Source: an uncultured Pseudodesulfovibrio sp.
GTDB taxonomy: Bacteria; Desulfobacterota; Desulfovibrionia; Desulfovibrionales; Desulfovibrionaceae
NCBI RefSeq assembly: GCF_963664965.1
Contig: NZ_OY761823.1
Location: forward strand, 1,064,001-1,128,000
DNA length: 64,000 nucleotides
Reading direction: 5' to 3'
Under the pieces are notes generated by a model. The model had not been told where the DNA came from and ran no database searches. It was given only the letters and a program-made list of their open reading frames with translations. This document shows positions 1 through 64,000 of the stretch, piece by piece (the first letter of the stretch is position 1; the number at the start of each line of letters is the position of its first letter). The position numbers and the translations under genes were made by a program.

Positions 1-1297
1 GACGCTGTTTGAAAAACAGAAGGAATTCGGACTGCTGCTGGCGGAGAACGTCAGCCATCAGGTCTTCACTCGTTTCGTCATGCCCACGGCCATGCAGTAT
101 GGCGGTATCAGCCTGCGTCAGGAGGTCCAGTACAAGGCGCTTGACGAGGTCGTTCGTTCCACGGTTCACAGTTTTCATGTCACTGGCCTGCGTATTTACG
201 ATGCCGCCGGTGTCATCACCTATTCCCTGAACAAGGACGAAATCGGTTCCAAGGGAAATGTCCTGTATAAGGTGACCAAGACATGGGAATCGGCCGAGTT
301 CTCCTCCGAGATTCTGGCAAAGGTGTCCAAGATGGCGTCACTGTTCCGGGTGAGCCTTAAACCGGGCAGCCTGATGCTGCGCGCCTATTATCCTCTTCGT
401 GCCGAACGCAGCCTGACCGACGTTTCCATGAACCCGATCATGGGGGTCCTCGAATTCGAGCAGGACATCACTTCCGATTTCATGTCCATGCTGAATTTTG
501 AACGGCTTGTCATCGCCTTCTCTTTGCTGACGTCGGTCGTTCTGTTCTTTCTCGTACTGGCCATTCTGCACCGGGCCGAGCGGGTCAGCAACAAACAGTT
601 GCAGGAGAAGCAGCAGCTTATTTTCGAATTGCAGCAGCAGGAAAAGCTTGCGGGAATGGGGCGCATGGTCGCGGGGGTGGCGCACGAAATCCGCAATCCT
701 CTCGGTATCATCTGCTCCAGTTCCGAACTCATACTGAAGAAGGCGCAAAAGGAAGGGAGTCCGCATGCCCGTATCCTCGAAGCCCTGTATGAAGAGGCCA
801 AGCGTCTGAGCCGCACTGTCGCGGAATTTCTTGATTATGCCAGACCGAAGAAGCCGGCCATGATGGATGTGGACGTGGGCAGGCTGCTGGATCAGGTTGC
901 CGTGTTCATGGAGCCGGAATGTGAAAAGCTCGGCGTGGTCGTGGACCGCGAGTATTCCGGTGAATTGCAGGCCAAAGGCGACAAGGACCTTCTGTACCGT
1001 GCCTTTTACAATCTCGTTGCCAACGGGTTGCAGGCCATGAACGGAGGCGGCCAGATATTCATCCGGGCCGCACAGGAGGAAGGACGGTTGCATGTGACCA
1101 TTCAGGATACCGGCCCCGGCTTCAATCCCGAGCATCTGGAAAAGGTGCGGGACCCGTTTTTCACGACAAAGGACGAAGGCACCGGTCTCGGCCTCGCGTT
1201 GGTCTCGACCATCTTCGAGAGCCATGGCGCGCAGATGCATCTGAGCAATGCCGAAGACGGCGGCGCACGGGTGGACATAATCTTCCCCGGCCAGTAA
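1..1297 (+). CDS. Two-component sensor histidine kinase (5' end cut off)
   Basis: The reading frame is open from base 2, so the N-terminus lies outside the window. What remains is an extracytoplasmic sensing region, one membrane helix (about nt 505-580), a short coiled linker and a full kinase core. The H-box AHEIRNPLG has its phospho-acceptor His at nt 683-685. The N-box is NLVANGLQAM, and the ATP lid shows DTGPGF, DPFFTTK and GTGLGLALV. It should autophosphorylate on His and pass phosphate to an unseen response regulator. The next gene starts 21 nt downstream, so the two may be co-transcribed. The signal it senses cannot be read from the sequence. The kinase call is firm; start and ligand are unknown. 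Confidence 0.93.
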   Translation, partial: TLFEKQKEFGLLLAENVSHQVFTRFVMPTAMQYGGISLRQEVQYKALDEVVRSTVHSFHVTGLRIYDAAGVITYSLNKDEIGSKGNVLYKVTKTWESAEFSSEILAKVSKMASLFRVSLKPGSLMLRAYYPLRAERSLTDVSMNPIMGVLEFEQDITSDFMSMLNFERLVIAFSLLTSVVLFFLVLAILHRAERVSNKQLQEKQQLIFELQQQEKLAGMGRMVAGVAHEIRNPLGIICSSSELILKKAQKEGSPHARILEALYEEAKRLSRTVAEFLDYARPKKPAMMDVDVGRLLDQVAVFMEPECEKLGVVVDREYSGELQAKGDKDLLYRAFYNLVANGLQAMNGGGQIFIRAAQEEGRLHVTIQDTGPGFNPEHLEKVRDPFFTTKDEGTGLGLALVSTIFESHGAQMHLSNAEDGGARVDIIFPGQ

Positions 1298-1318
1298 GAG
1301 CGGAGCACGGAGCATACA

Positions 1319-2089
1319 ATGTCGAAAGAGTGGATACGTACCAAGCATCCGGAGTTTGTCCGGGACCTTTTCAAATTCTTCTGTCAGAGCTGCGAACAGC
1401 TTGAAAATCAGTTCGCGTCCTTTGACCGGGACGGATCGGTCGAGTTCGAACTGCTCAAGGACCTTGTCGGAAACGAAATGGACAAGGGACTTCTGTGGCG
1501 CATGAAGGATACGGCTCATCATGTCTTTCGCAATGACCCGCATTCACAGCTCGGAGGGCAGTTCCTCGATTGGGCGCTGGGCTACATCTTCCATGAAACC
1601 ATCAAGCTCAAGGAAGACGCCTACCAGAAACAGAACTACGCGCCGTGGTTCCACAAGCTCTCGGACGGCGAGCTGCATGACTCGGAAAAAGACATTTCCG
1701 ACCAGTTTTTTCAAGTCCTTAACCAGACTGAAGAGTCCATGCGCCGTGAAATAGACCGTATCCGTTTCATCATCGCCAAGTGCCGCCAACTGCTCCCGGC
1801 CTATTTGCACCGCTACAGTGACAATGTGTTGCTGGCACGCTATATTTTCTCGCAAAATGAGCTGGTTAGGGATGTCTTTGCCGATGATTACGGAGGGCTG
1901 ATTCTCGCCATTTACGGGGTGGAGCCGGAGCGTATGTACATTCTTGCCAGCCAGAGCCTGCGTCTTGGCGGCTGGATGGAGGAGGCCGCACAGGCCGTGG
2001 ACAAGGCTCTGGAGCAGAACCCGTCGAGCAAAATAGTGTTGCAAGAAAAGAAAATAATTGATAATTGGCAGAGCAGAATGCACTCTTGA
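1319..2089 (+). CDS. Conserved hypothetical protein, 256 aa
   Basis: I do not recognise a named family. The protein is soluble, mostly helical and rich in charged and aromatic residues, with no signal peptide or membrane segment. The C-terminal 45 residues (from MYILASQSLRLGGWMEEA) read like a tetratricopeptide-type helical hairpin. The start is supported by GGAG about 9 nt upstream of the ATG. It follows the histidine kinase by 21 nt and precedes a LysM lipoprotein by 54 nt on the same strand, so a shared transcript is plausible. A role linked to kinase signalling or to the envelope is only inferred from position. Confidence 0.75.
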   Translation: MSKEWIRTKHPEFVRDLFKFFCQSCEQLENQFASFDRDGSVEFELLKDLVGNEMDKGLLWRMKDTAHHVFRNDPHSQLGGQFLDWALGYIFHETIKLKEDAYQKQNYAPWFHKLSDGELHDSEKDISDQFFQVLNQTEESMRREIDRIRFIIAKCRQLLPAYLHRYSDNVLLARYIFSQNELVRDVFADDYGGLILAIYGVEPERMYILASQSLRLGGWMEEAAQAVDKALEQNPSSKIVLQEKKIIDNWQSRMHS

Positions 2090-2143
2090 TCTGTGTGAGA
2101 ACGGATCAAGCAATTCAGTATTTCAATTTCGAGGAGGCCTAAA

Positions 2144-2608
2144 ATGAAGAAGCTGATTTTACTCGCAATCGCCATGTGTCTCGTGTTCGCCTGGGGTTGC
2201 TCCAAGAAAGTGAAGACCGAACCCGAAGTGGTTGTGGTCGAGGAAAAGGAAGTCGTCGTTGAAGAAGTTGTTACCGACCCCATGGCCGTGTACAAGGCTG
2301 AATACGACGCCCTGCCCGTGTCTCACACCGTAACCAAGGGTGAATGCCTCTGGTGGATTTCCGAGTACAAGCATGTGTACAACGATCCCTTCATGTGGCC
2401 CCTCATCTACAAGGCCAACCGTGACCAGATCAAGAATCCTGATCTGATCTACCCCGGCCAGCAGTTCGACGTGCCCCGCTACGGCTTCGATCTTGAGGAA
2501 GTCAAGGGTGCCCGTAAGGAAGCAGGCGCTCCCTGGCAGGCCCTCGAGCCCGGTCAGGATGCCATGGTGCCCGCTGAAATGCGCGCCGCACTCGGCTACA
2601 GCTTCTAA
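2144..2608 (+). CDS. LysM-domain lipoprotein
   Basis: This 154-residue protein has a lipoprotein signal peptide with lipobox FAWGC, the lipidated Cys being residue 19. An acidic Val/Glu linker (24-45) is followed by one LysM-like domain at about residues 60-111 (HTVTKGECLWWIS ... LIYPGQQFDVP). LysM modules bind the glycan of peptidoglycan, so the protein probably tethers the outer membrane or periplasm to the wall. A strong GAGGAGG ribosome site precedes the ATG. A rho-independent terminator follows the stop by about 28 nt, making this the last gene of its transcript. Cargo or partner is unknown. Confidence 0.88.
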   Translation: MKKLILLAIAMCLVFAWGCSKKVKTEPEVVVVEEKEVVVEEVVTDPMAVYKAEYDALPVSHTVTKGECLWWISEYKHVYNDPFMWPLIYKANRDQIKNPDLIYPGQQFDVPRYGFDLEEVKGARKEAGAPWQALEPGQDAMVPAEMRAALGYSF

Positions 2609-2635
2609 AGGCCCAGAGCCTCTAAGAGTATATAA

Positions 2636-2669
2636 GCCGTCCATCCCTCACGGGATGGACGGCTTTTTT
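2636..2669 (+). terminator. Rho-independent terminator after the LysM gene
   Basis: A perfect 12-bp GC-rich stem (GCCGTCCATCCC with its complement) closes a 3-nt loop and is followed by a run of six T. Confidence 0.9.
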
Positions 2670-2749
2670 GTTTGTTTGGTACAACCGTACGTTTCCCTGT
2701 TGCCGGAAGGTGCGTTTCCCCGAATGATAGGAAATGTTTGAAGTGCGAA

Positions 2750-2785
2750 GCCCCGGTGCAGGCATGTTGCGCCGGGGCTTTGTTG
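2750..2785. terminator. Hairpin between convergent genes
   Basis: AGCCCCGG pairs with CCGGGGCT across a 15-nt loop, followed on the plus strand by a T-rich tract. It sits beside the stop of the minus-strand REC-HPt gene. Whether it terminates one or both strands is uncertain. Confidence 0.55.
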
Positions 2786-2795
2786 TGCTGTCAGG

Positions 2796-3608
2796 CTACG
2801 CCGCAATACGCGGACAGGAAATCTGGCGGCCGAGAAGGTCCATGTACCTCTCGCCGATGGAAAAATTCATGTCTTCCCGGTGATTCTCCCTGATGAATTC
2901 CAGCTTGGATTGGATGAAATCCAAACAGGAAAGAATGTTGTCCGTCATCGTCTTGTCCAGAACGCACTTGCCGGAACGGATTTCCGAGCAGACATTTTCG
3001 AACTCATGGACAAAATCCGACACCCCCCTGAAAGTGAGCATCCCGGCTGTACCTTTTATGGTATGTATCACCCTGAAAAGCCGGTCGATGGCTTCCTGAT
3101 TCGGCCCCTGTTCCAAAAGCAGGACGTCGTCAGTCGCCTGATCGAGGCATTCACTGGATTCCAATACGAATTCTTCCACGATAACAGGATCGCAGCCTAC
3201 GTCGTTTGCCCTTGGATGTATGTCCATTTCCGCCAGTATCTTGCGTACCGAAGCGGCATCGCAGGGCTTAGGCAGAAAGGCCGTGGCTTGCGCCTTGTTC
3301 AGGGCGTGAAACACGGTTCTCACATCGTGCAGAGCGGTGGCCATGATGATCTTGGCCTCATCCCTTGGGGCTATGGAATACTGTCTTTCAAGGCTGCGGA
3401 TTTTCTTCGATGTCTCCAGACCGCTCATTCCGGGCATCCGAATGTCCATGAAAACAATATCGTACGGGTCGCTTGCTTCCAACGCCGCGTTTACGGCAGC
3501 AAGGCCTTCATTTCCATCAGCAGCTTCACCGACGTCGCCGTATTGATTGAGGAGTGACGTGAGGGAAAGTCTGCACAGGTACTCGTCTTCGATGACTAGA
3601 ATTTTCAT
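2796..3608 (-). CDS. Response regulator receiver-HPt protein
   Basis: An N-terminal receiver domain (about 1-125) carries the acidic pair in IEDE, phospho-acceptor Asp55 in FMDIRMPG and the conserved Lys114 in LPKPC. A C-terminal histidine phosphotransfer domain (about 140-245) has the motif HTIKGTAGML with His182. Having both modules in one protein without a DNA-binding or enzymatic output suggests an intermediate in a phosphorelay. I chose the ATG at 3608 because GAGG lies 8 nt upstream; an in-frame TTG two codons earlier is too close to that site. It lies convergent to the LysM gene. Cognate kinase and output are not adjacent; the kinase at the window start is a candidate by proximity only. 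Confidence 0.9.
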   Translation of the reverse strand: MKILVIEDEYLCRLSLTSLLNQYGDVGEAADGNEGLAAVNAALEASDPYDIVFMDIRMPGMSGLETSKKIRSLERQYSIAPRDEAKIIMATALHDVRTVFHALNKAQATAFLPKPCDAASVRKILAEMDIHPRANDVGCDPVIVEEFVLESSECLDQATDDVLLLEQGPNQEAIDRLFRVIHTIKGTAGMLTFRGVSDFVHEFENVCSEIRSGKCVLDKTMTDNILSCLDFIQSKLEFIRENHREDMNFSIGERYMDLLGRQISCPRIAA

Positions 3609-3806
3609 TTTCAATACCTCGTGGTCTTTTGGTTGCCTTCCTGCTCCAGTTTGTATGTTTTTTTTGTTTTAGGAATGTGTCGGAAATGTAAAATAACGTT
3701 AATATATCGCTGCTCCCTGTAACCTTTTCGTATTGCCAACGTGTGCGGCGGTGGAATGTGGAATGGCTGACTATTGAAATGACTGCGCTTCAGAAAAATT
3801 GGGCAT

Positions 3807-3850
3807 AAAAAAAGCACCTGTATGTACGACACATACAGGTGCTTTTGCCT
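3807..3850. terminator. Bidirectional terminator-like hairpin
   Basis: AAAGCACCTGTATGT (3811-3825) pairs with ACATACAGGTGCTTT (3831-3845), with A-run and T-run flanks, so it can terminate on either strand. It lies downstream of hemL on the minus strand. The surrounding gap 3609-4001 otherwise holds only a repeat copy (3911-3984) and no supported gene. Confidence 0.75.
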
Positions 3851-3910
3851 ATTCTATACAAAAACGATTTCAATAAACGCCAGCTCGTTTTTTCAATCCC
3901 CCCACACCCT

Positions 3911-3984
3911 CGCCGAAGGCGCATCAAAAAGTTTGGGAGATTCTCAAGAACCCTTTGCAAAGGGTTCTTGAACCGTCGGAGACG
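3911..3984 (+). repeat. Modular palindromic repeat, copy a (single, class I)
   Basis: In order: CGCCGAAGGCG, a linker with AAAAAGTTTGGGAGATTC, a perfect 28-bp palindrome (3944-3971, TCAAGAACCCTTT arms), then CCGTCGGAGACG. The CCGTCGGAGACG end lies 17 nt from the hemL stop. Unlike most other copies it has no inverted partner in the same gap. Confidence 0.8.
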
Positions 3985-4001
3985 TCCGCCGGCGAGGCCC
4001 C

Positions 4002-5261
4002 CTAAAACTCCACCTTGCGGGCGGCTTCGAGGGTTTTTTCGAAGTCTTCATCCGTGTGGGCGAAGGAGGTGAAGGCGCATTCGAAACCAGCGGGGGCGAG
4101 GTAGATGCCCTGTGCGAGCATCTGCTGCCAGTAGGTTGCATAGGCTTCGCTGTCGCACTGGCCGGATTCGATCATGTTGGTGACCGGCTTGTCCGAGAAG
4201 TACATGGTGAAGGCGGAGGCGACGCGGTTGAGCGACACGGCCTGTCCCTTTTCCTTCATGATGGCGACGAGTTCGTCGGTGAGTTTTTTGGTGCGAGCCT
4301 CAAGGGCGTCGTAGTCGCATTCCTGAAGGCGTTTCAGGGTGGCGAGACCGGCTGCCATGGCGACCGGGTTGCCCGAGAGGGTGCCTGCCTGAAAGACGCT
4401 GCCTACGGGAGCCATGTGCTCCATGATTTCGCGCTTGCCGCCGTAGCAGCCCACAGGGAATCCGCCGCCGATGATCTTGCCCAGCGTGGTGAGGTCGGGG
4501 GTGATGCCGTAGCGCTGCTGTGCGCCGCCGCGGGAGAGGCGGAAACCGGTGATGACTTCGTCGAAAATGAGCACCGCACCGTACTGGGTGCAGAGGTCGC
4601 GCAGTCCCTGAAGGAATCCCTCGGCAGGGAGCACGAGACCCATGTTTCCGGCGCACGGTTCCACGATGATGCAGGCGATGTCGTCGCCGGATGCTTCGAA
4701 GTGCGCCTTGACCGCGTCGAGGTCGTTGTACTGGGCGAGGAGCGTGTGGCTCGTCACTTCCTCGGGCACGCCGGGGGTGCCGGGGACCGTGGCTGCGGCA
4801 GAACCTGCTGCGGCGAGAAATGCGTCGGCATGTCCGTGGTAGTTGCCGATGAACTTGATGAACTTGTTCCGGCCCGTGTATCCGCGTGCGAGTCGCAGGG
4901 CGGACATGGTGGCTTCGGTGCCGGAGGAGACCATACGCATCATCTCCATGGACGGGATGAGCTTATTGATCTCTTCGGCAAGGGCGACTTCACCGAAGCA
5001 GGGTGCGCCGTAGGATGAACCGAGGTCGATGGCCTTGTGCGCGGCTTCGGAGACTGCCGGGTCCTGATGCCCGAGAATCTGGGGGCCCCAGGAGTAGACG
5101 TAGTCGATGTACTGGCGGCCTTCGACATCCCAGAGGTATGCGCCTTTGGCGTTTTCGATGAAGACGGGTTCGGACTTGACGTATTTGCATGCGCGCAGCG
5201 GCGAGTTGACGCCACCGGGCATGAGTGTCTGTGCTTTTGCGAAGAGTTCTTTTGAGTTCAT
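4002..5261 (-). CDS. hemL: Glutamate-1-semialdehyde 2,1-aminomutase
   Basis: This PLP enzyme converts glutamate-1-semialdehyde to 5-aminolevulinate, the last C5-pathway step to the tetrapyrrole precursor. At 419 residues it has the family's usual length. Diagnostic stretches are [13 protein letters not shown] near the N-terminus, FDEVITGFR, and the PLP-binding lysine in [15 protein letters not shown] used the ATG at 5261 ([11 protein letters not shown]), because the longer open frame runs into the upstream gene. It lies 16 nt downstream of the siroheme decarboxylase gene on the same strand, which ties 5-aminolevulinate supply to the alternative haem pathway used by sulfate reducers. Confidence 0.97.
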
Positions 5262-5277
5262 GTTCAGCCTCGTAGTG

Positions 5278-5754
5278 TTATTTGAAATAGACCATGGAGG
5301 TCTTCTTGAGTTCCTTGAGGGATCTGAGCACGCAGTTGTCGTCAATGCCGATGGCCTTTTCAAGCTCGGCAACGACTTCAAGGGCGTGACCGGGCCGCTC
5401 CCCGTGAATCATGGTGTAGAAGTTGTACGTCCACTCCGGATAGGTGCGGCGGATGTAGCAGTGGCTGATTTCCGGGCGAGCCGAGAATATTTCGCCGACT
5501 TCGTCACTACGCTCTTCCGGCACGCGCCATGCGACCATGGCGTTGTGTCCATAGCCCGCTTTCTGGTGGCGAAGGGTTGCGCCGAAACGGCGGATGATCT
5601 TGCGAGCCTTGAGGTCGGCGAGCAGATCGATGACGGTCTGTTCGTCCACGCCCACTTCGTCGGCAATGGCCTTGAAAGGCTGTTCGCAGTCGGGCAGGTC
5701 GGTGCCTGCCAGTGCCAGTATTTTTTCTTCGGTCTGTGTAAATTGGATAGCCAT
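5278..5754 (-). CDS. ahbB: Siroheme decarboxylase subunit (AhbA/AhbB, Lrp-like fold)
   Basis: This 158-residue protein has an N-terminal winged-helix region like Lrp/AsnC regulators (residues about 5-60) and an alpha/beta C-terminal half. Phrases typical of the siroheme decarboxylase family are [27 protein letters not shown] and LKKTSM near the end. AhbA and AhbB together decarboxylate siroheme to 12,18-didecarboxysiroheme in the alternative haem pathway of sulfate reducers and archaea. The position directly upstream of hemL supports this over a transcription-factor role. I favour the beta subunit from the C-terminal pattern, but alpha versus beta is not settled by sequence alone. The partner subunit is not in the window. 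Confidence 0.82.
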
Positions 5755-5890
5755 GGGCTAGGTGTATACCCCCGTGCGGGCGAGGATGCAACAGTCGCAG
5801 GCCCGAAACTCTCCGGTACCCTGCCTTTGCTTGCCACGGTTGCCGCCCGTCAGTATGGTAGGGCGCTCGAATAACAGACAAGGAGCCGCA

Positions 5891-6883
5891 ATGAAGACAG
5901 CCGTACTCGGAGCCGGGGCGTGGGGAACCGCGCTGGCCGGAGCGCTTGCCGGAAACGGCATGGACACGACCCTCTGGGCCCGTAACCCCGAGGTGGTCCG
6001 CGCCATCCGTGAAACTGGTGAAAATACAGAATTGTTCCCGGGCGTATCGTTGCCCGACTCGCTTCGGGTGGAATCCGACCCGGAAAAAGCCTTTCGTGAC
6101 GTGGATTATTATCTCATCGCTATTCCGAGCCAGTACATCCGGTCCTCGCTGGAGGGTTTTCGCGATATCCTGCCGGATAATCCGATTATGATCTGCACGT
6201 CCAAGGGGATCGAAACCGGTTCGCTCGCGCCCATGAGCCGTGTCGTGGCCGAGGCGCTTGACGGGAAGCATCCGCGTTATGCCATCCTGTCGGGCCCGTC
6301 CTTTGCTGCCGAGGTCGGGCGGAATCTGCCTACCACGGTATCTCTGGGTTGCAGCGATCATGAGCTGGGGCATGAACTCCAGAATGCGCTGTCCACGCCG
6401 CATTTCCGTGTCTATTTCACGCCGGATTACCGTGGTGTGGAGCTGGGCGGCGCGGTCAAGAATGTCATCGCCATTGCGGCAGGGCTGTCGGACGGGCTGG
6501 AGTTCGGGCACGACGCACGGGCCGCCATCATCACGCGCGGGCTGGCGGAGATGAGCCGTCTGGGCCGAGCCATGGGCGGACAGGAACGGACCTTCATGGG
6601 GCTTTCCGGCATGGGCGACCTCGTGCTGACATGCACCGGCGACCTGTCGCGCAACCGGCAGGTAGGCCTCAAACTGGGGCAGGGGCAGAAGCTCGCGGAC
6701 ATCATCGGCGAGATGCGCGCCGTGGCAGAAGGCGTGAAAACCACGCAGTCCCTTTATAATCTTTCACGAAAACTCGGTGTCGAGTTGCCCATTACCGAAC
6801 AGGTCTATAGGATACTGTATGAAGACAAGGACCCGGGCCGTGCGGTGCGGGATCTGATGAACCGTGATTTGAAAGACGAATGA
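5891..6883 (+). CDS. gpsA: Glycerol-3-phosphate dehydrogenase [NAD(P)+]
   Basis: GpsA reduces dihydroxyacetone phosphate to sn-glycerol-3-phosphate for phospholipid synthesis in the cytosol. The 330-residue protein opens with the nucleotide-binding motif GAGAWGTALA. It carries GPSFAAEVG and the catalytic-lysine region GGAVKNVIAIAAG, then LSGMGDLVLT. The ATG at 5891 has AAGGAG 7 nt upstream; the frame is open further upstream but without a plausible start. It is divergent from ahbB-hemL and is followed after 14 nt by a small lipoprotein gene. Confidence 0.97.
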   Translation: MKTAVLGAGAWGTALAGALAGNGMDTTLWARNPEVVRAIRETGENTELFPGVSLPDSLRVESDPEKAFRDVDYYLIAIPSQYIRSSLEGFRDILPDNPIMICTSKGIETGSLAPMSRVVAEALDGKHPRYAILSGPSFAAEVGRNLPTTVSLGCSDHELGHELQNALSTPHFRVYFTPDYRGVELGGAVKNVIAIAAGLSDGLEFGHDARAAIITRGLAEMSRLGRAMGGQERTFMGLSGMGDLVLTCTGDLSRNRQVGLKLGQGQKLADIIGEMRAVAEGVKTTQSLYNLSRKLGVELPITEQVYRILYEDKDPGRAVRDLMNRDLKDE

Positions 6884-6897
6884 TCCAAGGAGCCGCC

Positions 6898-7167
6898 ATG
6901 CGCTTTTTCACTCTGTGTCTCATGTTCTGCGCCCTGCTGTTTGCCGGTTGCGCCAAGCCGTGGTCCAATCCGGAGGCCGGTTCCGGCAAGCAGGCCGATG
7001 TGCAGTTCGAGCGGGATTCGGTCGCTTGCGAAGCCCTTGCCGGAGAGAAGTACCCCCTCGACAAGCACGCGCAGTTCAAGGTGTATGACCAGTGCATGAG
7101 CGACAAGGGGTGGCGGCGCGAAGAGGTCGGTGACGGCATTCCGCTCAAGAGCAAGGGCGAGAAGTAG
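6898..7167 (+). CDS. Small lipoprotein, 89 aa
   Basis: A signal peptide ending in lipobox LFAGC makes this a lipoprotein; the mature part is about 70 hydrophilic residues with two further Cys. I placed the start at the ATG of MRFFTLCLM because AAGGAG sits 7 nt upstream; an in-frame ATG six codons earlier has no ribosome site. It follows gpsA by 14 nt. I do not recognise the family and assign no function beyond envelope localisation. Confidence 0.8.
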   Translation: MRFFTLCLMFCALLFAGCAKPWSNPEAGSGKQADVQFERDSVACEALAGEKYPLDKHAQFKVYDQCMSDKGWRREEVGDGIPLKSKGEK

Positions 7168-7218
7168 GGCTTTTTCGATTTCAAGGAGATAGAATCCCGG
7201 CGAAAAGAGGTGATTCCA

Positions 7219-8730
7219 ATGGCTGACGAACGTCCGGTTCTGGTGTTGGGTTCCACGGGATATGTGGGTGGCCGACTGGTTCCGCTGCTTCTGGAGCGGG
7301 GGCACCGGGTCCGTGCTGCGGGCCGTAGTGTGGATAAGATCATGGCGCGACCGTGGGGAAATAACCCGAATGTCGAGGCCGTGCAGGCGGACATGCATGA
7401 TCCCGCCTCTCTCAGCCGTGCCGCCGTGGGATGTCGAGCCGTGTTTTACCTCGTCCACTCCATGAGCAGCCCGAGCCGGGATTTTGCGGAGCAGGAACGT
7501 GATGCCGCCTACAACATGGTCGATGCTGCGGCCCACGCCGGACTGGAGCGTATCATTTACCTCGGCGGTCTCGGCGAGGATCATGACGACCATCCCCTTT
7601 CCAAGCATCTCCGTTCCCGCGCCGAAGTGGGACGCATCCTGCGCCTCGGACCGGCCAAGGTGACCGTGCTGCGCGCGGCCCAGATTATCGGCTCCGGGTC
7701 GTCGTCCTTTGAACTCGTGCGTTATCTCGCGGACCGGTTGCCCGCCATGCTGACTCCGAAATGGGTGCGGACCAAGACCCAGCCCATCGCCATCCGCAAC
7801 GTGCTCGGCTATCTGGCCGGGTGTCTTGAAAATGACGACACCGCCGGACTGACGCTTGATATCGGTGGTCCTGATATTCTGTCTTACGAAGAGCTTTTCG
7901 CCTTGTATGCCGAGGTGGCCAATCTGCCGAAACGGCGCATTTTCCCGACGCCGTTTCTGTCTCCGCGTCTGTCCTCGTTCTGGGTGAGCCTGATTACACC
8001 GGTCCCCATGACGCTTGTTCGGTCACTTATCGAAGGGCTGCGGAATGAAGTCATCTGCCGGGACAACACCATCTGCGATCTGGTGCCGCAGCCGCTGCTT
8101 TCCTGCCGCGAGGCCATTCGTCGGGCATTGGAAAAGACCGAACACCAGAAGGTCGAGACCTGCCTGTTCGACGTGGGCAGTGCCTGTATGCCGGAATGGG
8201 CCGGTGACACTGACCCTGCGTATGCGGGAGGTGCACGATATGCCATGGGGTACAAGGCCCGGTTGCAGGGTGATCCCGTGGATGTCTGGAAGACTGTTGC
8301 CCGTATCGGCGGCGAACAGGGGTGGTATTTCGGGAATCCGTTGTGGCATCTGCGCGGGTTCTTTGATCGGCTGCTGGGTGGACCGGGAACCTTGCGCGGC
8401 AGACCGCATGGTGACGTGAGTCCGCGTGTCGGGGATGCCCTCGATTTCTGGCGCGTCATTGTCAGCGATGAGGGGCGTAGGCTTCTGCTGCTTGCGGAAA
8501 TGCGGGTTCCGGGGGAGGCTCTGCTGGAATTCAAGCTCGATACCAAGTGGGAAAATGCCGTTGATCTGTCCATGACGGCGAAGTTCCTGCCCAAAGGTCT
8601 GGCCGGACTTGCGTACTGGTACGCCATGTACCCCTTTCATGTCCTTCTTTTCAGCAACATGATCGAGAATATTTCCCGACAGGCCGGAACGCATATTTAT
8701 GACAAGCCAAGGCGAATTCGGAACGGATAA
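7219..8730 (+). CDS. SDR-type NAD(P)-binding protein with C-terminal DUF2867
   Basis: The first 230 residues are an atypical short-chain dehydrogenase / NmrA-like fold starting with VLVLGSTGYVGGRLVPLLL, the dinucleotide-binding Gly motif. The C-terminal half (about 310-490) matches DUF2867, which often follows such domains (VDVWKTVARIGGEQGWYF, GDALDFWRV). I chose the ATG at 7219 with AGAGG 8 nt upstream over an in-frame GTG at 7210 that overlaps the ribosome site. The stop codon abuts the cbiD start with no spacer (TAA then ATG), so the two are probably translationally coupled. Substrate is unknown; a link to cobalamin synthesis is only positional. Confidence 0.85.
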   Translation: MADERPVLVLGSTGYVGGRLVPLLLERGHRVRAAGRSVDKIMARPWGNNPNVEAVQADMHDPASLSRAAVGCRAVFYLVHSMSSPSRDFAEQERDAAYNMVDAAAHAGLERIIYLGGLGEDHDDHPLSKHLRSRAEVGRILRLGPAKVTVLRAAQIIGSGSSSFELVRYLADRLPAMLTPKWVRTKTQPIAIRNVLGYLAGCLENDDTAGLTLDIGGPDILSYEELFALYAEVANLPKRRIFPTPFLSPRLSSFWVSLITPVPMTLVRSLIEGLRNEVICRDNTICDLVPQPLLSCREAIRRALEKTEHQKVETCLFDVGSACMPEWAGDTDPAYAGGARYAMGYKARLQGDPVDVWKTVARIGGEQGWYFGNPLWHLRGFFDRLLGGPGTLRGRPHGDVSPRVGDALDFWRVIVSDEGRRLLLLAEMRVPGEALLEFKLDTKWENAVDLSMTAKFLPKGLAGLAYWYAMYPFHVLLFSNMIENISRQAGTHIYDKPRRIRNG

Positions 8731-9813
8731 ATGACCCGAAAATTGCGAACAGGCCGGACGACCGGCTCCTGCGCCACTGCTGCCGCCATGGCCGGAGTGG
8801 GCTATCTTCTCACGGGTGACATGCCTGCTGCCGTCGACGTCCCCCTACCTCCCGGCGGCACGCTGTCCGTCCCTCTTGAACGGTATGAACCTCGGGACAA
8901 TGCCGTATGCGTCACGGTCATCAAGGATGGCGGGGACGACCCGGATGCCACGCACGGCCATGAGATTCAGGCGCTCGTATCCGTTGACCGGGATGCAGCC
9001 TCGCCGCTTGCCGTGACCATCGACGGCGGGACCGGCGTGGGGCGTGCGACTCTGCCGGGGCTGCCTGTGAACGTGGGCGAGGCCGCCATCAATCCCGACC
9101 CGAAAAAGCAGATTGAGACGGGCGTGCGTCTGGTGGCTGAAGGCATGGAACACGGCGCGATTTCCGTTCTTGTGGAAGTCCCCGAGGGCGCTGAGATAGC
9201 CAAGAAGACCATGAACCCGCGTCTCGGTATCATAGGCGGTATTTCCATTCTCGGCACGCAGGGCATCGTGAAGCCGTATTCCCATGATTCATGGAAGGCC
9301 ACGGTGGCCGAAGGGTTGGACGTGGCCCGCGCGCAGGAACTTGAGTACGCGGTTTTCACCACGGGCAGGCGGTCCGAGCGGCTGTATCTGGAATCGCATC
9401 CCGGAACGCCGGAGCTGGCTCTGGTGCAGGCGGCGGACTTTTTCGCTTTTTCCATGCAGGCGGCGGCAGAGCGCGACTTCAGGCGCATAACGTGGTCGGT
9501 CTTCTTTGGCAAGCTCGTCAAACAGGCACAGGGGCTTGAGTATACCCACGCCAAGACCCATCCCGTGGATTTCGGGAAACTGGCCGACTGGTGCGGTGAA
9601 GCCGGGTGCTCTGCTGAATATGACGCGGAGATTCGAGGAGCCAACACGGCCCGACAGGTGCTGGCCCTGCTTGAAGGTGACGCGGCCCGTCCTGCGTTGA
9701 TTGCCCTGCTTATCGATAAGGCGACGCAAGCCGCTGAAGCCTTTGCGGGCGGACGGTGCGCCGTGGAATACGCGGTTTTTGATTTCGACGGGACCCGGCT
9801 GGATGGCCCATAA
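8731..9813 (+). CDS. cbiD: Cobalt-precorrin-5B C(1)-methyltransferase
   Basis: CbiD methylates C-1 of cobalt-precorrin-5B in the anaerobic cobalamin pathway. The 360-residue protein begins with the family hallmark LRTGRTTGSCATAAA and contains DPDATHG and NPRLGIIGGISILGTQGI. It starts immediately after the stop of the SDR/DUF2867 gene and lacks its own clear ribosome site, which is consistent with translational coupling. Other corrin genes (cbiG, cobJ) lie about 7 kb away on the same strand. A hairpin follows directly after the stop. Confidence 0.96.
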   Translation: MTRKLRTGRTTGSCATAAAMAGVGYLLTGDMPAAVDVPLPPGGTLSVPLERYEPRDNAVCVTVIKDGGDDPDATHGHEIQALVSVDRDAASPLAVTIDGGTGVGRATLPGLPVNVGEAAINPDPKKQIETGVRLVAEGMEHGAISVLVEVPEGAEIAKKTMNPRLGIIGGISILGTQGIVKPYSHDSWKATVAEGLDVARAQELEYAVFTTGRRSERLYLESHPGTPELALVQAADFFAFSMQAAAERDFRRITWSVFFGKLVKQAQGLEYTHAKTHPVDFGKLADWCGEAGCSAEYDAEIRGANTARQVLALLEGDAARPALIALLIDKATQAAEAFAGGRCAVEYAVFDFDGTRLDGP

Positions 9814-9847
9814 AAAAAGACAGGCCGAGTATTCAGTCTGTCTTTTC
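9814..9847. terminator. Bidirectional terminator between cbiD and smpB
   Basis: AAAAGACAG and CTGTCTTTT form a stem flanked by A and T runs, between two convergent stop codons. Confidence 0.75.
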
Positions 9848-9870
9848 CGTAATGTCTGTTCCGGATTGTG

Positions 9871-10350
9871 TTATTTGTACGCAGCCAACTGACGGGCGGT
9901 GTCGCGGGCGATGTCCCGCGCCTTGAGGTCCTGTTTCTTGGAGTGGACGTTCTTGCCTCGACCGAGTCCGATCTGGACCTTTACCTTGCCGCGTGAAAAA
10001 TACATTTTCATGGGAACAACGGTCAGTCCCTTCTGATCCACTCTGGATTGCAGGGTCTCGATTTCCTTTTTGTGCAGCAGCAGGCGGCGGGCGCGTTCCG
10101 GTTCGTGCTGGTCATAGGTTCCGGTCTTTTCATAGGGTGCGATGTGGACGCCTACCAGAAAGGCGGAGCCGTCGCGGAACGAGATGTACCCGTCCTTGAA
10201 CGCTACCTGACTGTCGCGCAGGGATTTGACTTCACTGCCCAGCAGGGAAATGCCCGCTTCGAATGTCTCCAGAATCTCGTACAGGCGGCGGGCCTGCTTG
10301 TTGGTCGCAATAGTATTTGCGGATACTTTTTTCTTTTTTTTCTTTGCCAT
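9871..10350 (-). CDS. smpB: SsrA-binding protein
   Basis: SmpB binds tmRNA and brings it to stalled ribosomes for trans-translation. The 159-residue product has the core motifs [26 protein letters not shown] and [17 protein letters not shown], with a basic C-terminal tail. I chose the ATG at 10350 (MAKKKKKKV). Its apparent Shine-Dalgarno, GGAGG 7 nt upstream, lies inside the GCCGCCGGAGGC end of an intergenic repeat copy, so the ribosome site appears to be supplied by the repeat. No tmRNA gene is visible nearby. Confidence 0.96.
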
Positions 10351-10355
10351 GTTTT

Positions 10356-10426
10356 GCCTCCGGCGGCTCAAGGTCCATTGAGAAATGGTCCTTGAGAATC
10401 TCCAAAGCGTTTTGATGCGCTTCGCG
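10356..10426 (-). repeat. Modular palindromic repeat, copy b (class I, paired with c)
   Basis: On the minus strand it reads CGCGAAGCGC, a linker ending GGAGATTC, a 13-bp hairpin with one mismatch (10368-10397), then GCCGCCGGAGGC. The last box is 5 nt from the smpB start codon and provides its ribosome site. The distal end faces copy c. Confidence 0.82.
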
Positions 10427-10530
10427 AGATTGTACGAACGCGTGGATTAATGGTTTTTCTTATTGCCTTAACCTAAATAAAACGACCCCAACGTGCCAAC
10501 TTTCCAAGTCCCTCCGCTCACGCGCATGCG

Positions 10531-10637
10531 TATCCAAAAAGCTTTGGAGGGAAGAGGGGATGGGGGCTTGGGGGAAGGGGAGAGGGGAAGCCTTTCACGA
10601 AAGGTTCCCCTCTCCCCTTCCCCCAACCGCCGGAGGC
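10531..10637 (+). repeat. Modular palindromic repeat, copy c (polypurine arms, paired with b)
   Basis: CCAAAAAGCTTTGGAGG, then GAGGGGATGGGG, then a very long hairpin (10568-10626, arms of about 27 nt almost purely GGGGAAGGGGAGAGG on one strand), then CCGCCGGAGGC. The gene-proximal end is 9 nt from the ptsI stop. Together with copy b it fills the gap 10351-10646; no other feature is seen there. Confidence 0.82.
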
Positions 10638-10646
10638 ACATTCTTT

Positions 10647-12431
10647 TTACGAAGGGGCCTCGTCGTTTTCAAGCAGGGACGAGAAGAAGCTGACTTCTTC
10701 GGGGAAGTGCTTGAAGATATTATCCATCACCAGATTGTTGATGCGGCTGACCGTACGGCATTCGAGCACATCCTTGAGCAGTTTTCGGCAGTCGTGCATG
10801 TTGGTCTGCCGGATGATGCGCTTGATGCCGGGGATGGCCTGTGCCGTGAGTGAAATCGAGTCAATGCCCATGCCGAGCAGGATGGGGACGCAGAACGGAT
10901 CTGACGCCACTTCGCCGCACAGGGACACTTCTATGCCTGCCTGATGGGCTGCGTCAACCACCAGCTTGATGGCGCGCAGGGTCGCGGGGTGCAGCGGCTG
11001 GTACAGGTAGGACACATGATGATTGGTCCGGTCCACGCCGATGGAGTACTGGATGAGATCGTTGGTGCCGATGGAGAAAAAGTCCACTTCGTGCGCCAGA
11101 TACTCGGCGATCATCACGGCGGCAGGCAGCTCGATCATGATGCCCACAGGCATGTTCGGGTCGTAGTCGATGCCTTCGCGCCGGAGTTCCGCCTTGGCCT
11201 GTGCGAGCCACGCCTTTGCCTGTCGCACTTCCTTGACGCCCGAGATCATGGGGAACATCAGTGAAACGTTGCCGTAAGCCGAGGCGCGCAGGATGGCCCG
11301 AAGCTGCGTCTTGAACAGCTGCGGATTCTTGAGACAGAAGCGGATGGCGCGCAGGCCTAACGCCGGGTTGGTCTCGTTGAGCTCTCCAAATGAGGAGATG
11401 AATTTGTCCGCGCCGAGATCGAGCGTGCGGAAAACGACTTTTCGGGGGGCCATGATGGCTGCGAGGTCAACGTATTTTTCCGTCAGTTCATCTTCGGTCG
11501 GCAGCTCGGTGCGGTTCATGTACGCATATTCGGTGCGGTAGAGTCCCACGCCTTCGCCGCCGTTGTCGATGACCGAGGCGACTTCTTCGACCAATTCGAT
11601 ATTGGCGAGCACGGAGACCCGTGAACCGTCGAACGTCTCGGCGGGCAACTGGCAGTGCCGCCTGATTTTGCGCGTGTAGTCCTCGAAGAAGGCGGCGCGT
11701 TCGTTGTAGTCCTCAAGCTCTGTTTCGGTGGGATTGACCACGACTTTCCCGGACAGACCGTCCAGTATGACGAGGTCGCCGTCGCGTACGAAATCTTCAA
11801 GCTTGTCGGTTCCCACTAGGGCGGGGATGCCGAGGGACCGGGCCATGATGCCGGTGTGGGAGGTCTTGCCGCCGCGCACCGTGGCAAAACCCATGATCTT
11901 GTCCACCTGCAACTCGACGGTGTCCGCCGGGGTCAGGTCATGGGCCATGATGATGGCGCGGCCTGAGATGGAGGCCATGTCGGATTCGCGTCCGATGAGC
12001 TTGGCCTGCACCTTGTCCGCCACGACGCGTACGTCCTGCATGCGTTCGCGGATGTACGGATCGTCAATGGCACCGAAGGCGGCTTCCTGATCGGAAACGG
12101 CCTTTTCCAGTGCCCATGGAGCGTTCAGGCCGAGATTTTTGACGTATTCCTCGGCCACCCCGGCGAGCTTGGGGTCCTTGAGCATGAGGATGTGGGTGTC
12201 GATGAGCAGGCCGTAGTCCTTGAGGTCTGCGGGTACCCTTTCACGCGTGGCCGTGAGTTCGGACTCCACGGTGGTGAATGCGTCGTGCAGGCGTTTGATT
12301 TCGTCGGGCACCTGTGAAGCGGCGACCGTCTGCCGTTGCAGGTGCGCCTTGTGATTGCGGTTGACGAAGTAGGCCTTGCCGATGGCGATGCCCGTTGCAA
12401 CCGATATGCCCGAGAGAATCTTGTCTGCCAT
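10647..12431 (-). CDS. ptsI: PTS enzyme I, phosphoenolpyruvate-protein phosphotransferase
   Basis: Enzyme I takes phosphate from phosphoenolpyruvate on a histidine and passes it to HPr. The 594-residue protein has the normal length and order: an N-terminal HPr-binding domain, the phospho-His motif GGKTSHTGIMARS, and a PEP-binding barrel with GVGLYRTEY, IGTNDLIQY and the active-site Cys in CGEVASDP. It begins 2 nt after the ptsH stop, so the two are co-translated. No EIIA, EIIB or EIIC gene accompanies this set. Energy coupling or regulation rather than sugar uptake is therefore possible, unless the missing parts lie elsewhere. Confidence 0.97.
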   Translation of the reverse strand: MADKILSGISVATGIAIGKAYFVNRNHKAHLQRQTVAASQVPDEIKRLHDAFTTVESELTATRERVPADLKDYGLLIDTHILMLKDPKLAGVAEEYVKNLGLNAPWALEKAVSDQEAAFGAIDDPYIRERMQDVRVVADKVQAKLIGRESDMASISGRAIIMAHDLTPADTVELQVDKIMGFATVRGGKTSHTGIMARSLGIPALVGTDKLEDFVRDGDLVILDGLSGKVVVNPTETELEDYNERAAFFEDYTRKIRRHCQLPAETFDGSRVSVLANIELVEEVASVIDNGGEGVGLYRTEYAYMNRTELPTEDELTEKYVDLAAIMAPRKVVFRTLDLGADKFISSFGELNETNPALGLRAIRFCLKNPQLFKTQLRAILRASAYGNVSLMFPMISGVKEVRQAKAWLAQAKAELRREGIDYDPNMPVGIMIELPAAVMIAEYLAHEVDFFSIGTNDLIQYSIGVDRTNHHVSYLYQPLHPATLRAIKLVVDAAHQAGIEVSLCGEVASDPFCVPILLGMGIDSISLTAQAIPGIKRIIRQTNMHDCRKLLKDVLECRTVSRINNLVMDNIFKHFPEEVSFFSSLLENDEAPS

Positions 12432-12433
12432 GT

Positions 12434-12739
12434 CTATTCTGCGAATTTGTTTTTGAACAACGTGGTCAGGGAAGCCAGGGCGTCCGCCGCATCAGCCCCC
12501 TGCACCCGGATTTCCAGTACGTCCCCCGGCGCAGCGGCCAGAGTCAGCACGTCGAGGATGGACTTCGCGTCCACTTCCTGTTCTGCGTTCACGAGTTTTA
12601 TATCCGCCTCGAATCCCTGTGCGCGTTGAGCGACCAGGCCGGCGGGTCGGGCGTGCAGCCCGTGTTCATTGGCGACAACAACCTGCCCCGAGAGGACATC
12701 CTCTTCCTGCGAATTTGTTGCCTGATTGTCTTCCATCAT
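12434..12739 (-). CDS. ptsH: PTS phosphocarrier protein HPr
   Basis: This 101-residue HPr has a short acidic N-terminal extension (about 15 residues) before the canonical fold. The active histidine is His29 in EHGLHARPAG, and the regulatory-serine region is DAKSILDVL with Ser60, the position phosphorylated by HPr kinase in other bacteria. It sits directly upstream of ptsI and 49 nt downstream of the EIID gene. Two adjacent ATG codons (12739 and 12736) are both possible starts. Together with EIID it suggests a mannose-family phosphorelay of which only part is present here. Confidence 0.96.
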   Translation of the reverse strand: MMEDNQATNSQEEDVLSGQVVVANEHGLHARPAGLVAQRAQGFEADIKLVNAEQEVDAKSILDVLTLAAAPGDVLEIRVQGADAADALASLTTLFKNKFAE

Positions 12740-12788
12740 GATGATACCTGTAAGTTCCAGTCGTCTATATGTCTGATTGATGAAGAAA

Positions 12789-13577
12789 TCACAAGGTCAA
12801 AGCGGCTCTGACCCATTGTTCGATTTCGGGAAACATGTCGATGACCACCACGAACGCCATGGCGGCGATTCCGCGTGAGATCACTCCGGTGCGTATGAAT
12901 CCGGCAAACAGCATCAGGGCGCTGACGCCGACCAGCCATTCCCAGGTGTCATACGGCCTCGGCCAGATGAGGATCCATAGCCACAGCAGCAGGGCCGCGT
13001 TGCAGAATTTGACCCGGCCGCCCCAGTTGATGAGATCCCATCGCTTGAGTTTTTCCAGAAAAGAGAATCCCTGCTGGACGGCGCAGGTGAATGTGTACGC
13101 CCGGAACACCTGCAATCCGATGAAAAATGCCAGTCCGAGCAGCAGCGGGAGCAGTGTGAACCCGGAAAGCAGCAGGCAGATGGTCAAAAGTGCCCAGAAA
13201 ATGAGCAGGCTCCCGGCAAACACGGAATCGCCGAGCGCGGACAGGGTGTAGGACGTGGTGTCCTTGACCTTGGCAAGCATTTTGGGAGGGAAGCGTCCGG
13301 CCGCGATGGCTGTTTCCACATTGAGAAAGATGCCCACCATGCACGGCATCCAGAAGGGATGGGACTGGTAGTGGCTCACATACCGCTTGTGCGCGGCTCG
13401 AAGCTCTTTCGGGTCGCTGTGAATGACGGCCAGTCCGGGCTGCATGGCATAGGTCAGGCCGATGTTCTGCATGCCTCGCGTGTTGAAGCCAGCACCAGCC
13501 AGATAGCACCGCATGAAACTGCGGATAAAGGCCATGGTGCGCGTATCGGCGCGGAAATGTGCGAGGTTGTTTTCCAT
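12789..13577 (-). CDS. PTS mannose/fructose/sorbose family IID component
   Basis: EIID is the membrane partner of EIIC in mannose-family PTS transporters. The 262-residue product matches the family through NTRGMQNIGLTYAMQPGL, FWMPCMVGIFLNVETAIAAG and the basic region FLEKLKRWDLINWGGRVKF. At least three hydrophobic helices are visible in the C-terminal half. I used the ATG at 13577 (MENNLAHFRAD), 19 nt after bioY, because a longer frame would overlap bioY. No clear ribosome site precedes it. EIIA, EIIB and EIIC are absent from both sides, which is unusual, since EIIC normally sits next to EIID. Confidence 0.9.
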   Translation of the reverse strand: MENNLAHFRADTRTMAFIRSFMRCYLAGAGFNTRGMQNIGLTYAMQPGLAVIHSDPKELRAAHKRYVSHYQSHPFWMPCMVGIFLNVETAIAAGRFPPKMLAKVKDTTSYTLSALGDSVFAGSLLIFWALLTICLLLSGFTLLPLLLGLAFFIGLQVFRAYTFTCAVQQGFSFLEKLKRWDLINWGGRVKFCNAALLLWLWILIWPRPYDTWEWLVGVSALMLFAGFIRTGVISRGIAAMAFVVVIDMFPEIEQWVRAALTL

Positions 13578-13596
13578 GATGATTCGTTTGTTCGGA

Positions 13597-14148
13597 TCAG
13601 CGTTGTCCGGGCAGCAGGCCGAAACGGGCGAGATATCGGCTGCACATGAGTGCGGCAACAAGTTTCAGCCCATCCCACGGGATAAACGGCACCACTCCGA
13701 GAAGCCATGCCTTGTGCCAACTGATGGACAGTGTGAATTTCAGCCATGCCGCACCGATCGCGTAGACAGCGAGAAGCGCCGCGCCGCCGAAGCCGAGTCC
13801 CGCACTCCAGCCGATCTTGGTGCTTTCCATGCGTGCCTTGCCGCAAAGCCATGCCGACACCACGAAGCCGAAAAGATAGCCGCCGGTCGGCCCGAGAAGA
13901 TGCCCGAAACCGGATTTTCCGCCCGCAAATATGGGCAGGCCGATGGTTCCGGCCAGAATGTACAGCCCCACGGCCATGGCACCGCGTTTTGGGCCGAGCA
14001 CGAATCCGGCCAGAAAGACGAAAAATGGCTGCATGGAAACCGGAACCGGACCGATGGGCACGATCAGGAACGCGCCCGCACCGATGGCGGCTGCCATCAG
14101 CGAGGTCCAGACGAGTCCGTGCAGGTCGGCAAGTGAATTATTTCTCAT
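13597..14148 (-). CDS. bioY: Biotin transporter BioY (ECF S component)
   Basis: BioY is the substrate-binding membrane subunit of energy-coupling-factor biotin uptake. The 183-residue protein shows about six hydrophobic helices and family signatures PVSMQPFFVFLAGFVLGP and LLGPTGGYLFGF. The ATG at 14148 overlaps the end of bioB by 11 nt, so translation is probably coupled. No ECF ATPase or EcfT gene is adjacent; BioY can act with shared or no energising units in some bacteria. Pairing with bioB, and with EIID just downstream, suggests one transcript. Confidence 0.95.
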   Translation of the reverse strand: MRNNSLADLHGLVWTSLMAAAIGAGAFLIVPIGPVPVSMQPFFVFLAGFVLGPKRGAMAVGLYILAGTIGLPIFAGGKSGFGHLLGPTGGYLFGFVVSAWLCGKARMESTKIGWSAGLGFGGAALLAVYAIGAAWLKFTLSISWHKAWLLGVVPFIPWDGLKLVAALMCSRYLARFGLLPGQR

Positions 14149-15124
14149 GCTTGCGGTTCTCCGGTTGCAATCCGGCTGTTGCAATTTCTTCAAGGTCCGA
14201 GGTGGTGTCGCCGCCCGTGGTGGTCAGGTAATCCCCGACCATCAGGCCGCTGGCCCCGGACTTGAGCAGTTCCTTCTTTCGTGTTTCGCCGAACACTGTC
14301 AGGCGGCCGCCGCAGATACGCAACGCCCGGTCCGGCAGCAGAAAACGGTACAGCGCGACAATCCGCAGCGCCTCTTCCGGTTTCAGCACATCCCGGGCCT
14401 CCAGCGGTGTGCCGGGGATGGGATGCAGGAAATTGATCGGTACGGACTGTACGCCGAGTTCTTTCAGTGTCAGCGCCAGTTCGACCCGGTCGTCCCAGCT
14501 TTCGCCTATGCCGAAGATGCCGCCGGAGCAGACGTACAATCCGGCCTTGAGGCCGCTACGCACCGCATTCACGTCTTCCTCGTAGGAATGCGTGGAGCAC
14601 ATCTTCGGAAAGAAGGATGCCGATGTTTCCAGATTGTGATGATAGCCTTTCAACCCGGCTTTTTTCAACGATTTTAATTGGGAATGGTCGAGAATTCCGG
14701 GGGAGAGGTCCGGAGCCATGCCCATGGCGGCCAGTCCCCGAACGGCCTCGGTAAACCCTTCAAGGTCTTGGTTTCCCACCTTTTTCCCGCTGGCTACTAC
14801 GCCGAAACGGGTGACGCCGTGTTGTTGTGCGGCAGCTCCGGCAGCCACTATTTCCTCAGGCGGAAGCAGTGGATATTCAGGGCTTTGGGTGCTGTGGTGC
14901 CCGGATTGTGCACAGAAGGAACAATCTTCGGAGCAGGTGCCGGACTTGGCGTTGATAATGGCGCACAGGCCGAGCGTGTTGCCGAACCGTGCCGTGCGGA
15001 TGCCGTGCGCGCAGGAGAGCAGCTCTTCAAGCCGGTCCTGCGGCAGGTTTATTATGAAATGTATGTCGGAATCCGCAAGCTGTGTTCCGTCAAGAACCTT
15101 GCGGTATATGGCTTTCAGGCTCAT
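14138..15124 (-). CDS. bioB: Biotin synthase
   Basis: BioB is a radical-SAM enzyme that inserts sulfur into dethiobiotin. The [4Fe-4S] SAM-cluster motif is CSEDCSFCAQS, and the downstream family blocks YHHNLETS, GGIFGIGES and NFLHPIPGTPLE are present. Length (328) is normal. It is the first gene of a bioB-bioY-EIID run and overlaps bioY by 11 nt. The 256-nt region upstream, shared with a divergent small gene, should hold its promoter; I could not identify a convincing BirA operator there. Confidence 0.97.
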   Translation of the reverse strand: MSLKAIYRKVLDGTQLADSDIHFIINLPQDRLEELLSCAHGIRTARFGNTLGLCAIINAKSGTCSEDCSFCAQSGHHSTQSPEYPLLPPEEIVAAGAAAQQHGVTRFGVVASGKKVGNQDLEGFTEAVRGLAAMGMAPDLSPGILDHSQLKSLKKAGLKGYHHNLETSASFFPKMCSTHSYEEDVNAVRSGLKAGLYVCSGGIFGIGESWDDRVELALTLKELGVQSVPINFLHPIPGTPLEARDVLKPEEALRIVALYRFLLPDRALRICGGRLTVFGETRKKELLKSGASGLMVGDYLTTTGGDTTSDLEEIATAGLQPENRKHEK

Positions 15125-15380
15125 TGGTCGCCTCGCCGCCGGAAGGTGCGGCCGTGTTTCGATGGTCGATGTGCGCGGCAGTCCTGCGATCCTTCCTTTT
15201 ACAGGGCTGGGCGAATGTTTCCGCTGTCCGCACGCTGTTTTTGTGACAGGCGTCGGGGGAAGTCAAGTCAGTGCAGATTCGGTACAGCTGGATATGTGAA
15301 AAAAGTAATTTGAAAAGGGGGTTGATTAAAGTTCAAAAAGGACTAGCGTAGTTTCCCTACTTTTTGCGGAGGTCTTTTCA

Positions 15381-15596
15381 ATGTTTACTGAATTATGGTT
15401 TGTTTACGGTTTGTTGTTCTTTATCGGCGTGGTCCTTTTCATGCGCGCCGGACGGTTTGTCGCCACGCATGTCCTTCAGAAAAAATCACTGCTTCGCCGC
15501 AAGGCCGGACGCTTTGAAAGAAGGCACCCTGCACTGTTTGAAGGGGGCGACACCTTCTACTCATTCTTCCACCGGGATCTGTTCCACGTGAGCTAG
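15381..15596 (+). CDS. Small single-pass membrane protein, 71 aa, unknown
   Basis: A well-formed GGAGG lies 10 nt upstream of the ATG, and a strong terminator lies about 40 nt after the stop, so this is a self-contained expressed gene. Residues 5-24 (LWFVYGLLFFIGVVLFMRAG) form one hydrophobic helix, followed by a basic, Arg/Lys-rich region (RRKAGRFERR), which predicts a cytoplasmic C-terminus. I do not recognise the family. It is divergent from bioB; no functional link is claimed. Confidence 0.7.
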   Translation: MFTELWFVYGLLFFIGVVLFMRAGRFVATHVLQKKSLLRRKAGRFERRHPALFEGGDTFYSFFHRDLFHVS

Positions 15597-15637
15597 ATTT
15601 CTGCACGGCATTATCAGCCTGTGCATGGAAGAAAATG

Positions 15638-15687
15638 CGGCGGGCCGACAAAGGGGATATCCCCGAAGTCGGCCCGCCGTTTTTTTT
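15638..15687 (+). terminator. Rho-independent terminator
   Basis: A perfect 12-bp stem, CGGCGGGCCGAC with its complement GTCGGCCCGCCG, is followed by eight T. It ends the transcript of the 71-residue membrane protein. Confidence 0.93.
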
Positions 15688-15697
15688 GAAAGTCATT

Positions 15698-15784
15698 CGC
15701 CGAAGGCGTAAAAGGGAGTCCAGAGGGTATAGCCCTCTGGCCGCCGGAGGCGAAGTCACCCGACATCGCCGCGCAGCGGCATCA
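15698..15784 (+). repeat. Modular palindromic repeat, copy d (single, class II)
   Basis: CGCCGAAGGCG, linker GGGAGT, hairpin CCAGAGGG-TATAG-CCCTCTGG (15720-15740), CCGCCGGAGGCG, then the class II tail GAAGTCACCCGACA and a GCCGCGCAGCGGC hairpin. Its tail is 18 nt from the rsmI stop. Confidence 0.8.
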
Positions 15785-15802
15785 ATAACTCTTTTTTATC
15801 TC

Positions 15803-16630
15803 TTATCCCCGCAGGGCCGCGTATACTTCCTTGGCTGTCCATCCGGTAGCGCGTGCCGCCACCCGTCGGGCGATTTCCTTGGGCTTGCCGCCCTGTTCCC
15901 GCTCTTCGTCTGCCAGACGCAGGATGTCTTCTTCGCTGGTCGGGCCGGATTCACCTGCCGGACCGATGATGACCGTGAGTTCGCCGCGCAGCTCGCAGTC
16001 GAACTGGTCGAGGCTGCCCAGCGTGCCGCGCAGAAATTCCTCGTATTCCTTGGTCAGTTCGCGGGCCACGCAGAATTCGCGGTCGCCGAGCACTTCGCCT
16101 GCAATCTCAAGCGTTCCGGCAAGACGCGACTTGCGTTCAAAGAAGACCAGCGTGGCTCCGGTGTCGCGGTGGGTTGCAAAGAGTTTTTCGGTTTGGGACT
16201 TCCGCCGTGGGGTGAAGCCCAGAAAGGTATACGGCAGGGGCGGCAGGCCGGATGCGGACAGCGCGACCACCGGGGCGCTGGGACCGGGCACGGGAGAGAC
16301 GGCAAAGCCTTGTTCGCGGCAGGCGCGGACCAGTGTGAACCCCGGATCGGAAAGCAGGGGCGTCCCGGCATCGGAGATCAGGGCCACGGACAGGCCGTCT
16401 TCCAGAAATTCGAGCACCTTGGGCAGCCGCTTGTCTTCGTTGTGTTCAAAGAAGCTCATCAACCGACCGTGGCGCTCAAGCTCCAGTCGCTTGAACAGCA
16501 GTCCGGCCCGACGCGTGTCTTCCGCCAGAATCACATCTGCGTCCATCAGTATGTTCCGGGCGCGGGGCGACAGGTCGTCCGTATTGCCCAGCGGGGTCGC
16601 CACGACCCACAGTTTTCCGTCACTCGTCAT
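15803..16630 (-). CDS. rsmI: 16S rRNA (cytidine(1402)-2'-O)-methyltransferase
   Basis: RsmI 2'-O-methylates C1402 in the 16S rRNA decoding centre using SAM. The 275-residue protein has the tetrapyrrole-methylase-type fold with ATPLGNTDDLSPRA, the SAM-binding SDAGTPLLSDPG, PGPSAPVVALSASGLP and FLGFTPRRKSQ. The start overlaps the yraN stop in an ATGA arrangement, so the pair is co-translated. It is oriented away from cbiG-cobJ. Confidence 0.97.
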   Translation of the reverse strand: MTSDGKLWVVATPLGNTDDLSPRARNILMDADVILAEDTRRAGLLFKRLELERHGRLMSFFEHNEDKRLPKVLEFLEDGLSVALISDAGTPLLSDPGFTLVRACREQGFAVSPVPGPSAPVVALSASGLPPLPYTFLGFTPRRKSQTEKLFATHRDTGATLVFFERKSRLAGTLEIAGEVLGDREFCVARELTKEYEEFLRGTLGSLDQFDCELRGELTVIIGPAGESGPTSEEDILRLADEEREQGGKPKEIARRVAARATGWTAKEVYAALRG

Positions 16631-17019
16631 ATATTCATTCCCGTCAGGTCAAAGGCGTTTGCAACATGCTCGACATCCATGGACGAACCCGTGTCCACGA
16701 CTGCCGCGAGGTCGAACCGGCACGGCTCGTCCCACAGGTCTTTCTTGGTGAGATACTGGCTGGCGGCCTTGACCAGCCGCTCCTGTTTCTTTCGGTTCAG
16801 ACCGTCCGCAGGGGTTCCCATGGTCCCGGCCCCGCGTGTTTTCACTTCCACGAATACTATGGTATCGCCGTCCTTGCAGACAAGGTCCAGTTCCCATTGC
16901 CGGAACCGCCAGTTACGGTCCAGTACGCGCATCCCACGGCTTTCGAGGTATCTGGCCGCAGCCGCCTCGCCGAGGTTGCCGCGCCGCTTTGTCGGCGTGA
17001 GTTTTCGCAGGAAGTCCAT
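16627..17019 (-). CDS. YraN/UPF0102 family nuclease-like protein
   Basis: YraN proteins have a Holliday-junction-resolvase-like fold with a putative metal-binding active site. That site is visible as GNLGEAAAARYL, WELDLVCKDGD and VFVEVKTR. I start at the ATG of MDFLRKLTP (130 residues). An in-frame ATG at 17061 would add a 14-residue hydrophobic stretch and is not excluded, since neither has a good ribosome site. It overlaps rsmI by 4 nt. Biochemical role in bacteria is poorly defined. Confidence 0.9.
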   Translation of the reverse strand: MDFLRKLTPTKRRGNLGEAAAARYLESRGMRVLDRNWRFRQWELDLVCKDGDTIVFVEVKTRGAGTMGTPADGLNRKKQERLVKAASQYLTKKDLWDEPCRFDLAAVVDTGSSMDVEHVANAFDLTGMNI

Positions 17020-17131
17020 GGGGTGAAGAAATAGCACAGGGACCGGCAAGAGAAAAGTCATGGAAGGAGGGTGTGCCGGGGCGTCCGTCTTTCCCCTTTT
17101 CGATGCACCCGTGACCTGTTACATTCCGAGG

Positions 17132-18163
17132 ATGCCGAACAATACCGATGTCGCTGTCTATGCCCTGACTCGTCAGGGGCTGATTCTTGCCAATCGCCTT
17201 GCCATCGAGCTGGGCGGGACGGTCTTTGCTGCCCGACGCATTGCCGAGGGGGCCGGTGTGCAGCCGTTTGATTCATTGCCTGAGCTGGTGGCGGAAAACT
17301 TTTTGCGGTTCAGCGGACATGTTTTCGTTGCTGCGGCGGGCATTGTGGTGCGCTGCATTGCACCGCATCTGGCGGGCAAGGACCGGGACCCGGCAGTGGT
17401 TTGCCTTGATCAGGAAGGGCGGTTCGCGGTGAGTCTGCTGTCCGGTCATCTGGGCGGGGCCAACGATCTGGCCGTGCGGTGTGCCCGTGTCGCGGGCGGT
17501 CAGCCTGTGGTGACCACGGCAACGGATTCCGCGGGACTGCCTTCACTGGATGTCCTTGCGGCGTCCAGAGAGCTGGAGATCGGCAATCTTGATAGGGTCA
17601 AGGTCGTCAATGGCGCGCTGCTGGATAAACAGCCTGTGCAGGTTTACGACCCGGAAGCTTGCCTCGGGTTGGCGAAAGATGCGCTTTTTTTGCCGGTCAA
17701 TCATCAAAACGACTGGCAGATCGGTGAACCCGGCGTCTGGGTGTCGTGGAAGGAAGATTGTCCTGACCCGGAAGCGTTGCGTCTCTATCCCCGTGTGCTG
17801 ATGCTCGGGGTCGGGTGCCGGCGCGGCGTTGGACGGGATGAAATTTATTCGCACGTTGTCAACGTGTTCGAGGCGGCCGGACTGTCGCTTCGGTCCGTGG
17901 CCGGACTGGGCAGCGTGGACGTGAAAGCGGATGAAGCCGGATTGCTTGAGGCGGCGGCTGACCTCGGTGTTGAGCCGGTGTTTTTTGCAAAGGAACGGCT
18001 TGACGCGGTGGACGCGCCCAACCCTTCGGGGACGGTGATGCGGCGCATGGGCATCGGTTCGGTGTCCGAGGCCGCGGCGATACTGCTGTCAAAGGGCGGC
18101 AGTCTGCTTGTGGAGAAAACCAAAACCAGAACCGTCACGCTGGCCGTGGCGCGGAGAAAATAG
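17132..18163 (+). CDS. cbiG: Cobalt-precorrin-5A hydrolase
   Basis: CbiG opens the lactone ring of cobalt-precorrin-5A, releasing acetaldehyde, in anaerobic cobalamin synthesis. The 343-residue protein has the N-terminal domain (YALTRQGLILANRLA), the central AAAGIVVRCIAPHLAGKDRDP and LSGHLGGANDLA blocks, and the C-terminal LGVGCRRGVGRDEI domain. I used the ATG at 17132; its AGG is immediately adjacent, so the true start could be an in-frame GTG at 17111. The stop is followed without spacer by cobJ. Confidence 0.95.
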   Translation: MPNNTDVAVYALTRQGLILANRLAIELGGTVFAARRIAEGAGVQPFDSLPELVAENFLRFSGHVFVAAAGIVVRCIAPHLAGKDRDPAVVCLDQEGRFAVSLLSGHLGGANDLAVRCARVAGGQPVVTTATDSAGLPSLDVLAASRELEIGNLDRVKVVNGALLDKQPVQVYDPEACLGLAKDALFLPVNHQNDWQIGEPGVWVSWKEDCPDPEALRLYPRVLMLGVGCRRGVGRDEIYSHVVNVFEAAGLSLRSVAGLGSVDVKADEAGLLEAAADLGVEPVFFAKERLDAVDAPNPSGTVMRRMGIGSVSEAAAILLSKGGSLLVEKTKTRTVTLAVARRK

Positions 18164-18922
18164 ATGCTGACAGCTGTGAGTCTGGGACCGGGCGACGAAA
18201 GCCTGCTCACCCCGGCGGCGCGCGAGGCCATTGAGAATGCCGATGTCGTAGCCGGATACAAGGGATATATCGCGCTGGTGCCGCCTGAACTGCTTGAAGG
18301 CCGGGAAGTGGTTTCCACCGGCATGATGGGCGAGGTGGAACGCGCGCGGCAGGCCATTGAATCGGCACGCGCAGGCCGCCGGACCGTGATGGTGTGCAGC
18401 GGGGATGCGGGAATCTACGCCATGGCGGGGCTGCTGCTCGAACTGCTTGAAGCCGACGGGCTGCTTGATGAGGTTCCGTTTGAAGTGGTGCCCGGTATTC
18501 CGGCATTCAATGCGGCGGCCGCCCTACTCGGTGCGCCGCTGATGCACGATTTCGCGTCCGTGAGCCTGAGTGATCTGCTCACGCCGTGGGAAGTCATCGA
18601 AAAACGGCTTCGACTGGCGGGGGAGGCGGATTTTGTGATAGCATTGTACAATCCCCGGTCGAAAAAGCGGAGTGATCATCTGCGAAAAGCGCTTGATATC
18701 ATAGGTGAAAGCCGGGATGGCGACACGCCGGTCGGAGTGGTTGGTCGGGCGTATCGGGAAGGGCAGAGCGTGCACCTGACAACGCTGGAGTCGCTTGAGC
18801 CTGAGATGGTTGACATGCAAACCGTGTTGATTGTTGGCAATTCGGCGACCCGTGAAACCGGGGGGCGGATGCTCACTCCGCGCGGTTATCACCGGAAATA
18901 CGATATCAAAACCACCGGGTAA
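18164..18922 (+). CDS. cobJ: Precorrin-3B / cobalt-precorrin-3 C(17)-methyltransferase
   Basis: This 252-residue SAM-dependent methyltransferase carries out ring contraction and C-17 methylation of the corrin ring (CobJ/CbiH). Hallmarks are VSLGPGDESLLTPAA, VCSGDAGIYAMAG, VVPGIPAFNAAAALLGAPL and FVIALYNPRSKKR. It starts directly after the cbiG stop, so the genes form one unit. A terminator follows within 10 nt of the stop, and the cytochrome c3 gene comes next on the same strand with its own promoter-like sequence. Confidence 0.96.
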   Translation: MLTAVSLGPGDESLLTPAAREAIENADVVAGYKGYIALVPPELLEGREVVSTGMMGEVERARQAIESARAGRRTVMVCSGDAGIYAMAGLLLELLEADGLLDEVPFEVVPGIPAFNAAAALLGAPLMHDFASVSLSDLLTPWEVIEKRLRLAGEADFVIALYNPRSKKRSDHLRKALDIIGESRDGDTPVGVVGRAYREGQSVHLTTLESLEPEMVDMQTVLIVGNSATRETGGRMLTPRGYHRKYDIKTTG

Positions 18923-18929
18923 ATGTTGC

Positions 18930-18957
18930 AAAACCCCTTGCGTTGGAAGGGGTTTTT
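18930..18957 (+). terminator. Rho-independent terminator after cobJ
   Basis: AAAACCCCTT pairs with AAGGGGTTTT over a 7-nt loop. It separates cbiG-cobJ from the cytochrome c3 gene. Confidence 0.85.
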
Positions 18958-18993
18958 CAGGTAAAAGCAAGCGTCTACGATGGCATCCCCTGC

Positions 18994-19021
18994 TTGACAG
19001 GGGAGGGATACTTAATTTATC
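18994..19021 (+). promoter_or_regulatory. Candidate sigma-70 promoter of cytochrome c3
   Basis: A consensus -35 box TTGACA (18994-18999) is followed after 16 nt by a weaker -10 candidate TTTATC. It leaves a leader of about 50 nt before the c3 start. The -10 box is poor, so the assignment is tentative. Confidence 0.45.
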
Positions 19022-19078
19022 CCGCATAGTAGAGAGTGTGACAGTTTATTTTTTTATGCAACAGGAGGAACTAGGTAA

Positions 19079-19492
19079 ATGAAGAAATCTCTTATCATCA
19101 GCCTGATGGTTGCCGCTCTGGTATGTGTTTTCGCACTGCCCGCAGTGATCGCTGGCAACGCCCCGGCTGACAACATGGTCCTGAAGGCTCCCGAGGGCGT
19201 CAAAATGACCAAGGCTCCCGTGGACTTTTCTCACAAGGGTCACGAAGGTTACGGAATCGACTGTATGGTCTGCCATCACAAGGCAGCTTCCAAGGACGCC
19301 ATCACCGGTTGTACCGCTGAAGGTTGTCACGTTGACGCCAGCAAGGCCGCCAAGAAAGACCCCAAGGGCTTCTACCAGGCTTGGCACAGCAAGAAAGCTG
19401 ACGCTTCCTGCCTCGGTTGCCACAAGAAAGAAAAGAAAGCCGGCAAGAAAGACATCCCCGTGTCCTGTAAGTCTTGCCACCCCAAGAAGTAA
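19079..19492 (+). CDS. Periplasmic tetrahaem cytochrome c3
   Basis: Class III cytochrome c3 shuttles electrons from periplasmic hydrogenases and formate dehydrogenases in sulfate reducers. The 137-residue precursor has a Sec signal peptide (cleavage near residue 25). It has four haem attachment sites: CMVCH (62-66), CTAEGCH (78-84), CLGCH (111-115) and CKSCH (130-134). Extra His ligands sit in FSHKGH and CHHK. The Lys-rich surface is typical. AGGAGG lies upstream of the ATG, and a strong terminator follows, so it is monocistronic. Its neighbours cbiG-cobJ and hemL-ahbB serve tetrapyrrole supply. Confidence 0.97.
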   Translation: MKKSLIISLMVAALVCVFALPAVIAGNAPADNMVLKAPEGVKMTKAPVDFSHKGHEGYGIDCMVCHHKAASKDAITGCTAEGCHVDASKAAKKDPKGFYQAWHSKKADASCLGCHKKEKKAGKKDIPVSCKSCHPKK

Positions 19493-19510
19493 TTCGCTCG
19501 GGTAATTCGA

Positions 19511-19542
19511 GGGGGGCTGGCTGAACGGCCCCCCTTTTTTTT
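19511..19542 (+). terminator. Rho-independent terminator of cytochrome c3
   Basis: GGGGGG pairs with CCCCCC around a partly paired loop, followed by eight T. Confidence 0.92.
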
Positions 19543-19567
19543 CAAACCTTCTCTTACGGAGGTACAC

Positions 19568-21151
19568 ATGACCCCGGCTCCCCCGCCCTCCCCGAAAGAC
19601 GTAGACGTCGATGATATGCTGAACGAAGGCACACCTGAAAACGAAGGACTTGATCCCGAAACCCTCGATGCGGACTTTGAGCAGGAGCTTGAAGACCTTT
19701 TTTCAGACGACCTCGAAGAGGCTGAAGTCGCGGCTGAAGAAGCTGCCGAGGAAGCTGGCGATGAAGAACCCATCGTGCTGGACGATTTCGTCACGGTGGA
19801 AGACGATGACATTATCGCGGAAGAGCCTGCGGTTGTGGAAGATGTGGCCGCAGAGGCCGAAACTCTTGAAGACGGCGAAGATCTGCTCGTACTCGATGAC
19901 GTGGCGTCCGATGATGACGATGACGATTTGCTTGTTCTGGACGACATAGCCGAGGACGATGGCGACGCCTTGCTTCTTGACGACGTGGTTGAAGATGAGG
20001 GCGGCGAGAACGTTGCCGCATTGGTGGACGACATCGCCGAGGACAATATTCAGGAACCGGAGCCGGAACCGGCGGATGACGAGGAAATCCTTGAATTGGA
20101 TGATCTCGTTGACGGCGGCGATGACGATGAGGACGTCCTTGAGTTGGACGCGCTGCTTGAAGAGACCGAAGAGGGCGCGGAAGTCATGGATGACGTGATC
20201 GAGACGGATGACGCCATGGTTCTCGAAGACGTGGTCGAACCGGAAGCCGAAGACATGCTGGTGCTGGATGAGGAAGCCGAATCTTCCGATGACAGTGACG
20301 TCACCATGCTCCTTGAAGACATGGAAGACGAATCCTCTGACGAGGCCGAGGAAATCCTTCTCGAAGACATGGCTGAGGAAGCCGTTGCCGAGGATGTCGT
20401 GGCCGAGGAAGAAGTGCCGGAAGAAATGGTATTTGAGGATTTGGCTGAGCCGGAAATAATGGCTGAAGAAGCTGAAGAAATTTCTGTTGAACCCGCCGAA
20501 ACAGCGGCGGAAGAACCTGTCGAGGTTGAACCGGAAGACCTGATGGAAGCGGCTCTCGCAGAAGAGAGCATGCCGGAAGTCCCGGTTGAAGAGGCTGTCC
20601 CTGATGAAGAATTGGATCTTCTCATGGACGCGCCGGAAGGTGATGAAATCTCCGACGTGATGGCCGATCTGTCTGAGCCTGTTCTGGATGAAACCGTTCT
20701 CGAAGAGGGCGGGGACAGCGGCATGGCCGAATTGGCAGGAATCGACAAGCTTGAGGATGATGACATCGATGACATGGACAGCCTGCTCGACAATGTCGAG
20801 GTCGACGTGTCCGGCGTGGTCGAGGAAGAGGTCGACGAAGAAGGCGAAGAAGATTTTGATCTTCCCGAGGTGGAAAGCGTGACAGACATGCTGACCGCCG
20901 AGGTCATGCCGCAGGACGCCGGTGTCGATGTCTCTGACGATGTGGATGTCGATCAATTGCTGGCGGATGTCCGCAGTGAATCGTCTGCTACCGCCATGGC
21001 CGAGTTACAGGACAAGGTCACCTACCTTGAGGCGCGTGTCGAGGAGCTGGAAAACCACATCCGCAATGAAATAGCCCGGATGGTTCCCGCAGAAGCCGCA
21101 CGCATCATTCGAGAGGAAATCGCTGCGCTTGCCCGCGATCTCGAAGATTAG
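19568..21151 (+). CDS. Very acidic, disordered protein with C-terminal coiled coil (527 aa)
   Basis: Nearly the whole protein is Asp/Glu with Ala, Val and Leu, and almost no Lys or Arg before residue about 470. Degenerate repeats of the form LxLDDxxxxDD recur (LLVLDDVASDDDDDD, ILELDDLVDGGDDD, VLELDALLEE). The last 50 residues differ: a coiled coil (ELQDKVTYLEARVEELENHI) followed by a helix, EIARMVPAEAARIIREEIAA. This layout (short N-terminal motif, long acidic linker, C-terminal oligomerising helices) resembles alphaproteobacterial PopZ polar scaffolds, but I see no sequence proof of homology. A GGAGG precedes the ATG. It lies directly after the c3 terminator; function is unknown. Confidence 0.82.
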   Translation: MTPAPPPSPKDVDVDDMLNEGTPENEGLDPETLDADFEQELEDLFSDDLEEAEVAAEEAAEEAGDEEPIVLDDFVTVEDDDIIAEEPAVVEDVAAEAETLEDGEDLLVLDDVASDDDDDDLLVLDDIAEDDGDALLLDDVVEDEGGENVAALVDDIAEDNIQEPEPEPADDEEILELDDLVDGGDDDEDVLELDALLEETEEGAEVMDDVIETDDAMVLEDVVEPEAEDMLVLDEEAESSDDSDVTMLLEDMEDESSDEAEEILLEDMAEEAVAEDVVAEEEVPEEMVFEDLAEPEIMAEEAEEISVEPAETAAEEPVEVEPEDLMEAALAEESMPEVPVEEAVPDEELDLLMDAPEGDEISDVMADLSEPVLDETVLEEGGDSGMAELAGIDKLEDDDIDDMDSLLDNVEVDVSGVVEEEVDEEGEEDFDLPEVESVTDMLTAEVMPQDAGVDVSDDVDVDQLLADVRSESSATAMAELQDKVTYLEARVEELENHIRNEIARMVPAEAARIIREEIAALARDLED

Positions 21152-21165
21152 ACTGACGCAATGTG

Positions 21166-21206
21166 AAAGCCCCGCCTTCCATCAGGAAAGCGGGGCTTCT
21201 TTGTTT
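21166..21206. terminator. Bidirectional terminator
   Basis: AAGCCCCGCCTTCC (21167-21180) pairs with GGAAAGCGGGGCTT (21185-21198) with one mismatch, followed by a T-rich run, between convergent genes. Confidence 0.85.
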
Positions 21207-21215
21207 TCGGAATTC

Positions 21216-22169
21216 TCAATCCGTCGGGCTTATTCCCAGTCCCTTTTCCCACGCGGGCAGCAATGAGTCGAGGCTGTTGGCGAGCAGTCGCATGTACCGC
21301 ACTTCCATTTCAATCATCTCGCGATCCTGTTTGCGTAGCCACTCGGACATCCATGCGAAGCGCAAGCCGAGTATCATCTGCGGCAGCAGGGTGAGGCTCA
21401 CTGCATCGAGGCATTCTTCGTCATGCAGGGTGATGAGCATTGCCGGGGCCAGTCCCTTTACAAGGGCATACGGGTCTTCAATGCCCACGCACCCGAGGGT
21501 GTTGGCCGCATCGAAAAGCGCGGGGCGGATTCCGGCAAATTCCCAGTCCACGACCGCACCGATTGCATGCCCCTGCCAGATGATGTTGAGCGGATGAAAA
21601 TCGCCGTGACCGAGGCTGGCCGGAAGGTCGTTCCATGCATCGAACAGCGGGGCGAGCACGGGCAGAATCGGGGCAAGCCCGGTGTATGTTTCCGGATCCC
21701 GTGGATGTATGGCGGCCATGAGTTCGTTGACGTAGGCTTCAAGGTCGAACCGCGGCTGCGTGTCAAATTCGCGGATGCTGCTCCCCGCACGGCGCAGGTC
21801 GGCGAGAAAGATACCGAGATTGCGTCCCCGGTCGGCATGGTCCACGAAGTCGGGCTGGGGGAGTGGATCGCCGGAGATGAACGGGGAAAGTTGCCAGTGA
21901 AAATCGTCCTGCTCAATGACGAACCGGCCATCCGGTCCGGGGCGGTACGGGGCAAGCGGGAGACCTGACTTGTTCAGAGCCGCGAGGGCGCGCCCAATGC
22001 GTTCCCGGCGGTCGAACTGGCCGGGGCGGAGCTGTTCAAGCATCCAGACCGCACCGTCAGAGTCTTCGATCGCCCAGCGGACGACGCAACGTTCCGGGCT
22101 TCCGGGCAGGGGAATGTCGTCCCGCACATGTGCCGGCGTCAGTCCCCACAGGGAGAGATGGTCTTTCAT
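21216..22169 (-). CDS. Aminoglycoside phosphotransferase-fold kinase
   Basis: The 317-residue protein has the APH/choline-kinase catalytic loop LGHGDFHPLNIIWQ, followed by the metal-binding DWEFAG segment. The nucleotide-binding lobe is in the first 110 residues. Members of this fold phosphorylate small hydroxyl compounds such as homoserine, choline or sugars; nothing here fixes the substrate. I start at ATG 22169 (MKDHLSLWG), 4 nt after the SDR stop, so the two are likely co-translated. Drug resistance should not be assumed from the family name. Confidence 0.85.
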   Translation of the reverse strand: MKDHLSLWGLTPAHVRDDIPLPGSPERCVVRWAIEDSDGAVWMLEQLRPGQFDRRERIGRALAALNKSGLPLAPYRPGPDGRFVIEQDDFHWQLSPFISGDPLPQPDFVDHADRGRNLGIFLADLRRAGSSIREFDTQPRFDLEAYVNELMAAIHPRDPETYTGLAPILPVLAPLFDAWNDLPASLGHGDFHPLNIIWQGHAIGAVVDWEFAGIRPALFDAANTLGCVGIEDPYALVKGLAPAMLITLHDEECLDAVSLTLLPQMILGLRFAWMSEWLRKQDREMIEMEVRYMRLLANSLDSLLPAWEKGLGISPTD

Positions 22170-22173
22170 GAAA

Positions 22174-22923
22174 TTACAGGTCCCTGATGTCCACGATTTC
22201 GCCGTTGTGGGCACGCGGGTCGTTGGTGAGAAATTCGACCAGCGCCTGTGCGGACTGTTCCGGTGTCAGCAGCAGGCCTGCGTCCTTCCATGATTTGAAT
22301 GTCTTGCGAAGGGGGCGGGCGCTGCCGCCTTTGCAGTTGCGGGCTTCGGATTGCATGCGTGTTTCCACGACGCCGGGACGCCAGATGATCGAGGTAACGG
22401 GCGGAGCCTCGGCTGCCAGTTGTCGGGCCAGATGCTCTTCCGCAGCCTTGGCAGCACAATATGCGCCGATGCCGGGTTGCGGCCTGTCCGCAGCGCCGGA
22501 GCCGAAAAAGACGGCCAGCCCTTCACCGCGCCAGAGCATGAGGGGAACGGCATGCCGGATTAGCTGATGGGCGGCGGAGACTGAGGCGTCCATGACCTCG
22601 TGAAACCGGGTCTTGTTCAGTTCCCAGATCGACGGGCCGGGAGCGAGTACGCCTGCCGCATGAATGAAACCGTAAAAATCGCCGAGTTCATTGGCGACGT
22701 GCACGAGTTCCTGCGCCACATTGGAAGAGGATACGTCGCCGCTAATGCATTCGGCCTTGATGCCGAACTGCCTGCACTCGTCACGGACCTTCAGCAGCTT
22801 GGCATCGGATCGGGCGCCGATCACGAGGTTCACGCCTTGGGTGGCGAGTTCCAGTGCCAATGCCTTTCCGATACCTCTTGAGGCTCCGGTGAGCACGAGG
22901 GTTTTATTCCTGAGCGAAGTCAT
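22174..22923 (-). CDS. SDR family NAD(P)-dependent oxidoreductase
   Basis: A classical short-chain dehydrogenase of 249 residues: cofactor motif TGASRGIGKALA, structural motif HAAG, and the catalytic Tyr-Lys in YCAAKAAEE with an upstream Ser in FFGSGAAD. It forms a two-gene unit with the downstream kinase and is divergent from an aminotransferase gene, with 54 nt between the starts. Substrate is unknown. Confidence 0.92.
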   Translation of the reverse strand: MTSLRNKTLVLTGASRGIGKALALELATQGVNLVIGARSDAKLLKVRDECRQFGIKAECISGDVSSSNVAQELVHVANELGDFYGFIHAAGVLAPGPSIWELNKTRFHEVMDASVSAAHQLIRHAVPLMLWRGEGLAVFFGSGAADRPQPGIGAYCAAKAAEEHLARQLAAEAPPVTSIIWRPGVVETRMQSEARNCKGGSARPLRKTFKSWKDAGLLLTPEQSAQALVEFLTNDPRAHNGEIVDIRDL

Positions 22924-22977
22924 ATATGGTCTCTGTTCTTTGTTTCCTTAACCCATCTATACGCGAGAATGTGCCGT

Positions 22978-24132
22978 ATGTCATTGAAAGTAAGCAGCCG
23001 CCGCCATTTGGTGGCCCAATCGGAAATTCGCAGCATGTCCATCGAATGCGCCCGCGTGGGCGGCATCAACCTTGCCCAGGGCGTTTGCGATCTGCCCGTG
23101 CCGGAAGTTGTCATTCAGGGAGCGCAGGACGCAATGGACCGCGGAACCAATATTTATACCCGCTTTGACGGGCGGTATGAATTGCGAAAGGCCATTGCCG
23201 ACAAGCAGAAGCGGTTTACCGGAATGGAAGTGGATCCCGATGGGCAGGTCGTAGCCTCTGCCGGTGCCACCGGTGCGTTTTACGCCGCGTGTCTCGCCTT
23301 GCTGGAAGAAGGCGACGAGGTCATCGTGTTCGAGCCTTACTACGGCTATCATATCGTGACTATGGCCTCGCTGGGCATCAAGCCGGTGTACGTGACGCTT
23401 GAGCCGCCGGACTGGGGTTTCAGCGCACAGTCGCTCGAAGATGCGGTCACGGCAAAGACCCGGGCCATCATCCTGAACACGCCGTCCAATCCGGCGGGCA
23501 AGGTGTTTTCCCGAGAAGAGCTCGGCATCATTGCCGATTTTGCTGAAGCGCATGATATTTTCGTGTTCACAGATGAAATATACGAGCATTTCGTTTTCGA
23601 CGGTCATGAGCATATTTCTCCGGCGACACTGCCGGGAATGGCGCGGAGAACCATTACCATCTCCGGTCTCTCCAAGGTGTTCGCCATCACGGGGTGGCGG
23701 CTGGGGTATGCCATCTGCGATCCCGAATGGGCGCTCGCCATCGGGCATTTCAGCGATCTGGTCTATGTCTGCGCTCCGGCTCCATTGCAGATAGGCGCGG
23801 CACGCGGGCTGGCCGAACTCGGTCCCGACTATTATCAGTCAGTGTCCGACGACCATCAGCACAAACGCGACCTGTTCTGTGATACACTGCGGGATATCGG
23901 ACTGACGCCGCATGTCCCGGACGGTGCATATTATACGCTTGCCGATGTGACGTCGCTGCCCGGTGACACGGCAAGGGAGCGCGCTTTGTATCTGCTGGAA
24001 AAGACGGGTGTGGCATGTGTGCCCGGTTCGGCGTTTTATCAGGGCGCAGTGGGCGAGTCCTTGGCGCGGTTCTGCTTTGCCAAGGAAATGGATATACTCG
24101 AAGACGCGATGCAGCGACTCAGGAGCCTGTAA
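22978..24132 (+). CDS. PLP-dependent class I/II aminotransferase
   Basis: This 384-residue fold-type I aminotransferase has the PLP lysine in SGLSKVFAITGWRLGY, the conserved NTPSNPAGKVF, and the substrate-carboxylate Arg region SLARFCFAK near the C-terminus. It is close to aspartate/kynurenine-type aminotransferases, but the amino donor cannot be fixed. I chose ATG 22978; another in-frame ATG lies three codons upstream (22969). The stop overlaps the next start by one base (TAATG), giving tight coupling to the DksA-like gene. Confidence 0.93.
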   Translation: MSLKVSSRRHLVAQSEIRSMSIECARVGGINLAQGVCDLPVPEVVIQGAQDAMDRGTNIYTRFDGRYELRKAIADKQKRFTGMEVDPDGQVVASAGATGAFYAACLALLEEGDEVIVFEPYYGYHIVTMASLGIKPVYVTLEPPDWGFSAQSLEDAVTAKTRAIILNTPSNPAGKVFSREELGIIADFAEAHDIFVFTDEIYEHFVFDGHEHISPATLPGMARRTITISGLSKVFAITGWRLGYAICDPEWALAIGHFSDLVYVCAPAPLQIGAARGLAELGPDYYQSVSDDHQHKRDLFCDTLRDIGLTPHVPDGAYYTLADVTSLPGDTARERALYLLEKTGVACVPGSAFYQGAVGESLARFCFAKEMDILEDAMQRLRSL

Positions 24133-24467
24133 TGAATGAAAAACAGAGACAGGAATTCAGGAAATACGCGCAGGATGAGATAGAGGCTTTGAAGCTGGAG
24201 ATTCCCCGTCTCAAGGAACTGCTCAAGCCGGTTGCCCCGGATAATTCCATCGGACGGATTTCACGGATGGACAACATCGTGAACCAGTCGGTTGCCGAGG
24301 CGCAGCTTTCCAAGGCGAAGATTCGTGTTGCCCGTCTGGAAGAGGCGCTTCGCCGCGTGGACGAGGACGAGGATTTCGGCCTGTGTATCGATTGCGGCGA
24401 CCCCATCCCCATGGCCCGCCTCAAGGCCATGCCCGAGACGGAGCACTGTGTGGAGTGTGCTGAATAG
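24132..24467 (+). CDS. TraR/DksA family zinc-finger protein
   Basis: A 111-residue protein with a long N-terminal helical region and a C-terminal four-Cys zinc finger (CIDCG ... HCVEC). Acidic residues sit just before the finger (RRVDEDEDFG). DksA-type proteins enter the secondary channel of RNA polymerase and modulate initiation with ppGpp. This one is shorter than E. coli DksA and closer in size to YbiI/TraR-type proteins, so a full DksA role is uncertain. It overlaps the aminotransferase stop by one base. A large hairpin element follows 46 nt after the stop. Confidence 0.9.
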   Translation: MNEKQRQEFRKYAQDEIEALKLEIPRLKELLKPVAPDNSIGRISRMDNIVNQSVAEAQLSKAKIRVARLEEALRRVDEDEDFGLCIDCGDPIPMARLKAMPETEHCVECAE

Positions 24468-24513
24468 CCTTGTCGAATTTTTGAATAATTCGAATTACAA
24501 CAGACGGTTCAGG

Positions 24514-24628
24514 CTGTCGAGAAATGTTCGAGTGCTAGGCGCAAAAAAAGGTCAGGGCCGACGCGTACTTCGGTACGCTAGGATCTGACCTTTTTGCAGC
24601 AACGACGCAATCGGGCGTTTCTCGGCAG
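24514..24628 (+). repeat. Structured hairpin element, copy 1 (sense)
   Basis: A long nested hairpin. The outer arms CTGTCGAGAAATGTTCG (24514-24530) and CGGGCGTTTCTCGGCAG (24612-24628) form 17 pairs, including four U-G wobbles. The middle stem GGTCAG/CTGACC is extended by A/T runs. The inner stem is GCGTAC-TTCG-GTACGC. It lies in the 3' region of the DksA-like gene. Copy 2 (52981-53077) keeps the inner motif with compensatory changes. Confidence 0.75.
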
Positions 24629-24637
24629 TGAAAAGCG

Positions 24638-24667
24638 AAGGGCCGTCCTTTTGACAGGACGGCCCTT
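24638..24667 (-). terminator. Terminator downstream of dapF
   Basis: A 12-bp perfect stem, AAGGGCCGTCCT with AGGACGGCCCTT, on the minus strand beyond the dapF stop, followed by a T-rich tract. Confidence 0.8.
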
Positions 24668-24690
24668 GCTCTCTCCTCTCATACAGAAAG

Positions 24691-25539
24691 CTAAATGAGA
24701 CCGAGCGGTTCAAGGAACAAATCTCCCTTGAACGTCAGTTCCGCAGCTCCCTGTAGAAATACGTTTCCATCTTCAAGAAATACGGTCAGCACTTCACCGC
24801 CGGTGGTGGTGAGATCGGCATGGGCGTCGGTCAGGCCGAGCGCGTTGGCGAGCAACTGGGTTGCCGAGGCTCCGGTTCCGCATGCGTAGGTTTCGGCTTC
24901 GACACCGCGCTCGTAGGTGCGGAGCAGCATGGTGTTCTCGTCCTTGACCTGTGCGAAATTGACATTGGTTCCGGCGGGCGCGAAGTGGTCGTGATACCGA
25001 ATCTTGGGACCGATATCCATGATGTCCAGCGCTTCGATGTCATCAACGAACACGACGACGTGGGGCACGCCCGTGTCGGCGAAGTGGACGGTCAGGGGCT
25101 CACCGTCAATGTCGAGCTTGATGTTGGTTTCCTGTCCGACCGGCGGGGTGAGCTGCACCTTGACGCGTCCTGCGTCCGGGCCGTCGAGGATCACCTTCGC
25201 ACGGATGGGTCCGGCATCCGTGCCAAAGGTGTGTTCTGCCGGGGCCAGCCCGATGGCATGGGCCAGCTTTCCTGCACAGCGGGAGGCGTTGCCGCACATT
25301 TCGGCACGGGAGCCGTCGGAATTATAGAAATGCCAACGGTAATCAAGGACGGGGTCGTCGGATTCCTCAAGGAAAAACAGACCATCGGCGCTGATGCCAA
25401 AAGCTCGGGCACAGACTTTTTCAGCCCATGTCGCCATGGCGGACTCACTGATGCCAGCCTCGCGGTTGTCGATCACTACGAAATCGTTGCCGCAGCCCTG
25501 CATTTTATAGAAAGGTATGGAAGTGCCGAATATCGTCAT
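24691..25539 (-). CDS. dapF: Diaminopimelate epimerase
   Basis: DapF interconverts LL- and meso-diaminopimelate for lysine and peptidoglycan synthesis. The 282-residue enzyme has the N-terminal KMQGCGNDFVVID block and both catalytic cysteines, in SRAEMCGNASRC and ETYACGTGASA. AGAGGA lies 6 nt upstream of the ATG at 25539. A terminator hairpin follows. It is the last gene of a long minus-strand run but is separated from the STAS-like gene by 104 nt with no other visible feature. Confidence 0.97.
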   Translation of the reverse strand: MTIFGTSIPFYKMQGCGNDFVVIDNREAGISESAMATWAEKVCARAFGISADGLFFLEESDDPVLDYRWHFYNSDGSRAEMCGNASRCAGKLAHAIGLAPAEHTFGTDAGPIRAKVILDGPDAGRVKVQLTPPVGQETNIKLDIDGEPLTVHFADTGVPHVVVFVDDIEALDIMDIGPKIRYHDHFAPAGTNVNFAQVKDENTMLLRTYERGVEAETYACGTGASATQLLANALGLTDAHADLTTTGGEVLTVFLEDGNVFLQGAAELTFKGDLFLEPLGLI

Positions 25540-25643
25540 GTTTTTTCCTCTTGAGATTATTCCGCACGGAAGCGCGGATATCGTCCAATTCTTTTTTGAT
25601 ATGGATCGAAAGTTTGAGGAAAAAAGCAGGAAGAGTCAATCTT

Positions 25644-26015
25644 CTAGGCGTGCAGCCAGTCGAGAGCCTGCTGTTTGCCGGAAAAGGCCTTGTACACGAT
25701 GGAACGGTTGATCGCCATGGTCTCATACAGTTGATGGGCTTTCAACCGGTGAGGGCTGACAACGGCGGCAATACGTATTCCGCCCATGGCGAACCTGTCG
25801 CTTGTCTCCCTGTTCTCCGCTGTCAGGACATCATGGTAATCCAGCGACGAGTCGCTTTTTTGCATGTCGAGAAGTATGCGCCGTAGTCCGGTTTTTTCAA
25901 CGGCCTGCACCATGGCGGTGTTGAACTGGTATAGTTCTTCGGAAGTCTCAATCCGTCCTGTTGCCAAGCAGAGAAGATGGGTTTCGTTAAGCTCGAAAGC
26001 TATATTTAAAGGCAT
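25644..26015 (-). CDS. STAS/SpoIIAA-like small protein, 123 aa
   Basis: The alternating strand/helix pattern and length suggest a STAS- or SpoIIAA-like alpha/beta fold (LLCLATGRIETSEELYQF, then RRILLDMQKSDSSLD). No phosphorylatable-serine motif can be assigned confidently. It lies 29 nt downstream of the DUF116 gene on the same strand. No good ribosome site is seen before the ATG. The family call rests on pattern similarity only. Confidence 0.6.
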   Translation of the reverse strand: MPLNIAFELNETHLLCLATGRIETSEELYQFNTAMVQAVEKTGLRRILLDMQKSDSSLDYHDVLTAENRETSDRFAMGGIRIAAVVSPHRLKAHQLYETMAINRSIVYKAFSGKQQALDWLHA

Positions 26016-26044
26016 GAAAGGTGTGTTTTTTAGAGGGGTGACTG

Positions 26045-26881
26045 TTAGAGCTGCGTGCCCTGTGCCGTGGAAATCATCCGACCGATGCCGGGAGTCTTGC
26101 CTTGAAGGTACTCGGGTTTCAGGAAGCGGAACAGGGCTTCTTCGAGCAGGTAGTGGGAGACCGTTGTGTCGAGGCAGGGACCGTGCGGGCGTTCGTTGAG
26201 CACGCCGAAGACGGGCAGGGGATAGGTATCCTGAATGCCGCTTGAGAGGTCGCGGTAGCAGGCCACGGCGATGATCATCTTCGGGCGCATTTGGACAACG
26301 ATGCGGCGGGCGATGGTGCCGCCTGTGGCGATGGCGAGATTGACGCCGTACTTGTCGTGCAGGTCAAGCAGTCCGGCAATAGGGCATTTGCCGCAGCGGA
26401 CGCAGTTGTTGATGTCGTACGTCAGGCGGCGGTCGCATTTGGAATTCTGGAGGCAGTGCGGCATGAGCAGGAGCACTTCCTCGGGCTTGTAGCGTGTTGC
26501 TTCGGCCTGCACCAGCTCGTTGTTGACGCTGATGAAGGAGAGCATGATGTTCTCTTTTCTGATGCCGAGCGCCTTGCCGAGCAGAACCATGACCGGCAGG
26601 AAGAGTTTGACTGTCAGGCCGCGGAAACGGCGTGCTCCGGGCAGCGGTTTTTTCGTGACGATGTTTAGGAACAGGCCCCAGTAGGCTACGCTGACAAAGA
26701 GAATGAGCAGGAGCACGATGATTCCGAGCACCCATGTCGCGGCGGGATGAATGTTGTCCAGACCGATGGTCGGAATCACCCAGAGCGCGGCGAGAAACAG
26801 GCAGAACACGAAACATGTTCCGCTGATGAGACCGACAAACAGCCGTTTTCTGGCTCGACGTACGTGCTTGGTCTGTTTCAT
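26045..26881 (-). CDS. DUF116 membrane protein with Cys-rich centre
   Basis: Two N-terminal membrane helices (about 15-35 and 45-70) precede a cytoplasmic domain of the DUF116 type. The conserved Cys pattern LMPHCLQNSKC ... NCVRCGKCPI could bind an Fe-S cluster or zinc. DUF116 genes commonly sit near fmt/def in deltaproteobacteria, as here. It starts 3 nt after the stop of the deacetylase-glycosyltransferase gene, so the two are co-translated. Function is unknown; a membrane-envelope role is likely from the company it keeps. Confidence 0.88.
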   Translation of the reverse strand: MKQTKHVRRARKRLFVGLISGTCFVFCLFLAALWVIPTIGLDNIHPAATWVLGIIVLLLILFVSVAYWGLFLNIVTKKPLPGARRFRGLTVKLFLPVMVLLGKALGIRKENIMLSFISVNNELVQAEATRYKPEEVLLLMPHCLQNSKCDRRLTYDINNCVRCGKCPIAGLLDLHDKYGVNLAIATGGTIARRIVVQMRPKMIIAVACYRDLSSGIQDTYPLPVFGVLNERPHGPCLDTTVSHYLLEEALFRFLKPEYLQGKTPGIGRMISTAQGTQL

Positions 26882-26884
26882 CTG

Positions 26885-28945
26885 TTAAACCTTTTCCACC
26901 GGGAGCGGCTGGCAGAGCGTTTCACCCATGTATACGCGCATGAGGTTATGCCCTTTCGCTTCCAGAGTCAGCATCGTGCGAATGATGTTGCGTCCCGCAC
27001 GGCCCATATTGAACCGCATCTCGGGATTTTCGGCAAGCACGCGCATCTTTTCCGCCAGACAGTCGGCGTCTTCGTTCGCGCAGAGATAGCCGTTGACGGC
27101 GTCCCGGAGCAGTTCGCCGATGCCGCCCACGTCCGTGCAGACAGCAGGCAGGCCGAGATCGAATCCCTCGAGCAGGGTGTTGGGCAGGCTCTCCTTGCGC
27201 GAAGGAACCACGAGAATGTCGGAGAATTGCAACTCCTCCAGCACTTCATCGTGCGGCAGATCGCCGGTCAGCCGCAGACGTTCATTGACCTCAGGCGACA
27301 TGTGGGGGGCGAAGCGTTCCCTGAAATGTGTATCAATACCTACGCCCACGAATTCCATGTCCCGGAAATTGCCGTTTTCGCACAGGCGTGTCGCTGCCTG
27401 CAAAAACACGTCAAAGCCTTTTATTTCGGCAGGGTTGCCCACGTAGACAAAACGGACTCCGCGTTTCTTGCGAAAGACCGGTTCCCCGAAATCAGGACCG
27501 TTGTAGGCGTTGTACACGACGTTCAGGCGGCGCTTCATGACGTGGTGCTTGCGGAGCACCTCCGCGCATTGCATGGAATTGGTGATGACGCCGTTTGCAA
27601 GGGCCGTCCACAGGAAGAACACGTCGTTGGGCCGCGAAATCACGCCTCGGTTGATGAAGACCTTGCATTTCGCTCCCATGAGTCGGGCAAGAATGCCCAT
27701 CTTGTAGGCGCGGTTGTGGAAGGTGTGGACCACGTCGATTCCGTGTTTGCGGACGGTCTTTTTCAGAAAGGTTCCGGCATGAAAATAGTCACGGAACCGT
27801 TCAAACGGGATGATTTCGACATCCATGCCGTCCAGCGCCCCCACAATGGGGGACTTGGGCGAAAGCACGGCATACGGCCTGACTCCCAGATCGTTCATTG
27901 CCGCGATGTTGTTGACCAACTGGCGGCTGCCGCCGGAGAGTTTTTCCGAGTCTGTGACGTACAGGACCTTTTTCACTTCCGGCTTTTTGGTGTGCAGCTT
28001 GAAAAACACCCGTGCTGCGGGATCGGAACCGTACATTCTCAGGCGCTGCTGCACCCATCTGCCGGTTTTCTGTTTGCCTACGCCAAGACGGTTGAGCCGG
28101 AACGGATCGGTGCCTTCCGCATTCACCCATCTTTCCAGAGTGAACGCACCGGCATATCCCGCCTTTTTCAGTTCGGCTTCGGCATCGTCGCAGAACTGGC
28201 CCCACGGCCAGCAGAAGAGTTGTTCGCTGCAACCGCTCAGGGCGCGGAACCGTTCGAAGCTTTCCATGAAATCATTTCGGCAGAAAGCCAGCCGTTCCTG
28301 TGTCGGCCGTGCAGCAAAGCGCGGTGTGCCGTCGGCATCGAACTTCGGCCAGAAGCCGTCATACACGTAGGCACTGGCCGCATCGAACGTCGGATGGTCG
28401 GCATTGAAATCGGGATAAATGCCCCATGCGGGCCAGCGGGCGTGGTCTTCGCCCATGCGTGCGTACGGGCGAAGGGTGCGGAACGTGCCCTGATGTCGGC
28501 AGCCGTGGGAAAAGACTTCCATTCCCTGGTTGATCATGTCGCGGATTTCACCTTCGTTGATGAACTGGGAATGGTCTTCGCCCTGCAAGGCGTTCTTGAA
28601 GCTCTGCGGCATGGGCAGCATGCTGGGCATGTCGTCCGCAGACCGGATTTTTCCGGGGACCGTGAAGTCGGACAGCGCGAAAAAGGTGCCGGTCATGCCG
28701 CGCTTTTCAAGTTCCGGCACAGCGTTGACAAAGTTGCTGATATGTCCGTCGTCAAAGGTCAGGACCACGGATTTCGGCGGAGCCTTCATTTCGCCCCGCA
28801 CCACTGCCAGCAGTTCGAGTGCTGAAATGGTGCGGTATCCGGCGTCGAGCATGGCGTCCAGATGTTCCCGGAATCGCTGCGGGGTATGACCGTCTTCTTC
28901 GCAGACGGTGTGGTAGCAGAAGACAGGTATGGAGGTGCGGAACAT
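26885..28945 (-). CDS. Polysaccharide deacetylase - glycosyltransferase family 4 fusion
   Basis: Two enzymes in one 686-residue chain. Residues about 1-290 are a NodB-type polysaccharide deacetylase with the metal/active-site motifs LTFDDGH and FSHGCRHQ. From about residue 315 (VLYVTDSEKLSGGSRQLV) the chain is a GT-B glycosyltransferase of family 4, with YVGNPAEIKGFDVFL and the nucleotide-sugar motif RKESLPNTLLEGFDLGLP. No membrane helix or signal peptide is seen, so it probably acts at the cytosolic face. Coupling deacetylation and glycosyl transfer suggests modification of a lipid-linked glycan. It sits 19 nt after fmt. Confidence 0.93.
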   Translation of the reverse strand: MFRTSIPVFCYHTVCEEDGHTPQRFREHLDAMLDAGYRTISALELLAVVRGEMKAPPKSVVLTFDDGHISNFVNAVPELEKRGMTGTFFALSDFTVPGKIRSADDMPSMLPMPQSFKNALQGEDHSQFINEGEIRDMINQGMEVFSHGCRHQGTFRTLRPYARMGEDHARWPAWGIYPDFNADHPTFDAASAYVYDGFWPKFDADGTPRFAARPTQERLAFCRNDFMESFERFRALSGCSEQLFCWPWGQFCDDAEAELKKAGYAGAFTLERWVNAEGTDPFRLNRLGVGKQKTGRWVQQRLRMYGSDPAARVFFKLHTKKPEVKKVLYVTDSEKLSGGSRQLVNNIAAMNDLGVRPYAVLSPKSPIVGALDGMDVEIIPFERFRDYFHAGTFLKKTVRKHGIDVVHTFHNRAYKMGILARLMGAKCKVFINRGVISRPNDVFFLWTALANGVITNSMQCAEVLRKHHVMKRRLNVVYNAYNGPDFGEPVFRKKRGVRFVYVGNPAEIKGFDVFLQAATRLCENGNFRDMEFVGVGIDTHFRERFAPHMSPEVNERLRLTGDLPHDEVLEELQFSDILVVPSRKESLPNTLLEGFDLGLPAVCTDVGGIGELLRDAVNGYLCANEDADCLAEKMRVLAENPEMRFNMGRAGRNIIRTMLTLEAKGHNLMRVYMGETLCQPLPVEKV

Positions 28946-28964
28946 TCTCTTCCCGATGCGATGG

Positions 28965-29948
28965 CTAGTTGCAGGCTTTCATGTATCCGCAGGCAAACGC
29001 CGTGGCGTCCATGGCCTTCTTGCCCTGCGGCTTGACTTCCGGGGTCAGATAGATCTTGTCCGCCGAGGTGATGGCGAGCTTGCCGTCCATCTCTCCGAGT
29101 ATGGTGCCGGGATCGATCTTGGGCGTCTCTTCCTCGCTCACTTCTCCGGGCGCAACGTTCAGGCGGATGATCTTGCCGTCCTGATTGTCCCACTGGAAAA
29201 AGGCTCCGGGCCACGGATACATGGCGCGAATCTGATTATGGATGGCCTGTGCGGGCCGGTTCCAGTCAATCTCGCCCTCGCTCTTTTCCAGCTTTTTGGC
29301 GTAGGTGGCGATGGCGTCGTCCTGCGGCTTCAGGCTGTAGGCCCCGGTCTGGAGTCGAGCCATGGCCTCGCAGATGCAGATGCCGCCGAGCTTGGCCAAC
29401 TCGTCGTGGATCGTGCCCGCGTGGTCATTGTGACCGATGCGGAGTGCGCGCTGCACCAGAACCGGGCCGGTGTCCAGCCCTGCCTCCATCTTCATGATGG
29501 AGATGCCCGTGACCACGTCGCCCGCCTCGATGGCGCGCTGGATCGGAGCTGCGCCGCGCCACTGCGGCAGCAGGGACGCATGGATGTTCAGCGGGTGGAT
29601 CGTCGGGATATCGAGCACGCTCTGCGGCAGGATCAAGCCGTATGCGGCCACGACCAGCACGTCCGGCTTGAGCGCGGCCAACTCGTCAATGTCCTTCTGG
29701 TCCTTGAAATTCAGCGGCTGGAAGACGTCGATGCCGTTTTCAAGCGCCACCTGTTTGACTGGCGACGGCTTGCACTTGCGTCCGCGTCCGCACGGCCTGT
29801 CGGGCTGCGAGTAGACGCCCACGACCTCAGCGCCCTCAAAGGCCAGCAGAATACGCAGGTTTTCGGCTGCGAAATCCGGTGTACCCATGAACACCGTGCG
29901 TAGTTTTTTCAGTTTTACTGCCGGTTCGTTGTTGGCTACTTCTTCCAT
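28965..29948 (-). CDS. fmt: Methionyl-tRNA formyltransferase
   Basis: Fmt formylates initiator Met-tRNA using 10-formyl-tetrahydrofolate. Key blocks are FMGTPDFAAENL, HPLNIHASLLPQWRGAAPIQ (folate and catalytic Asn-His region) and the C-terminal OB domain after INWNRPAQAIHNQIRA. The ATG at 29948 lies inside the end of def, a 13-nt overlap, giving coupled translation. The def-fmt order is conserved in many bacteria. Confidence 0.97.
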   Translation of the reverse strand: MEEVANNEPAVKLKKLRTVFMGTPDFAAENLRILLAFEGAEVVGVYSQPDRPCGRGRKCKPSPVKQVALENGIDVFQPLNFKDQKDIDELAALKPDVLVVAAYGLILPQSVLDIPTIHPLNIHASLLPQWRGAAPIQRAIEAGDVVTGISIMKMEAGLDTGPVLVQRALRIGHNDHAGTIHDELAKLGGICICEAMARLQTGAYSLKPQDDAIATYAKKLEKSEGEIDWNRPAQAIHNQIRAMYPWPGAFFQWDNQDGKIIRLNVAPGEVSEEETPKIDPGTILGEMDGKLAITSADKIYLTPEVKPQGKKAMDATAFACGYMKACN

Positions 29949-30433
29949 TTCATTGCCTTTTTCTTGTACATGGCCTTTTTTAGTCGTCCCGCCTTGTCAG
30001 CGATGGTCACACCGTTCAGGTGGTCGATTTCGTGTTGCAAAATGATCGCGAGGAAGCCGTCGGTCTCGATGCAGACGTCCTTGCCTTCGCGGTCCATTGC
30101 ATTGACCTTGACCCGCTCAAAGCGCTTCACTTTGGCTGCGAATTCCGGGCAGCTCAGGCAGCCCTCGTCGGAATCGACTTCACCATCGCATTCCACGATC
30201 TCCGGGTTGATGAGCACGCGCAGGTCGCCCTTGACCTTGGGACCGGTCTGGTCCACGCAGATAAGACGAATGGATTTGCCGATCTGCGGCGCGGCCAGTC
30301 CGACCCCGTCGCCTTCGTACATCGTTTCGATCATGTTCTCGATAAGCTCTTCCAGCTCGGGAGTGATCTCGGCGATCGGTTCGGCATTTTTAGCCAGAAC
30401 CTCGTCCGGCCATGTGCATATTTCCAATTTCAT
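29936..30433 (-). CDS. def: Peptide deformylase
   Basis: Def removes the N-formyl group from nascent proteins. The three metalloenzyme motifs are intact: GVGLAAPQIG, EGCLSCPE (metal-ligand Cys) and QHEIDHLNG (two His ligands and catalytic Glu). At 165 residues it has normal length. The apparent Shine-Dalgarno GGAGG lies about 9 nt upstream of the ATG, within the GCCGCCGGAGGC end of a repeat copy. It overlaps fmt by 13 nt. Confidence 0.97.
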   Translation of the reverse strand: MKLEICTWPDEVLAKNAEPIAEITPELEELIENMIETMYEGDGVGLAAPQIGKSIRLICVDQTGPKVKGDLRVLINPEIVECDGEVDSDEGCLSCPEFAAKVKRFERVKVNAMDREGKDVCIETDGFLAIILQHEIDHLNGVTIADKAGRLKKAMYKKKAMKWKK

Positions 30434-30440
30434 AGTAGGT

Positions 30441-30511
30441 GCCTCCGGCGGCTCAAGAACCCTTTGAAAAAGGTTCTTGAGAATCTCCTAAACTTTTTAT
30501 CGCGCCGCTGG
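30441..30511 (-). repeat. Modular palindromic repeat, copy e (class I, paired with f)
   Basis: On the minus strand: a GC-rich distal box, AAAAAGTTTAGGAGATTC, a hairpin with CTCAAGAACC arms (30452-30481), then GCCGCCGGAGGC 7 nt from the def start. Its distal end faces copy f across 156 nt that hold a small GCGAGCT palindrome near 30590 and no supported gene. Confidence 0.82.
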
Positions 30512-30667
30512 ACCTTTGTGCAAACGTATGAATTCAGGCATGCGGCGAAAACGGACTAGTAATATATCAATAAGTCTTAAAATTCAAAAAGCGAGCTCAT
30601 GAAGCTCGCACCCCTACGCCGCCATGGCGAGATATTGTTTTTTGCCCTTTGTCACTGCGGCGTAGAG

Positions 30668-30722
30668 CCAAAAAGTTTTGAAAGGGGTCCGGGGGAAACT
30701 TCGGGAAGAAGTTTCCCCCGGA
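30668..30722 (+). repeat. Modular palindromic repeat, copy f (diverged, paired with e)
   Basis: CCAAAAAGTTTTGAAAGGGG, then a perfect 14-bp hairpin TCCGGGGGAAACTT with its complement (30688-30722). The usual GCCGGAGGC box is missing; instead T-rich sequence runs into the aspS stop 10 nt away. It may also act as a terminator. Confidence 0.68.
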
Positions 30723-30732
30723 TTGTTTTTTT

Positions 30733-32553
30733 TTACTCTTCTTTTTTCTTTTCTCTCAGGCGCACGCCCAGTTCGCGGAGCTGCTTGCTGGGGACGGCGG
30801 AGGGAGCCTCGGTCATGAGGCAGGTGGCCTTCTGTGTCTTGGGGAAGGCGATGACGTCGCGGATGGACTTGGAGCCGGTCAGGATCATGATGAGGCGGTC
30901 CAGACCGAAGGCGATGCCGCCGTGGGGCGGTGCGCCGAACTTGAGGGCGTCCATGAGGAAGCCGAACTTTTCGCGGGCTTCCTCTTCGTCGATGCCGAGA
31001 GCGGCAAACATTTTTTCCTGCATTTCCGGGGTGTGGATGCGGATGGAGCCGCCGCCCACTTCGTAGCCGTTGATGACCATGTCGTAGGCGCGGGCAATGG
31101 CCTGACCCGGATCGTTGGCGAGAATATCCAGCTGTTCGGGCTGACAGGAAGTGAACGGATGGTGGCGGGCCACGTAGCGTTTTTCTTCCACATCGTACTC
31201 AAGCAGCGGGAAGTCGGTGATCCAGACGGGCTTGTACACGCCTTCCTCGATGAGGCCGAGGCGCTTGGCCAGCTCGCAGCGCAGGTTGCCCAGCGCGGCG
31301 TTGGCGATGTCCGCCTGACCGGCCTGGAAGAAGAGGATGTCGCCCGGTTCGACGCCGGTGCGCTCGCCCAGTTTGGCGATCTCTTCTTCGGAGAAGAATT
31401 TGACGATGGGAGACTGCCATGTGCCGTCTTCCTTGATCTTGATCCATGCGAGGCCCTTGGAACCGTAGATTTCGACGTACTTGGTGTACTCGTCGATCTC
31501 CTTGCGGGAAAGGGTGGCGCCGCCGGGGACGCGCATGACCTTGACCAGCTCGGAAGAAGCAAAGACCTTGAAACCGGAACCGGCGAACACGTCGGTCACT
31601 TCGGTCAGCTTGAGGTCGAAGCGGAGGTCCGGCTTGTCAACACCGTAGTCGCGCATGGCGTCGGCGAACGTCATGCGGGGGAATTCAGCGGGCAGCTCGG
31701 CGTCGATGGTTTCCTTGAACAGGGTGCGGACCATGTTCTCGGCCATGTCCTGAATGTAGGCTTCGTCGATGAAGCTCATCTCGATATCGATCTGGGTGAA
31801 TTCGGGCTGACGGTCGGCGCGAAGGTCTTCGTCGCGGAAGCATTTCACGATCTGGAAGTAGCGGTCCATGCCGGAGACCATGAGCATCTGCTTGAACAGC
31901 TGCGGGGACTGCGGCAGGGCGTAGAATTCACCCTGATTGACACGGCTGGGCACGAGGAAGTCGCGTGCCCCCTCGGGGGTGGACTTGGTCAGCACCGGGG
32001 TCTCGATTTCGAGGAAACCGAGATTGTCGAGGTAGCGGCGGACGGACTGTGCAGCCTTGTTGCGGATGATGAAATTCTTTGCGAGCGACGGGCGGCGCAG
32101 GTCGAGGAACCGGTACTTGAGGCGCAGGTTCTCGCCGACTTCCACACGATCCTCGATGGGGAACGGCGGGGTGTCGGAGGTGTTGAGCAGCTTGTACTCG
32201 AAGACCTCGATCTCCACTTCGCCGGTGACCATGTTGGGATTGGCCATGCCGTCGGGACGGGGGCGGACCTTGCCCTTGACTGCCACCACGTATTCGGGGC
32301 GGATGGCGTGGGCGCGTTCGTGCACCTCGGCGTTTTCTTCGGGATTGAAGACGACCTGCGTCAATCCTTCGCGGTCACGAAGGTCGAGGAAGATCAGCCC
32401 GCCGTGGTCACGGCGGAACTGGACCCAGCCCATGAGGCAGACTTCCTCGTCCATATTGGCGGCGGTCAACTCGTTGTTGTGGTGCGTCCTGCGCCAACCG
32501 GCGAGGTCTTCAATAACGCGAAACTCGTCGTAATCCCTTTCCTGCTCAGACAT
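30733..32553 (-). CDS. aspS: Aspartate-tRNA ligase
   Basis: A bacterial-type class II aspartyl-tRNA synthetase of 606 residues. It has an N-terminal OB-fold anticodon domain (GWVQFRRDHGGLIFLDLRDR), catalytic motif 2 around CFRDEDLRADRQPEFTQ, a bacterial GAD insertion, and C-terminal motif 3 with IAFGLDRLIMILTGS. GGAG lies 8 nt upstream of the ATG. It follows hisS by 55 nt on the same strand, a common pairing. Whether it charges only tRNA-Asp or also tRNA-Asn cannot be told from the sequence by eye. Confidence 0.97.
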   Translation of the reverse strand: MSEQERDYDEFRVIEDLAGWRRTHHNNELTAANMDEEVCLMGWVQFRRDHGGLIFLDLRDREGLTQVVFNPEENAEVHERAHAIRPEYVVAVKGKVRPRPDGMANPNMVTGEVEIEVFEYKLLNTSDTPPFPIEDRVEVGENLRLKYRFLDLRRPSLAKNFIIRNKAAQSVRRYLDNLGFLEIETPVLTKSTPEGARDFLVPSRVNQGEFYALPQSPQLFKQMLMVSGMDRYFQIVKCFRDEDLRADRQPEFTQIDIEMSFIDEAYIQDMAENMVRTLFKETIDAELPAEFPRMTFADAMRDYGVDKPDLRFDLKLTEVTDVFAGSGFKVFASSELVKVMRVPGGATLSRKEIDEYTKYVEIYGSKGLAWIKIKEDGTWQSPIVKFFSEEEIAKLGERTGVEPGDILFFQAGQADIANAALGNLRCELAKRLGLIEEGVYKPVWITDFPLLEYDVEEKRYVARHHPFTSCQPEQLDILANDPGQAIARAYDMVINGYEVGGGSIRIHTPEMQEKMFAALGIDEEEAREKFGFLMDALKFGAPPHGGIAFGLDRLIMILTGSKSIRDVIAFPKTQKATCLMTEAPSAVPSKQLRELGVRLREKKKEE

Positions 32554-32608
32554 ATTCTCTCCGTCTCAAATGATGTCGGTCCGGTTTCCCGTCCCGTAAT
32601 ATTCGTAT

Positions 32609-33850
32609 TTACAGACTCGCCAGGTACAAGGCCCGCGAGATTGTTTCCTGTTCACGGTCACCGACCATGTCTTTCACGGTCACGGTGTCGTTGGTCAGTT
32701 CGTCGCCGCCCATGATGAGGCAGACCTTTGCGCCGGACTTGTTGGCTGCGCGCATGCGGCTCTTCATGGAACCGCCTGCGTAGCTGACGTCGCCCTTGAG
32801 GCCTTTGTCGCGCAACTGCTGGGCAAAGAGCATGGCAGCGTTGGCGGCGTCTCCGTCCACCACGGCCAGATAGAAATCGGGCTTCTCCGCTTCAAGCTGT
32901 TCAAGCAGCAGGGCGAGGCGTTCCATGCCGCAGGCGAACCCGGTGGCGGAACAGTCCGCGCCGCCGAGGTTCTTGATGAGGCCGTCGTATCGGCCACCGC
33001 CCGCAACCGCGGTCTGGGAGCCGATGTCGTAGCTGGCGACTTCAAAGCAGGTGCGAACGTAATAATCCAGTCCGCGCACGAGGCGGGGATTGAGTTCGTA
33101 TTCGATTCCCGCACCGTCGAGGATGGTCTTCACGTCCGTGAAGTGCGTCTCGCACTCTTCGCAGAGGTGGTCGGTGATGATCGGGGCATCGGTGACAAGC
33201 TCCTTGCAGGACGGCACTTTGCAGTCGAGCACGCGCAGGGGATTGGTCTCCATGCGGCGCTGGCAGTCCTCGCAGAAGTTCTCCTTGTCCTTGGACTTGT
33301 AGTAGTCGATGAGCGCCTGCCGGTAACCGGGGCGGCATTCATGGCAGCCAAGGGAATTCAGCTCGATGACCAGCTTGGTCAGGCCGAGCGAGTTCAGGAA
33401 CGTGCGGAGCATGAGGATCAGCTCGGCATCGGCCTGTGCTTCGGGTGCGCCGAAGATTTCCGCATTGATCTGATGGAACTGGCGCTGGCGTCCTTTCTGC
33501 GGACGTTCGTAGCGGAACATGGGACCGAAGGTGAAAAACTTGGAGACCTTGCCCGGTTGATGGGTTTTGGACTCGATAAAGGCGCGGACAACGCCTGCGG
33601 TGGCTTCGGGCCGCATGGTCAGGGAGCGGTTCTTGCGGTCGGGAAAGGTGAACATTTCCTTGCCCACCACGTCGGTGTCTTCACCGATGGACTTCTGGAA
33701 CAGCTCGGTTTTTTCGAGCACGGGTGTACGCAGTTCGCCGAAACCGTAGCGGGTGAACGTGTCGCGTGCCGTATTTTCCATGTAGGTGAACTTGGCGGCC
33801 TCTTCCGGGAAGAGGTCCACGAACCCTTTGATTTTCTGAATCTTCGCCAT
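32609..33850 (-). CDS. hisS: Histidine-tRNA ligase
   Basis: The 413-residue class II enzyme opens with KGFVDLFPEEA and has RPEATAGVVRAFIE (motif 2 region), FRYERPQKGRQRQFHQ, the histidine-binding LVRGLDYYVRTCFE, and GGGRYDGLIKNLGG. A weak AAGGA lies 13 nt upstream of the ATG. It precedes aspS. A terminator-like hairpin lies upstream at 33945-33983, marking the end of the separate tetR-acyltransferase unit. Confidence 0.97.
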   Translation of the reverse strand: MAKIQKIKGFVDLFPEEAAKFTYMENTARDTFTRYGFGELRTPVLEKTELFQKSIGEDTDVVGKEMFTFPDRKNRSLTMRPEATAGVVRAFIESKTHQPGKVSKFFTFGPMFRYERPQKGRQRQFHQINAEIFGAPEAQADAELILMLRTFLNSLGLTKLVIELNSLGCHECRPGYRQALIDYYKSKDKENFCEDCQRRMETNPLRVLDCKVPSCKELVTDAPIITDHLCEECETHFTDVKTILDGAGIEYELNPRLVRGLDYYVRTCFEVASYDIGSQTAVAGGGRYDGLIKNLGGADCSATGFACGMERLALLLEQLEAEKPDFYLAVVDGDAANAAMLFAQQLRDKGLKGDVSYAGGSMKSRMRAANKSGAKVCLIMGGDELTNDTVTVKDMVGDREQETISRALYLASL

Positions 33851-33944
33851 GTCGCGTTCTATATCCTTATTATCTAGTTCTCTGCGGGAAACGAGATTGG
33901 TTAGACCATCCGGAGCGAATTGTCAAAAAATGGCTGGTTACAAA

Positions 33945-33983
33945 AAAGGAAATCCCCTCTGCCGCAGTCGCCGCAGAGGGGAT
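33945..33983 (-). terminator. Terminator downstream of the acyltransferase gene
   Basis: ATCCCCTCTGC and GCAGAGGGGAT form the stem; on the minus strand it is followed by TTTCCTTTTTT. Confidence 0.82.
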
Positions 33984-33998
33984 CGGAAGCGCGTGAAA

Positions 33999-35192
33999 TC
34001 AGGCAAACAGGCAGAATCCGATGAAATATGCCGCGAGCAAACCTGCCGGAACCGCGGCGTTTCGTGGTGCCATGAATCGGCTGAGCCACCAGAGCAGGAA
34101 GGTGGGGACCGCAAATGCCGCCAGCATTTTCAGGGAAAGGGGAATCGCCATGGAGAGAAGCAGCGTCTGTACGAAAACCGTCAACGGCATGTGCAGAAGG
34201 TAGATGTCGTAGGAACTTGCAGACAGGGATTTCCGCCACGACGACGGACCGGCCATGAATCGGCAGGTCAGGTTGACGAACATGCAGACAGCGGAGACGG
34301 AAAGGGTTGCCCTGAGCAGGCCGTGGATCAGGGCATCGCCCAGCGGGGCCGGTCCCGCCGTCAGCATGAATTGACGGGACATGACGATCATGCCGCCCTG
34401 AGCCAGCAGGAATATGAGAAACCAGAGCCATGTCGGCCATGGGAACGGATGCTTCCCGGTCATGTGGGGACGGGCGAAAATGCCGAATATGAACATGCCC
34501 AGATAGACCGGCAGCCGGGTGGGCTGGAACAGGAGGAACGGGCCCAACCGGACCCATGCCCAGTCCTGAATCAGGAGGTTGCCGATGGCGAATCCGATGC
34601 ATACCAGTGCGCCCGCTGTCGCCGTGAGGGTTGCTATTGAAAACCTGTCGGCCAGTTCGGGAGACAGTGTTCGCCAACCTGCATAGCCGAGGAAGAAAAT
34701 GAGCAGGAGGGAGATGAACCAGAGATGGTGAGGAGAGAAGGCGTCGGCATAATGCGCGCCGGTTTCCATGCTGGTAATGGCGACATATTTCCAGTCCAGG
34801 GCGGTTTGCATCCAGTGAAGCCAGTAGGAGAAAAAGTCGGCGGGGCTTTCGACCCGGCGCAGATACCCCATGTAGACCATGGCGGGCAGGTAGAAGGCGG
34901 GAAGAAACAGGAGCGGGAGTCCCAACCGTTTCAGCTTGCCCTTGATGAATCCCGAGGTTCCGTGCCGGTCAAGGGACGGTGCCGCGAACAGGCCGGAGAC
35001 AAAGAAGAGGACCGGCAGTGCGAAATTGTCGATGGAGATGAGCGCGATGTCGTAGACCATCCCCTTGGCATCCTGTGCGTGCCACCATGGGATGCTTGCG
35101 GCATATGCACAGACTGCGTGCAGAAGAACGATGAACAGGACCATGAGAGTACGAAGGTTGTCGAAAGAGAATTTTCTGTGTTCGTCGTGCAT
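33999..35192 (-). CDS. Membrane acyltransferase (acyltransferase family 3, OafA-like)
   Basis: The 397-residue protein has about ten hydrophobic helices and the family's N-terminal pattern FDNLRTLMVLFIVLLHAV, with the catalytic-type His, followed by FALPVLFFVSGLFAAP. Such enzymes O-acylate cell-surface glycans or other exported compounds. I chose ATG 35192 because GGGAGG lies 5 nt upstream. It lies 20 nt downstream of a tetR gene on the same strand, suggesting autogenous control of the pair. Substrate is unknown. Confidence 0.9.
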   Translation of the reverse strand: MHDEHRKFSFDNLRTLMVLFIVLLHAVCAYAASIPWWHAQDAKGMVYDIALISIDNFALPVLFFVSGLFAAPSLDRHGTSGFIKGKLKRLGLPLLFLPAFYLPAMVYMGYLRRVESPADFFSYWLHWMQTALDWKYVAITSMETGAHYADAFSPHHLWFISLLLIFFLGYAGWRTLSPELADRFSIATLTATAGALVCIGFAIGNLLIQDWAWVRLGPFLLFQPTRLPVYLGMFIFGIFARPHMTGKHPFPWPTWLWFLIFLLAQGGMIVMSRQFMLTAGPAPLGDALIHGLLRATLSVSAVCMFVNLTCRFMAGPSSWRKSLSASSYDIYLLHMPLTVFVQTLLLSMAIPLSLKMLAAFAVPTFLLWWLSRFMAPRNAAVPAGLLAAYFIGFCLFA

Positions 35193-35212
35193 CAGGTCCT
35201 CCCGTGCGGTTT

Positions 35213-35884
35213 TCAAGAGGGGGAAATTTCGCCCCTCTCAAGTGCTTCCCGGGTTGCGTTGAGTCCGGCCATCGAGAAGCGCATGATGTGATCTATCAAC
35301 GGTTCCTTGTAGTTGCTGACGCCGGGATGTTCGGGGTTGATCCGGCTGAAAACCGGCCAAAAGGCCAGATAGTAGAATATTTGTCCGCCGACGCTTGCCA
35401 GATTGTCCCGAACAACGAAATCCGGTGCGTCCTGCCCCAGTATTTCCCGGATGATCCCCGACAACTCGTCATTGTCCGGCCGGGTGAATGTTTCGACGAT
35501 TGCGTCCAGATGTTCTGTGGGCGACATCATTTCGCGAAGGACGACCTTGGTGATGTCCTGTGCGACCGGATCGTCGTTGAACCCTACGTCCACCATGATG
35601 GTCAGAAAGCGGCGCAGCTTGTCTTCCGGTGAAAGATCGGCTGAAGGCTGTGTCTTTTCCAGTTCCTCCCTGCGGCGCAGGTTCTCGGCAAACACCATGT
35701 TCAGGATTGCCTTGTAGAGCTCGGCCTTGCTGCCGAAATAGTAGTTCACGGCTGTGGCATTGGCTGTACCTGCCTTCTTGCAGATGTCCCTGACGGTTGC
35801 TGCTTCATACCCATCTCGCGCAAACAGGTGCACTCCGGCGAAAAATATTTTTTCCTGCGTGGTCGGATTTTCCGGCATCCCCAT
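35213..35884 (-). CDS. TetR-family transcriptional regulator (CerR-like)
   Basis: The N-terminal helix-turn-helix is clear (FARDGYEAATVRDICKKAG ... VNYYFGSKAELYKAIL), followed by an all-helical ligand domain of the CerR/DUF1956 type. At 223 residues the length is normal. The start at 35884 is supported by GGGAGG 7 nt upstream; a longer frame exists without such support. It heads a two-gene unit with the acyltransferase. Three 13-bp direct repeats (35948-35986) in front of it are candidate operators. The effector is unknown. Confidence 0.92.
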   Translation of the reverse strand: MGMPENPTTQEKIFFAGVHLFARDGYEAATVRDICKKAGTANATAVNYYFGSKAELYKAILNMVFAENLRRREELEKTQPSADLSPEDKLRRFLTIMVDVGFNDDPVAQDITKVVLREMMSPTEHLDAIVETFTRPDNDELSGIIREILGQDAPDFVVRDNLASVGGQIFYYLAFWPVFSRINPEHPGVSNYKEPLIDHIMRFSMAGLNATREALERGEISPS

Positions 35885-35947
35885 GACAAAACCTCCCTTG
35901 TGGTTGTTCGGGAGAGTAGTCGTTGTTTCGACCGAACACAATGCACT

Positions 35948-35986
35948 TGTATAATGCGTCTGTATAATGCAAATGTATTAAATGTG
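35948..35986. promoter_or_regulatory. Three tandem 13-bp repeats between tetR and the oxidoreductase gene
   Basis: TGTATAATGCGTC, TGTATAATGCAAA and TGTATTAAATGTG follow each other with exact 13-bp spacing. The A/T-rich units contain -10-like TATAAT on the plus strand. They may be regulator binding sites for the adjacent TetR protein or overlapping promoter elements. Confidence 0.5.
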
Positions 35987-36105
35987 AGATCCTGTCAACC
36001 CGATTTTACGAAAAGAGGTGATCGGGAGTTGATTGGCATGTTGTCTTTTCCCCGATCATTTGACGCCGAAGGTAAAAAACTCCACTCTAGTTGCCGGAGG
36101 ACGCC

Positions 36106-38010
36106 ATGAAAAAACTCACGGCCTGCACCATGGATTGCGGCGATGCCTGTTCGCTGCTCGTGGATGCGGAAAAGAAGACCGTCTCAGGTAATCCCAAGCA
36201 CCCGTTTACCAAGGGATTCTGCTGTCGTAAGGGCGCGCGGTATTTCGAACGGCTTGAAGCGGATGAGCGCATAACCACACCGCTTGTCCGGCAGGGGAGC
36301 GGTTTTGTGGAGGCCTCATGGGACGAGGCGCTCGGCCTTGTCGCGCAGAAGCTTGATGCGGCACGACAGGTGCCGGAGTCGATTCTCCATGTGCGCGGTT
36401 ACGGTTACCGGGGCATTCTCGCACAGGCGAGCAGCCATTTCTTTCAGGCGTTGGGTTCCTCCAAAACGTATGGCGCGGTCTGCGACGATACCGGTATCAC
36501 CGCCTGCATCCGGGATTTCGGCTCGCTCAATCACAATGACGTCGATGATCTGCTGAATGCCTCGCGCATCGTGAACTGGGGCAAAGACATGAGCCGCATG
36601 TCCATTCACATGCAGACCATCGTGCAGAAGGCGCGCAAGAACGGGACGGAAGTGCTTTCCATTTCTCCGGGCGGCGACGGCACACCGGATTTTTCCGACG
36701 TGCATGTGCTCATCCGTCCCGGTACCGATCGCTTTCTGGCGGCGGCGGTGCTCAAGCTCTATTTCGAGGCGGGCGACCTCAATCCGTGGGTCGTGAACCG
36801 CACGTCCAATTGGCCCGCCCTGCGCGGTCTCATCGACAGCCTCGACTATCGGGAACTGTGCGCGGCCTGCGAAGTGCCGTCTTCCGATGTGGAAATGATC
36901 TACGATTGGTACGCGGACACCGGCAACGTGGCCACGCTCATCGCGTGGGGATTGCAGCGTCATGTGTTCGGCGGGCAGAATGTACGGTTCATCAACGCGC
37001 TCGCCATGACGTCCGGTCATATCGGCATCAGCGGCGGCGGTTCGTATTACAATATTTCCTCGGGCCGCAACCTCGGAAAGTGGGACCGTCTCATGAAGGG
37101 CGGCGATATGAAGGCGGACCGCAGGGAACTGCTTGTCCACGATCTTGGGCGCGAAATCCGCAGGGCTTATCCGCCAGTGGATTTCATCTGGGTGGATGGG
37201 CACAACATTGTCAATCAGATTCCCGACTGTCTCGGCGTGGCCGATGCCATGCGCCGGCCATTCGTGGTCTGCGTGGACGGGTTCATGAACGACACCGCGC
37301 TCGTTGCCGACGTCATCCTGCCGCCCGCCCTGATGTTCGAGCGGGAGGACGTGCTCGGTTCGTTCATCCACAACTGCGTCAACTATTGCGCTCCCGTGGT
37401 CGAACCGCGCGGGCAGTGCCGCCCGGATTTCGATATCCTTGCCGATCTTGGCGGACGGCTGGCGAATCCTGTTCAATTGCCGAGTGCGGAAGTCTGCCTC
37501 AGGGAAGGGTTGAAAAAGAAGAATATCTCACTGGACGAACTGCGTGAGAACGGATTCGTGAAAGTTTCGCATCCGTACATTGCCTTTGAAGACATGCAGT
37601 TTGACCATCCGGACGGGAAATACCGTTTTCCTGAAGCCATTTCGCCCGAACCCGAGCGTGATCCCGAATATCCGCTGCAACTGCTCACGCTTCTCCGCGG
37701 CAAATTCCTGCATTCGCAGATTCCGGAGTCTGAGCAGGCTGGCTATCCGACTGTCTGGATTTCCAAGAAGAATCCGGCCTTTGCCATGCTCAATCCGGCC
37801 ATGGACTGCTATCTCGTCACCGAGGCCGGAGCCATGCGCGTCAACGTGGAGACCGACGACACCATTCATTCCCGCGCGGTCATCATCCGGCGTGGCGGGT
37901 GGTTGAAATTCGGGCATAATGCCAATGTTCTCATTACCCCGAAATCAACGGATATGGCGGACGGGTGTGCCTATTACAGCCAGACCTGCCGACTGGAAAA
38001 TCGTTCGTGA
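36106..38010 (+). CDS. Molybdopterin-dependent oxidoreductase (4Fe-4S MopB family)
   Basis: The 634-residue protein begins with an iron-sulfur domain (CTMDCGDAC ... GFCC), followed by molybdopterin-binding regions such as RGYGYRGILAQASSHFFQAL and INWGKDMS-like VNWGKDMSRMS. The C-terminal MGD-binding domain is present near RFPEAISPEPERDPEY. It lacks a twin-arginine signal, so it should be cytoplasmic. It resembles small formate-dehydrogenase-like or thiosulfate-reductase-like catalytic subunits, but the substrate is not evident and no electron-transfer subunit is adjacent. ATG 36106 has GGAGG 5 nt upstream. Confidence 0.9.
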   Translation: MKKLTACTMDCGDACSLLVDAEKKTVSGNPKHPFTKGFCCRKGARYFERLEADERITTPLVRQGSGFVEASWDEALGLVAQKLDAARQVPESILHVRGYGYRGILAQASSHFFQALGSSKTYGAVCDDTGITACIRDFGSLNHNDVDDLLNASRIVNWGKDMSRMSIHMQTIVQKARKNGTEVLSISPGGDGTPDFSDVHVLIRPGTDRFLAAAVLKLYFEAGDLNPWVVNRTSNWPALRGLIDSLDYRELCAACEVPSSDVEMIYDWYADTGNVATLIAWGLQRHVFGGQNVRFINALAMTSGHIGISGGGSYYNISSGRNLGKWDRLMKGGDMKADRRELLVHDLGREIRRAYPPVDFIWVDGHNIVNQIPDCLGVADAMRRPFVVCVDGFMNDTALVADVILPPALMFEREDVLGSFIHNCVNYCAPVVEPRGQCRPDFDILADLGGRLANPVQLPSAEVCLREGLKKKNISLDELRENGFVKVSHPYIAFEDMQFDHPDGKYRFPEAISPEPERDPEYPLQLLTLLRGKFLHSQIPESEQAGYPTVWISKKNPAFAMLNPAMDCYLVTEAGAMRVNVETDDTIHSRAVIIRRGGWLKFGHNANVLITPKSTDMADGCAYYSQTCRLENRS

Positions 38011-38088
38011 TACGTGTATTGTTTCCATGGATGTCCATGGGAAATGTCAGACCCAATATTGTAAACAATCAGTTCAGAGGAAACGTGT

Positions 38089-38268
38089 ATGAAAGTATGG
38101 AAAAAAATTCTTGTGATCGGCTGCCTTCTCGCCATGATGGTCCCGACCTTCGGTTGCAGCGAGGAAGGAACCATGGAAAAGGCGGGCAAGAAGCTCGATC
38201 AGGCTGCGGAAGATGCTTCCGACGCTGCTGAAGACGCCAAGGATGCGGCCAAGAAGCTGTTCGAATAA
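38089..38268 (+). CDS. Small Ala/Asp/Lys-rich lipoprotein, 59 aa
   Basis: The frame starts ATG AAA GTA TGG and ends TAA, with AGAGG 8 nt upstream. A signal peptide (about 22 residues) ends in lipobox TFGC. The mature part is one amphipathic helix made of a repeated AAEDA-type heptad (KLDQAAEDASDAAEDAKDAA). Such proteins resemble short Lpp-like or entericidin-like envelope lipoproteins. It follows the oxidoreductase by 78 nt and is closed by a terminator. No function assigned. Confidence 0.78.
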   Translation: MKVWKKILVIGCLLAMMVPTFGCSEEGTMEKAGKKLDQAAEDASDAAEDAKDAAKKLFE

Positions 38269-38305
38269 TTTTTCTCTTTCCGCCTGAGGGAAGGGGGATT
38301 GAGAT

Positions 38306-38347
38306 GCAAAAAGCCGCTGTGCAGAGATGCACAGCGGCTTTGTTTTT
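38306..38347. terminator. Bidirectional terminator
   Basis: AAGCCGCTGTGC and GCACAGCGGCTT form a perfect 12-bp stem with A-rich and T-rich flanks, between the convergent lipoprotein and trmJ genes. Confidence 0.88.
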
Positions 38348-38370
38348 GAGCATTTGGTACAGGAGCCGGA

Positions 38371-39117
38371 TTATTTCTTGTCCGGCCCGTATTTGTTGAC
38401 GAACCATTGCACCTGACGGCACACGCCCATCAGCAGATTGAATTCATTTCGCTTCAGGTTGATCTTGGAGAAGAACCGCCGAACCGGAAGCATCCAGTAG
38501 TCGGGGTTGTCTTCCTTGAGAAAATCCACGGCAAGCAGGGTTTCCTGAAGGTTGTCGAACATGGCCTCCTGCTCCTGAATGGTGGTGGGCCGTTCCTCGG
38601 GCGGGCCGTCCGGCTTGAACGGTTTGTCCAGTGACTTCTTGAAGCATTCGTACAAGACGAGCAGCACGGCCTGCGACAGGTTCAGGGATGTGCCCTCGCG
38701 GCTCGTGGGGATGGTCATGAGTCCGGAACAGATGGAGGTCTCCTCGTTGGTCAGCCCTTTGTCTTCGGGGCCGAATACGATGGCGACCTTGCCGCCGGAG
38801 CGGAGACGGTCGTCCACGACCCCGGCAAGGGTGGTCGGGCTCATGATGCCCTTGCGCCAACCGCCGGTCCTGGCAGTGGTTCCATATACTGCGGTAAAGC
38901 CTTCCACGGCCTCGGGCAGGGTTTCCACTATGCGGGCCTGTTCAAGAATGTGTTTGGCGTGGGCCGTGGCAAGCGGGCGGGCCTTGTCGAGATCGAAATC
39001 CCGGGGCTGGACCAGAATGAGGTTTTCAACGCCCATGTTCAGGCAGGCGCGGGCGGCGCTGCCTACGTTTTCAGGGTATTTGGGTCGAAACAGAACCACG
39101 GCGAGATCGTCAAGCAT
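38371..39117 (-). CDS. trmJ: SPOUT RNA methyltransferase, TrmJ type
   Basis: TrmJ 2'-O-methylates position 32 of tRNAs in the SPOUT (TrmH) family. The three motifs are visible: PENVGSAARACLNMG, VAIVFGPEDKGLTNEE and LNLSQAVLLVLYE. At 248 residues with a C-terminal helical extension it matches TrmJ length. I chose ATG 39117 (MLDDLAVVL) with GGAG 10 nt upstream. Target position is inferred from family membership. Confidence 0.9.
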   Translation of the reverse strand: MLDDLAVVLFRPKYPENVGSAARACLNMGVENLILVQPRDFDLDKARPLATAHAKHILEQARIVETLPEAVEGFTAVYGTTARTGGWRKGIMSPTTLAGVVDDRLRSGGKVAIVFGPEDKGLTNEETSICSGLMTIPTSREGTSLNLSQAVLLVLYECFKKSLDKPFKPDGPPEERPTTIQEQEAMFDNLQETLLAVDFLKEDNPDYWMLPVRRFFSKINLKRNEFNLLMGVCRQVQWFVNKYGPDKK

Positions 39118-39284
39118 GGGTATACTCTCCAAAAGATGAATTGGCCGACTGATGCGCGGCAGACGCTCGGCATGTAGCATATGGGCGGGAGAAGTCAAAA
39201 GGCGGATTGCAGGGGGCATCCGGTGCCTTTGACTCCGTGCGGGGCGGTAGACGGCAGGCGGCTCGTCAGTTCCAGAGAGCTTTT

Positions 39285-40058
39285 TTATCGCGGAGCATAT
39301 TCTCCGCGCAGGGATTCTTCGAGATATTGGGCATACCTTCCGCTTTCCCGAAGCCGTTTCAGACCCCGGTTGAAAGCCTTTATGAGCTTGGGGGCTTCGG
39401 GGTCATTTTTGGCGAACAATATGTGCAGTCCGCTGGAATAGAGCGGTTTCGGATGGTGGCTGATCTGGTCCGCGGCTCCGGGCAGGAACTGCGTCCTGAG
39501 CAGGTAGTAGCAGACCTCTTTCGAACACGGGAAGATGTCTATGCGTCCATCAATGAGTTTGAGCAGGTTGTTGACATCAGTCGGAGCCACGTCAAGCTTG
39601 CCACCGTTTCGCCGGGTTACCGGGCCGAGGTCCTTTTCCGCGAGATAGCCAAGGGTGACGCCTATTTTCAGGTGTCCCACGTCGTCGACTTCCTGCCAGT
39701 CGAATCGGGTGCCCATGCGGTGAAAGAAGACCACTTCCGAGTTGAAAAGTGAATCCGTATAGCTGAACAGCTTTTCCCTTTCCGGTGTTTTTCGCCAGCC
39801 GACCGACCCTTTGTGACTGCCAGCCGGAACCGAATCAAGGCTCCGTTTCCACGGCATGTAGTCATATTTTACTGTAATGCCTTCCAAGGCAAACGCTTGG
39901 GTGACGATACGGGAGCCTACGCCGCCGTATTTGAATTCCTGAGAGAAATATGGTGGCCATTCTCCCACACTCAAGAGGATGGTGTCACCGGCTTGAACTG
40001 GGAAAACAAGAATGTAGCCGATGAGTATTGTCAGATAGAAGAACGCTTTTTTCAGCAC
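39285..40058 (-). CDS. Periplasmic solute-binding protein, family 3 (paralogue A)
   Basis: A Sec signal peptide (cleavage after VQA, about residue 23) leads into a family 3 binding-protein fold: WPPYFSQEFKYGG, AFALEGITVKYDYMPWKRSL and VGWRKTPEREKLFSYT. The 257-residue protein is clearly paralogous to the next gene (40145-40915), with the same order of blocks. No permease or ATPase gene is adjacent, so it may be an orphan receptor for a sensor or chemotaxis system rather than a transporter part. Ligand unknown. Confidence 0.88.
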   Translation of the reverse strand: MLKKAFFYLTILIGYILVFPVQAGDTILLSVGEWPPYFSQEFKYGGVGSRIVTQAFALEGITVKYDYMPWKRSLDSVPAGSHKGSVGWRKTPEREKLFSYTDSLFNSEVVFFHRMGTRFDWQEVDDVGHLKIGVTLGYLAEKDLGPVTRRNGGKLDVAPTDVNNLLKLIDGRIDIFPCSKEVCYYLLRTQFLPGAADQISHHPKPLYSSGLHILFAKNDPEAPKLIKAFNRGLKRLRESGRYAQYLEESLRGEYAPR

Positions 40059-40144
40059 GGTATCCCTCCCGAAGACGGTACTTCTGAAAAATACTACACG
40101 TCGTTGGTTTCTTCACCATTATAATCGGGAGAGCTCGGTGCTTC

Positions 40145-40915
40145 TCATGGAATGGCTTCGTGAGTGTAGCACTCCTCAAGATGTTGGGCATAGCTCTCTT
40201 TTTCCCGGAGTTTTTTCAGTCCCCGGTTGAAGCTCTCGCGTAACTGGCTTCCACTCGCCTTGTTTCTGGAGAAGAGCACATGAAGCTTGTTGTCGAGAAG
40301 CGGCTTGGGGTGAAAGGATATCTGTTGCATCTGTTCGGGAGTGAAATGGGTCCTGAGGAGGTGCAGTCCGACTTTCTTCTCACAAGGGAAAATGTCGATG
40401 CGTCCGGCAAGCAGTTTTTTCATGTTGATGATGTCGGTCAGGGCAATGTCCAATTTGCCGCCATGTTGCTTCACCAGTGGCTTGAGTATGTCGATGATGA
40501 GGTAGCCGTTGGTCGCACCGATTTTCAGGGATGCCAGATCTTCCAGCTTTTTCCAGTCGAACTGGTCTCCCATGCGGTGAAAAACGACCGTTTCGATGTG
40601 CAGTACCGGATCGCTCACGAAGAAGGTTTCTTCCCGTTTCGGACTTGTTCGAAATCCGACAGCACCGTCGTAATACCCGTCGCGGGTCATGGTCAGGGCC
40701 CGTTTCCACGGCATGTATTCGTATTCCACCGAGATTCCTTCCAAGGCAAAGGCCTCCCGAATGATGTGCGATCCTATGCCGTTATTTTGAAGAGACTGGG
40801 AAAAAAAGGGAGGATATTCACCGTTGCTCAAGATGACGGTTTGTTCCGCGTTGACGGAAGCTGCGCTGAGCACGAAGCCTATGGCAGCCATAAGTATGAA
40901 AAGTTTTTTGAGCAT
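40145..40915 (-). CDS. Periplasmic solute-binding protein, family 3 (paralogue B)
   Basis: This is a tandem duplicate of the downstream gene, 256 residues with signal peptide ending in VNA. Shared blocks include PPFFSQSLQNNGIGS, AFALEGISVEYEYMPWKRAL, DIFPCEKKVGLHLLRTHF and LKKLREKESYAQHLEE. It is separated from its copy by 86 nt. As with the copy, no ABC transporter components are near. Divergence between the two suggests different ligands; both keep the MPWKR segment in the ligand-binding lobe. Confidence 0.88.
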   Translation of the reverse strand: MLKKLFILMAAIGFVLSAASVNAEQTVILSNGEYPPFFSQSLQNNGIGSHIIREAFALEGISVEYEYMPWKRALTMTRDGYYDGAVGFRTSPKREETFFVSDPVLHIETVVFHRMGDQFDWKKLEDLASLKIGATNGYLIIDILKPLVKQHGGKLDIALTDIINMKKLLAGRIDIFPCEKKVGLHLLRTHFTPEQMQQISFHPKPLLDNKLHVLFSRNKASGSQLRESFNRGLKKLREKESYAQHLEECYTHEAIP

Positions 40916-41477
40916 GCGGCAATATCCCCTAACAGAGAAGGAAAGTCAAAGCGTATTGAAGGGTTCGGATAGAGGTGATGGGAATAGTTATTCATGAAGG
41001 TTAGGGGGTTATGCAGGGGAACGGAATACCTGCTTGCGGAATGAAACGGCTGTTTTGCAAAATGACTATTTTGCAAAAACCGGCAAAATGGTTCGATGAA
41101 AGTTGGTTGAAAAAAGACAAAAGTAATATTTTTTGAAGCTGAAAACACGATGGTGCGTGCTGCTTGTGTTTTTCGGACAGTTTCAGTGGTTTTTGCGGCG
41201 GAGATGTTGGCGCTGCCCTGAGAGAAAGGGCGTTTTTGCACCCCGGTCTTACTGATTGGTCAGTCAAAAAGTTCAAGTATTTTAAAATGCTAATAAAATC
41301 AGGTTGCGAGGGGCGCAGTAAAGGGCGAAACAGATTGATAAATTTGTAATACTGTGACACAACGGACTACTGGCTAGGACTAGATCCTGGCTCATGGGGG
41401 TTTTGCCCGGACTATGCACCCGGGCGGAATCAAGTTGCGGTCCAATTAACCCTTTTTTGTGGTCCAAGGAGGAATCC
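40916..41477. other. 562-nt intergenic region between binding-protein and TRAP genes
   Basis: No supported coding sequence. It contains two identical 10-bp palindromes TTTTGCAAAA (41053-41062 and 41069-41078), whose centres are 16 bp apart, and an operator-like inverted repeat ACTGATTGGTCAGT (41251-41264). A GCCCGG/CCGGGC hairpin (41405-41425) lies in the leader just before the TAXI gene. I saw no convincing sigma-54 site or known riboswitch. It probably carries divergent promoters. Confidence 0.6.
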
Positions 41478-42446
41478 ATGAAACGAATTCTGACCTTAGT
41501 CCTGGCTATTGCCGTGGTTTTCGGCATGTCATACACCGCTCAGGCTAAAAAACGTTATGTCTTCGGCGGTGGTCCTGCCGGCGGCACCTTTCAGGTGGTC
41601 GCCAACGGTATCCAGGTCTTCGGCCCCATCAAGAACAATCCCGATTTCAGCATCAAGGCGCAGTCTTCCGGCGGTTCCGTCGAAAACCTGCGTACCACCA
41701 ACGCCGGTCGCGTGGCTTTTTCCACGGTGTATGCCGGTCACGTTTTCCTCGGCCGCAATGGGCAGATGAAGAACGATCCCAACAAGTATGAAAACGTCAT
41801 GGTCGTGGGGTACCTGTACGGTGCTCCGGCCCAGCTCGTGGTCCGCAAGGGCTCGGGCATCAAGTCCACCAAGGACCTTGAAGGCAAGCGGGTCGGTGTC
41901 GGCAATGCCGGTTCCGGCGCATTCGCCAACTGTGAACTGTTCTTCTCGCACATGGGCGTGTGGGACAAGATCCAGCGGAACGCCATGGGGTACAATGACG
42001 CGGCTCAGGCCTTCGGCAATGAGCAGCTCGACGCCTTCTGGCTGTTCACCGCGTTCCCGTCCGGTGCCGTCATCATGGCTGCCCAGACCAACGACATCGA
42101 TCTGGTCGACCTCGCTGCTGATGCCGAGGCTTCCGGCTACTTCAAGAAATATCCTTACTTCGGTCATCTTGCCGTTCCCGCCGGAACCTATCGCGGTGTG
42201 GACCATGACACCCCGTCATTCTTTGACTCCGCTCTGCTGGTTGCCAATGCCAAGGTCAACCCGGATCATGTGTATGAACTCTGCAAGGCCGTCTGGTCCC
42301 CCGCAGGTCTCAAGCACATGCTGGAGCAGAAGAAGACCTTCAAGGACATGTCCGTTGCCAACGGTCTCAAAGGCGTGAACCCCGAGTTCCTGCCTGTGCA
42401 CCCCGGCGCGGCAAAGTTCTGGAAGGAGCAGGGCGTTCTCAAGTAG
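41478..42446 (+). CDS. TAXI-family TRAP transporter solute-binding protein
   Basis: The 322-residue precursor has a Sec signal peptide (cleavage after AQA near residue 23). It has the TAXI family opening YVFGGGPAGGTFQVVANGIQ, then SSGGSVENLRTTNAGRVAF and VGVGNAGSGAF. AAGGAGG lies 5 nt upstream of ATG 41478. It delivers an organic acid or amino acid to the fused permease encoded 208 nt downstream. The long gap with a hairpin fits the usual excess of binding protein over permease. Substrate is unknown. Confidence 0.94.
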   Translation: MKRILTLVLAIAVVFGMSYTAQAKKRYVFGGGPAGGTFQVVANGIQVFGPIKNNPDFSIKAQSSGGSVENLRTTNAGRVAFSTVYAGHVFLGRNGQMKNDPNKYENVMVVGYLYGAPAQLVVRKGSGIKSTKDLEGKRVGVGNAGSGAFANCELFFSHMGVWDKIQRNAMGYNDAAQAFGNEQLDAFWLFTAFPSGAVIMAAQTNDIDLVDLAADAEASGYFKKYPYFGHLAVPAGTYRGVDHDTPSFFDSALLVANAKVNPDHVYELCKAVWSPAGLKHMLEQKKTFKDMSVANGLKGVNPEFLPVHPGAAKFWKEQGVLK

Positions 42447-42471
42447 ACCGCACTCGTATCGTCTCTGTAGC

Positions 42472-42493
42472 GGGCGGACCGGACGGTCCGCCC
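42472..42493 (+). promoter_or_regulatory. Stem-loop between TRAP binding protein and permease genes
   Basis: GGGCGGACC and GGTCCGCCC form a 9-bp perfect stem with a 4-nt loop and no T-run. It probably protects or processes the upstream mRNA rather than fully terminating it. Confidence 0.55.
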
Positions 42494-42654
42494 CTCTGCG
42501 GAAACGGTACTTACTCGTTTCCGTGTTCAGTTAACTGTCACGCATGATGTGCGATTCCCGGCCACGGCGCGGGGGACGACCCAGCAGCGGATGAAGCTGC
42601 CACGCTGCGCGACATTGTTCACGAGCTGCGAAATGCAGCCGGTATGAGTGCGAA

Positions 42655-44583
42655 ATGTACGAGAAATTACACAAATTCGAGCAATATCTTTTTGATTTCC
42701 TGTCGGTGATGATGGTCCTGTTCTATTCATGGTCCGCCATCTTCGAACCGGCAGCCACCCAGTATCACCGGGGCATTTACGTCATCATCACGTATGTCCT
42801 CGTTTTTCTTATCTACCAGTCGAAGCACCTGATCTTCAGGATATTCGATTATATCCTCATGGGGGCCTCGGTGGTCACCATCGGGTATTGGATCACGAAT
42901 TTCGAAGCCATCAACTACCGGACCGGCATTGAGACCGATTTGGACAAGTGGATGGCCATGGTCGGCGTCCTGCTCGGCGTGGAACTCGCCCGCCGTGTGG
43001 TGGGCAACGTCTTCGTCATCATCGGCGTGGCCATGCTGTTGTTCGGCATGTACGGCGAACACATGCCCGAGCTTGTCGCCCATGCGGGCGCGACCTTCCC
43101 GGAACTCTGCACGTCCATCTTCTACCGTTCCGACGGCGTGTTCGGCATCATGGCGAACGTCCTTGCCACCTATATTCTGCTCTTCGTGCTGTTCGGCGCG
43201 TTTCTGGAGCGGTGCGGCGCGCAGCGGTTTTTCATCGATTTCCCGCTGGCAGCAGTGGGGCACAAGGTCGGCGGTCCGGCCAAGGTGTCGGTCATCGCAT
43301 CCGGACTGTTCGGGTCCATCTCGGGTTCGGCCATCGCCAACACCGTGTCCACCGGCTCTTTCACCATTCCGATGATGAAAAAGGCCGGGTTCAAGCCCCA
43401 TGTGGCAGGCGGCATCGAACCAGCGGCATCCATCGGCGGCATGTTCATGCCCCCGATCATGGGCGCGGGCGGCTTCATCATGGCGGAAATGACGGGGCTG
43501 CCGTATTCGCATATCATGCTGGTCGCCATCTTTCCGGCGCTCATGTATTTCTTCTCGGTTTTCGTGATGGTTCATTTCGAAGCCAAGAAGGAGAACGTGG
43601 TCGGTGAGCGGTACAAGTACAGCGCCATGCAGATATTCAAGAAGGAGTGGCTCTACACCCTGCCGCTCATTTTCATCACCATCTTCATGCTCGCGGGCTA
43701 TTCCCCGGGCTATTCGGCCATTGTCGGCCTCGCCACCTGCATCGGCCTGTCGTTCAAGGACGAGGGAAACCGAATCGACCCGACCCTGCTCGCGGTCATG
43801 AGCTTCATGGTCCTATGTCCGTGGCTGGTCAAGCTTGTCGGTGTCGTGGGCGGCAAGGAAGCCACTGAAGCGGTCAAGCCGTTCCTCTCAGGTCGTATCC
43901 TGCTAGTTTACGGCATTGTCGCCTCGGCGGTCATTTTCTTTCTTCGCAGGCAGACGCTGGGCGGCATGAAAGGAGAAATGGGCGAATTCGTGAAGGCTGC
44001 ACGCATGGGCACCATCAACTCGCTCAAGATCGGCGCGACCGTCGGCGTCATCGGCATCATCATCGGCGTGCTGACGTATTCCGGTCTGGTGCTCACCTTT
44101 GCCGACATCGTCATCGAGCTGGCCCACGGCAATCTCGTCATGACCATCCTGCTCATCGCGCTGGCTTCGCTCATCCTCGGCATGGGCGTGCCGGTTACCG
44201 CGGCCTATCTCATTACGGCTGTGGTCGCGGTCCCGGCCCTGACGCATCTGGGCGTCAACGAGGTTGCGGCGCACATGATCGTGTACTGGCTGTCGCAGGA
44301 TTCCAACATCACGCCGCCGGTCTGCATCGCGGCTTTCGCCGGTGCGACCATTGCCAAGGCGAATATGTGGAAAACGGCGTTCACTTCATTCAAGTTCGCC
44401 AAGTTCCTGTACCTCGCCCCGTTCATGTTCGCGTACATCCCGGCCTTCTCGCTGAATGCATCGCCCATGAATATCGCCATGTGGTTCAGTGTCATAACCG
44501 TGACTGTGTTCATGTACTCATGGTTCCTCAGCGGAATCTGGTTCAGGCCGTTGAAGCGGATGATGGCAGGCTCGCTGGCGTAA
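42655..44583 (+). CDS. TRAP transporter fused permease (DctQ-DctM type)
   Basis: The 642-residue protein has about 16 hydrophobic helices. The first four form the small DctQ-like part, and the rest form the large permease (FGSISGSAIANTVSTGSF, IEPAASIGGMFMPPIMGAGG, LGMGVPVTAAYLITA, DSNITPPVCIAAF). Fused permeases are the usual partners of TAXI binding proteins. They use a sodium or proton gradient for uptake. The ATG at 42655 is the only plausible start, yet it lacks a clear Shine-Dalgarno sequence. A terminator follows the stop. Confidence 0.95.
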   Translation: MYEKLHKFEQYLFDFLSVMMVLFYSWSAIFEPAATQYHRGIYVIITYVLVFLIYQSKHLIFRIFDYILMGASVVTIGYWITNFEAINYRTGIETDLDKWMAMVGVLLGVELARRVVGNVFVIIGVAMLLFGMYGEHMPELVAHAGATFPELCTSIFYRSDGVFGIMANVLATYILLFVLFGAFLERCGAQRFFIDFPLAAVGHKVGGPAKVSVIASGLFGSISGSAIANTVSTGSFTIPMMKKAGFKPHVAGGIEPAASIGGMFMPPIMGAGGFIMAEMTGLPYSHIMLVAIFPALMYFFSVFVMVHFEAKKENVVGERYKYSAMQIFKKEWLYTLPLIFITIFMLAGYSPGYSAIVGLATCIGLSFKDEGNRIDPTLLAVMSFMVLCPWLVKLVGVVGGKEATEAVKPFLSGRILLVYGIVASAVIFFLRRQTLGGMKGEMGEFVKAARMGTINSLKIGATVGVIGIIIGVLTYSGLVLTFADIVIELAHGNLVMTILLIALASLILGMGVPVTAAYLITAVVAVPALTHLGVNEVAAHMIVYWLSQDSNITPPVCIAAFAGATIAKANMWKTAFTSFKFAKFLYLAPFMFAYIPAFSLNASPMNIAMWFSVITVTVFMYSWFLSGIWFRPLKRMMAGSLA

Positions 44584-44606
44584 GGCGACTTACTTGGAAT
44601 AACAGG

Positions 44607-44639
44607 CGGCCCGGAGAACGTATTCTCCGGGCCGTTTTT
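44607..44639 (+). terminator. Rho-independent terminator after the TRAP operon
   Basis: CGGCCCGGAGAA and TTCTCCGGGCCG form a perfect 12-bp stem followed by five T. Confidence 0.92.
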
Positions 44640-44706
44640 GTCTTTTGCGCCTGCACATTTTCGCACTTGCTTGCAATATTAACAGTGGCTTGCTAAACAG
44701 GGTTTC

Positions 44707-45219
44707 ATGAGATCTCCAGATTTTTTCAAGAAGAAGCGGCGTTCGTCTTTCGCGCAGTTTTCACGCGTGCTGGTCCTTGCCTTCCTGATGTGTGCAGTGG
44801 TTCCTTCTCCGGTTGCATCCGAGGTTATCGGAACCGTGGACACTGTTTTTCATATGTTTACCCGTGACGATGATATCGTGGTGGAGGCCTTTGACGATCC
44901 TGACGTATCAGGTGTGACCTGCTACTTGAGCCGTGCGCGCAAGGGCGGTGTCAAAGGCATGATCGGCGTTGCCGAGGATACTTCCGATGCCTCCATCGAG
45001 TGTATCGCCACCGGTCCGGTCAAGCTTTCCGACCGGGTCAAAAGCGGCAAGAAGGATGGCGATGTCGTCTTCAAGAAGGGGACGTCGCTGATATTCAAGT
45101 CGTTGCAGGTGGTGCGGTTTTACGACAAGAAACGCGACGTCCTTGTCTACCTCGTGTACAGTGACCGGGTTGTCGAGGGTTCGCCCAAGAACAGCGTGAC
45201 GTGTGTGAAGGTGAAATAA
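44707..45219 (+). CDS. CreA family protein
   Basis: The 170-residue product has an N-terminal signal segment (about residues 17-38). Its mature domain is typical of Cre[40 protein letters not shown] and [18 protein letters not shown]. CreA is widespread in proteobacteria as a periplasmic protein of undefined function. It is followed after 24 nt by a small Nif11-like gene on the same strand, which suggests co-transcription. Confidence 0.92.
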
Positions 45220-45243
45220 GGGGATTTCCAAGGGGAGTATGAC

Positions 45244-45438
45244 GTGAGTAAAAGTGAGATTGATCGATTGGTCGGGGATGTCATGAGCAACCCGACCATG
45301 ATGCAGGAGGCCATGACCCTCAAGGATCAGGCCGGTATGGAAAAGTTCATCTCGGCCAAGGGCTATGAATTGACAGAGGCGGAGGTCGCCGAAGTCTGGG
45401 CCATGGCTTCCAAGGTGATGGCCGGACAGGGGATGTGA
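45244..45438 (+). CDS. Nif11-like small protein, 64 aa
   Basis: A GTG start is supported by AAGGGGAG about 7 nt upstream; the nearby ATG at 45239 is out of frame. The product has the length and C-terminal pattern of Nif11 leader domains (FISAKGYELTEAEVAEVWAMA), helical with a conserved Gly-Tyr turn. Nif11 domains occur alone near nitrogen-fixation genes or as leader peptides of ribosomally made natural products. No maturation enzyme is adjacent. A terminator follows. Confidence 0.72.
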   Translation: MSKSEIDRLVGDVMSNPTMMQEAMTLKDQAGMEKFISAKGYELTEAEVAEVWAMASKVMAGQGM

Positions 45439-45508
45439 CAGGCCGGATGCCGAAGCCCGGATTCGAGATTGTCGGATACGGGTGCCCGGTGAATATGAAT
45501 TGATTGTC

Positions 45509-45552
45509 AGAGAGTCCCGCACTCCTTTAGGAGCGCGGGACTCTCTCTGTTT
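45509..45552. terminator. Bidirectional terminator
   Basis: AGAGAGTCCCGC (45509-45520) pairs with GCGGGACTCTCT (45535-45546), followed by a short T-run, between the convergent Nif11-like and antiporter genes. Confidence 0.85.
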
Positions 45553-45561
45553 TCGTAAGGC

Positions 45562-47178
45562 TCAGGATGCCGGTTCTTCCGGTTTTCTTGACTCAATGGC
45601 CGACAAATCAAGCGTGTTGCAGACGTGCGAACCGAGACCGATACCGGCTTCGCGAAAGACATTGAAGGATGTGTCCACGCCTGCTTCACGCAGGATTTCC
45701 AGTTCATCGTCAAACTGGGCCATGGCCGCGACAACGCCGGGAAAATTCCGTTCCTGCAACTTGTTTGCGACATGAATCTGTGCATTGAGATTCGGCAGGG
45801 TCAGGAGCACCAGTTTGATTTGGCCGCCCTGTTCCGGGAGTTTGCGCCAGAATTCCGGGTCCGTGACATCGGCAAGGCCCACCTGCCGTCCTTCTTCCTG
45901 ATGCTTGTCCACGGTTTCGGCGTTGAAGTCGATACCGAGCACGGTCGGGCCATACTTGTCCACGAGGTATTCGTATGCTCCGGTTCCGACCCGCCCCATT
46001 CCTATGACAGCCACCTGCCATGTGCCGGCTTCGTATGGTTCCTCGTCCGGGTGGCACTCGCCGGTTTCGCACCGTTTGAGTGCTTTTCGGACTTTGTCGA
46101 ACAAGGCGTCCGCCGTCCGGTTGAACGGCGCTGCCACCACAAAGGAAAAGGAGAGGGCCACGGCAATGGCAAGGAGCCAGTCCCGGCTGAGCCAGCCGTT
46201 GGCAACGGCAAGGCCGCCGACGATGAGGCCGAACTCGCTGTAGTTGGCGAGGTTGAATGCTGAGATGAACGAAGTGCGTGCCTTGAGGCGGAAGCGGGTG
46301 AATATCAGGAAGAACAATGCCACCTTGATGGGCAGCACGGCCAGCAGGATGAATGAGACACTGAGCACCTGCATGCTCGGCAGTCCAGCCAGACCGATTT
46401 CAAGGAAAAAGCCCACCAGCAGGAAGTCCTTGATGTTCATGAGCGACTCGGCAAGATCCCCGGCGCGCGGGTGGTTGGCCAGCAGCATGCCCATTATGAG
46501 CGCTCCCAGATCGGCTTTCAGCCCGACTGCGTCAAAAGCGGCCGCCCCGGCACAGAAAGCGAGGAAGAACCCGAACAGCACCTGTAGTTCGCCATGGCCG
46601 ATGCGGTCGAGGATTCGCATGAAAATCCACCGGGCTACCGGCAGCATTCCGAGCACCAGCAAGGCCCACGGTGTGGGCATCTTGCCCGTGGAAAAGGTCA
46701 GGAACAGGACCGCGAAAATGTCCTGAACGATGAGTACGCCGATGGCGGTGCGTCCGTTCAGGGCTTGGGAACGACCGCTTTCTTCCAGTATTTTCACGGC
46801 AAACACCGTGGAGGAAAAGCTGAGGGCAAAGGCGATGAGCAGCGCCGTTTGCAGGGACATGTCCGCGAAGAAGGACAGGCCTGCCGTTGAAAGCCCCATG
46901 AGTCCCACCGCGAAGATCGCCACGGTGACGAGCATGTGCAGGGTGGCTCCGCCCCATACTTCCGGGCGCAGCAGGCTCTTTATCTTGAGCTTCAGTCCGA
47001 TGGAGAAGAGCAGGATGGTGACACCGATATCGGCTATCTGCTGGATGGCCGGACCGGATTCGTATCCTTGGGTGCTGAGCGCGAAACCGGCCACGAGGTA
47101 TCCTACCAGCGGGGGCAGGTTGACCAGATTGGCAAGGTAGCCGCAGCCAAAGGCGAGAAGTATTACCAAGGGATCCAT
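45562..47178 (-). CDS. KefB-type cation:proton antiporter with TrkA-N domain
   Basis: The 538-residue protein has about 12 membrane helices of the CPA2 family (LPPLVGYLVAGFALS, FALSFSSTVFAVKILEESG, GALIMGMLLANHPRAGDLAE). A cytosolic Rossmann RCK/TrkA-N domain follows from about residue 390 (VAVIGMGRVGTGAYEYL). Such proteins exchange K+ or Na+ for protons, gated by nucleotide or thiol ligands. It is 12 nt downstream of a K+-channel gene, so the pair probably handles potassium homeostasis. Ion specificity is inferred. Confidence 0.92.
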   Translation of the reverse strand: MDPLVILLAFGCGYLANLVNLPPLVGYLVAGFALSTQGYESGPAIQQIADIGVTILLFSIGLKLKIKSLLRPEVWGGATLHMLVTVAIFAVGLMGLSTAGLSFFADMSLQTALLIAFALSFSSTVFAVKILEESGRSQALNGRTAIGVLIVQDIFAVLFLTFSTGKMPTPWALLVLGMLPVARWIFMRILDRIGHGELQVLFGFFLAFCAGAAAFDAVGLKADLGALIMGMLLANHPRAGDLAESLMNIKDFLLVGFFLEIGLAGLPSMQVLSVSFILLAVLPIKVALFFLIFTRFRLKARTSFISAFNLANYSEFGLIVGGLAVANGWLSRDWLLAIAVALSFSFVVAAPFNRTADALFDKVRKALKRCETGECHPDEEPYEAGTWQVAVIGMGRVGTGAYEYLVDKYGPTVLGIDFNAETVDKHQEEGRQVGLADVTDPEFWRKLPEQGGQIKLVLLTLPNLNAQIHVANKLQERNFPGVVAAMAQFDDELEILREAGVDTSFNVFREAGIGLGSHVCNTLDLSAIESRKPEEPAS

Positions 47179-47190
47179 GTCTCTCCCCTC

Positions 47191-47976
47191 TTATTGGTTT
47201 TCGATTTCGTCCTGTGTCCGGTTGACGCCGCGGGTGATGATGCCGACCATCAGGGCGAACATGATGTACCCGGCAAAGGTCTGGATGATGAGCAACAGTT
47301 TTCCGTCCCATGTCTGTGGCACGATGTCGCCGAAACCGAGCGTCGTCATCGTGACCACGGTGAAATAAAGCGAGTTGATGAAAAACTGTCCTTCGTTTGC
47401 GCCGAAGCCGAAAGGTGGCGGGGTGCCGATGAGCAGGTGTCCGACTTCGAGGGTTGCGTTGAGCAGGGTGAATCCGGCGATCATGGTCATGTAGATACGC
47501 ATGAGTTCGGCGACCTCGCCCCATGTGGCGTGGTTGCCCGGTTTGAGAATCCGAACCACGTCCTTGGCAAAGGCCTTGAAGTGCCAGATCAGGATTGCGA
47601 AGACCAGCAGGGTCAGCAGGACGACGCCTTCGTTGATCATGCCGAAAAGCACTTCAAAAGAGCCGCCGCAGAATCCGACGATGGCTCCGTATATGAAAAT
47701 TTCTTTGGGTTGTGTCCTGCGAAACAGGGATTTCCCCTTGGTGATTCGATGATTTCTGTGTGCGTGAAAGGCAAGGATGATGGCGGCGACAAGAAGTCCG
47801 TTCGAGAGGGCCAGCGTCACGTCGATCGGTTCAAAGACCTGATCGGTCATGGCGTTGAAAAAGTGTCCGGGGAGGATGGATGCCATGAGCAGGAGCGAGA
47901 CGACCCCAAGAAAAAAGCTGGGGACAAAGTGGGTAAAGACGACCTGCCAGAATTTTGGTTTGATGTCATATTTCAT
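47191..47976 (-). CDS. Two-pore-segment potassium channel family protein
   Basis: The 261-residue protein has about six hydrophobic segments. The last pair brackets a K+-selectivity filter, TMTTLGFGDIVPQ. I start at ATG 47976 (MKYDIKPKFW); an upstream in-frame TTG would add 13 residues, and neither has a strong ribosome site. No cytosolic RCK domain is attached; the downstream antiporter carries one. Gating is unknown. Confidence 0.88.
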   Translation of the reverse strand: MKYDIKPKFWQVVFTHFVPSFFLGVVSLLLMASILPGHFFNAMTDQVFEPIDVTLALSNGLLVAAIILAFHAHRNHRITKGKSLFRRTQPKEIFIYGAIVGFCGGSFEVLFGMINEGVVLLTLLVFAILIWHFKAFAKDVVRILKPGNHATWGEVAELMRIYMTMIAGFTLLNATLEVGHLLIGTPPPFGFGANEGQFFINSLYFTVVTMTTLGFGDIVPQTWDGKLLLIIQTFAGYIMFALMVGIITRGVNRTQDEIENQ

Positions 47977-48149
47977 ATAGCTTGAATTATTCGCATAGAA
48001 TCGAGATGGATGCAATGCGTGACGGCATGTTCACGGGGACTGCCGGGGGCCGGGGTGACCTGAAAAATATCCGAGCAATCAAGTCTGATAGTGGATACGG
48101 AATTCATATAGTATATTGAAATATCCGAGCCTGCGATTCGTTCCTACTC

Positions 48150-48178
48150 TTGACTATCTGCCGACTTTGGCTTAACAA
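48150..48178 (+). promoter_or_regulatory. Sigma-70 promoter of the ffh operon
   Basis: -35 TTGACT (48150-48155), a 17-nt spacer and -10 TAACAA (48173-48178). The ffh start is about 70 nt further on. This is the best promoter match in the window. Confidence 0.68.
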
Positions 48179-48249
48179 ACTCCCTCTTTGCCCGCGCTGG
48201 ACGGGACTTTTGCGCTTGGACGACGAATAATTTTAGGGAGATAGGACAC

Positions 48250-49794
48250 TTGTTCGAGAGCCTGCAAGATAGACTTGGCAATGCCTTTCAAAAATTCAAG
48301 GGCCAGAAGCAACTCACCGAAGACAATGTCAAGGAAGGGTTGCGTGAAGTACGCTTGGCGCTGCTTGAGGCAGATGTCAATTTCAAGGTCGTCAAGCAAT
48401 TCGTCGATCAGGTAAAGGGTCGCGCTCTTGGCGAAGAGGTCATGAAGGGCCTCGATCCGGGACAGCAGGTCGTGAAGATCGTCAACGAGGAGCTTATCGA
48501 ACTCCTCGGCGGCGAACAGCAGGATCTGGACCTCAAGGCCAAGCCGCTCAAGATGATGATGGTCGGCCTTCAGGGTTCCGGTAAGACCACCAGTTCGGGT
48601 AAGCTGTCGCTGTTCTTGCGCAAGAATCACGGCAAGAAGCCGTACCTTGTGCCCGCAGACGTTTACCGTCCTGCGGCCATCGATCAGCTCACCACGCTGG
48701 CGAAGCAACTCGACGTTCCTGTCTACCCGTCCACTCCGGACATGAATCCGGTGGATATCTGTCAGGACGCGTTGAAAAAGGCGGAAGAACTGGGTTGCGA
48801 TCTGGTGCTCTTCGATACCGCGGGTCGACTGCATATTGATGAAGCTCTCATGGATGAGCTTGTGAACATCAAGAACGCATGTCAGCCGCAGGAAATTTTG
48901 TTCGTGGCAGATGCCATGACAGGTCAGGACGCCGTCACCGTTGCCGATAGCTTCAATGAGAAGCTCGACATCACCGGTGTGGTTCTGACCAAGATGGACG
49001 GTGACGCCCGAGGCGGTGCCGCCCTGTCCATCAAGACCGTAACCGGCAAGTCGGTCAAGTTTGTCGGTGTCGGTGAAAAGCTTTCCGAATTGGAACTTTT
49101 CCATCCTGACCGCATCGCGTCGCGCATTCTCGGAATGGGTGACATGATGACCCTCATCGAAAAGGCCCAGACCGAAATCGATGAGGAAGAAGCGCAGGCC
49201 ATGGCCGAAAAAATGGCCAAGGCCGAATTTGACTTTGAAGACTTTCGCAGTCATATGCGTAAGATCAAGAAGCTCGGCAGCATGGAAGGGCTGCTCAAGA
49301 TGATACCCGGCATGGGCAACATCATGAAGCAGATGGGGCAGGAAGCCCTGCCCGAGGACGAGATGAAACGTACCGAAGCGATCATCTCTTCCATGACCAT
49401 GAAGGAGAGACGTCAGCCCAAGCTCATCAACCAGAGCCGCAAGGAACGCATTGCCAAGGGTTCCGGCGTGAAGGTTGCCGACGTGAACGCGCTCATCAAG
49501 AATTTCAAGCAGATGAGCAAGGTCATGCAGGCCATGATGGGTGGCGGCAAGGGCAAGAAGCAGAAGGGCTTGATGAACAAGCTCAAAGGCCTCACCGGCG
49601 GCGGAATGCCCGACATGAGCGCTCTGGGCGGCATGGAAGGCATGCCCGGAATGCCTCCGGGAATGGGCGGAATGCCCGGTATGCCCGGGATGGAAGAGGA
49701 AGGCGGCAAACGCGGCCTTTCCAAGAAGACTCTGAAAGCGCGTGCCAAGAAGAAAAACAAGAAAAAGCAGCGCAAGAAGAAGAAAAAGAAGTAG
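48250..49794 (+). CDS. ffh: Signal recognition particle protein
   Basis: Ffh is the GTPase that binds 4.5S RNA and signal sequences. The 514-residue protein has the N domain (1-85) and the G domain with VGLQGSGKTTSSGKL, DTAGRLHID and TKMDGDARGG. The methionine-rich M domain ends in a Met/Gly/Pro tract, and a very basic Lys tail closes the protein. The start is a TTG at 48250 with AGGGAG 9 nt upstream; no ATG or GTG fits the conserved N-terminus MFESLQDRLGNAF. It heads the ribosome-maturation operon that follows. Confidence 0.97.
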   Translation: MFESLQDRLGNAFQKFKGQKQLTEDNVKEGLREVRLALLEADVNFKVVKQFVDQVKGRALGEEVMKGLDPGQQVVKIVNEELIELLGGEQQDLDLKAKPLKMMMVGLQGSGKTTSSGKLSLFLRKNHGKKPYLVPADVYRPAAIDQLTTLAKQLDVPVYPSTPDMNPVDICQDALKKAEELGCDLVLFDTAGRLHIDEALMDELVNIKNACQPQEILFVADAMTGQDAVTVADSFNEKLDITGVVLTKMDGDARGGAALSIKTVTGKSVKFVGVGEKLSELELFHPDRIASRILGMGDMMTLIEKAQTEIDEEEAQAMAEKMAKAEFDFEDFRSHMRKIKKLGSMEGLLKMIPGMGNIMKQMGQEALPEDEMKRTEAIISSMTMKERRQPKLINQSRKERIAKGSGVKVADVNALIKNFKQMSKVMQAMMGGGKGKKQKGLMNKLKGLTGGGMPDMSALGGMEGMPGMPPGMGGMPGMPGMEEEGGKRGLSKKTLKARAKKKNKKKQRKKKKKK

Positions 49795-49884
49795 CGGACG
49801 AAAAGGCGGACAAAGTCTTTCACGAATATAATTGCCTTCACACGGGCAAAAACGTACAAACAAATTATTGGGGGTATAAGTACC

Positions 49885-50124
49885 ATGGCTATGAAAATCA
49901 GACTGACCCGTATGGGTTCCAAGAAGCGTCCCTTCTATCGTGTTGTGGCTCTCGACAGCGCAACTCGTCGCGACGGACGCCCCGTCGAATTCCTCGGATA
50001 CTACAATCCGATGACGGAGCCCAACGATATCCAGCTCGATATGGAAAAGATCGACAAGTGGCTCGAGCGCGGCGCTGAGCCGAGCAATACCGTTCGTTCC
50101 CTGCTGAAGAAAGCCGGCAAGTAG
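49885..50124 (+). CDS. rpsP: 30S ribosomal protein S16
   Basis: The 79-residue protein has the family signature [20 protein letters not shown] and the conserved LGYYNPM segment. It lies 90 nt after ffh and 84 nt before khpA, all on one strand in the order ffh-rpsP-khpA-rimM-trmD-rplS that is common in bacteria. No Shine-Dalgarno stronger than GGGGG about 13 nt upstream is seen. Confidence 0.98.
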
Positions 50125-50208
50125 CACTGTGCTTCTGTAATCCGGATTTTCCGTTTGGCAGCTCAAGTTCAAGGCGCGGACGAAGCGCCTACACCGGAGG
50201 TAGACGTC

Positions 50209-50442
50209 ATGTTGAAAGAGATGATTGAGTACATTGCCAAGTCATTGGTGGACAACCCGGATGAAGTGCATGTGTCGGAAGTCGAAGGCGAACAGACTTC
50301 GGTCATCGAGCTCAAAGTGGCCAAGGAAGACCTCGGCAAGGTGATTGGCAAGCAGGGCCGTACAGCCCGCGCCATGCGTACTTTGCTGGGTGCCGCTTCC
50401 ACCAAGGCGCGCAAGCGTTCGGTCCTGGAAATTCTCGAATAA
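50209..50442 (+). CDS. khpA: KH-domain RNA-binding protein KhpA
   Basis: The 77-residue protein is a single KH domain, with the RNA-binding [18 protein letters not shown] loop. I chose the ATG at 50209 because GGAGG lies 8 nt upstream; an upstream in-frame extension has no such support. KhpA (YlqC) is a small RNA chaperone-like protein often encoded between rpsP and rimM, as here. Confidence 0.95.
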
Positions 50443-50457
50443 AGCACTTTCAAGGCT

Positions 50458-51063
50458 ATGACACATAACCGCTCCAAGGGCTTTGTCGCCGTGGGCGGGG
50501 TAGTCAAACCGCACGGAATTCGCGGGGAGTTCTGCATTAAATCATATGCAGACTCCCCGTCGCTTTTCTCTCGCGTGGGTGCCCTGTTCCTTCAGGACGG
50601 CAGCAAATCACCGCAGCCATTCACTGTCCGCTCATGGCGTGAGCACAAGGGACTTATCCTCTTGAAGCTTCAAGGTGTTGATGATCGAAATCGCGCCGAG
50701 GAGATTCGGGGATGGACCGTGCTCGTGCACGAGGATGACCTGCCCGATCTGGAAGAAGGGGAACACTACCTCTACCAGATGATGGGCTGCCGCGTCGTGC
50801 TTGAGGATGGTACCGTCGTCGGTGTGCTTGAAAACTTTTTCGAGACCGCCGAGCAGGATACGTGGGTCATCGCCAGCGAAGAAGGCCGGGAAGTTCTGCT
50901 GCCCGCAGTGCCGGAATTCGTGGTAGACGTCGATCTCGACGCGGAAGTCATCACCATTGACCCGCCCGAAGGATTGCTCGACATCTACCTGAATCCCGAG
51001 CCGCCCAAGAAGAAAAAGAAGCGCAAGCGTCCTTCCGGTCGGCAGAAAGCCGAAGGGAAGTAG
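50458..51063 (+). CDS. rimM: Ribosome maturation factor RimM
   Basis: RimM assists 30S head assembly by binding S19. The 201-residue protein has the N-terminal domain (VAVGGVVKPHGIRGEFCIKS), the PRC barrel (YQMMGCRVVLEDGTVVG) and the conserved EVLLPAVPEFV. The C-terminus is extended by a Lys-rich tail (PPKKKKKRKRPSGRQK). A strong hairpin lies within the first third of the gene (50524-50558). Two repeat copies separate it from trmD by 243 nt. Confidence 0.96.
   Translation: MTHNRSKGFVAVGGVVKPHGIRGEFCIKSYADSPSLFSRVGALFLQDGSKSPQPFTVRSWREHKGLILLKLQGVDDRNRAEEIRGWTVLVHEDDLPDLEEGEHYLYQMMGCRVVLEDGTVVGVLENFFETAEQDTWVIASEEGREVLLPAVPEFVVDVDLDAEVITIDPPEGLLDIYLNPEPPKKKKKRKRPSGRQKAEGK
50524..50558 (+). 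promoter_or_regulatory. Intragenic hairpin early in rimM
   Basis: GGGGAGTTCTGCAT (50524-50537) pairs with ATGCAGACTCCCC (50546-50558) with one bulged T, about 66 nt into the gene. T-rich sequence follows within a few bases. It could lower rimM translation or attenuate transcription relative to rpsP. Confidence 0.55.
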
Positions 51064-51066
51064 GGA

Positions 51067-51140
51067 GCGTCTCCGACGGCCTAAGAACCTTTCGAGAAAG
51101 GTTCTTAGGGATCTCCAAAGCTTTTTGGTTCGCTTCGCGG
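51067..51140 (-). repeat. Modular palindromic repeat, copy g (class I, paired with h)
   Basis: On the minus strand: a CGCGAAGCG distal box, AAAAAGCTTTGGAGATC, hairpin CCTAAGAACCTTT-CTCG-AAAGGTTCTTAGG (51080-51109), and GCCGTCGGAGACGC 3 nt after the rimM stop. Its distal end faces copy h across 46 nt. Confidence 0.82.
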
Positions 51141-51186
51141 GTGTGTGCGAACGTGAGCAGGTGTGCTCCTTTATTTAAACAACTTT

Positions 51187-51284
51187 GCGCCGATAGGCGC
51201 AGAATGGGATTCTTAAGGGTATAGCCCTTAAGCCGCCGGAGGCGAAGTCACCTGACAATCGCGCCGTAGGCGCATCCCACCCTG
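51187..51284 (+). repeat. Modular palindromic repeat, copy h (class II, paired with g)
   Basis: GCGCCGATAGGCGC, linker AGAATGGGATT, hairpin CTTAAGGG-TATAG-CCCTTAAG (51212-51232), CCGCCGGAGGCG, tail AAGTCACCTGACAATCGC, GCGCCGTAGGCGC and ATCCCACCCTG. The tail end is 22 nt from the trmD start. ATGGGAT and ATCCCA at the two sides form an outer inverted repeat. Confidence 0.82.
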
Positions 51285-51306
51285 ATTGAAAAAAATGAGC
51301 GGACAA

Positions 51307-52602
51307 ATGAATTTCCATCTCGTTTCCATATTTCCGCACTACTTTGATTCTCCGCTTTCGTCGGGTCTCATGGGCAAGGCCGTGGACAACGGGCTGGTCA
51401 ATCTCGACTACGTGGACGTGCGCCATTTTGCCGGGGGCATTCACAAATCCGTGGACGACCGGCCATTCGGCGGCGGACCGGGCATGCTGCTCAAGCTCGA
51501 CCCTATGGTCAAGGCGCTCGACTCCATCGAGTCTCCGGGCCGCATCATCATGCTCTCGCCGCGTGGTAAACCGCTCTCACAGGCCCGTGTGCGCGAGTTG
51601 TCGCAGGAAGAGGACATCACCCTTATCTCGGGCCGGTATGAGGGCATAGACGAGCGCCTGCTTGATCTCTATCCCATTGAACTGGTCAGCGTGGGGGATT
51701 TCGTACTCAACGGCGGTGAGGCCGGTGCCGTCTGTCTCATGGAGGCTGTGGCGCGTCTGCTGCCCGAATTCATGGGGCATACCGATTCCGGCGAAGAGGA
51801 AAGCTTCTCCGCAGGGCTGCTCGAATATCCGCACTACACCCGCCCGGACGACTGGGACGGACACAAGGTGCCGGAGGTGCTGCGCGGCGGCGACCACGGC
51901 AAGATAGCTCAGTGGCGGCGTGAATGCTCGCTGGAGACCACCCTTGAGGATCGCCCCGACGTTTTGCCGGAAGCGAGCCTCACGGTTGAAGACATAGATT
52001 ATCTGCGGACCCTGTCGCGTACCCGGCTGGGCCGCAATCTGTATATCGCACTGGTTCATTATCCGGTGATGAACAAATTTGGGGAAAAAGTGGCTGTTTC
52101 CGTGACCAACCTCGACCTGCACGACATGTCGCGGGTGGCGCGGAGTTACGGTCTGGGGGGCTTTTATGCCACCACCCCGATAGAAGACCAGAAGGCGTTG
52201 GCTCATAAGCTGCTGACCCACTGGAAGGACGGCGCAGGCAGTGCCGCCAATCCGGATCGGGCCGAGGCGTTTTCCAAGGTCAAGGTTTTTGACGATATTG
52301 AGTCGGCAGTACTTGACATCGAGGCACAAACAGGGCAATGTCCCCGCCTCGCGGCCACGTCAGCACGGCTGGATCGTCGCAAGAAAGCAGAGCCTGCGCT
52401 CACCTATAAGGAAGTGCAAAGCTGGCTTGCCAACTCTCCGGTTTTATTGATTTTTGGAACTGGACACGGTTTGGCTGAAGAAGTCCTCTCCAAAACGGAG
52501 GGCATATTGCGCCCTGTCAGGTATTTGGATGACTACAACCATCTGTCGGTGCGAAGCGCGGTCGCAATCATTGTCGACCGGCTCATCGCGGATGAGTACT
52601 AA
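51307..52602 (+). CDS. trmD: tRNA (guanine(37)-N1)-methyltransferase fused to a second SPOUT-type domain
   Basis: Residues about 1-235 are a complete TrmD (FHLVSIFPHYFD, DDRPFGGGPGMLLK, LISGRYEGIDERLL, SVGDFVLNGGEAGA), which methylates G37 of tRNAs. Residues about 245-430 form an extra domain (NLYIALVHYPVMNKFGEKVA ... LLIFGTGHGLAEEVL) matching the SAM-dependent RNA methyltransferase family found fused or next to trmD in deltaproteobacteria. TrmD alone is about 240 residues. I start at ATG 51307 (MNFHLVSIF); in-frame ATG 51295 and TTG 51286 are alternatives with weak ribosome sites. Confidence 0.94.
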   Translation: MNFHLVSIFPHYFDSPLSSGLMGKAVDNGLVNLDYVDVRHFAGGIHKSVDDRPFGGGPGMLLKLDPMVKALDSIESPGRIIMLSPRGKPLSQARVRELSQEEDITLISGRYEGIDERLLDLYPIELVSVGDFVLNGGEAGAVCLMEAVARLLPEFMGHTDSGEEESFSAGLLEYPHYTRPDDWDGHKVPEVLRGGDHGKIAQWRRECSLETTLEDRPDVLPEASLTVEDIDYLRTLSRTRLGRNLYIALVHYPVMNKFGEKVAVSVTNLDLHDMSRVARSYGLGGFYATTPIEDQKALAHKLLTHWKDGAGSAANPDRAEAFSKVKVFDDIESAVLDIEAQTGQCPRLAATSARLDRRKKAEPALTYKEVQSWLANSPVLLIFGTGHGLAEEVLSKTEGILRPVRYLDDYNHLSVRSAVAIIVDRLIADEY

Positions 52603-52618
52603 GAATTAGGAGATTGTC

Positions 52619-52969
52619 ATGAACATCATCAAGCAGATTGAATCCGAGCACATTCGTCTCGACATGCCCGATTTCAAGGCCGGTGACACCGTCAAGGTTC
52701 ACTACCGCATCATTGAGGGCGAAAAAGAGCGCATCCAGGTTTTCCAGGGTGCTGTCCTGCGTCGCCGCAGGGGTACCACCAACGCTTCCTTCACCGTTCG
52801 CAAGATTTCCGACGGTGTGGGCGTAGAGCGCGTGTTCCCCATGAACTCCCCCTTCATCGACCGCGTTGAGGTCGTTTCCGAAGGTAAAGTTCGTCGCAGC
52901 CGCATCTACTACCTCCGCAATCTCCGCGGTAAGGCAGCGCGCATCAAGTCCAAGCAGATCTGGGAATAA
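52619..52969 (+). CDS. rplS: 50S ribosomal protein L19
   Basis: The 116-residue protein shows the L19 core: [40 protein letters not shown] and [24 protein letters not shown] precedes the ATG, and the gene starts 16 nt after trmD, so it is co-transcribed. L19 sits at the 30S-50S interface. A structured element (52981-53077) and a terminator (53113-53143) lie beyond the stop. Confidence 0.98.
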
Positions 52970-52980
52970 TTTTTCGGATA

Positions 52981-53077
52981 GGCGGGCATCTGCGGCGTCG
53001 CTCGTGAAATTCAGACCCTTGCGTATTGGGATACGCGGCGGTCCTGAATTCCATTCGCGCCACCCCATCTACCCACC
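52981..53077 (-). repeat. Structured hairpin element, copy 2
   Basis: Read on the minus strand, the outer arm GGTGGGTAGATGGGGTGGCG pairs imperfectly with CGCCGCAGATGCCCGCC, with U-G wobbles. The middle stem is AATTCAG/CTGAATT, and the inner stem is GCGTAT-CCCA-ATACGC. The core TCAGGACCGCC-GCGTA and TACGC-AAGGGTCTGA matches copy 1 base for base in the unpaired positions, with changes on both sides of pairs. Confidence 0.72.
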
Positions 53078-53112
53078 TCTCCAAAAAATTCTCCGATTAC
53101 AACGGATATATT

Positions 53113-53143
53113 GCCCGGAGCATCTTGGATGCTCCGGGCTTTT
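53113..53143 (+). terminator. Rho-independent terminator after rplS
   Basis: GCCCGGAGCATC and GATGCTCCGGGC form a perfect 12-bp stem with a 3-nt loop and TTTT. Confidence 0.9.
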
Positions 53144-53246
53144 GTGGGTTTGGCTGAGGTTTACTTTGTGTTTGAGGCGTGAGCGGAGTCTGTTTTTCGT
53201 GGTTTTCGGATAGGTTTTCAGGCAGAAATGGGGCCGGGTAATTAAA

Positions 53247-53888
53247 ATGAATCAGGGAAATTTAATAGCAAGCGCGCATTTTTCGCCGACGGAAATTGCC
53301 GGAGTGGACGAAGCTGGGCGTGGTTGTCTGGCTGGTCCGGTGGTTGCCGGGGCGTGCATTCTGCCTGAAAAATATGACCTTCCGGGGCTGAATGACTCCA
53401 AGCAATTGACCGCGCAGAAGCGGGAAGTGCTCTATGATTTGATTCGTGAGCAGGCCATAACATGGTCGATCGGCGTTTCCTGGGCACCGGAAATCGACAA
53501 AATTAATATCCTTGAAGCCACGTATCAGGCCATGGGGCGGGCCGTCCGAACGCTCAAATCGCAACCCAAATTTCTCCAGATTGACGGTAACAAGCTCATT
53601 CCGAATTACGCTCTCAAGCTCGATATCCCGCAGGAATACGTCATCAAGGGTGACGGAAAAATCCCCGCCATCTCTGCCGCGTCCATCATGGCAAAGACAT
53701 TCCGGGACCGGCTCATGCTCAAAATCGCAACTCAATTTCCCGGGTACGGCATCTCCAAACACATGGGCTACGGCACCAAAGCGCACATGGAAGCCATCCA
53801 GAAAATGGGCCCGTGCCGACATCATCGAATGACTTTCCGTGGAGTAAAATCCGAAGAACCAAAGCAGAAACAAGCGACTTTGTTCTAG
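53247..53888 (+). CDS. rnhB: Ribonuclease HII
   Basis: RnhB removes ribonucleotides from RNA-DNA hybrids. Acidic catalytic motifs are present: AGVDEAGRGCLAGPVVAGA, LNDSKQLTAQKRE and the Asp in IKGDGKIPAISAASI. Length (213) is normal. It is separated from rplS by a terminator, so it may have its own promoter in the 100 nt upstream, although it belongs to the same conserved neighbourhood. A repeat pair follows the stop by 5 nt. Confidence 0.97.
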   Translation: MNQGNLIASAHFSPTEIAGVDEAGRGCLAGPVVAGACILPEKYDLPGLNDSKQLTAQKREVLYDLIREQAITWSIGVSWAPEIDKINILEATYQAMGRAVRTLKSQPKFLQIDGNKLIPNYALKLDIPQEYVIKGDGKIPAISAASIMAKTFRDRLMLKIATQFPGYGISKHMGYGTKAHMEAIQKMGPCRHHRMTFRGVKSEEPKQKQATLF

Positions 53889-53893
53889 TAAAA

Positions 53894-53990
53894 GGCAGGA
53901 TGGGAAGCCGCTTTGCGGCGATGTCAGGTGACTTCGCCTCCGGCGGCTTAAGGGCTATACCCTTAAGAATCCCGTTCGCGCCTTCGGCGA
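53894..53990 (-). repeat. Modular palindromic repeat, copy i (class II, paired with j)
   Basis: On the minus strand: CGCCGAAGGCGC, a GGGATT linker, hairpin CTTAAGGG-TATAG-CCCTTAAG (53947-53967), GCCGCCGGAGGCGAAGTCACC, a GCCGC/GCGGC hairpin, and TCCCATCCTGCC 5 nt from the rnhB stop. Confidence 0.83.
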
Positions 53991-54002
53991 AAATAAGTGA
54001 AT

Positions 54003-54044
54003 AAAAAAAGTCCCGACAGGCTCAGCCTGTCGGGACTTTTTTTA
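54003..54044. terminator. Symmetrical bidirectional terminator inside the repeat pair i-j
   Basis: A near-perfect palindrome: A7-GTCCCGACAGGCT and AGCCTGTCGGGAC-T7 around a central C. It sits midway between convergent rnhB and the acyl-CoA synthetase gene. Confidence 0.92.
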
Positions 54045-54060
54045 TTCACTATATTTATTT

Positions 54061-54157
54061 CGCCGAAGGCGAGTCTGGGATCTCAAAGGGTTTTACCCTT
54101 TGACCGTCGGAGACGAAATCACCCGACAATCGCGCCGCAGGCGCATCCCATCCTGCC
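54061..54157 (+). repeat. Modular palindromic repeat, copy j (class II, paired with i)
   Basis: CGCCGAAGGCG, linker TCTGGGATC, hairpin TCAAAGGG-TTTTA-CCCTTTGA (54083-54103), CCGTCGGAGACG, tail AAATCACCCGACAATCGC, GCGCCGCAGGCGC and ATCCCATCCTGCC. It ends 3 nt from the stop of the acyl-CoA synthetase gene. Confidence 0.83.
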
Positions 54158-54160
54158 TTT

Positions 54161-55798
54161 CTATTTGGCGTATTTTTTCAAATCGGCTTCGCGTATTTCT
54201 TTTCGTTTGATCTTGCCGCTGATGGTCTTGGGCAGATCGTCGACGTACTCGATTATACGCGGGTACTTGTAGGGCGCTGTAAGCTCGCGCACGAAGGTCT
54301 GGAGCTGCTTTGTCAGCTCGTCGTTGCCTTCGTAGCCGGGAGCGAGCACGATGGTCGCCTTGACGATCTGGCCGCGGACGTCGTCGGGCACGCCGGTGAC
54401 AGCGGCTTCGACAACGGAATCGTGCGCCACGAGTGCGGATTCGACCTCAAAGGGGCCGATGCGGTAGCCGGAACTCTTGATGAGATCGTCTGTGCGGCCC
54501 ATGAACCAGAAGTAGCCGTCTTCGTCGGCCCATGCCTTGTCGCCGGTGTGATACCAGCCGTCGAACTTGACGGACGCGGTCTTTTCCGGCTCATCCATGT
54601 AGCTGTCGAACAGGCCGAGCACGGGCTTGTCGATGCGGATGCAGATTTCGCCTTCCTCGCCCTGCGGGACGGGCTGCCCGGTCTCGTCCATGAGCTGAAT
54701 GTCCCAACCGGGGACGGGCTTGCCGATGGAGCCGGGTTTGGGCGTCATGAACTTGAACGTAGCGATCTGCAAGGTGGTTTCAGTCTGTCCGTATCCTTCG
54801 TAGAGCGGGATGTTGAAGGCCTTTTCCCAGGCGTGGAAGACCGAGTCGTTGAGCAGTTCGCCCGCCGTGGTGCAGTGACGCAGCGCGGACAGGTCGTACT
54901 GTGACAGGTCTTCGCGGACGAGGAAACGGTATACCGTGGGCGGCGCGCAGAAGGTGGTGATCTTGTTTTCGTCCATGATCTGGAGCAGATGCGCCGGCTC
55001 GAATTTGCCCCGGAAATCCCAGACAAATACGGTGGCCCCGGCCATCCACTGGCCGTAGAACTTGCCCCATACGGATTTGGCCCAGCCGGTTTCCGACAGG
55101 GTCAGGTGAATGTCGCCGTCTTCCAGATCATGCCAGTGCGCGGCGGTGGAGAAGTGGCTGCACGGGTAGGTAAAGGAGTGCAGCACCATCTTGGGCAAGC
55201 CCGTGGTTCCGCTGGAAAAGAAGATGACCATCGGGTCATCGCCGCCCGGAGAATCCGCAGTGCGCGGACAGTCGGTGGCGCCTTCTGACAGCAGGGTTTC
55301 GTAGTCGTGCCAGCCTTCATTCAGTTCGCCGTCGATCTGCACGAGCAGGTTCAGGTTCGGACAATCTCCCTTGGCTTCGTCTACGCGTTCGCAGATCGAG
55401 TCTTCGCAGATGATGGCGGTGACGTTGGCATAGTTGACGCGCTGGGAGATGTCTTTTTTGGTCAGCAGCGACGGGGACGGGATCGGCAGTGCGCCGATGC
55501 GGTGCAGGGCGAGCATGACGGTCCAGTATTCCATGCGGCGATACAGCACCAGCATGACCCTGTCGCCCTTTTTCACGCCCTGTTTCATGAGGGAATTGGC
55601 GAGCCTGCTTGATGTCTCCTGAAAGAAACCGAAGTTGAATTCGCGTCGTTCTCCGGCGTCGGAGACGTGGATGAGCGCGGTTTTTTCCGGCTCCATTTTA
55701 TCCAGGACGTCGTAGGAAAAGTTGAAATTCTCAGGGGCTTCCAGTTTATATCGCGCGCAGAAATCTGCGTAGTCCTCGTAAGTTTCCTTGGCAAACAT
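54161..55798 (-). CDS. Acyl-CoA synthetase, AMP-forming (MACS-like)
   Basis: The 545-residue enzyme has ANL-superfamily motifs. These are the P-loop FFSSGTTGLPKMVLHS, GYGQTETT, the hinge region WYHTGDKAWADEDGYFWFMG ... RTDDLIKSSGYRIGPFEVE, and the catalytic lysine in KTISGKIKRKEIR. Sequence style is closest to medium-chain or aryl acyl-CoA synthetases; the acid substrate is not determined. I chose ATG 55798 (MFAKETYEDY) with GGAG 10 nt upstream. A gene for an XRE-cupin regulator lies 97 nt upstream on the same strand. Confidence 0.93.
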   Translation of the reverse strand: MFAKETYEDYADFCARYKLEAPENFNFSYDVLDKMEPEKTALIHVSDAGERREFNFGFFQETSSRLANSLMKQGVKKGDRVMLVLYRRMEYWTVMLALHRIGALPIPSPSLLTKKDISQRVNYANVTAIICEDSICERVDEAKGDCPNLNLLVQIDGELNEGWHDYETLLSEGATDCPRTADSPGGDDPMVIFFSSGTTGLPKMVLHSFTYPCSHFSTAAHWHDLEDGDIHLTLSETGWAKSVWGKFYGQWMAGATVFVWDFRGKFEPAHLLQIMDENKITTFCAPPTVYRFLVREDLSQYDLSALRHCTTAGELLNDSVFHAWEKAFNIPLYEGYGQTETTLQIATFKFMTPKPGSIGKPVPGWDIQLMDETGQPVPQGEEGEICIRIDKPVLGLFDSYMDEPEKTASVKFDGWYHTGDKAWADEDGYFWFMGRTDDLIKSSGYRIGPFEVESALVAHDSVVEAAVTGVPDDVRGQIVKATIVLAPGYEGNDELTKQLQTFVRELTAPYKYPRIIEYVDDLPKTISGKIKRKEIREADLKKYAK

Positions 55799-55895
55799 TG
55801 TATGTTTTCTCCGTGATTCAGTGTCAGATTTTTTCGTTTTCTTCTTCAATCGCTCGACACTTTGGTCCGGGCGGGCCGAAATCTACCGGCCTACC

Positions 55896-56444
55896 CTACA
55901 GAATCACGTCTATGAAATTCACGTCTTTGCCGTCCAGACCTCGCAGGGCATGCGGCGTTTCCGAGTTGAAATAAATGGAATCGCCCGGTTCGAGAATGAG
56001 CGGTTCGCCGTTCATGCGAAGTTCCAGACGTCCCTCAAGCACGTAAATGAACTCCTGCCCACGGTGGGAGGTTTCAGTCATTTCTTCGCCGTTTTTGGGG
56101 GGAACGCGGATTAGAAACGGCTCCATGTCGCGGCCGGCGAACTTGTAGCCGAGGCTTTTGTAATCGTAGTCCTTGCGACGGTCAACGGAAAAGCCTTCGC
56201 CTTTGCGTACCAGCGCGTACGACTTCAGGTGCGGTTCGCGCCCGGAAATCAGCGTGTTCAGATCAACCCTGCACAGCCGGGAAACATCCAGCATGTAGCC
56301 GACCGGAATTTCGACGGTCCCGGACTCGTACTCCGCGACCTTTTCTTCCGGCAGACTCAGCAGGTCGGCCATCTCCTTCACGGTCCAGCCGATGCCTTCC
56401 CGCAGCCCCACCAATCGCGGGGCAATGTCTTTGTACTGTTCCAT
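55896..56444 (-). CDS. XRE-cupin transcriptional regulator (module 1)
   Basis: An N-terminal helix-turn-helix (about 8-65, WTVKEMADLLSLPEEKVAEY) is joined to a C-terminal cupin barrel (about 110-180, RGQEFIYVLEGRLELRMNG, LEPGDSIYFNSETPHAL). Such regulators often sense a small acid or acyl-CoA through the cupin. It lies just upstream of an acyl-CoA synthetase gene, so it most likely controls that gene. It is paralogous to the regulator at 58260-58820, which has the same arrangement. Confidence 0.9.
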   Translation of the reverse strand: MEQYKDIAPRLVGLREGIGWTVKEMADLLSLPEEKVAEYESGTVEIPVGYMLDVSRLCRVDLNTLISGREPHLKSYALVRKGEGFSVDRRKDYDYKSLGYKFAGRDMEPFLIRVPPKNGEEMTETSHRGQEFIYVLEGRLELRMNGEPLILEPGDSIYFNSETPHALRGLDGKDVNFIDVIL

Positions 56445-56557
56445 CTCTCTCTCCTTTGCCTGCCGAAGATTCCGGTCTCCTTTACGTGAGGAGGCCCAAA
56501 CATCTTCAAAACCGTTTGCCGCGCCGCCTGTGGCGGTTTGCGGCGTCGTTTATTCGT

Positions 56558-56594
56558 GATGGAGGCGGGGAGCAACATTTCCCCGCCCGCCATC
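56558..56594 (-). terminator. Stem-loop after the second acyl-CoA synthetase
   Basis: GATGGAGGCGGGGA pairs imperfectly with TCCCCGCCCGCCATC around a 7-nt loop. No T-run follows on the minus strand, so its role as a terminator is uncertain. It lies in the 171-nt gap between the two regulator/synthetase modules. Confidence 0.5.
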
Positions 56595-56615
56595 TTTCGA
56601 TAACTCTTTCAACCC

Positions 56616-58256
56616 CTATGCGTCAGGCCACAGTTCGTGGGCGTGATCGCGGAGTTTGTACTTCTGGATTTTGCCGGACGCGGTCATGGGGTATTCGTCC
56701 ATGAACGTGACGAATTTCGGAATCTTGTACTTTGCGATTCTGCCGCGGCAGTAGTCGACGACGTCTTCGGGCAGCAGGTCCGCATCTTCCTTGAGGATGA
56801 TGAACGCGCCGACCTGTTCGCCGAATTTCTCGCTGGGCACGCCTGCCACCTGTACGTCACGGATGCCGTCCATGGTGTAGAGGAATTCCTCCAATTCGCG
56901 GGGATAGATGTTCTCGCCGCCGCGAATGATCATGTCCTTGAGGCGTCCGGTGATGGACAGGTAGCCATCGTCGTCGAGCACGCCGAGATCGCCGGAGTGC
57001 AGCCAGCCGTCCTTGTCGATGGCGGCGGCAGTGGCTTTCTCGTTGTTGTAGTAGCCCTTCATGACGTTGTAGCCGCGGCAGCAGACTTCACCCTGCGTGC
57101 CTGCCGGACAGGTCTCGCCGGTTTCGGGATCGGTGATCTTGATCTCGATTTCGGGCATGGCCGGACCAACGGTCTCGGTCATGTGTTCGATGGTGTCGCC
57201 GATGGTGGTCTGGGACATGACCGGGCTGGCCTCGGTCAGGCCGTAGCAGATGGTGATCTCGGTCATATTCATCTTGTCCATGACGCGCTTCATGACTTCC
57301 ACGGGACAGGGCGACCCGGCCATGATGCCGGTACGCAGGTGGGAGTAATCGAACTTGTCGAACATGGCGTGATCGAGCAGGGCGATGAACATGGTAGGCA
57401 CGCCGTAGAGGGCGGTACACTTTTCCTGATCGATGGAAGCCATGACGTCGAGCGGCACGAAATCCTCGAGGATGACCATGGTCACGCCGTGGTTGACCGC
57501 TGCCATTACGCCGAGCACACAACCGAAGCAGTGGAACAGCGGCACGGTGAGTGCGAGGCGGTCGCCGGCATGGAAGTTCTGGTTCTTGCCGATCCAGTAG
57601 CCGTTGTTCGCGACGTTGTAGTGGGTGAGCTGCACACCTTTGGGAAAACCTGTGGTTCCCGAGGTGTACTGCATGTTGACCACGTCGTGCGGATCGAGTC
57701 CGGCCTGACGTTCCTCGTATTCCTCGTCCGTGACCATGGCTGCCATGGCCTGAAGCTCGGGAATGGAATACATGCCGCGATGCTTTTCATGGCCGAGGTA
57801 GAAGACGCGCTTCAGGTGCGGGAATTTTTCGGTCCGCAACTGGCCGCGTTCCTGAGTCCGGAGTTCCGGAATCTGTTCGTAGGTGGTGGAAAGGTAGTCG
57901 TGATCCCGGTAGTGCCCGATGATGAACAGGTTCTCTGTCTCGGAGTGTTCGAGGAGATACTGGAATTCATGGGAACGGTAATGGGTGTTCACGGTGAGCA
58001 GGATGGCACCGATCTTGGCTGTGGCAAACTGGAGTGCCACCCAGTAGGGCACGTTGTTGGCCCAGATGGCGACCTTTTCACCTTTCTGTACGCCCAGCCC
58101 CATCAGCCCCTTGGCAATGGTGTCCACGAGTTCGCCGAATTCCCTGTAGGTCTGGCGAAAATCGCGGTCCACATAGACCACGGCTTCCTGATCGGGCCAT
58201 TTCTCGACGGCCTCATCCAGCAGTTGTCCGAGAGTGAGTTCGCGAAGTGCTGCCAT
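56616..58256 (-). CDS. Acyl-CoA synthetase, AMP-forming (fatty-acyl-CoA synthase type)
   Basis: A second ANL ligase, 546 residues, from a different subgroup than its neighbour. It has P-loop [30 protein letters not shown], hinge [20 protein letters not shown] with [17 protein letters not shown], and lysine motif [12 protein letters not shown]. It resembles fatty-acyl-CoA synthetases. It starts 3 nt after the XRE-cupin gene, so the two are co-translated. Substrate length is not readable from the sequence. Confidence 0.94.
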
Positions 58257-58259
58257 GAT

Positions 58260-58820
58260 CTACTCCGGGAAGTAGAGGACAGCGTAGATTTCGGCTTTCT
58301 CGTCCCCGGCGCAGGCCACGTTGTGCGGCACCACGGAGTTGAAATAGATGGAATCGCCCGGTTCGAGCACGGACTCTTCCTTGCCGTAAATGACGCGAAG
58401 CTTGCCGGAATGGACCACGATGAACTCTTCTCCTTCATGGGAGGAGAGGTGGCCGTCCTTGGCGGATTCCGGGAGCAGTTCAATGAAGAACGGTTCCATG
58501 TGGCGATCGGTTTTTCCCTTGCCGAGGGAGTGGAATTTGAGGCCTGCTTCCTTGCCGTCGGGATGCATGATGATCTCTTCTTCCCGGTCGGCGAGCCGTG
58601 TGATCAGCGGATCGCTGGATACCTGGTCATCCAGGAAGGTGCCGAGCCGGACGCCGAGGGCGCGGGCCAGCTTCACCAGCGGTTGCAGCGAAGGATACAT
58701 GTCGTCTTCTTCGACTGCGTGAATGAAATTTTCAGTGAGGCCGGTACGGGCCGCGAGGTCCTCAATGGTCAGGTTCTGTTTTTCTCGGTAGGATTGGATC
58801 CTTTTGCCGATCTTGTCCAT
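58260..58820 (-). CDS. XRE-cupin transcriptional regulator (module 2)
   Basis: 186 residues: helix-turn-helix (KQNLTIEDLAARTGLTENFI) and cupin (GEEFIVVHSGKLRVIYGKE, LEPGDSIYFNSVVPHNVA). The LEPGDSIYFNS stretch is identical in the module 1 regulator, which supports duplication. AAGGAGACACC precedes the ATG. It is the first gene of the minus-strand run and probably regulates itself and the synthetase. Its upstream gap (58821-59216) is shared with the TPR gene. Confidence 0.91.
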   Translation of the reverse strand: MDKIGKRIQSYREKQNLTIEDLAARTGLTENFIHAVEEDDMYPSLQPLVKLARALGVRLGTFLDDQVSSDPLITRLADREEEIIMHPDGKEAGLKFHSLGKGKTDRHMEPFFIELLPESAKDGHLSSHEGEEFIVVHSGKLRVIYGKEESVLEPGDSIYFNSVVPHNVACAGDEKAEIYAVLYFPE

Positions 58821-59216
58821 CAGTGGTGTCTCCTTGAAACATCAGCATTAAACTACAATATATGAAATCTTCTCGGATATGTCTGTCCGGAAGACAATAA
58901 TTCGTCGTCTCTGCGTGTACCCGAAACGGTTCGGAATGTCACCTCGGGCGTAATGAACGCAGCCGGTCATTTTTTTTGTGGGTATAATTGTTTCTGTCGT
59001 GACAGGCCGTTGAGGTGCTTTTGAGAAAAATGGCTGTACGCAGAACTCGCCAGTGATAAAAAATATCATGGTTCACATGTATGAAAAATGCGACAGAACG
59101 CACCCGGCGCAACGCGGTTTTCGTCACCCGATCGCAACAGTGTCCGGTTGCAAACCGTGCTTTGGCGGTGTACCTTTCTCGTTCGCGAGTTCAATTGGAA
59201 ATTTTAAGGATACGAC
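58821..59216. other. 396-nt divergent intergenic region
   Basis: No supported gene. It should contain promoters for the XRE-cupin unit and for the TPR-fetAB unit. A TATAAT occurs at 58983-58988 on the plus strand, but no matching -35 was found. TGTCTGTCCGGAAGACA (near 58880) is a short imperfect palindrome that could be an operator. Confidence 0.5.
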
Positions 59217-60017
59217 GTGAATTTGGAAGAGAACAAGGTCCGTCAGGACAAAGAAATATCGGCTGCGGGAACCCTCAAGGACATTGAAAGAGAAAAGATT
59301 TCGGGTGTATTTTCTACCCAGAATGTCAACAAGGTCGGCACCGGCACGACCATGCGTAAGGCCATTCAGAAGGCCTACTGGTTTGCCGAGCAGGTCGACG
59401 GTGAAGGGGCACCTGTCGTTCAGGTGCAGCCCTTGAATGACAACAATGTGCCGTCGGGTCCCAAGGAAACGGTGGTGCTTGGGGAGTTCCTTGAAAATTT
59501 TGCACCTGAGCTGGAATACTATCAGGAAAAGGTTTTCCCGCAGATCAAGGAAATGAACGAGACCATCACCCGTGCCGAACGACAGCGTGAACAGGGAGCG
59601 TATTACTCGGCCCAGTTTGATTTCGAGGCCGCGCTTGATTTTGATGAAAGTAACGTGCGTGCCAATTTCGGGCTTGGTCTGACCTACATGGAGCGCGGCG
59701 AGACTAGCAAGGCGGACGACATCTTTCAGCGCGTGGTCAAGCTTGATGCCGCTTTCGAACCGGAGCACAAGCACCTGTTCAACGAGTTCGGCATGAATCT
59801 GCGTAAGTCGGGACTTCTCGATCAGGCCGTTGATTATTACACCCGCGCCCTCGAGATCACGGTCAATGACGAGAACCTGTATTACAACATTGCCCGTGCC
59901 TATTTCGAGCGTGGCGACAAGCAGGCGTGTCTGGACAACCTGAACAAGGCGCTGGAACTGAATCCTCATCTTGAAGAAGCGGTTCAGTTTCTCAACTATT
60001 TGAAAAAACAGGGGTAG
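59217..60017 (+). CDS. Tetratricopeptide-repeat protein, 266 aa
   Basis: The start is GTG with AAGGA 6 nt upstream. Residues 1-105 form a charged N-terminal region with RKAIQKAYWFAEQ. TPR units then run from about residue 125 to the end (EQGAYYSAQFDFEAALDFDE, NFGLGLTYMERGETSKADDI, YYTRALEITVNDENLYYNIA, LDNLNKALELNPHLEEAV). There is no signal peptide. It precedes the fetAB-type ABC genes by 5 nt and is probably co-transcribed. TPRs imply protein-protein contacts; the partner is unknown. Confidence 0.85.
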   Translation: MNLEENKVRQDKEISAAGTLKDIEREKISGVFSTQNVNKVGTGTTMRKAIQKAYWFAEQVDGEGAPVVQVQPLNDNNVPSGPKETVVLGEFLENFAPELEYYQEKVFPQIKEMNETITRAERQREQGAYYSAQFDFEAALDFDESNVRANFGLGLTYMERGETSKADDIFQRVVKLDAAFEPEHKHLFNEFGMNLRKSGLLDQAVDYYTRALEITVNDENLYYNIARAYFERGDKQACLDNLNKALELNPHLEEAVQFLNYLKKQG

Positions 60018-60022
60018 CCCGT

Positions 60023-60676
60023 ATGTGTCTGGTCCTCGAAGATGTCACTTTCGCCTATCCCGGCGGGGCTGTCATCCTTGAGGGTGCTTCACTGACCATT
60101 ACGCAGGGCGGATACTATCTCGTGCGCGGGCCGTCCGGTTCCGGCAAGTCCACATTGCTGCGGCTTCTCTGCCGTCTGGAGGAGCCTCAATCCGGCAGGA
60201 TCGTTTATCAGGAAACGCCTGTCAGTGAAATGGAGCCTGCCCGGTTGCGCCGTACCGTGGCATATGTTCAGCAGATGCCCACGCTCTTGAAAGCATCGGT
60301 GCGCGACAATCTCCTGCTTCCACTCCAATTCAAGGCGAACAGCGGCCTTGAGCCGCCGGATGACGGTACGCTGAACCGGATGCTCGGGTCGTTTCTGCTT
60401 GACGGCGTGACGCTCGACGCCATGGCGGATTCCCTGTCCGTGGGGCAAGCGCAGCGAGTCTGTCTCATTCGCAGTCTGTTACTCAGGCCCGAAGTGTTGC
60501 TCATGGACGAGCCGACTGCCTCCCTTGATGCCAAGAGCGCGCAGGTGGTGCTGGACAAGGCCGCCGAACTGAGCCGGGACGGCATGACCGTGGTCATGAT
60601 ATCCCATTCCGAAACCACTCCCGAAGGCGTGACGGACCTCATCCGTATCAATGGCCGCAAGCTGGAGTTCGCATGA
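60023..60676 (+). CDS. fetA: ABC transporter ATP-binding protein, FetA/YbbL type
   Basis: The 217-residue ATPase has Walker A GPSGSGKSTLLRLL, Q-loop VQQMPTLL, signature LSVGQAQRVCL, Walker B VLLMDEPTASLD and the switch His in MISHSE. It overlaps the UPF0014 permease gene by 4 nt. In E. coli this pair (FetAB) is linked to iron export and oxidative stress resistance; the same role here is inferred from family and gene order. Confidence 0.88.
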   Translation: MCLVLEDVTFAYPGGAVILEGASLTITQGGYYLVRGPSGSGKSTLLRLLCRLEEPQSGRIVYQETPVSEMEPARLRRTVAYVQQMPTLLKASVRDNLLLPLQFKANSGLEPPDDGTLNRMLGSFLLDGVTLDAMADSLSVGQAQRVCLIRSLLLRPEVLLMDEPTASLDAKSAQVVLDKAAELSRDGMTVVMISHSETTPEGVTDLIRINGRKLEFA

Positions 60677-61461
60677 GTGTCACGCCTGCCATCATCGAAA
60701 TATCCCCGTGGCAGCTTTTGCTGTGTCTCGGTTTCGTACTGCTCGCGGGCGGTACGTCCATCTATCACCGACTCGGTCTCGGGCGCGATCTGCTTGTCGG
60801 TACCATCCGTACTTTCGCGCAGCTTTTTCTCATGGGATACGTGCTCAAGTTCGTGTTCGACGTGCAGTTGAGTTGGCTTGTCCTGCTTATGTTCACGGTC
60901 ATGATCGGGGCGGCTGTTCACATCATCAAGGGGCGTGTCAGCGAAAAATCCGTGCCCTTTCTCATGCCCACGTTCATTTCCATGCTCCTGACCTACACCT
61001 TGGTCACTTATGTGGTCACCGCCGTGATCGTGGGAGCGAAACCGTGGTGGACGCCGCAGTATTTCATCCCGCTTGCCGGAATGATCGTCGGCAATTCCAT
61101 GACCGCCATTTCCATCTCCCTTGAGCGGCTGTTCTCGGATTTGAAGAACCGTCGGGCCGAAGTGGAAATGCGGCTCGCCCTCGGTGCGGATTACCGGGAA
61201 GCGTCACAGGATATTCTGCGGGATGCCGTGAAAGCAGGCATGATTCCGTCCATCAATTCTCTCATGGCTGTGGGACTTGTCTCCCTGCCCGGCATGATGA
61301 CCGGACAGATACTCTCCGGTACCGACCCGCTCATCGCTATCCGTTACCAGATCGTCGTCATGCTCATGATCGTGGCCGGGACCTCGCTCGGGTCACTGCT
61401 CGTCACCGGACTCGTCCGTCGCAGGTGCTTTTCCGCGGGGCAGCAGCTTATCGTTCGGTGA
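60673..61461 (+). CDS. fetB: ABC transporter permease, FetB/YbbM (UPF0014) type
   Basis: The 262-residue membrane protein has about seven helices and family blocks TSIYHRLGLGRDLLVGTIRT, LAGMIVGNSMTAISISLERL and GLVSLPGMMTGQILSGTDP. It overlaps fetA by 4 nt (ATGA). Together with fetA it would form a two-subunit exporter, possibly for iron. The stop is followed by a long repeat-filled gap. Confidence 0.9.
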   Translation: MSVTPAIIEISPWQLLLCLGFVLLAGGTSIYHRLGLGRDLLVGTIRTFAQLFLMGYVLKFVFDVQLSWLVLLMFTVMIGAAVHIIKGRVSEKSVPFLMPTFISMLLTYTLVTYVVTAVIVGAKPWWTPQYFIPLAGMIVGNSMTAISISLERLFSDLKNRRAEVEMRLALGADYREASQDILRDAVKAGMIPSINSLMAVGLVSLPGMMTGQILSGTDPLIAIRYQIVVMLMIVAGTSLGSLLVTGLVRRRCFSAGQQLIVR

Positions 61462-61499
61462 GGTTGGGGAGATGCTTCCGGCGGTCGCTCGCCGCGAGG

Positions 61500-61574
61500 G
61501 CGTCTCCGACGGCTTAAGAACCCTTTGTAAAGGGTTCTTAAGAATCTCCTAAACTTTTTGGTGCGCCTTCGGCG
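61500..61574 (-). repeat. Modular palindromic repeat, copy k (class I, paired with l)
   Basis: On the minus strand: CGCCGAAGGCGCACC, AAAAAGTTTAGGAGATTC, a 30-bp hairpin with CTTAAGAACCCTTT arms and a 2-nt spacer (61513-61542), GCCGTCGGAGACGC. The proximal end lies 38 nt after the fetB stop. Confidence 0.83.
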
Positions 61575-61620
61575 GGTGCGTTGGGTGAGGGGGGTGGTGT
61601 GTGGGGCCGGGGGAATGGCG

Positions 61621-61686
61621 TTCGGAGAGAATCGCGCCGGACATCTTCGGCGCGCGATCAAGCTGTCCGGCGCGATTCTCTCCGAA
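61621..61686. repeat. Perfect 23-bp inverted repeat with 20-nt loop
   Basis: TTCGGAGAGAATCGCGCCGG plus ACA (61621-61643) is exactly complementary to 61664-61686. The loop is TCTTCGGCGCGCGATCAAGC. No T-run follows. It lies between repeat copies k and l. A second, weaker inverted repeat, TATTGGTT/AACCAATA (61778-61805), lies downstream. No gene is supported in 61462-61969. Confidence 0.85.
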
Positions 61687-61856
61687 CAGTGCCCACGCCG
61701 CGTGTGTCTTACGGAAATAGTTCGAAAAAGCGTCCTTGCGGCGTTTCTTACATTAGGAAAGTCGGTTTTGTTTTTTCTATTGGTTCAGCATGAACGTAAC
61801 CAATAAGAAAGAAGGCACTCCCTTGTCTCAATTTCACCCAACGCGCGCTTAGCGCA

Positions 61857-61964
61857 TACAAAAAATTTAGGAAAGGAGAGGGGATGGGGATCCAAGGGGA
61901 AGGGGAGAGGAAAACCCTTTACAAAGGGTTTTCCTCTCCCCTTCCCCTTGGCCGCCGGAGGCGC
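61857..61964 (+). repeat. Modular palindromic repeat, copy l (polypurine arms, paired with k)
   Basis: AAAAAATTTAGGAAAGG, GAGAGGGGATGGGGAT, then perfect 29-bp arms separated by only AC (61892-61951; one arm is CCAAGGGGAAGGGGAGAGG followed by AAAACCCTTT), then CCGCCGGAGGCGC. It ends 5 nt from the glycosyltransferase stop. Confidence 0.85.
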
Positions 61965-61969
61965 GCACC

Positions 61970-63244
61970 CTACCGGGCGCAGGGAACGTTGTGGGAGATG
62001 TAGATTTCTCCGAGATCGTTGATGAGCTTTTTGTTGTCGAAGACTTCGAGGACTTTTTCTCGTGCTGCCGGGATGATGGTGGCGCGCAGTTCGTTGTCGG
62101 TCAGGCTTCGGCGGATGATGTCTGCCAGTGCATCGACGTTGTTGCTTTGGCAGAGCATGCCGGTTTTTTCATGGATGACGAGTTCGGGCAGTCCCGAGAC
62201 GTCGGTGGCGGCGACGGGCACGCCGGTAGCCATGGCTTCGGCAACCACGTTGGGGATGCCGTCGCGGTCGCCGTCATCTGCTTCGCGGCAGCCGAGGGTG
62301 AAACAGTCGGCATCTGCGAGGAGCTTGATGACTTCGCCGTGGGTAATGGTGCCGGTGAGGGTGGTGACGTCGTCAAGGCCGAGCTCGCGAATGAGTGATT
62401 CGATTTTGCGGTTGTCGGCGGCTTTGCCTGTGCCTACGAGAGTGTATTTGAACTCCAGTCCTTCAGCACGGAGTTTTGCCAGCGCGCGCAGGACGATATC
62501 CAGACCTTTCTTGGGAACGAAGCGGGCTACGGTGAGAATGTTGTAGGGCGCTTTGGCTCCGGTTTTGTCGCTTTTGGGCGCGAACAGATCGAGATTGATG
62601 CCGTGGTAGACGCAGTGGATGGGCTTGCCGTTTCTGGACACCTTGGTGAGATACTCCGCATTGTATCGGGTGCAGGTGACCACGAATTTGGCGAGGTCGA
62701 TCTTGTCCTGATAGCGTTCGGGAGCCTGCGTGTAGATATCCTTGGCATGGGCCGTGAAGCTGAACGGCACGTCCGCGAACAGTGCCGCATACATGGTGAC
62801 GGTGGTGGGCGTGTGGGCGAAATGTCCGTGCAGGTGACCGAGGTCGACACCGTCGTCGATGACGGATTTCTGCATGATGTAACCGCCTTGGAGCAGATGC
62901 TTGATCCAAGTGTGTTTCTTGGGTGCGAGTGCGAAGCGGGTCTTCATGAGCTTGATCGCCTTCCAGTACCGTTTCGGGTGGCGGAAGAGCAACCGCAGGT
63001 TGTGCCAGAGCAGTGCGGGCAGTCCCCAGATCATTGAGGAGGGCAGGTAAGTGACCTTTGCCTTGATCTCCTTGATGGAATCATGGGTGAAATTTTCGCG
63101 GGGGGCGCGCATGGAGTAGATGTGGATATTGAATCCCATCTTTTCAAGCAGGCGGATTTCGTTGGATATGAACGTCTCGGAGATACGGGGATAGCCCTTG
63201 AGCACCATGCCAAGGGTTTTCCCGCGGGAAGCGGAATCAGTCAC
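61970..63244 (-). CDS. Glycosyltransferase family 4 protein
   Basis: The 424-residue GT-B enzyme has GYPRISETFISNEIRLL near the N-terminus, HAKDIYTQAPERY, the donor-domain VARFVPKKGLDIVLRAL, and the nucleotide-sugar motif DGIPNVVAEAMATGVPV. The opening resembles colanic-acid or exopolysaccharide GT4 enzymes. No membrane segment is seen. It overlaps the upstream MurG-like gene by 8 nt, so both belong to one glycan-synthesis unit extending beyond the window. Confidence 0.93.
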   Translation of the reverse strand: MTDSASRGKTLGMVLKGYPRISETFISNEIRLLEKMGFNIHIYSMRAPRENFTHDSIKEIKAKVTYLPSSMIWGLPALLWHNLRLLFRHPKRYWKAIKLMKTRFALAPKKHTWIKHLLQGGYIMQKSVIDDGVDLGHLHGHFAHTPTTVTMYAALFADVPFSFTAHAKDIYTQAPERYQDKIDLAKFVVTCTRYNAEYLTKVSRNGKPIHCVYHGINLDLFAPKSDKTGAKAPYNILTVARFVPKKGLDIVLRALAKLRAEGLEFKYTLVGTGKAADNRKIESLIRELGLDDVTTLTGTITHGEVIKLLADADCFTLGCREADDGDRDGIPNVVAEAMATGVPVAATDVSGLPELVIHEKTGMLCQSNNVDALADIIRRSLTDNELRATIIPAAREKVLEVFDNKKLINDLGEIYISHNVPCAR

Positions 63245-64000
63245 GACAGTTCTCTCGGAAGTGGGTCAGGCGTTTGCACATGACTTCAAGGCCGGTCATG
63301 CGGAAATCCTGGAGTTGTTTGATGCACGGTGCGGGATCGTCGAGAAGGGTGTTGACCTTCTGGCGTAGTATGTCCGGAGTGACGTCACCCCATTTGATAT
63401 AGTCGCACAGGCCGCGTCCCTCGAATACCTTGGCGCGGAGCAGTTGCTCAAGGCGTGGCGTGTCGCGCGGGATGACCAGTGCGGGCTTTTTGAGTGAAAG
63501 GATTTCGCACAGGGTGTTGTAGCCGCCCATGGTGACCACGAGGTCGGCGGTGGCCATGCGTTTTTCCAGATTCTTGACGAACGGCTTGATCTGGACCTTG
63601 AGCGCACGGGCGCGGTCAGCGAGTTCGTCGAGGCGGTCATGGGCCAGAAACGGGCCGGTGATCATGAGCGTCTTGAAATTCACGGTGCCGTTGCTCTCCA
63701 GCATCTTGAGATAGTTGTCGAGCACGGTGTAGCCGTCTCCGCCGCCGCCGATGGTGACGAGCACCTGTTTCTGCTTGCGGCGCGGTTTGCGTGTCTTCGG
63801 CACTTTGCGCGGAATGTACCCGGTGAAGATCGTCTTTTTGGCGATGTCTTCGGGAAAGGCATATTCCGTGATGGGGTTGTAGAGGTCTTTTTCGCCGTAG
63901 ACCCAAATTTCGGAGTAGAGATCACGCAGGATTTCGGGAAATTTCTTTTTCTTCCAATCGGCGCGGGTGGATTCGGCATCGTCCAGAATATCGCGCAGCC
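63237..64000 (-). CDS. MurG-like glycosyltransferase (5' end beyond window)
   Basis: The frame stays open to the last base of the window, so the N-terminal acceptor domain is missing. Visible are the C-terminal donor-domain landmarks VTIGGGGDGYTVLDNYLKML, VVTMGGYNTLCEILSL and KKPALVIPRDTPRLEQLLRA, the UDP-sugar binding region of MurG-type (GT28) enzymes. A basic tract precedes it (KTRKPRRKQKQ). It overlaps the downstream GT4 gene by 8 nt. It is probably a polysaccharide or glycoprotein glycosyltransferase, not MurG itself; acceptor unknown. Confidence 0.87.
   Translation of the reverse strand, partial: LRDILDDAESTRADWKKKKFPEILRDLYSEIWVYGEKDLYNPITEYAFPEDIAKKTIFTGYIPRKVPKTRKPRRKQKQVLVTIGGGGDGYTVLDNYLKMLESNGTVNFKTLMITGPFLAHDRLDELADRARALKVQIKPFVKNLEKRMATADLVVTMGGYNTLCEILSLKKPALVIPRDTPRLEQLLRAKVFEGRGLCDYIKWGDVTPDILRQKVNTLLDDPAPCIKQLQDFRMTGLEVMCKRLTHFRENCRD

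Follow-up and report, generated by a model that had tools for sequence, protein, structure and literature searches.

The intergenic regions of this Pseudodesulfovibrio genome carry a family of short, modular repeats that we consider probably to be non-autonomous mobile elements, spread through the whole genus and inserted, at least at two sites (b-c and g-h), as a pair of palindromic arms that face each other and run from box to box. The repeat is real and genus-wide. Its outer box, GCCGCCGGAGGC, has 88 exact copies in the genome (42 and 46 by strand; 0 for the reversed pattern as control) and is found in all 36 genomes of the genus, this one included, at 4 to 157 exact boxes per genome. The best reading is a new, modular MITE/BIME-like family whose mobiliser we did not find.

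Copies in the window and the architecture of the arms

The window is the whole 64-kb stretch (64,000 nucleotides) that was analysed. Twelve copies had been noticed in it from the sequence alone, and all twelve, with their coordinates, were borne out.

Copy a, 3897..3987, plus strand: lone type A arm whose box, at 3972-3983, is the variant ACCGTCGGAGAC; adjoins the stop of the 4002-5261 gene (minus strand)
Copy b, 10356..10440, minus strand: type A; 5 nt separate box 10356-10367 from the smpB ATG at 10348-10350 (minus strand)
Copy c, 10528..10637, plus strand: type C (polypurine); 9 nt separate box 10626-10637, which has 1 mismatch, from the ptsI-like stop
ptsI-like gene, 10647-12431, minus strand: stop faces copy c
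Copy d, 15696..15790, plus strand: lone type B arm; 51 nt separate box 15740-15751 from the stop of the minus-strand gene 15803-16630
Copy e, 30441..30510, minus strand: type A; 7 nt separate box 30441-30452 from the def ATG at 30431-30433 (minus strand)
Copy f, 30659..30722, plus strand: hairpin with AAAAAGTTTT-type frame, without box; adjoins the aspS stop
Copy g, 51069..51133, minus strand: type A; box variant GCCGTCGGAGAC at 51069-51080, 5 nt past the rimM stop
Copy h, 51185..51284, plus strand: tailed type B arm; box at 51232-51243; lies before trmD and forms the inserted pair with g
Copy i, 53894..53992, minus strand: type B; box 53936-53947, 47 nt past the stop of the RNase HII gene
Centre of i-j, 54000..54046, no strand: palindrome resembling a bidirectional intrinsic terminator
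Copy j, 54060..54157, plus strand: type B; box variant ACCGTCGGAGAC at 54103-54114; adjoins the stop of the gene for an AMP-binding enzyme (54161-55798, minus strand)
Copy k, 61502..61577, minus strand: type A; box variant GCCGTCGGAGAC at 61502-61513, 40 nt past the UPF0014 gene
Core of k-l, 61620..61687, no strand: 28-bp inverted repeat, found again in part in other long pairs
Copy l, 61835..61962, plus strand: type C; 7 nt separate box 61951-61962 from the glycosyltransferase-like stop
Glycosyltransferase-like gene, 61970-63208, minus strand: stop faces copy l

Pairs b-c (282 bp from box to box), g-h, i-j and k-l have a box or box variant at both outer ends, and each fills the gap between two genes. 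The earlier note had counted five such inverted pairs; the fifth, e-f, is not bounded by boxes. Its claim that copy f has lost its box is too simple, as none of four reversed box forms occurs in the orthologous gap of any of 8 sister genomes, at least 7 of which have a hairpin after the aspS stop (judged by eye).

From the inside outward, an arm consists of an inner mini-hairpin or border, an exchangeable main hairpin and the outer box, itself a C-GGA-G triloop mini-hairpin; stems in the family reach 31 bp. The three arm variants described earlier are real, A and C sharing the frame and box and differing in the hairpin. The inward-facing distal end that the earlier note described in each pair holds for types A and B and fails for the polypurine type C: a CGCCGAAGGCG-type inner end is present in 28/33, 23/31 and 1/18 copies, respectively, with labels assigned by simple patterns that leave 24-25 copies unclassified. 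Sequence changes preserve the stems. In B arms 97.9% of cells are paired, with 29 double-sided changes, and in A arms 90.0%, with 38 (0/500 shuffles in each case). GNA loops make up 124 of 186 small-hairpin triloops on the outward strand versus 34 of 632 in genes, and may point to single-stranded DNA as the recognised form. A CsrA-type GGA-loop reading was set aside; besides the GGA of the box, GAA is the commonest loop. When both strands of three B arms were folded as DNA with standard parameters, their energies were nearly equal, with no strand difference, so the loop polarity draws no support from a computed energy difference.

Neighbouring arms on opposite strands face each other. Genome-wide, exact boxes less than 900 bp apart were head-to-head in 19 of 19 cases, and among six box forms, searched in the window and 60 fetched stretches, 36 neighbours were head-to-head, 2 had the same orientation and none was tail-to-tail, so that all 36 opposite-strand neighbours within 900 bp obey the rule. 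Decayed copies such as a and j escape these six forms; pair i-j lies outside the 36, the box of j (ACCGTCGGAGAC, 54103) being a further variant. The copies are thus not rare and their orientation is not random (36:0), contrary to the two outcomes that would have refuted the earlier note. Pairing is nevertheless not universal within the genus: two genomes, G024 and G034, have only 2 head-to-head neighbours within 1,100 bp each, among 33 and 37 exact boxes.

The 36 pairs measure 165 to 540 bp from box to box, with one of 834 bp, and are not AT-rich (55.3% G+C, compared with 56.5% for window and stretches); no strand bias by replichore is visible. With two mismatches allowed, GCCGCCGGAGGCG matched 18 times in the window versus 5.4 expected, a number reached by 0 of 100 shuffles. 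Within the window no Rfam family matched at gathering score and no tRNA was found. Of 20 box places read in five genomes of the order outside the genus, one (L221) looks element-like and the rest coding-like by eye, and searches at E 1e-5 gave no copy of k-l in phage records or of g-h in plasmid records.

Filled and empty gene junctions

Empty orthologous gaps, which the earlier note had proposed to look for, exist for two pairs. At the b-c site, the ptsI-like gene and smpB lie 3-21 nt apart without an element in 8/8 sister genomes. At the g-h site, no box form occurs within 330 nt before trmD in any of the 25 readable sister loci (of 29), and stop and start overlap in 20 of them. Box-to-box pairs can therefore be inserted as units into gene junctions that are element-free in sisters. 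At many non-orthologous places, element-like sequence reaches 95% identity, whereas the genes compared share about 68-86%.

One orthologous place can also hold different hairpins. By eye, the def site has a type A arm in this genome, G021 and G028, a type C arm in G001, G025, G032 and G034, a decayed arm in G030 and none in G011. The family thereby offers orthologous junctions with and without an element, a natural set for testing the function of intergenic hairpins, and the A/C differences at the def start codon are a further natural test of the hairpin's role. Between very close genomes no fresh insertion was seen, and 23 of 28 G024 element regions have a counterpart in G034, suggesting that movement is old or slow; the other 5 have none among regions covering 36 of 37 G034 boxes, which speaks for mobility.

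In the mobile-element reading, an enzyme acting in trans would recognise the folded ends and insert the unit, and insertions falling between stop and start codons would survive. With GGAGG at its end, an element inserted ahead of a start codon would supply its own ribosome-binding site and be tolerable inside operons. After insertion, the middle may be replaced and the gene-side arm mostly retained, and hairpins may pass from arm to arm, probably via recombination between copies with the same borders. A fuller version, which we offer only tentatively, would make it a 'gene-junction' mobile element. Such an element would be an intergenic region complete in itself, entering between stop and start codons, even in operons by virtue of the Shine-Dalgarno sequence at its tip. 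It would keep a fixed-border frame in which whole hairpins are exchanged and palindromy is retained, and would be moved by a hypothetical enzyme reading GNA-looped single-stranded DNA.

Placement at genes and alternative readings

The outer box adjoins a gene, and its GGAGG lies 4-9 nt before 13 predicted starts, of which two (smpB and def) were confirmed against sisters and two are TTG; these distances are partly circular, as the custom-made gene finder rewards ribosome-binding-like sequence. In copy b, GGAGG occupies the Shine-Dalgarno position of smpB, whose product is SmpB by Pfam. The element apparently sometimes supplies the translation-start signal of the next gene, and a repeat end doubling as a ribosome-binding site would explain settling inside gene clusters such as rimM-trmD. 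Compared with element-free gaps longer than 100 bp, the 36 pairs are enriched in convergent gaps (16/36 versus 8/75, P 1e-4) and depleted from divergent ones (1/36 versus 22/75, P 8e-4), the depletion not being significant against element-free gaps of all lengths (P 0.09).

Placement so close to genes also suits a reading, which we think rather unlikely, in which the repeats are not mobile DNA but host regulatory parts: 5'- or 3'-untranslated hairpins under selection, gained repeatedly by gene conversion and serving as mRNA stabiliser, translational insulator before a start codon or spacer between stop codon and terminator. It draws on the box-to-start distances, on the covarying stems of A and B arms and on tight spacing, 21 of 28 stop-facing B copies lying 39-51 nt from the stop. 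It is also favoured by hairpins resembling terminators, which lie 45-150 nt inward of the box in 17/31 B, 1/33 A, 0/18 C and 3/25 unclassified copies. The arm kept at def in most species fits a selected regulatory part as well, and to that extent counts against mobility. However, 19 type A arms face a stop and 14 a start, which no single RNA role would explain; the number of exact boxes ranges from 4 to 157 within one genus; and b-c and g-h have been added to junctions that carry no element in any readable sister.

A canonical intrinsic terminator role for A and C arms was rejected, the k-l and b-c arms having no hairpin with an immediate T run. The terminator scan of i-j scored strongly only at the centre between its two B arms, and that of g-h weakly, at two short stems of 5-6 pairs (the centre and the inner end of h). 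On the inner side of copy d, a hairpin followed by a T run is visible by eye and was not flagged by the scan.

Single arms at gene ends might instead be brought head-to-head when breaks join two such ends, making the pairs rearrangement scars. In 8/8 sisters the genes on either side of i-j and of k-l are not adjacent, both pairs lying at synteny breakpoints, and two G024/G034 differences begin where a retained element has its inner end. Yet the neighbours of b-c and e-f are adjacent in 8/8 sisters, rimM and trmD in 23/25 readable loci, and 16 of the 17 pairs of 397-540 bp have a common core motif between their arms, which makes this origin improbable.

Mobiliser searches and known systems

The inverted, palindromic, intergenic doublets recall REP/REPIN sequences moved by a RAYT (Y1) transposase, an explanation we hold very unlikely. 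The RAYT gene that the earlier note had suggested looking for is missing: Y1_Tnp has 0 matches in this genome, which contradicts the explanation here, and a Y1 transposase, present in 17 of 36 genus genomes, is unlinked to box number (medians 39 and 42, P 0.49). GTAG has no fixed position in A or B arms, and CGTC has a fixed place only inside the GTC/GAC box variant (8/33 A and 5/31 B). Paired arms are not more alike than single ones, contrary to the REPIN prediction for mobility: mean pairwise identity in fixed windows is 0.767 paired versus 0.783 single for B, and 0.725 versus 0.796 for A, where nested copies may lower the paired value.

An autonomous copy between widely spaced boxes was sought and rejected in five intervals (L006, L039, L054, L139 and L174). 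Inspection of ORFs of at least 60 aa (none in L054), with the five main ones compared with Pfam, gave LysE in two, radical SAM, ALAD and one without a match, hence no transposase or parent transposon there. No target-site duplication emerged either: direct repeats bordering the 36 pairs do not exceed in length those of shuffled pairings. That no mobilising enzyme, parent element or target duplication was found weighs against mobility. The earlier MITE- or BIME-like label stands for the inverted ends, dispersed copies, two clean pair insertions and modular build, and not for the family-defining RAYT, target duplication or transposase. As in MITEs, terminal inverted repeats are present, with a box at both pair ends; as to BIMEs, extragenic mosaics whose palindromic units alternate in orientation, the family is mosaic and extragenic, and no alternating array is seen in our stretches beside the 36 doublets and 2 same-orientation neighbours.

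Compared with known systems, as the relevant passages of the cited papers present them, the family shares traits with several. Like the BOX elements of Streptococcus pneumoniae, for which terminal inverted repeats and target duplications are reported, it is an intergenic repeat built of palindromic modules, variable in length, in excess between convergent genes and without a transposase of its own; unlike them, it has two facing arms with exchangeable hairpins at gene ends and no target duplication that we found (PMC3049150). It shares inverted ends, strong folding, dispersal and the lack of its own transposase with MITEs and Correia elements, and differs in having no target duplication, no recognised parent IS and no AT-richness (PMC3049150). 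With REPIN/BIME and RAYT systems it shares intergenic inverted palindrome doublets, but it has no RAYT, no fixed GTAG tag, stems of up to 31 bp and doublets not more conserved than singlets (PMC3116915, PMC3733652).

The family may have been met before as an obstacle. In Desulfovibrio desulfuricans ND132, 'intractable' sequencing gaps were treated as obstacles with shared primary and secondary structure, and the sections covering the gaps describe no repeat family (PMC3409199). Of the gap sequences given there, gap 4 (14 nt) has no match to the family, 17 of the 36 nt of gap 6 match a type C arm, gap 5 (63 nt) matches a type C arm at 95% over its full length, and gaps 1 (17 nt) and 2 (29 nt) match family arms at 100%. 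The family thus probably accounts for sequencing gaps that blocked the earlier finishing of at least one genome of the genus.

Anatomy and abundance of the facing-arm elements

These repeats form a new family of palindromic elements, modular and built from facing arms, in which each arm comprises an inner border, a main hairpin and an outer box, and paired arms face each other head-to-head with the boxes outermost. The copies listed in the earlier note (a–l, of which b-c, e-f, g-h, i-j and k-l are pairs) were confirmed in the window sequence (bases 1,064,001–1,128,000 of contig C1). Across the 3.87-Mb genome, which is closest to Pseudodesulfovibrio among named relatives, the outer box, GCCGCCGGAGGC, has 88 matches (42 on the plus and 46 on the minus strand), with none for a reversed-pattern control. 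A survey of 60 genomes found the box in all 36 Pseudodesulfovibrio-genus genomes, this one included, at 4–157 copies each (control 0–9), and at 0–11 copies (control 0–4) in 24 genomes from other families of the same order. One box outside the genus (stretch L221, contig C2 of G047) is preceded by a GC-rich hairpin resembling the element, so the family may extend past the genus.

Scanning six box forms in the window and in 60 stretches fetched around boxes in the same genome yielded 111 boxes, four of them within predicted genes. Neighbors less than 900 bp apart are head-to-head in 36 cases, in the same orientation in two, and never tail-to-tail; i-j is missing from the 36 because j carries yet another box variant, beyond the six forms. 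Exact boxes alone give 19 head-to-head neighbors genome-wide versus none in other orientations. Box-to-box length is 165–540 bp, with a single longer pair of 834 bp. Pairing is much rarer in the related genomes G024 and G034, which have two head-to-head neighbors within 1,100 bp each, among 33 and 37 exact boxes. A different array, four same-orientation boxes spaced by 27 bp, occurs in G002 (C16:12411–12503); our genome has nothing similar.

Arms recur as three types, assigned by simple patterns, with the remaining copies unclassified:
Type A: frame CAAAAAGYTT, then, in most copies, a 13-bp stem of CTTAAGAACCC type, then the box.
Type B: CGCCGAAGGCG mini-hairpin, GGGAT-like linker, 8–9-bp stem, box; many with a tail and a further mini-hairpin.
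Type C: A-type frame (present in 13 of 18 copies), polypurine/polypyrimidine stem reaching 31 bp at most, then the box.

The TCACCCGACA-like tail outside the type B box is present in 17 of 31 copies by pattern. The frame motif AAAAGYT lies within 130 nt in 32/33 A, 13/18 C, 12/25 unclassified and 0/31 B copies, against 576 of 20,000 random 130-mers. The core motif ACGCC(G/A)CGTG is common to 16 of the 17 pairs of 397–540 bp, and six additionally contain GAGAGAATC, which belongs to the 28-bp inverted repeat of k-l. Some hairpin loops contain additional nested palindromes; a second palindrome set, CAAATCCGCAGGACAGCGGATTTG and similar, is nested in the loops of some arms in stretches L016, L025, L037 and L061 (elements at 504351, 510492, 789676, 1489568 and 3583274).

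Arm structure is kept as the sequence varies. The 31 B arms, 17 of them distinct, have 97.9% of cells paired and 29 double-sided changes; for the 33 A arms, 24 of them distinct, the figures are 90.0% and 38. These values were reached by 0 of 500 shuffles, although kinship alone can beat such shuffles without structure; slid controls were far lower. Two of five covariation measures were not clearly above shuffles: further pair types were matched by 473 and 164 of 500 in two arm sets, and the number of B-arm pairs with double changes by 51 of 500. A C-G to T-A double change occurs in the stem of the box itself. On the outward strand, 124 of 186 small GC hairpins carry GNA triloops (47 being GGA, the loop of the box) and 11 carry TNC, versus 34 and 38 among 632 hairpins of the gene background. 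In DNA, loops of the C-GNA-G kind have unusually high stability. Standard DNA folding of three B arms gave nearly equal energies on both strands.

Placement at gene ends

The outer box is oriented towards the nearest gene. Of the 31 type B copies, 28 face a stop, 21 of these at 39–51 nt from it, and a terminator-like hairpin lies 45–150 nt inside the box in 17/31 B, 1/33 A, 0/18 C and 3/25 unclassified copies. A start or stop is found within 20 nt for 15 of 18 C and 15 of 33 A copies. Fifteen boxes have a predicted start within 15 nt; for 13 the distance is 4–9 nt, which places GGAGG in the Shine-Dalgarno position. The element tip can provide a putative ribosome-binding site. Two of these starts, smpB (copy b) and def (copy e), are confirmed in sister sequences, and the others come from our gene finder only, which scores such motifs favorably.

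The 36 pairs occupy 16 convergent, 19 tandem and one divergent gap. Compared with element-free gaps above 100 bp (8, 45 and 22, respectively), convergent gaps are enriched (P = 1e-4) and divergent gaps depleted (P = 8e-4). When all element-free gaps serve as the comparison (19, 156 and 27), the convergent excess persists (P = 2e-6) and the divergent depletion is not significant (P = 0.09). A LysE-type translocator gene has outward-pointing boxes on both flanks here and in G024 (L039 1295–1909, L139 1627–2238).

Empty and older sites

At the b-c junction, the two genes are adjacent in 8/8 sisters, with 3–21 element-free nt from stop to ATG; in our genome, a 282-bp box-to-box unit lies between them. 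For g-h, 25 of 29 sister rimM-trmD loci were readable by motif, and in all 25 the 330 nt ahead of trmD lack any box form. Stop and start codons overlap in 20 of them, three have a short gap, and two contain other DNA. Both pairs look like clean additions to junctions, and the family appears capable of entering gene junctions in pair form. The edges of the 36 pairs showed no target duplication. Stretches L065 and L071, from two sister species, carry unrelated insertions at the rimM-trmD junction. In the window, trmD (51307–52602) is a fusion that includes another SAM-dependent RNA methyltransferase domain, PF09936.

The aspS-def neighborhood that holds e-f is retained in 8/8 sisters. The arm directly before the def ATG, judged by eye, is type A in our genome, G021 and G028, type C in G001, G025, G032 and G034, decayed in G030, and absent in G011. 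Its box matches exactly in G021, G028, G032 and G034 and differs by one base in G001; in G025 and G030 it is none of the forms searched for. The earlier note described copy f as having lost its box; the box is absent, and simple loss did not hold up, with reversed box forms in 0/8 orthologous gaps. A block conserved across species in the middle of e-f looks like a putative promoter.

The two genes around i-j are non-adjacent in 8/8 sisters, as are the two around k-l. Exact boxes lie beside orthologs as follows:
RNase HII gene: 1/8 sisters (G032).
AMP-binding gene: 1/8 (G032).
UPF0014: 0/8.
Glycosyltransferase: 2/8 (G032, G001); variant box in G024 and G034.
Window segments 53888–54161 and 61461–61970 are synteny breakpoints relative to all eight sisters, with 54161–61461 intact in each.

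We compared 28 G024 regions, holding all its 33 exact boxes, with G034 regions that take in 36 of that genome's 37. Counterparts exist for 23, in two of which the sequences diverge at the inner end of the retained arm, and five have none. At one further place, where G035 and G034 have a B arm, ~410 bp of unrelated sequence is present in G024 (L067 790–943, L068 532–941); G024 and G035 are 98.9% identical around it.

Mobilization, chromosomal distribution and known families

The RAYT or other transposase gene raised in the earlier note did not turn up: our genome has no Y1 transposase, and no transposase of any kind lies in five box intervals that are widely spaced. Y1 transposase is present in 17 of 36 genomes of the genus and bears no relation to box number (median 39 with, 42 without, P = 0.49). 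Phage records gave no match for k-l, nor plasmid records for g-h.

On C1, the arc from about 2.02 to 3.26 Mb holds one of the 88 boxes (at 2881272). With boxes merged into 69 sites, 0 of 2,000 random placements gave an equally long span with one site; the arc was spotted before testing, and the simulation takes the longest span of every random set. In the fetched stretches, GC skew switches to positive near 0.6 Mb and to negative somewhere between 2.0 and 2.9 Mb, which places the arc around the inferred terminus. Similar box-poor arcs appear in the listed box positions of G003 and G034.

We found no description of this repeat family in the open-licence literature, judged by title and abstract opening. 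For strain ND132, PMC3409199 describes sequencing gaps that failed to amplify and gives six, one of length 0. Gaps 1 (17 nt) and 2 (29 nt) are 100% identical to arms of the family. Over 63 nt, gap 5 is 95% identical to the type C arm that G032 has at its def site; gap 6 matches an arm over 17 of 36 nt, and gap 4 (14 nt) matches none. Shuffled controls of gaps 2, 4, 5 and 6 (the last with one base wrong) gave no match. The BIME- or MITE-like reading of the earlier note stands for behavior; by the tests made, the family lies outside REP/REPIN.
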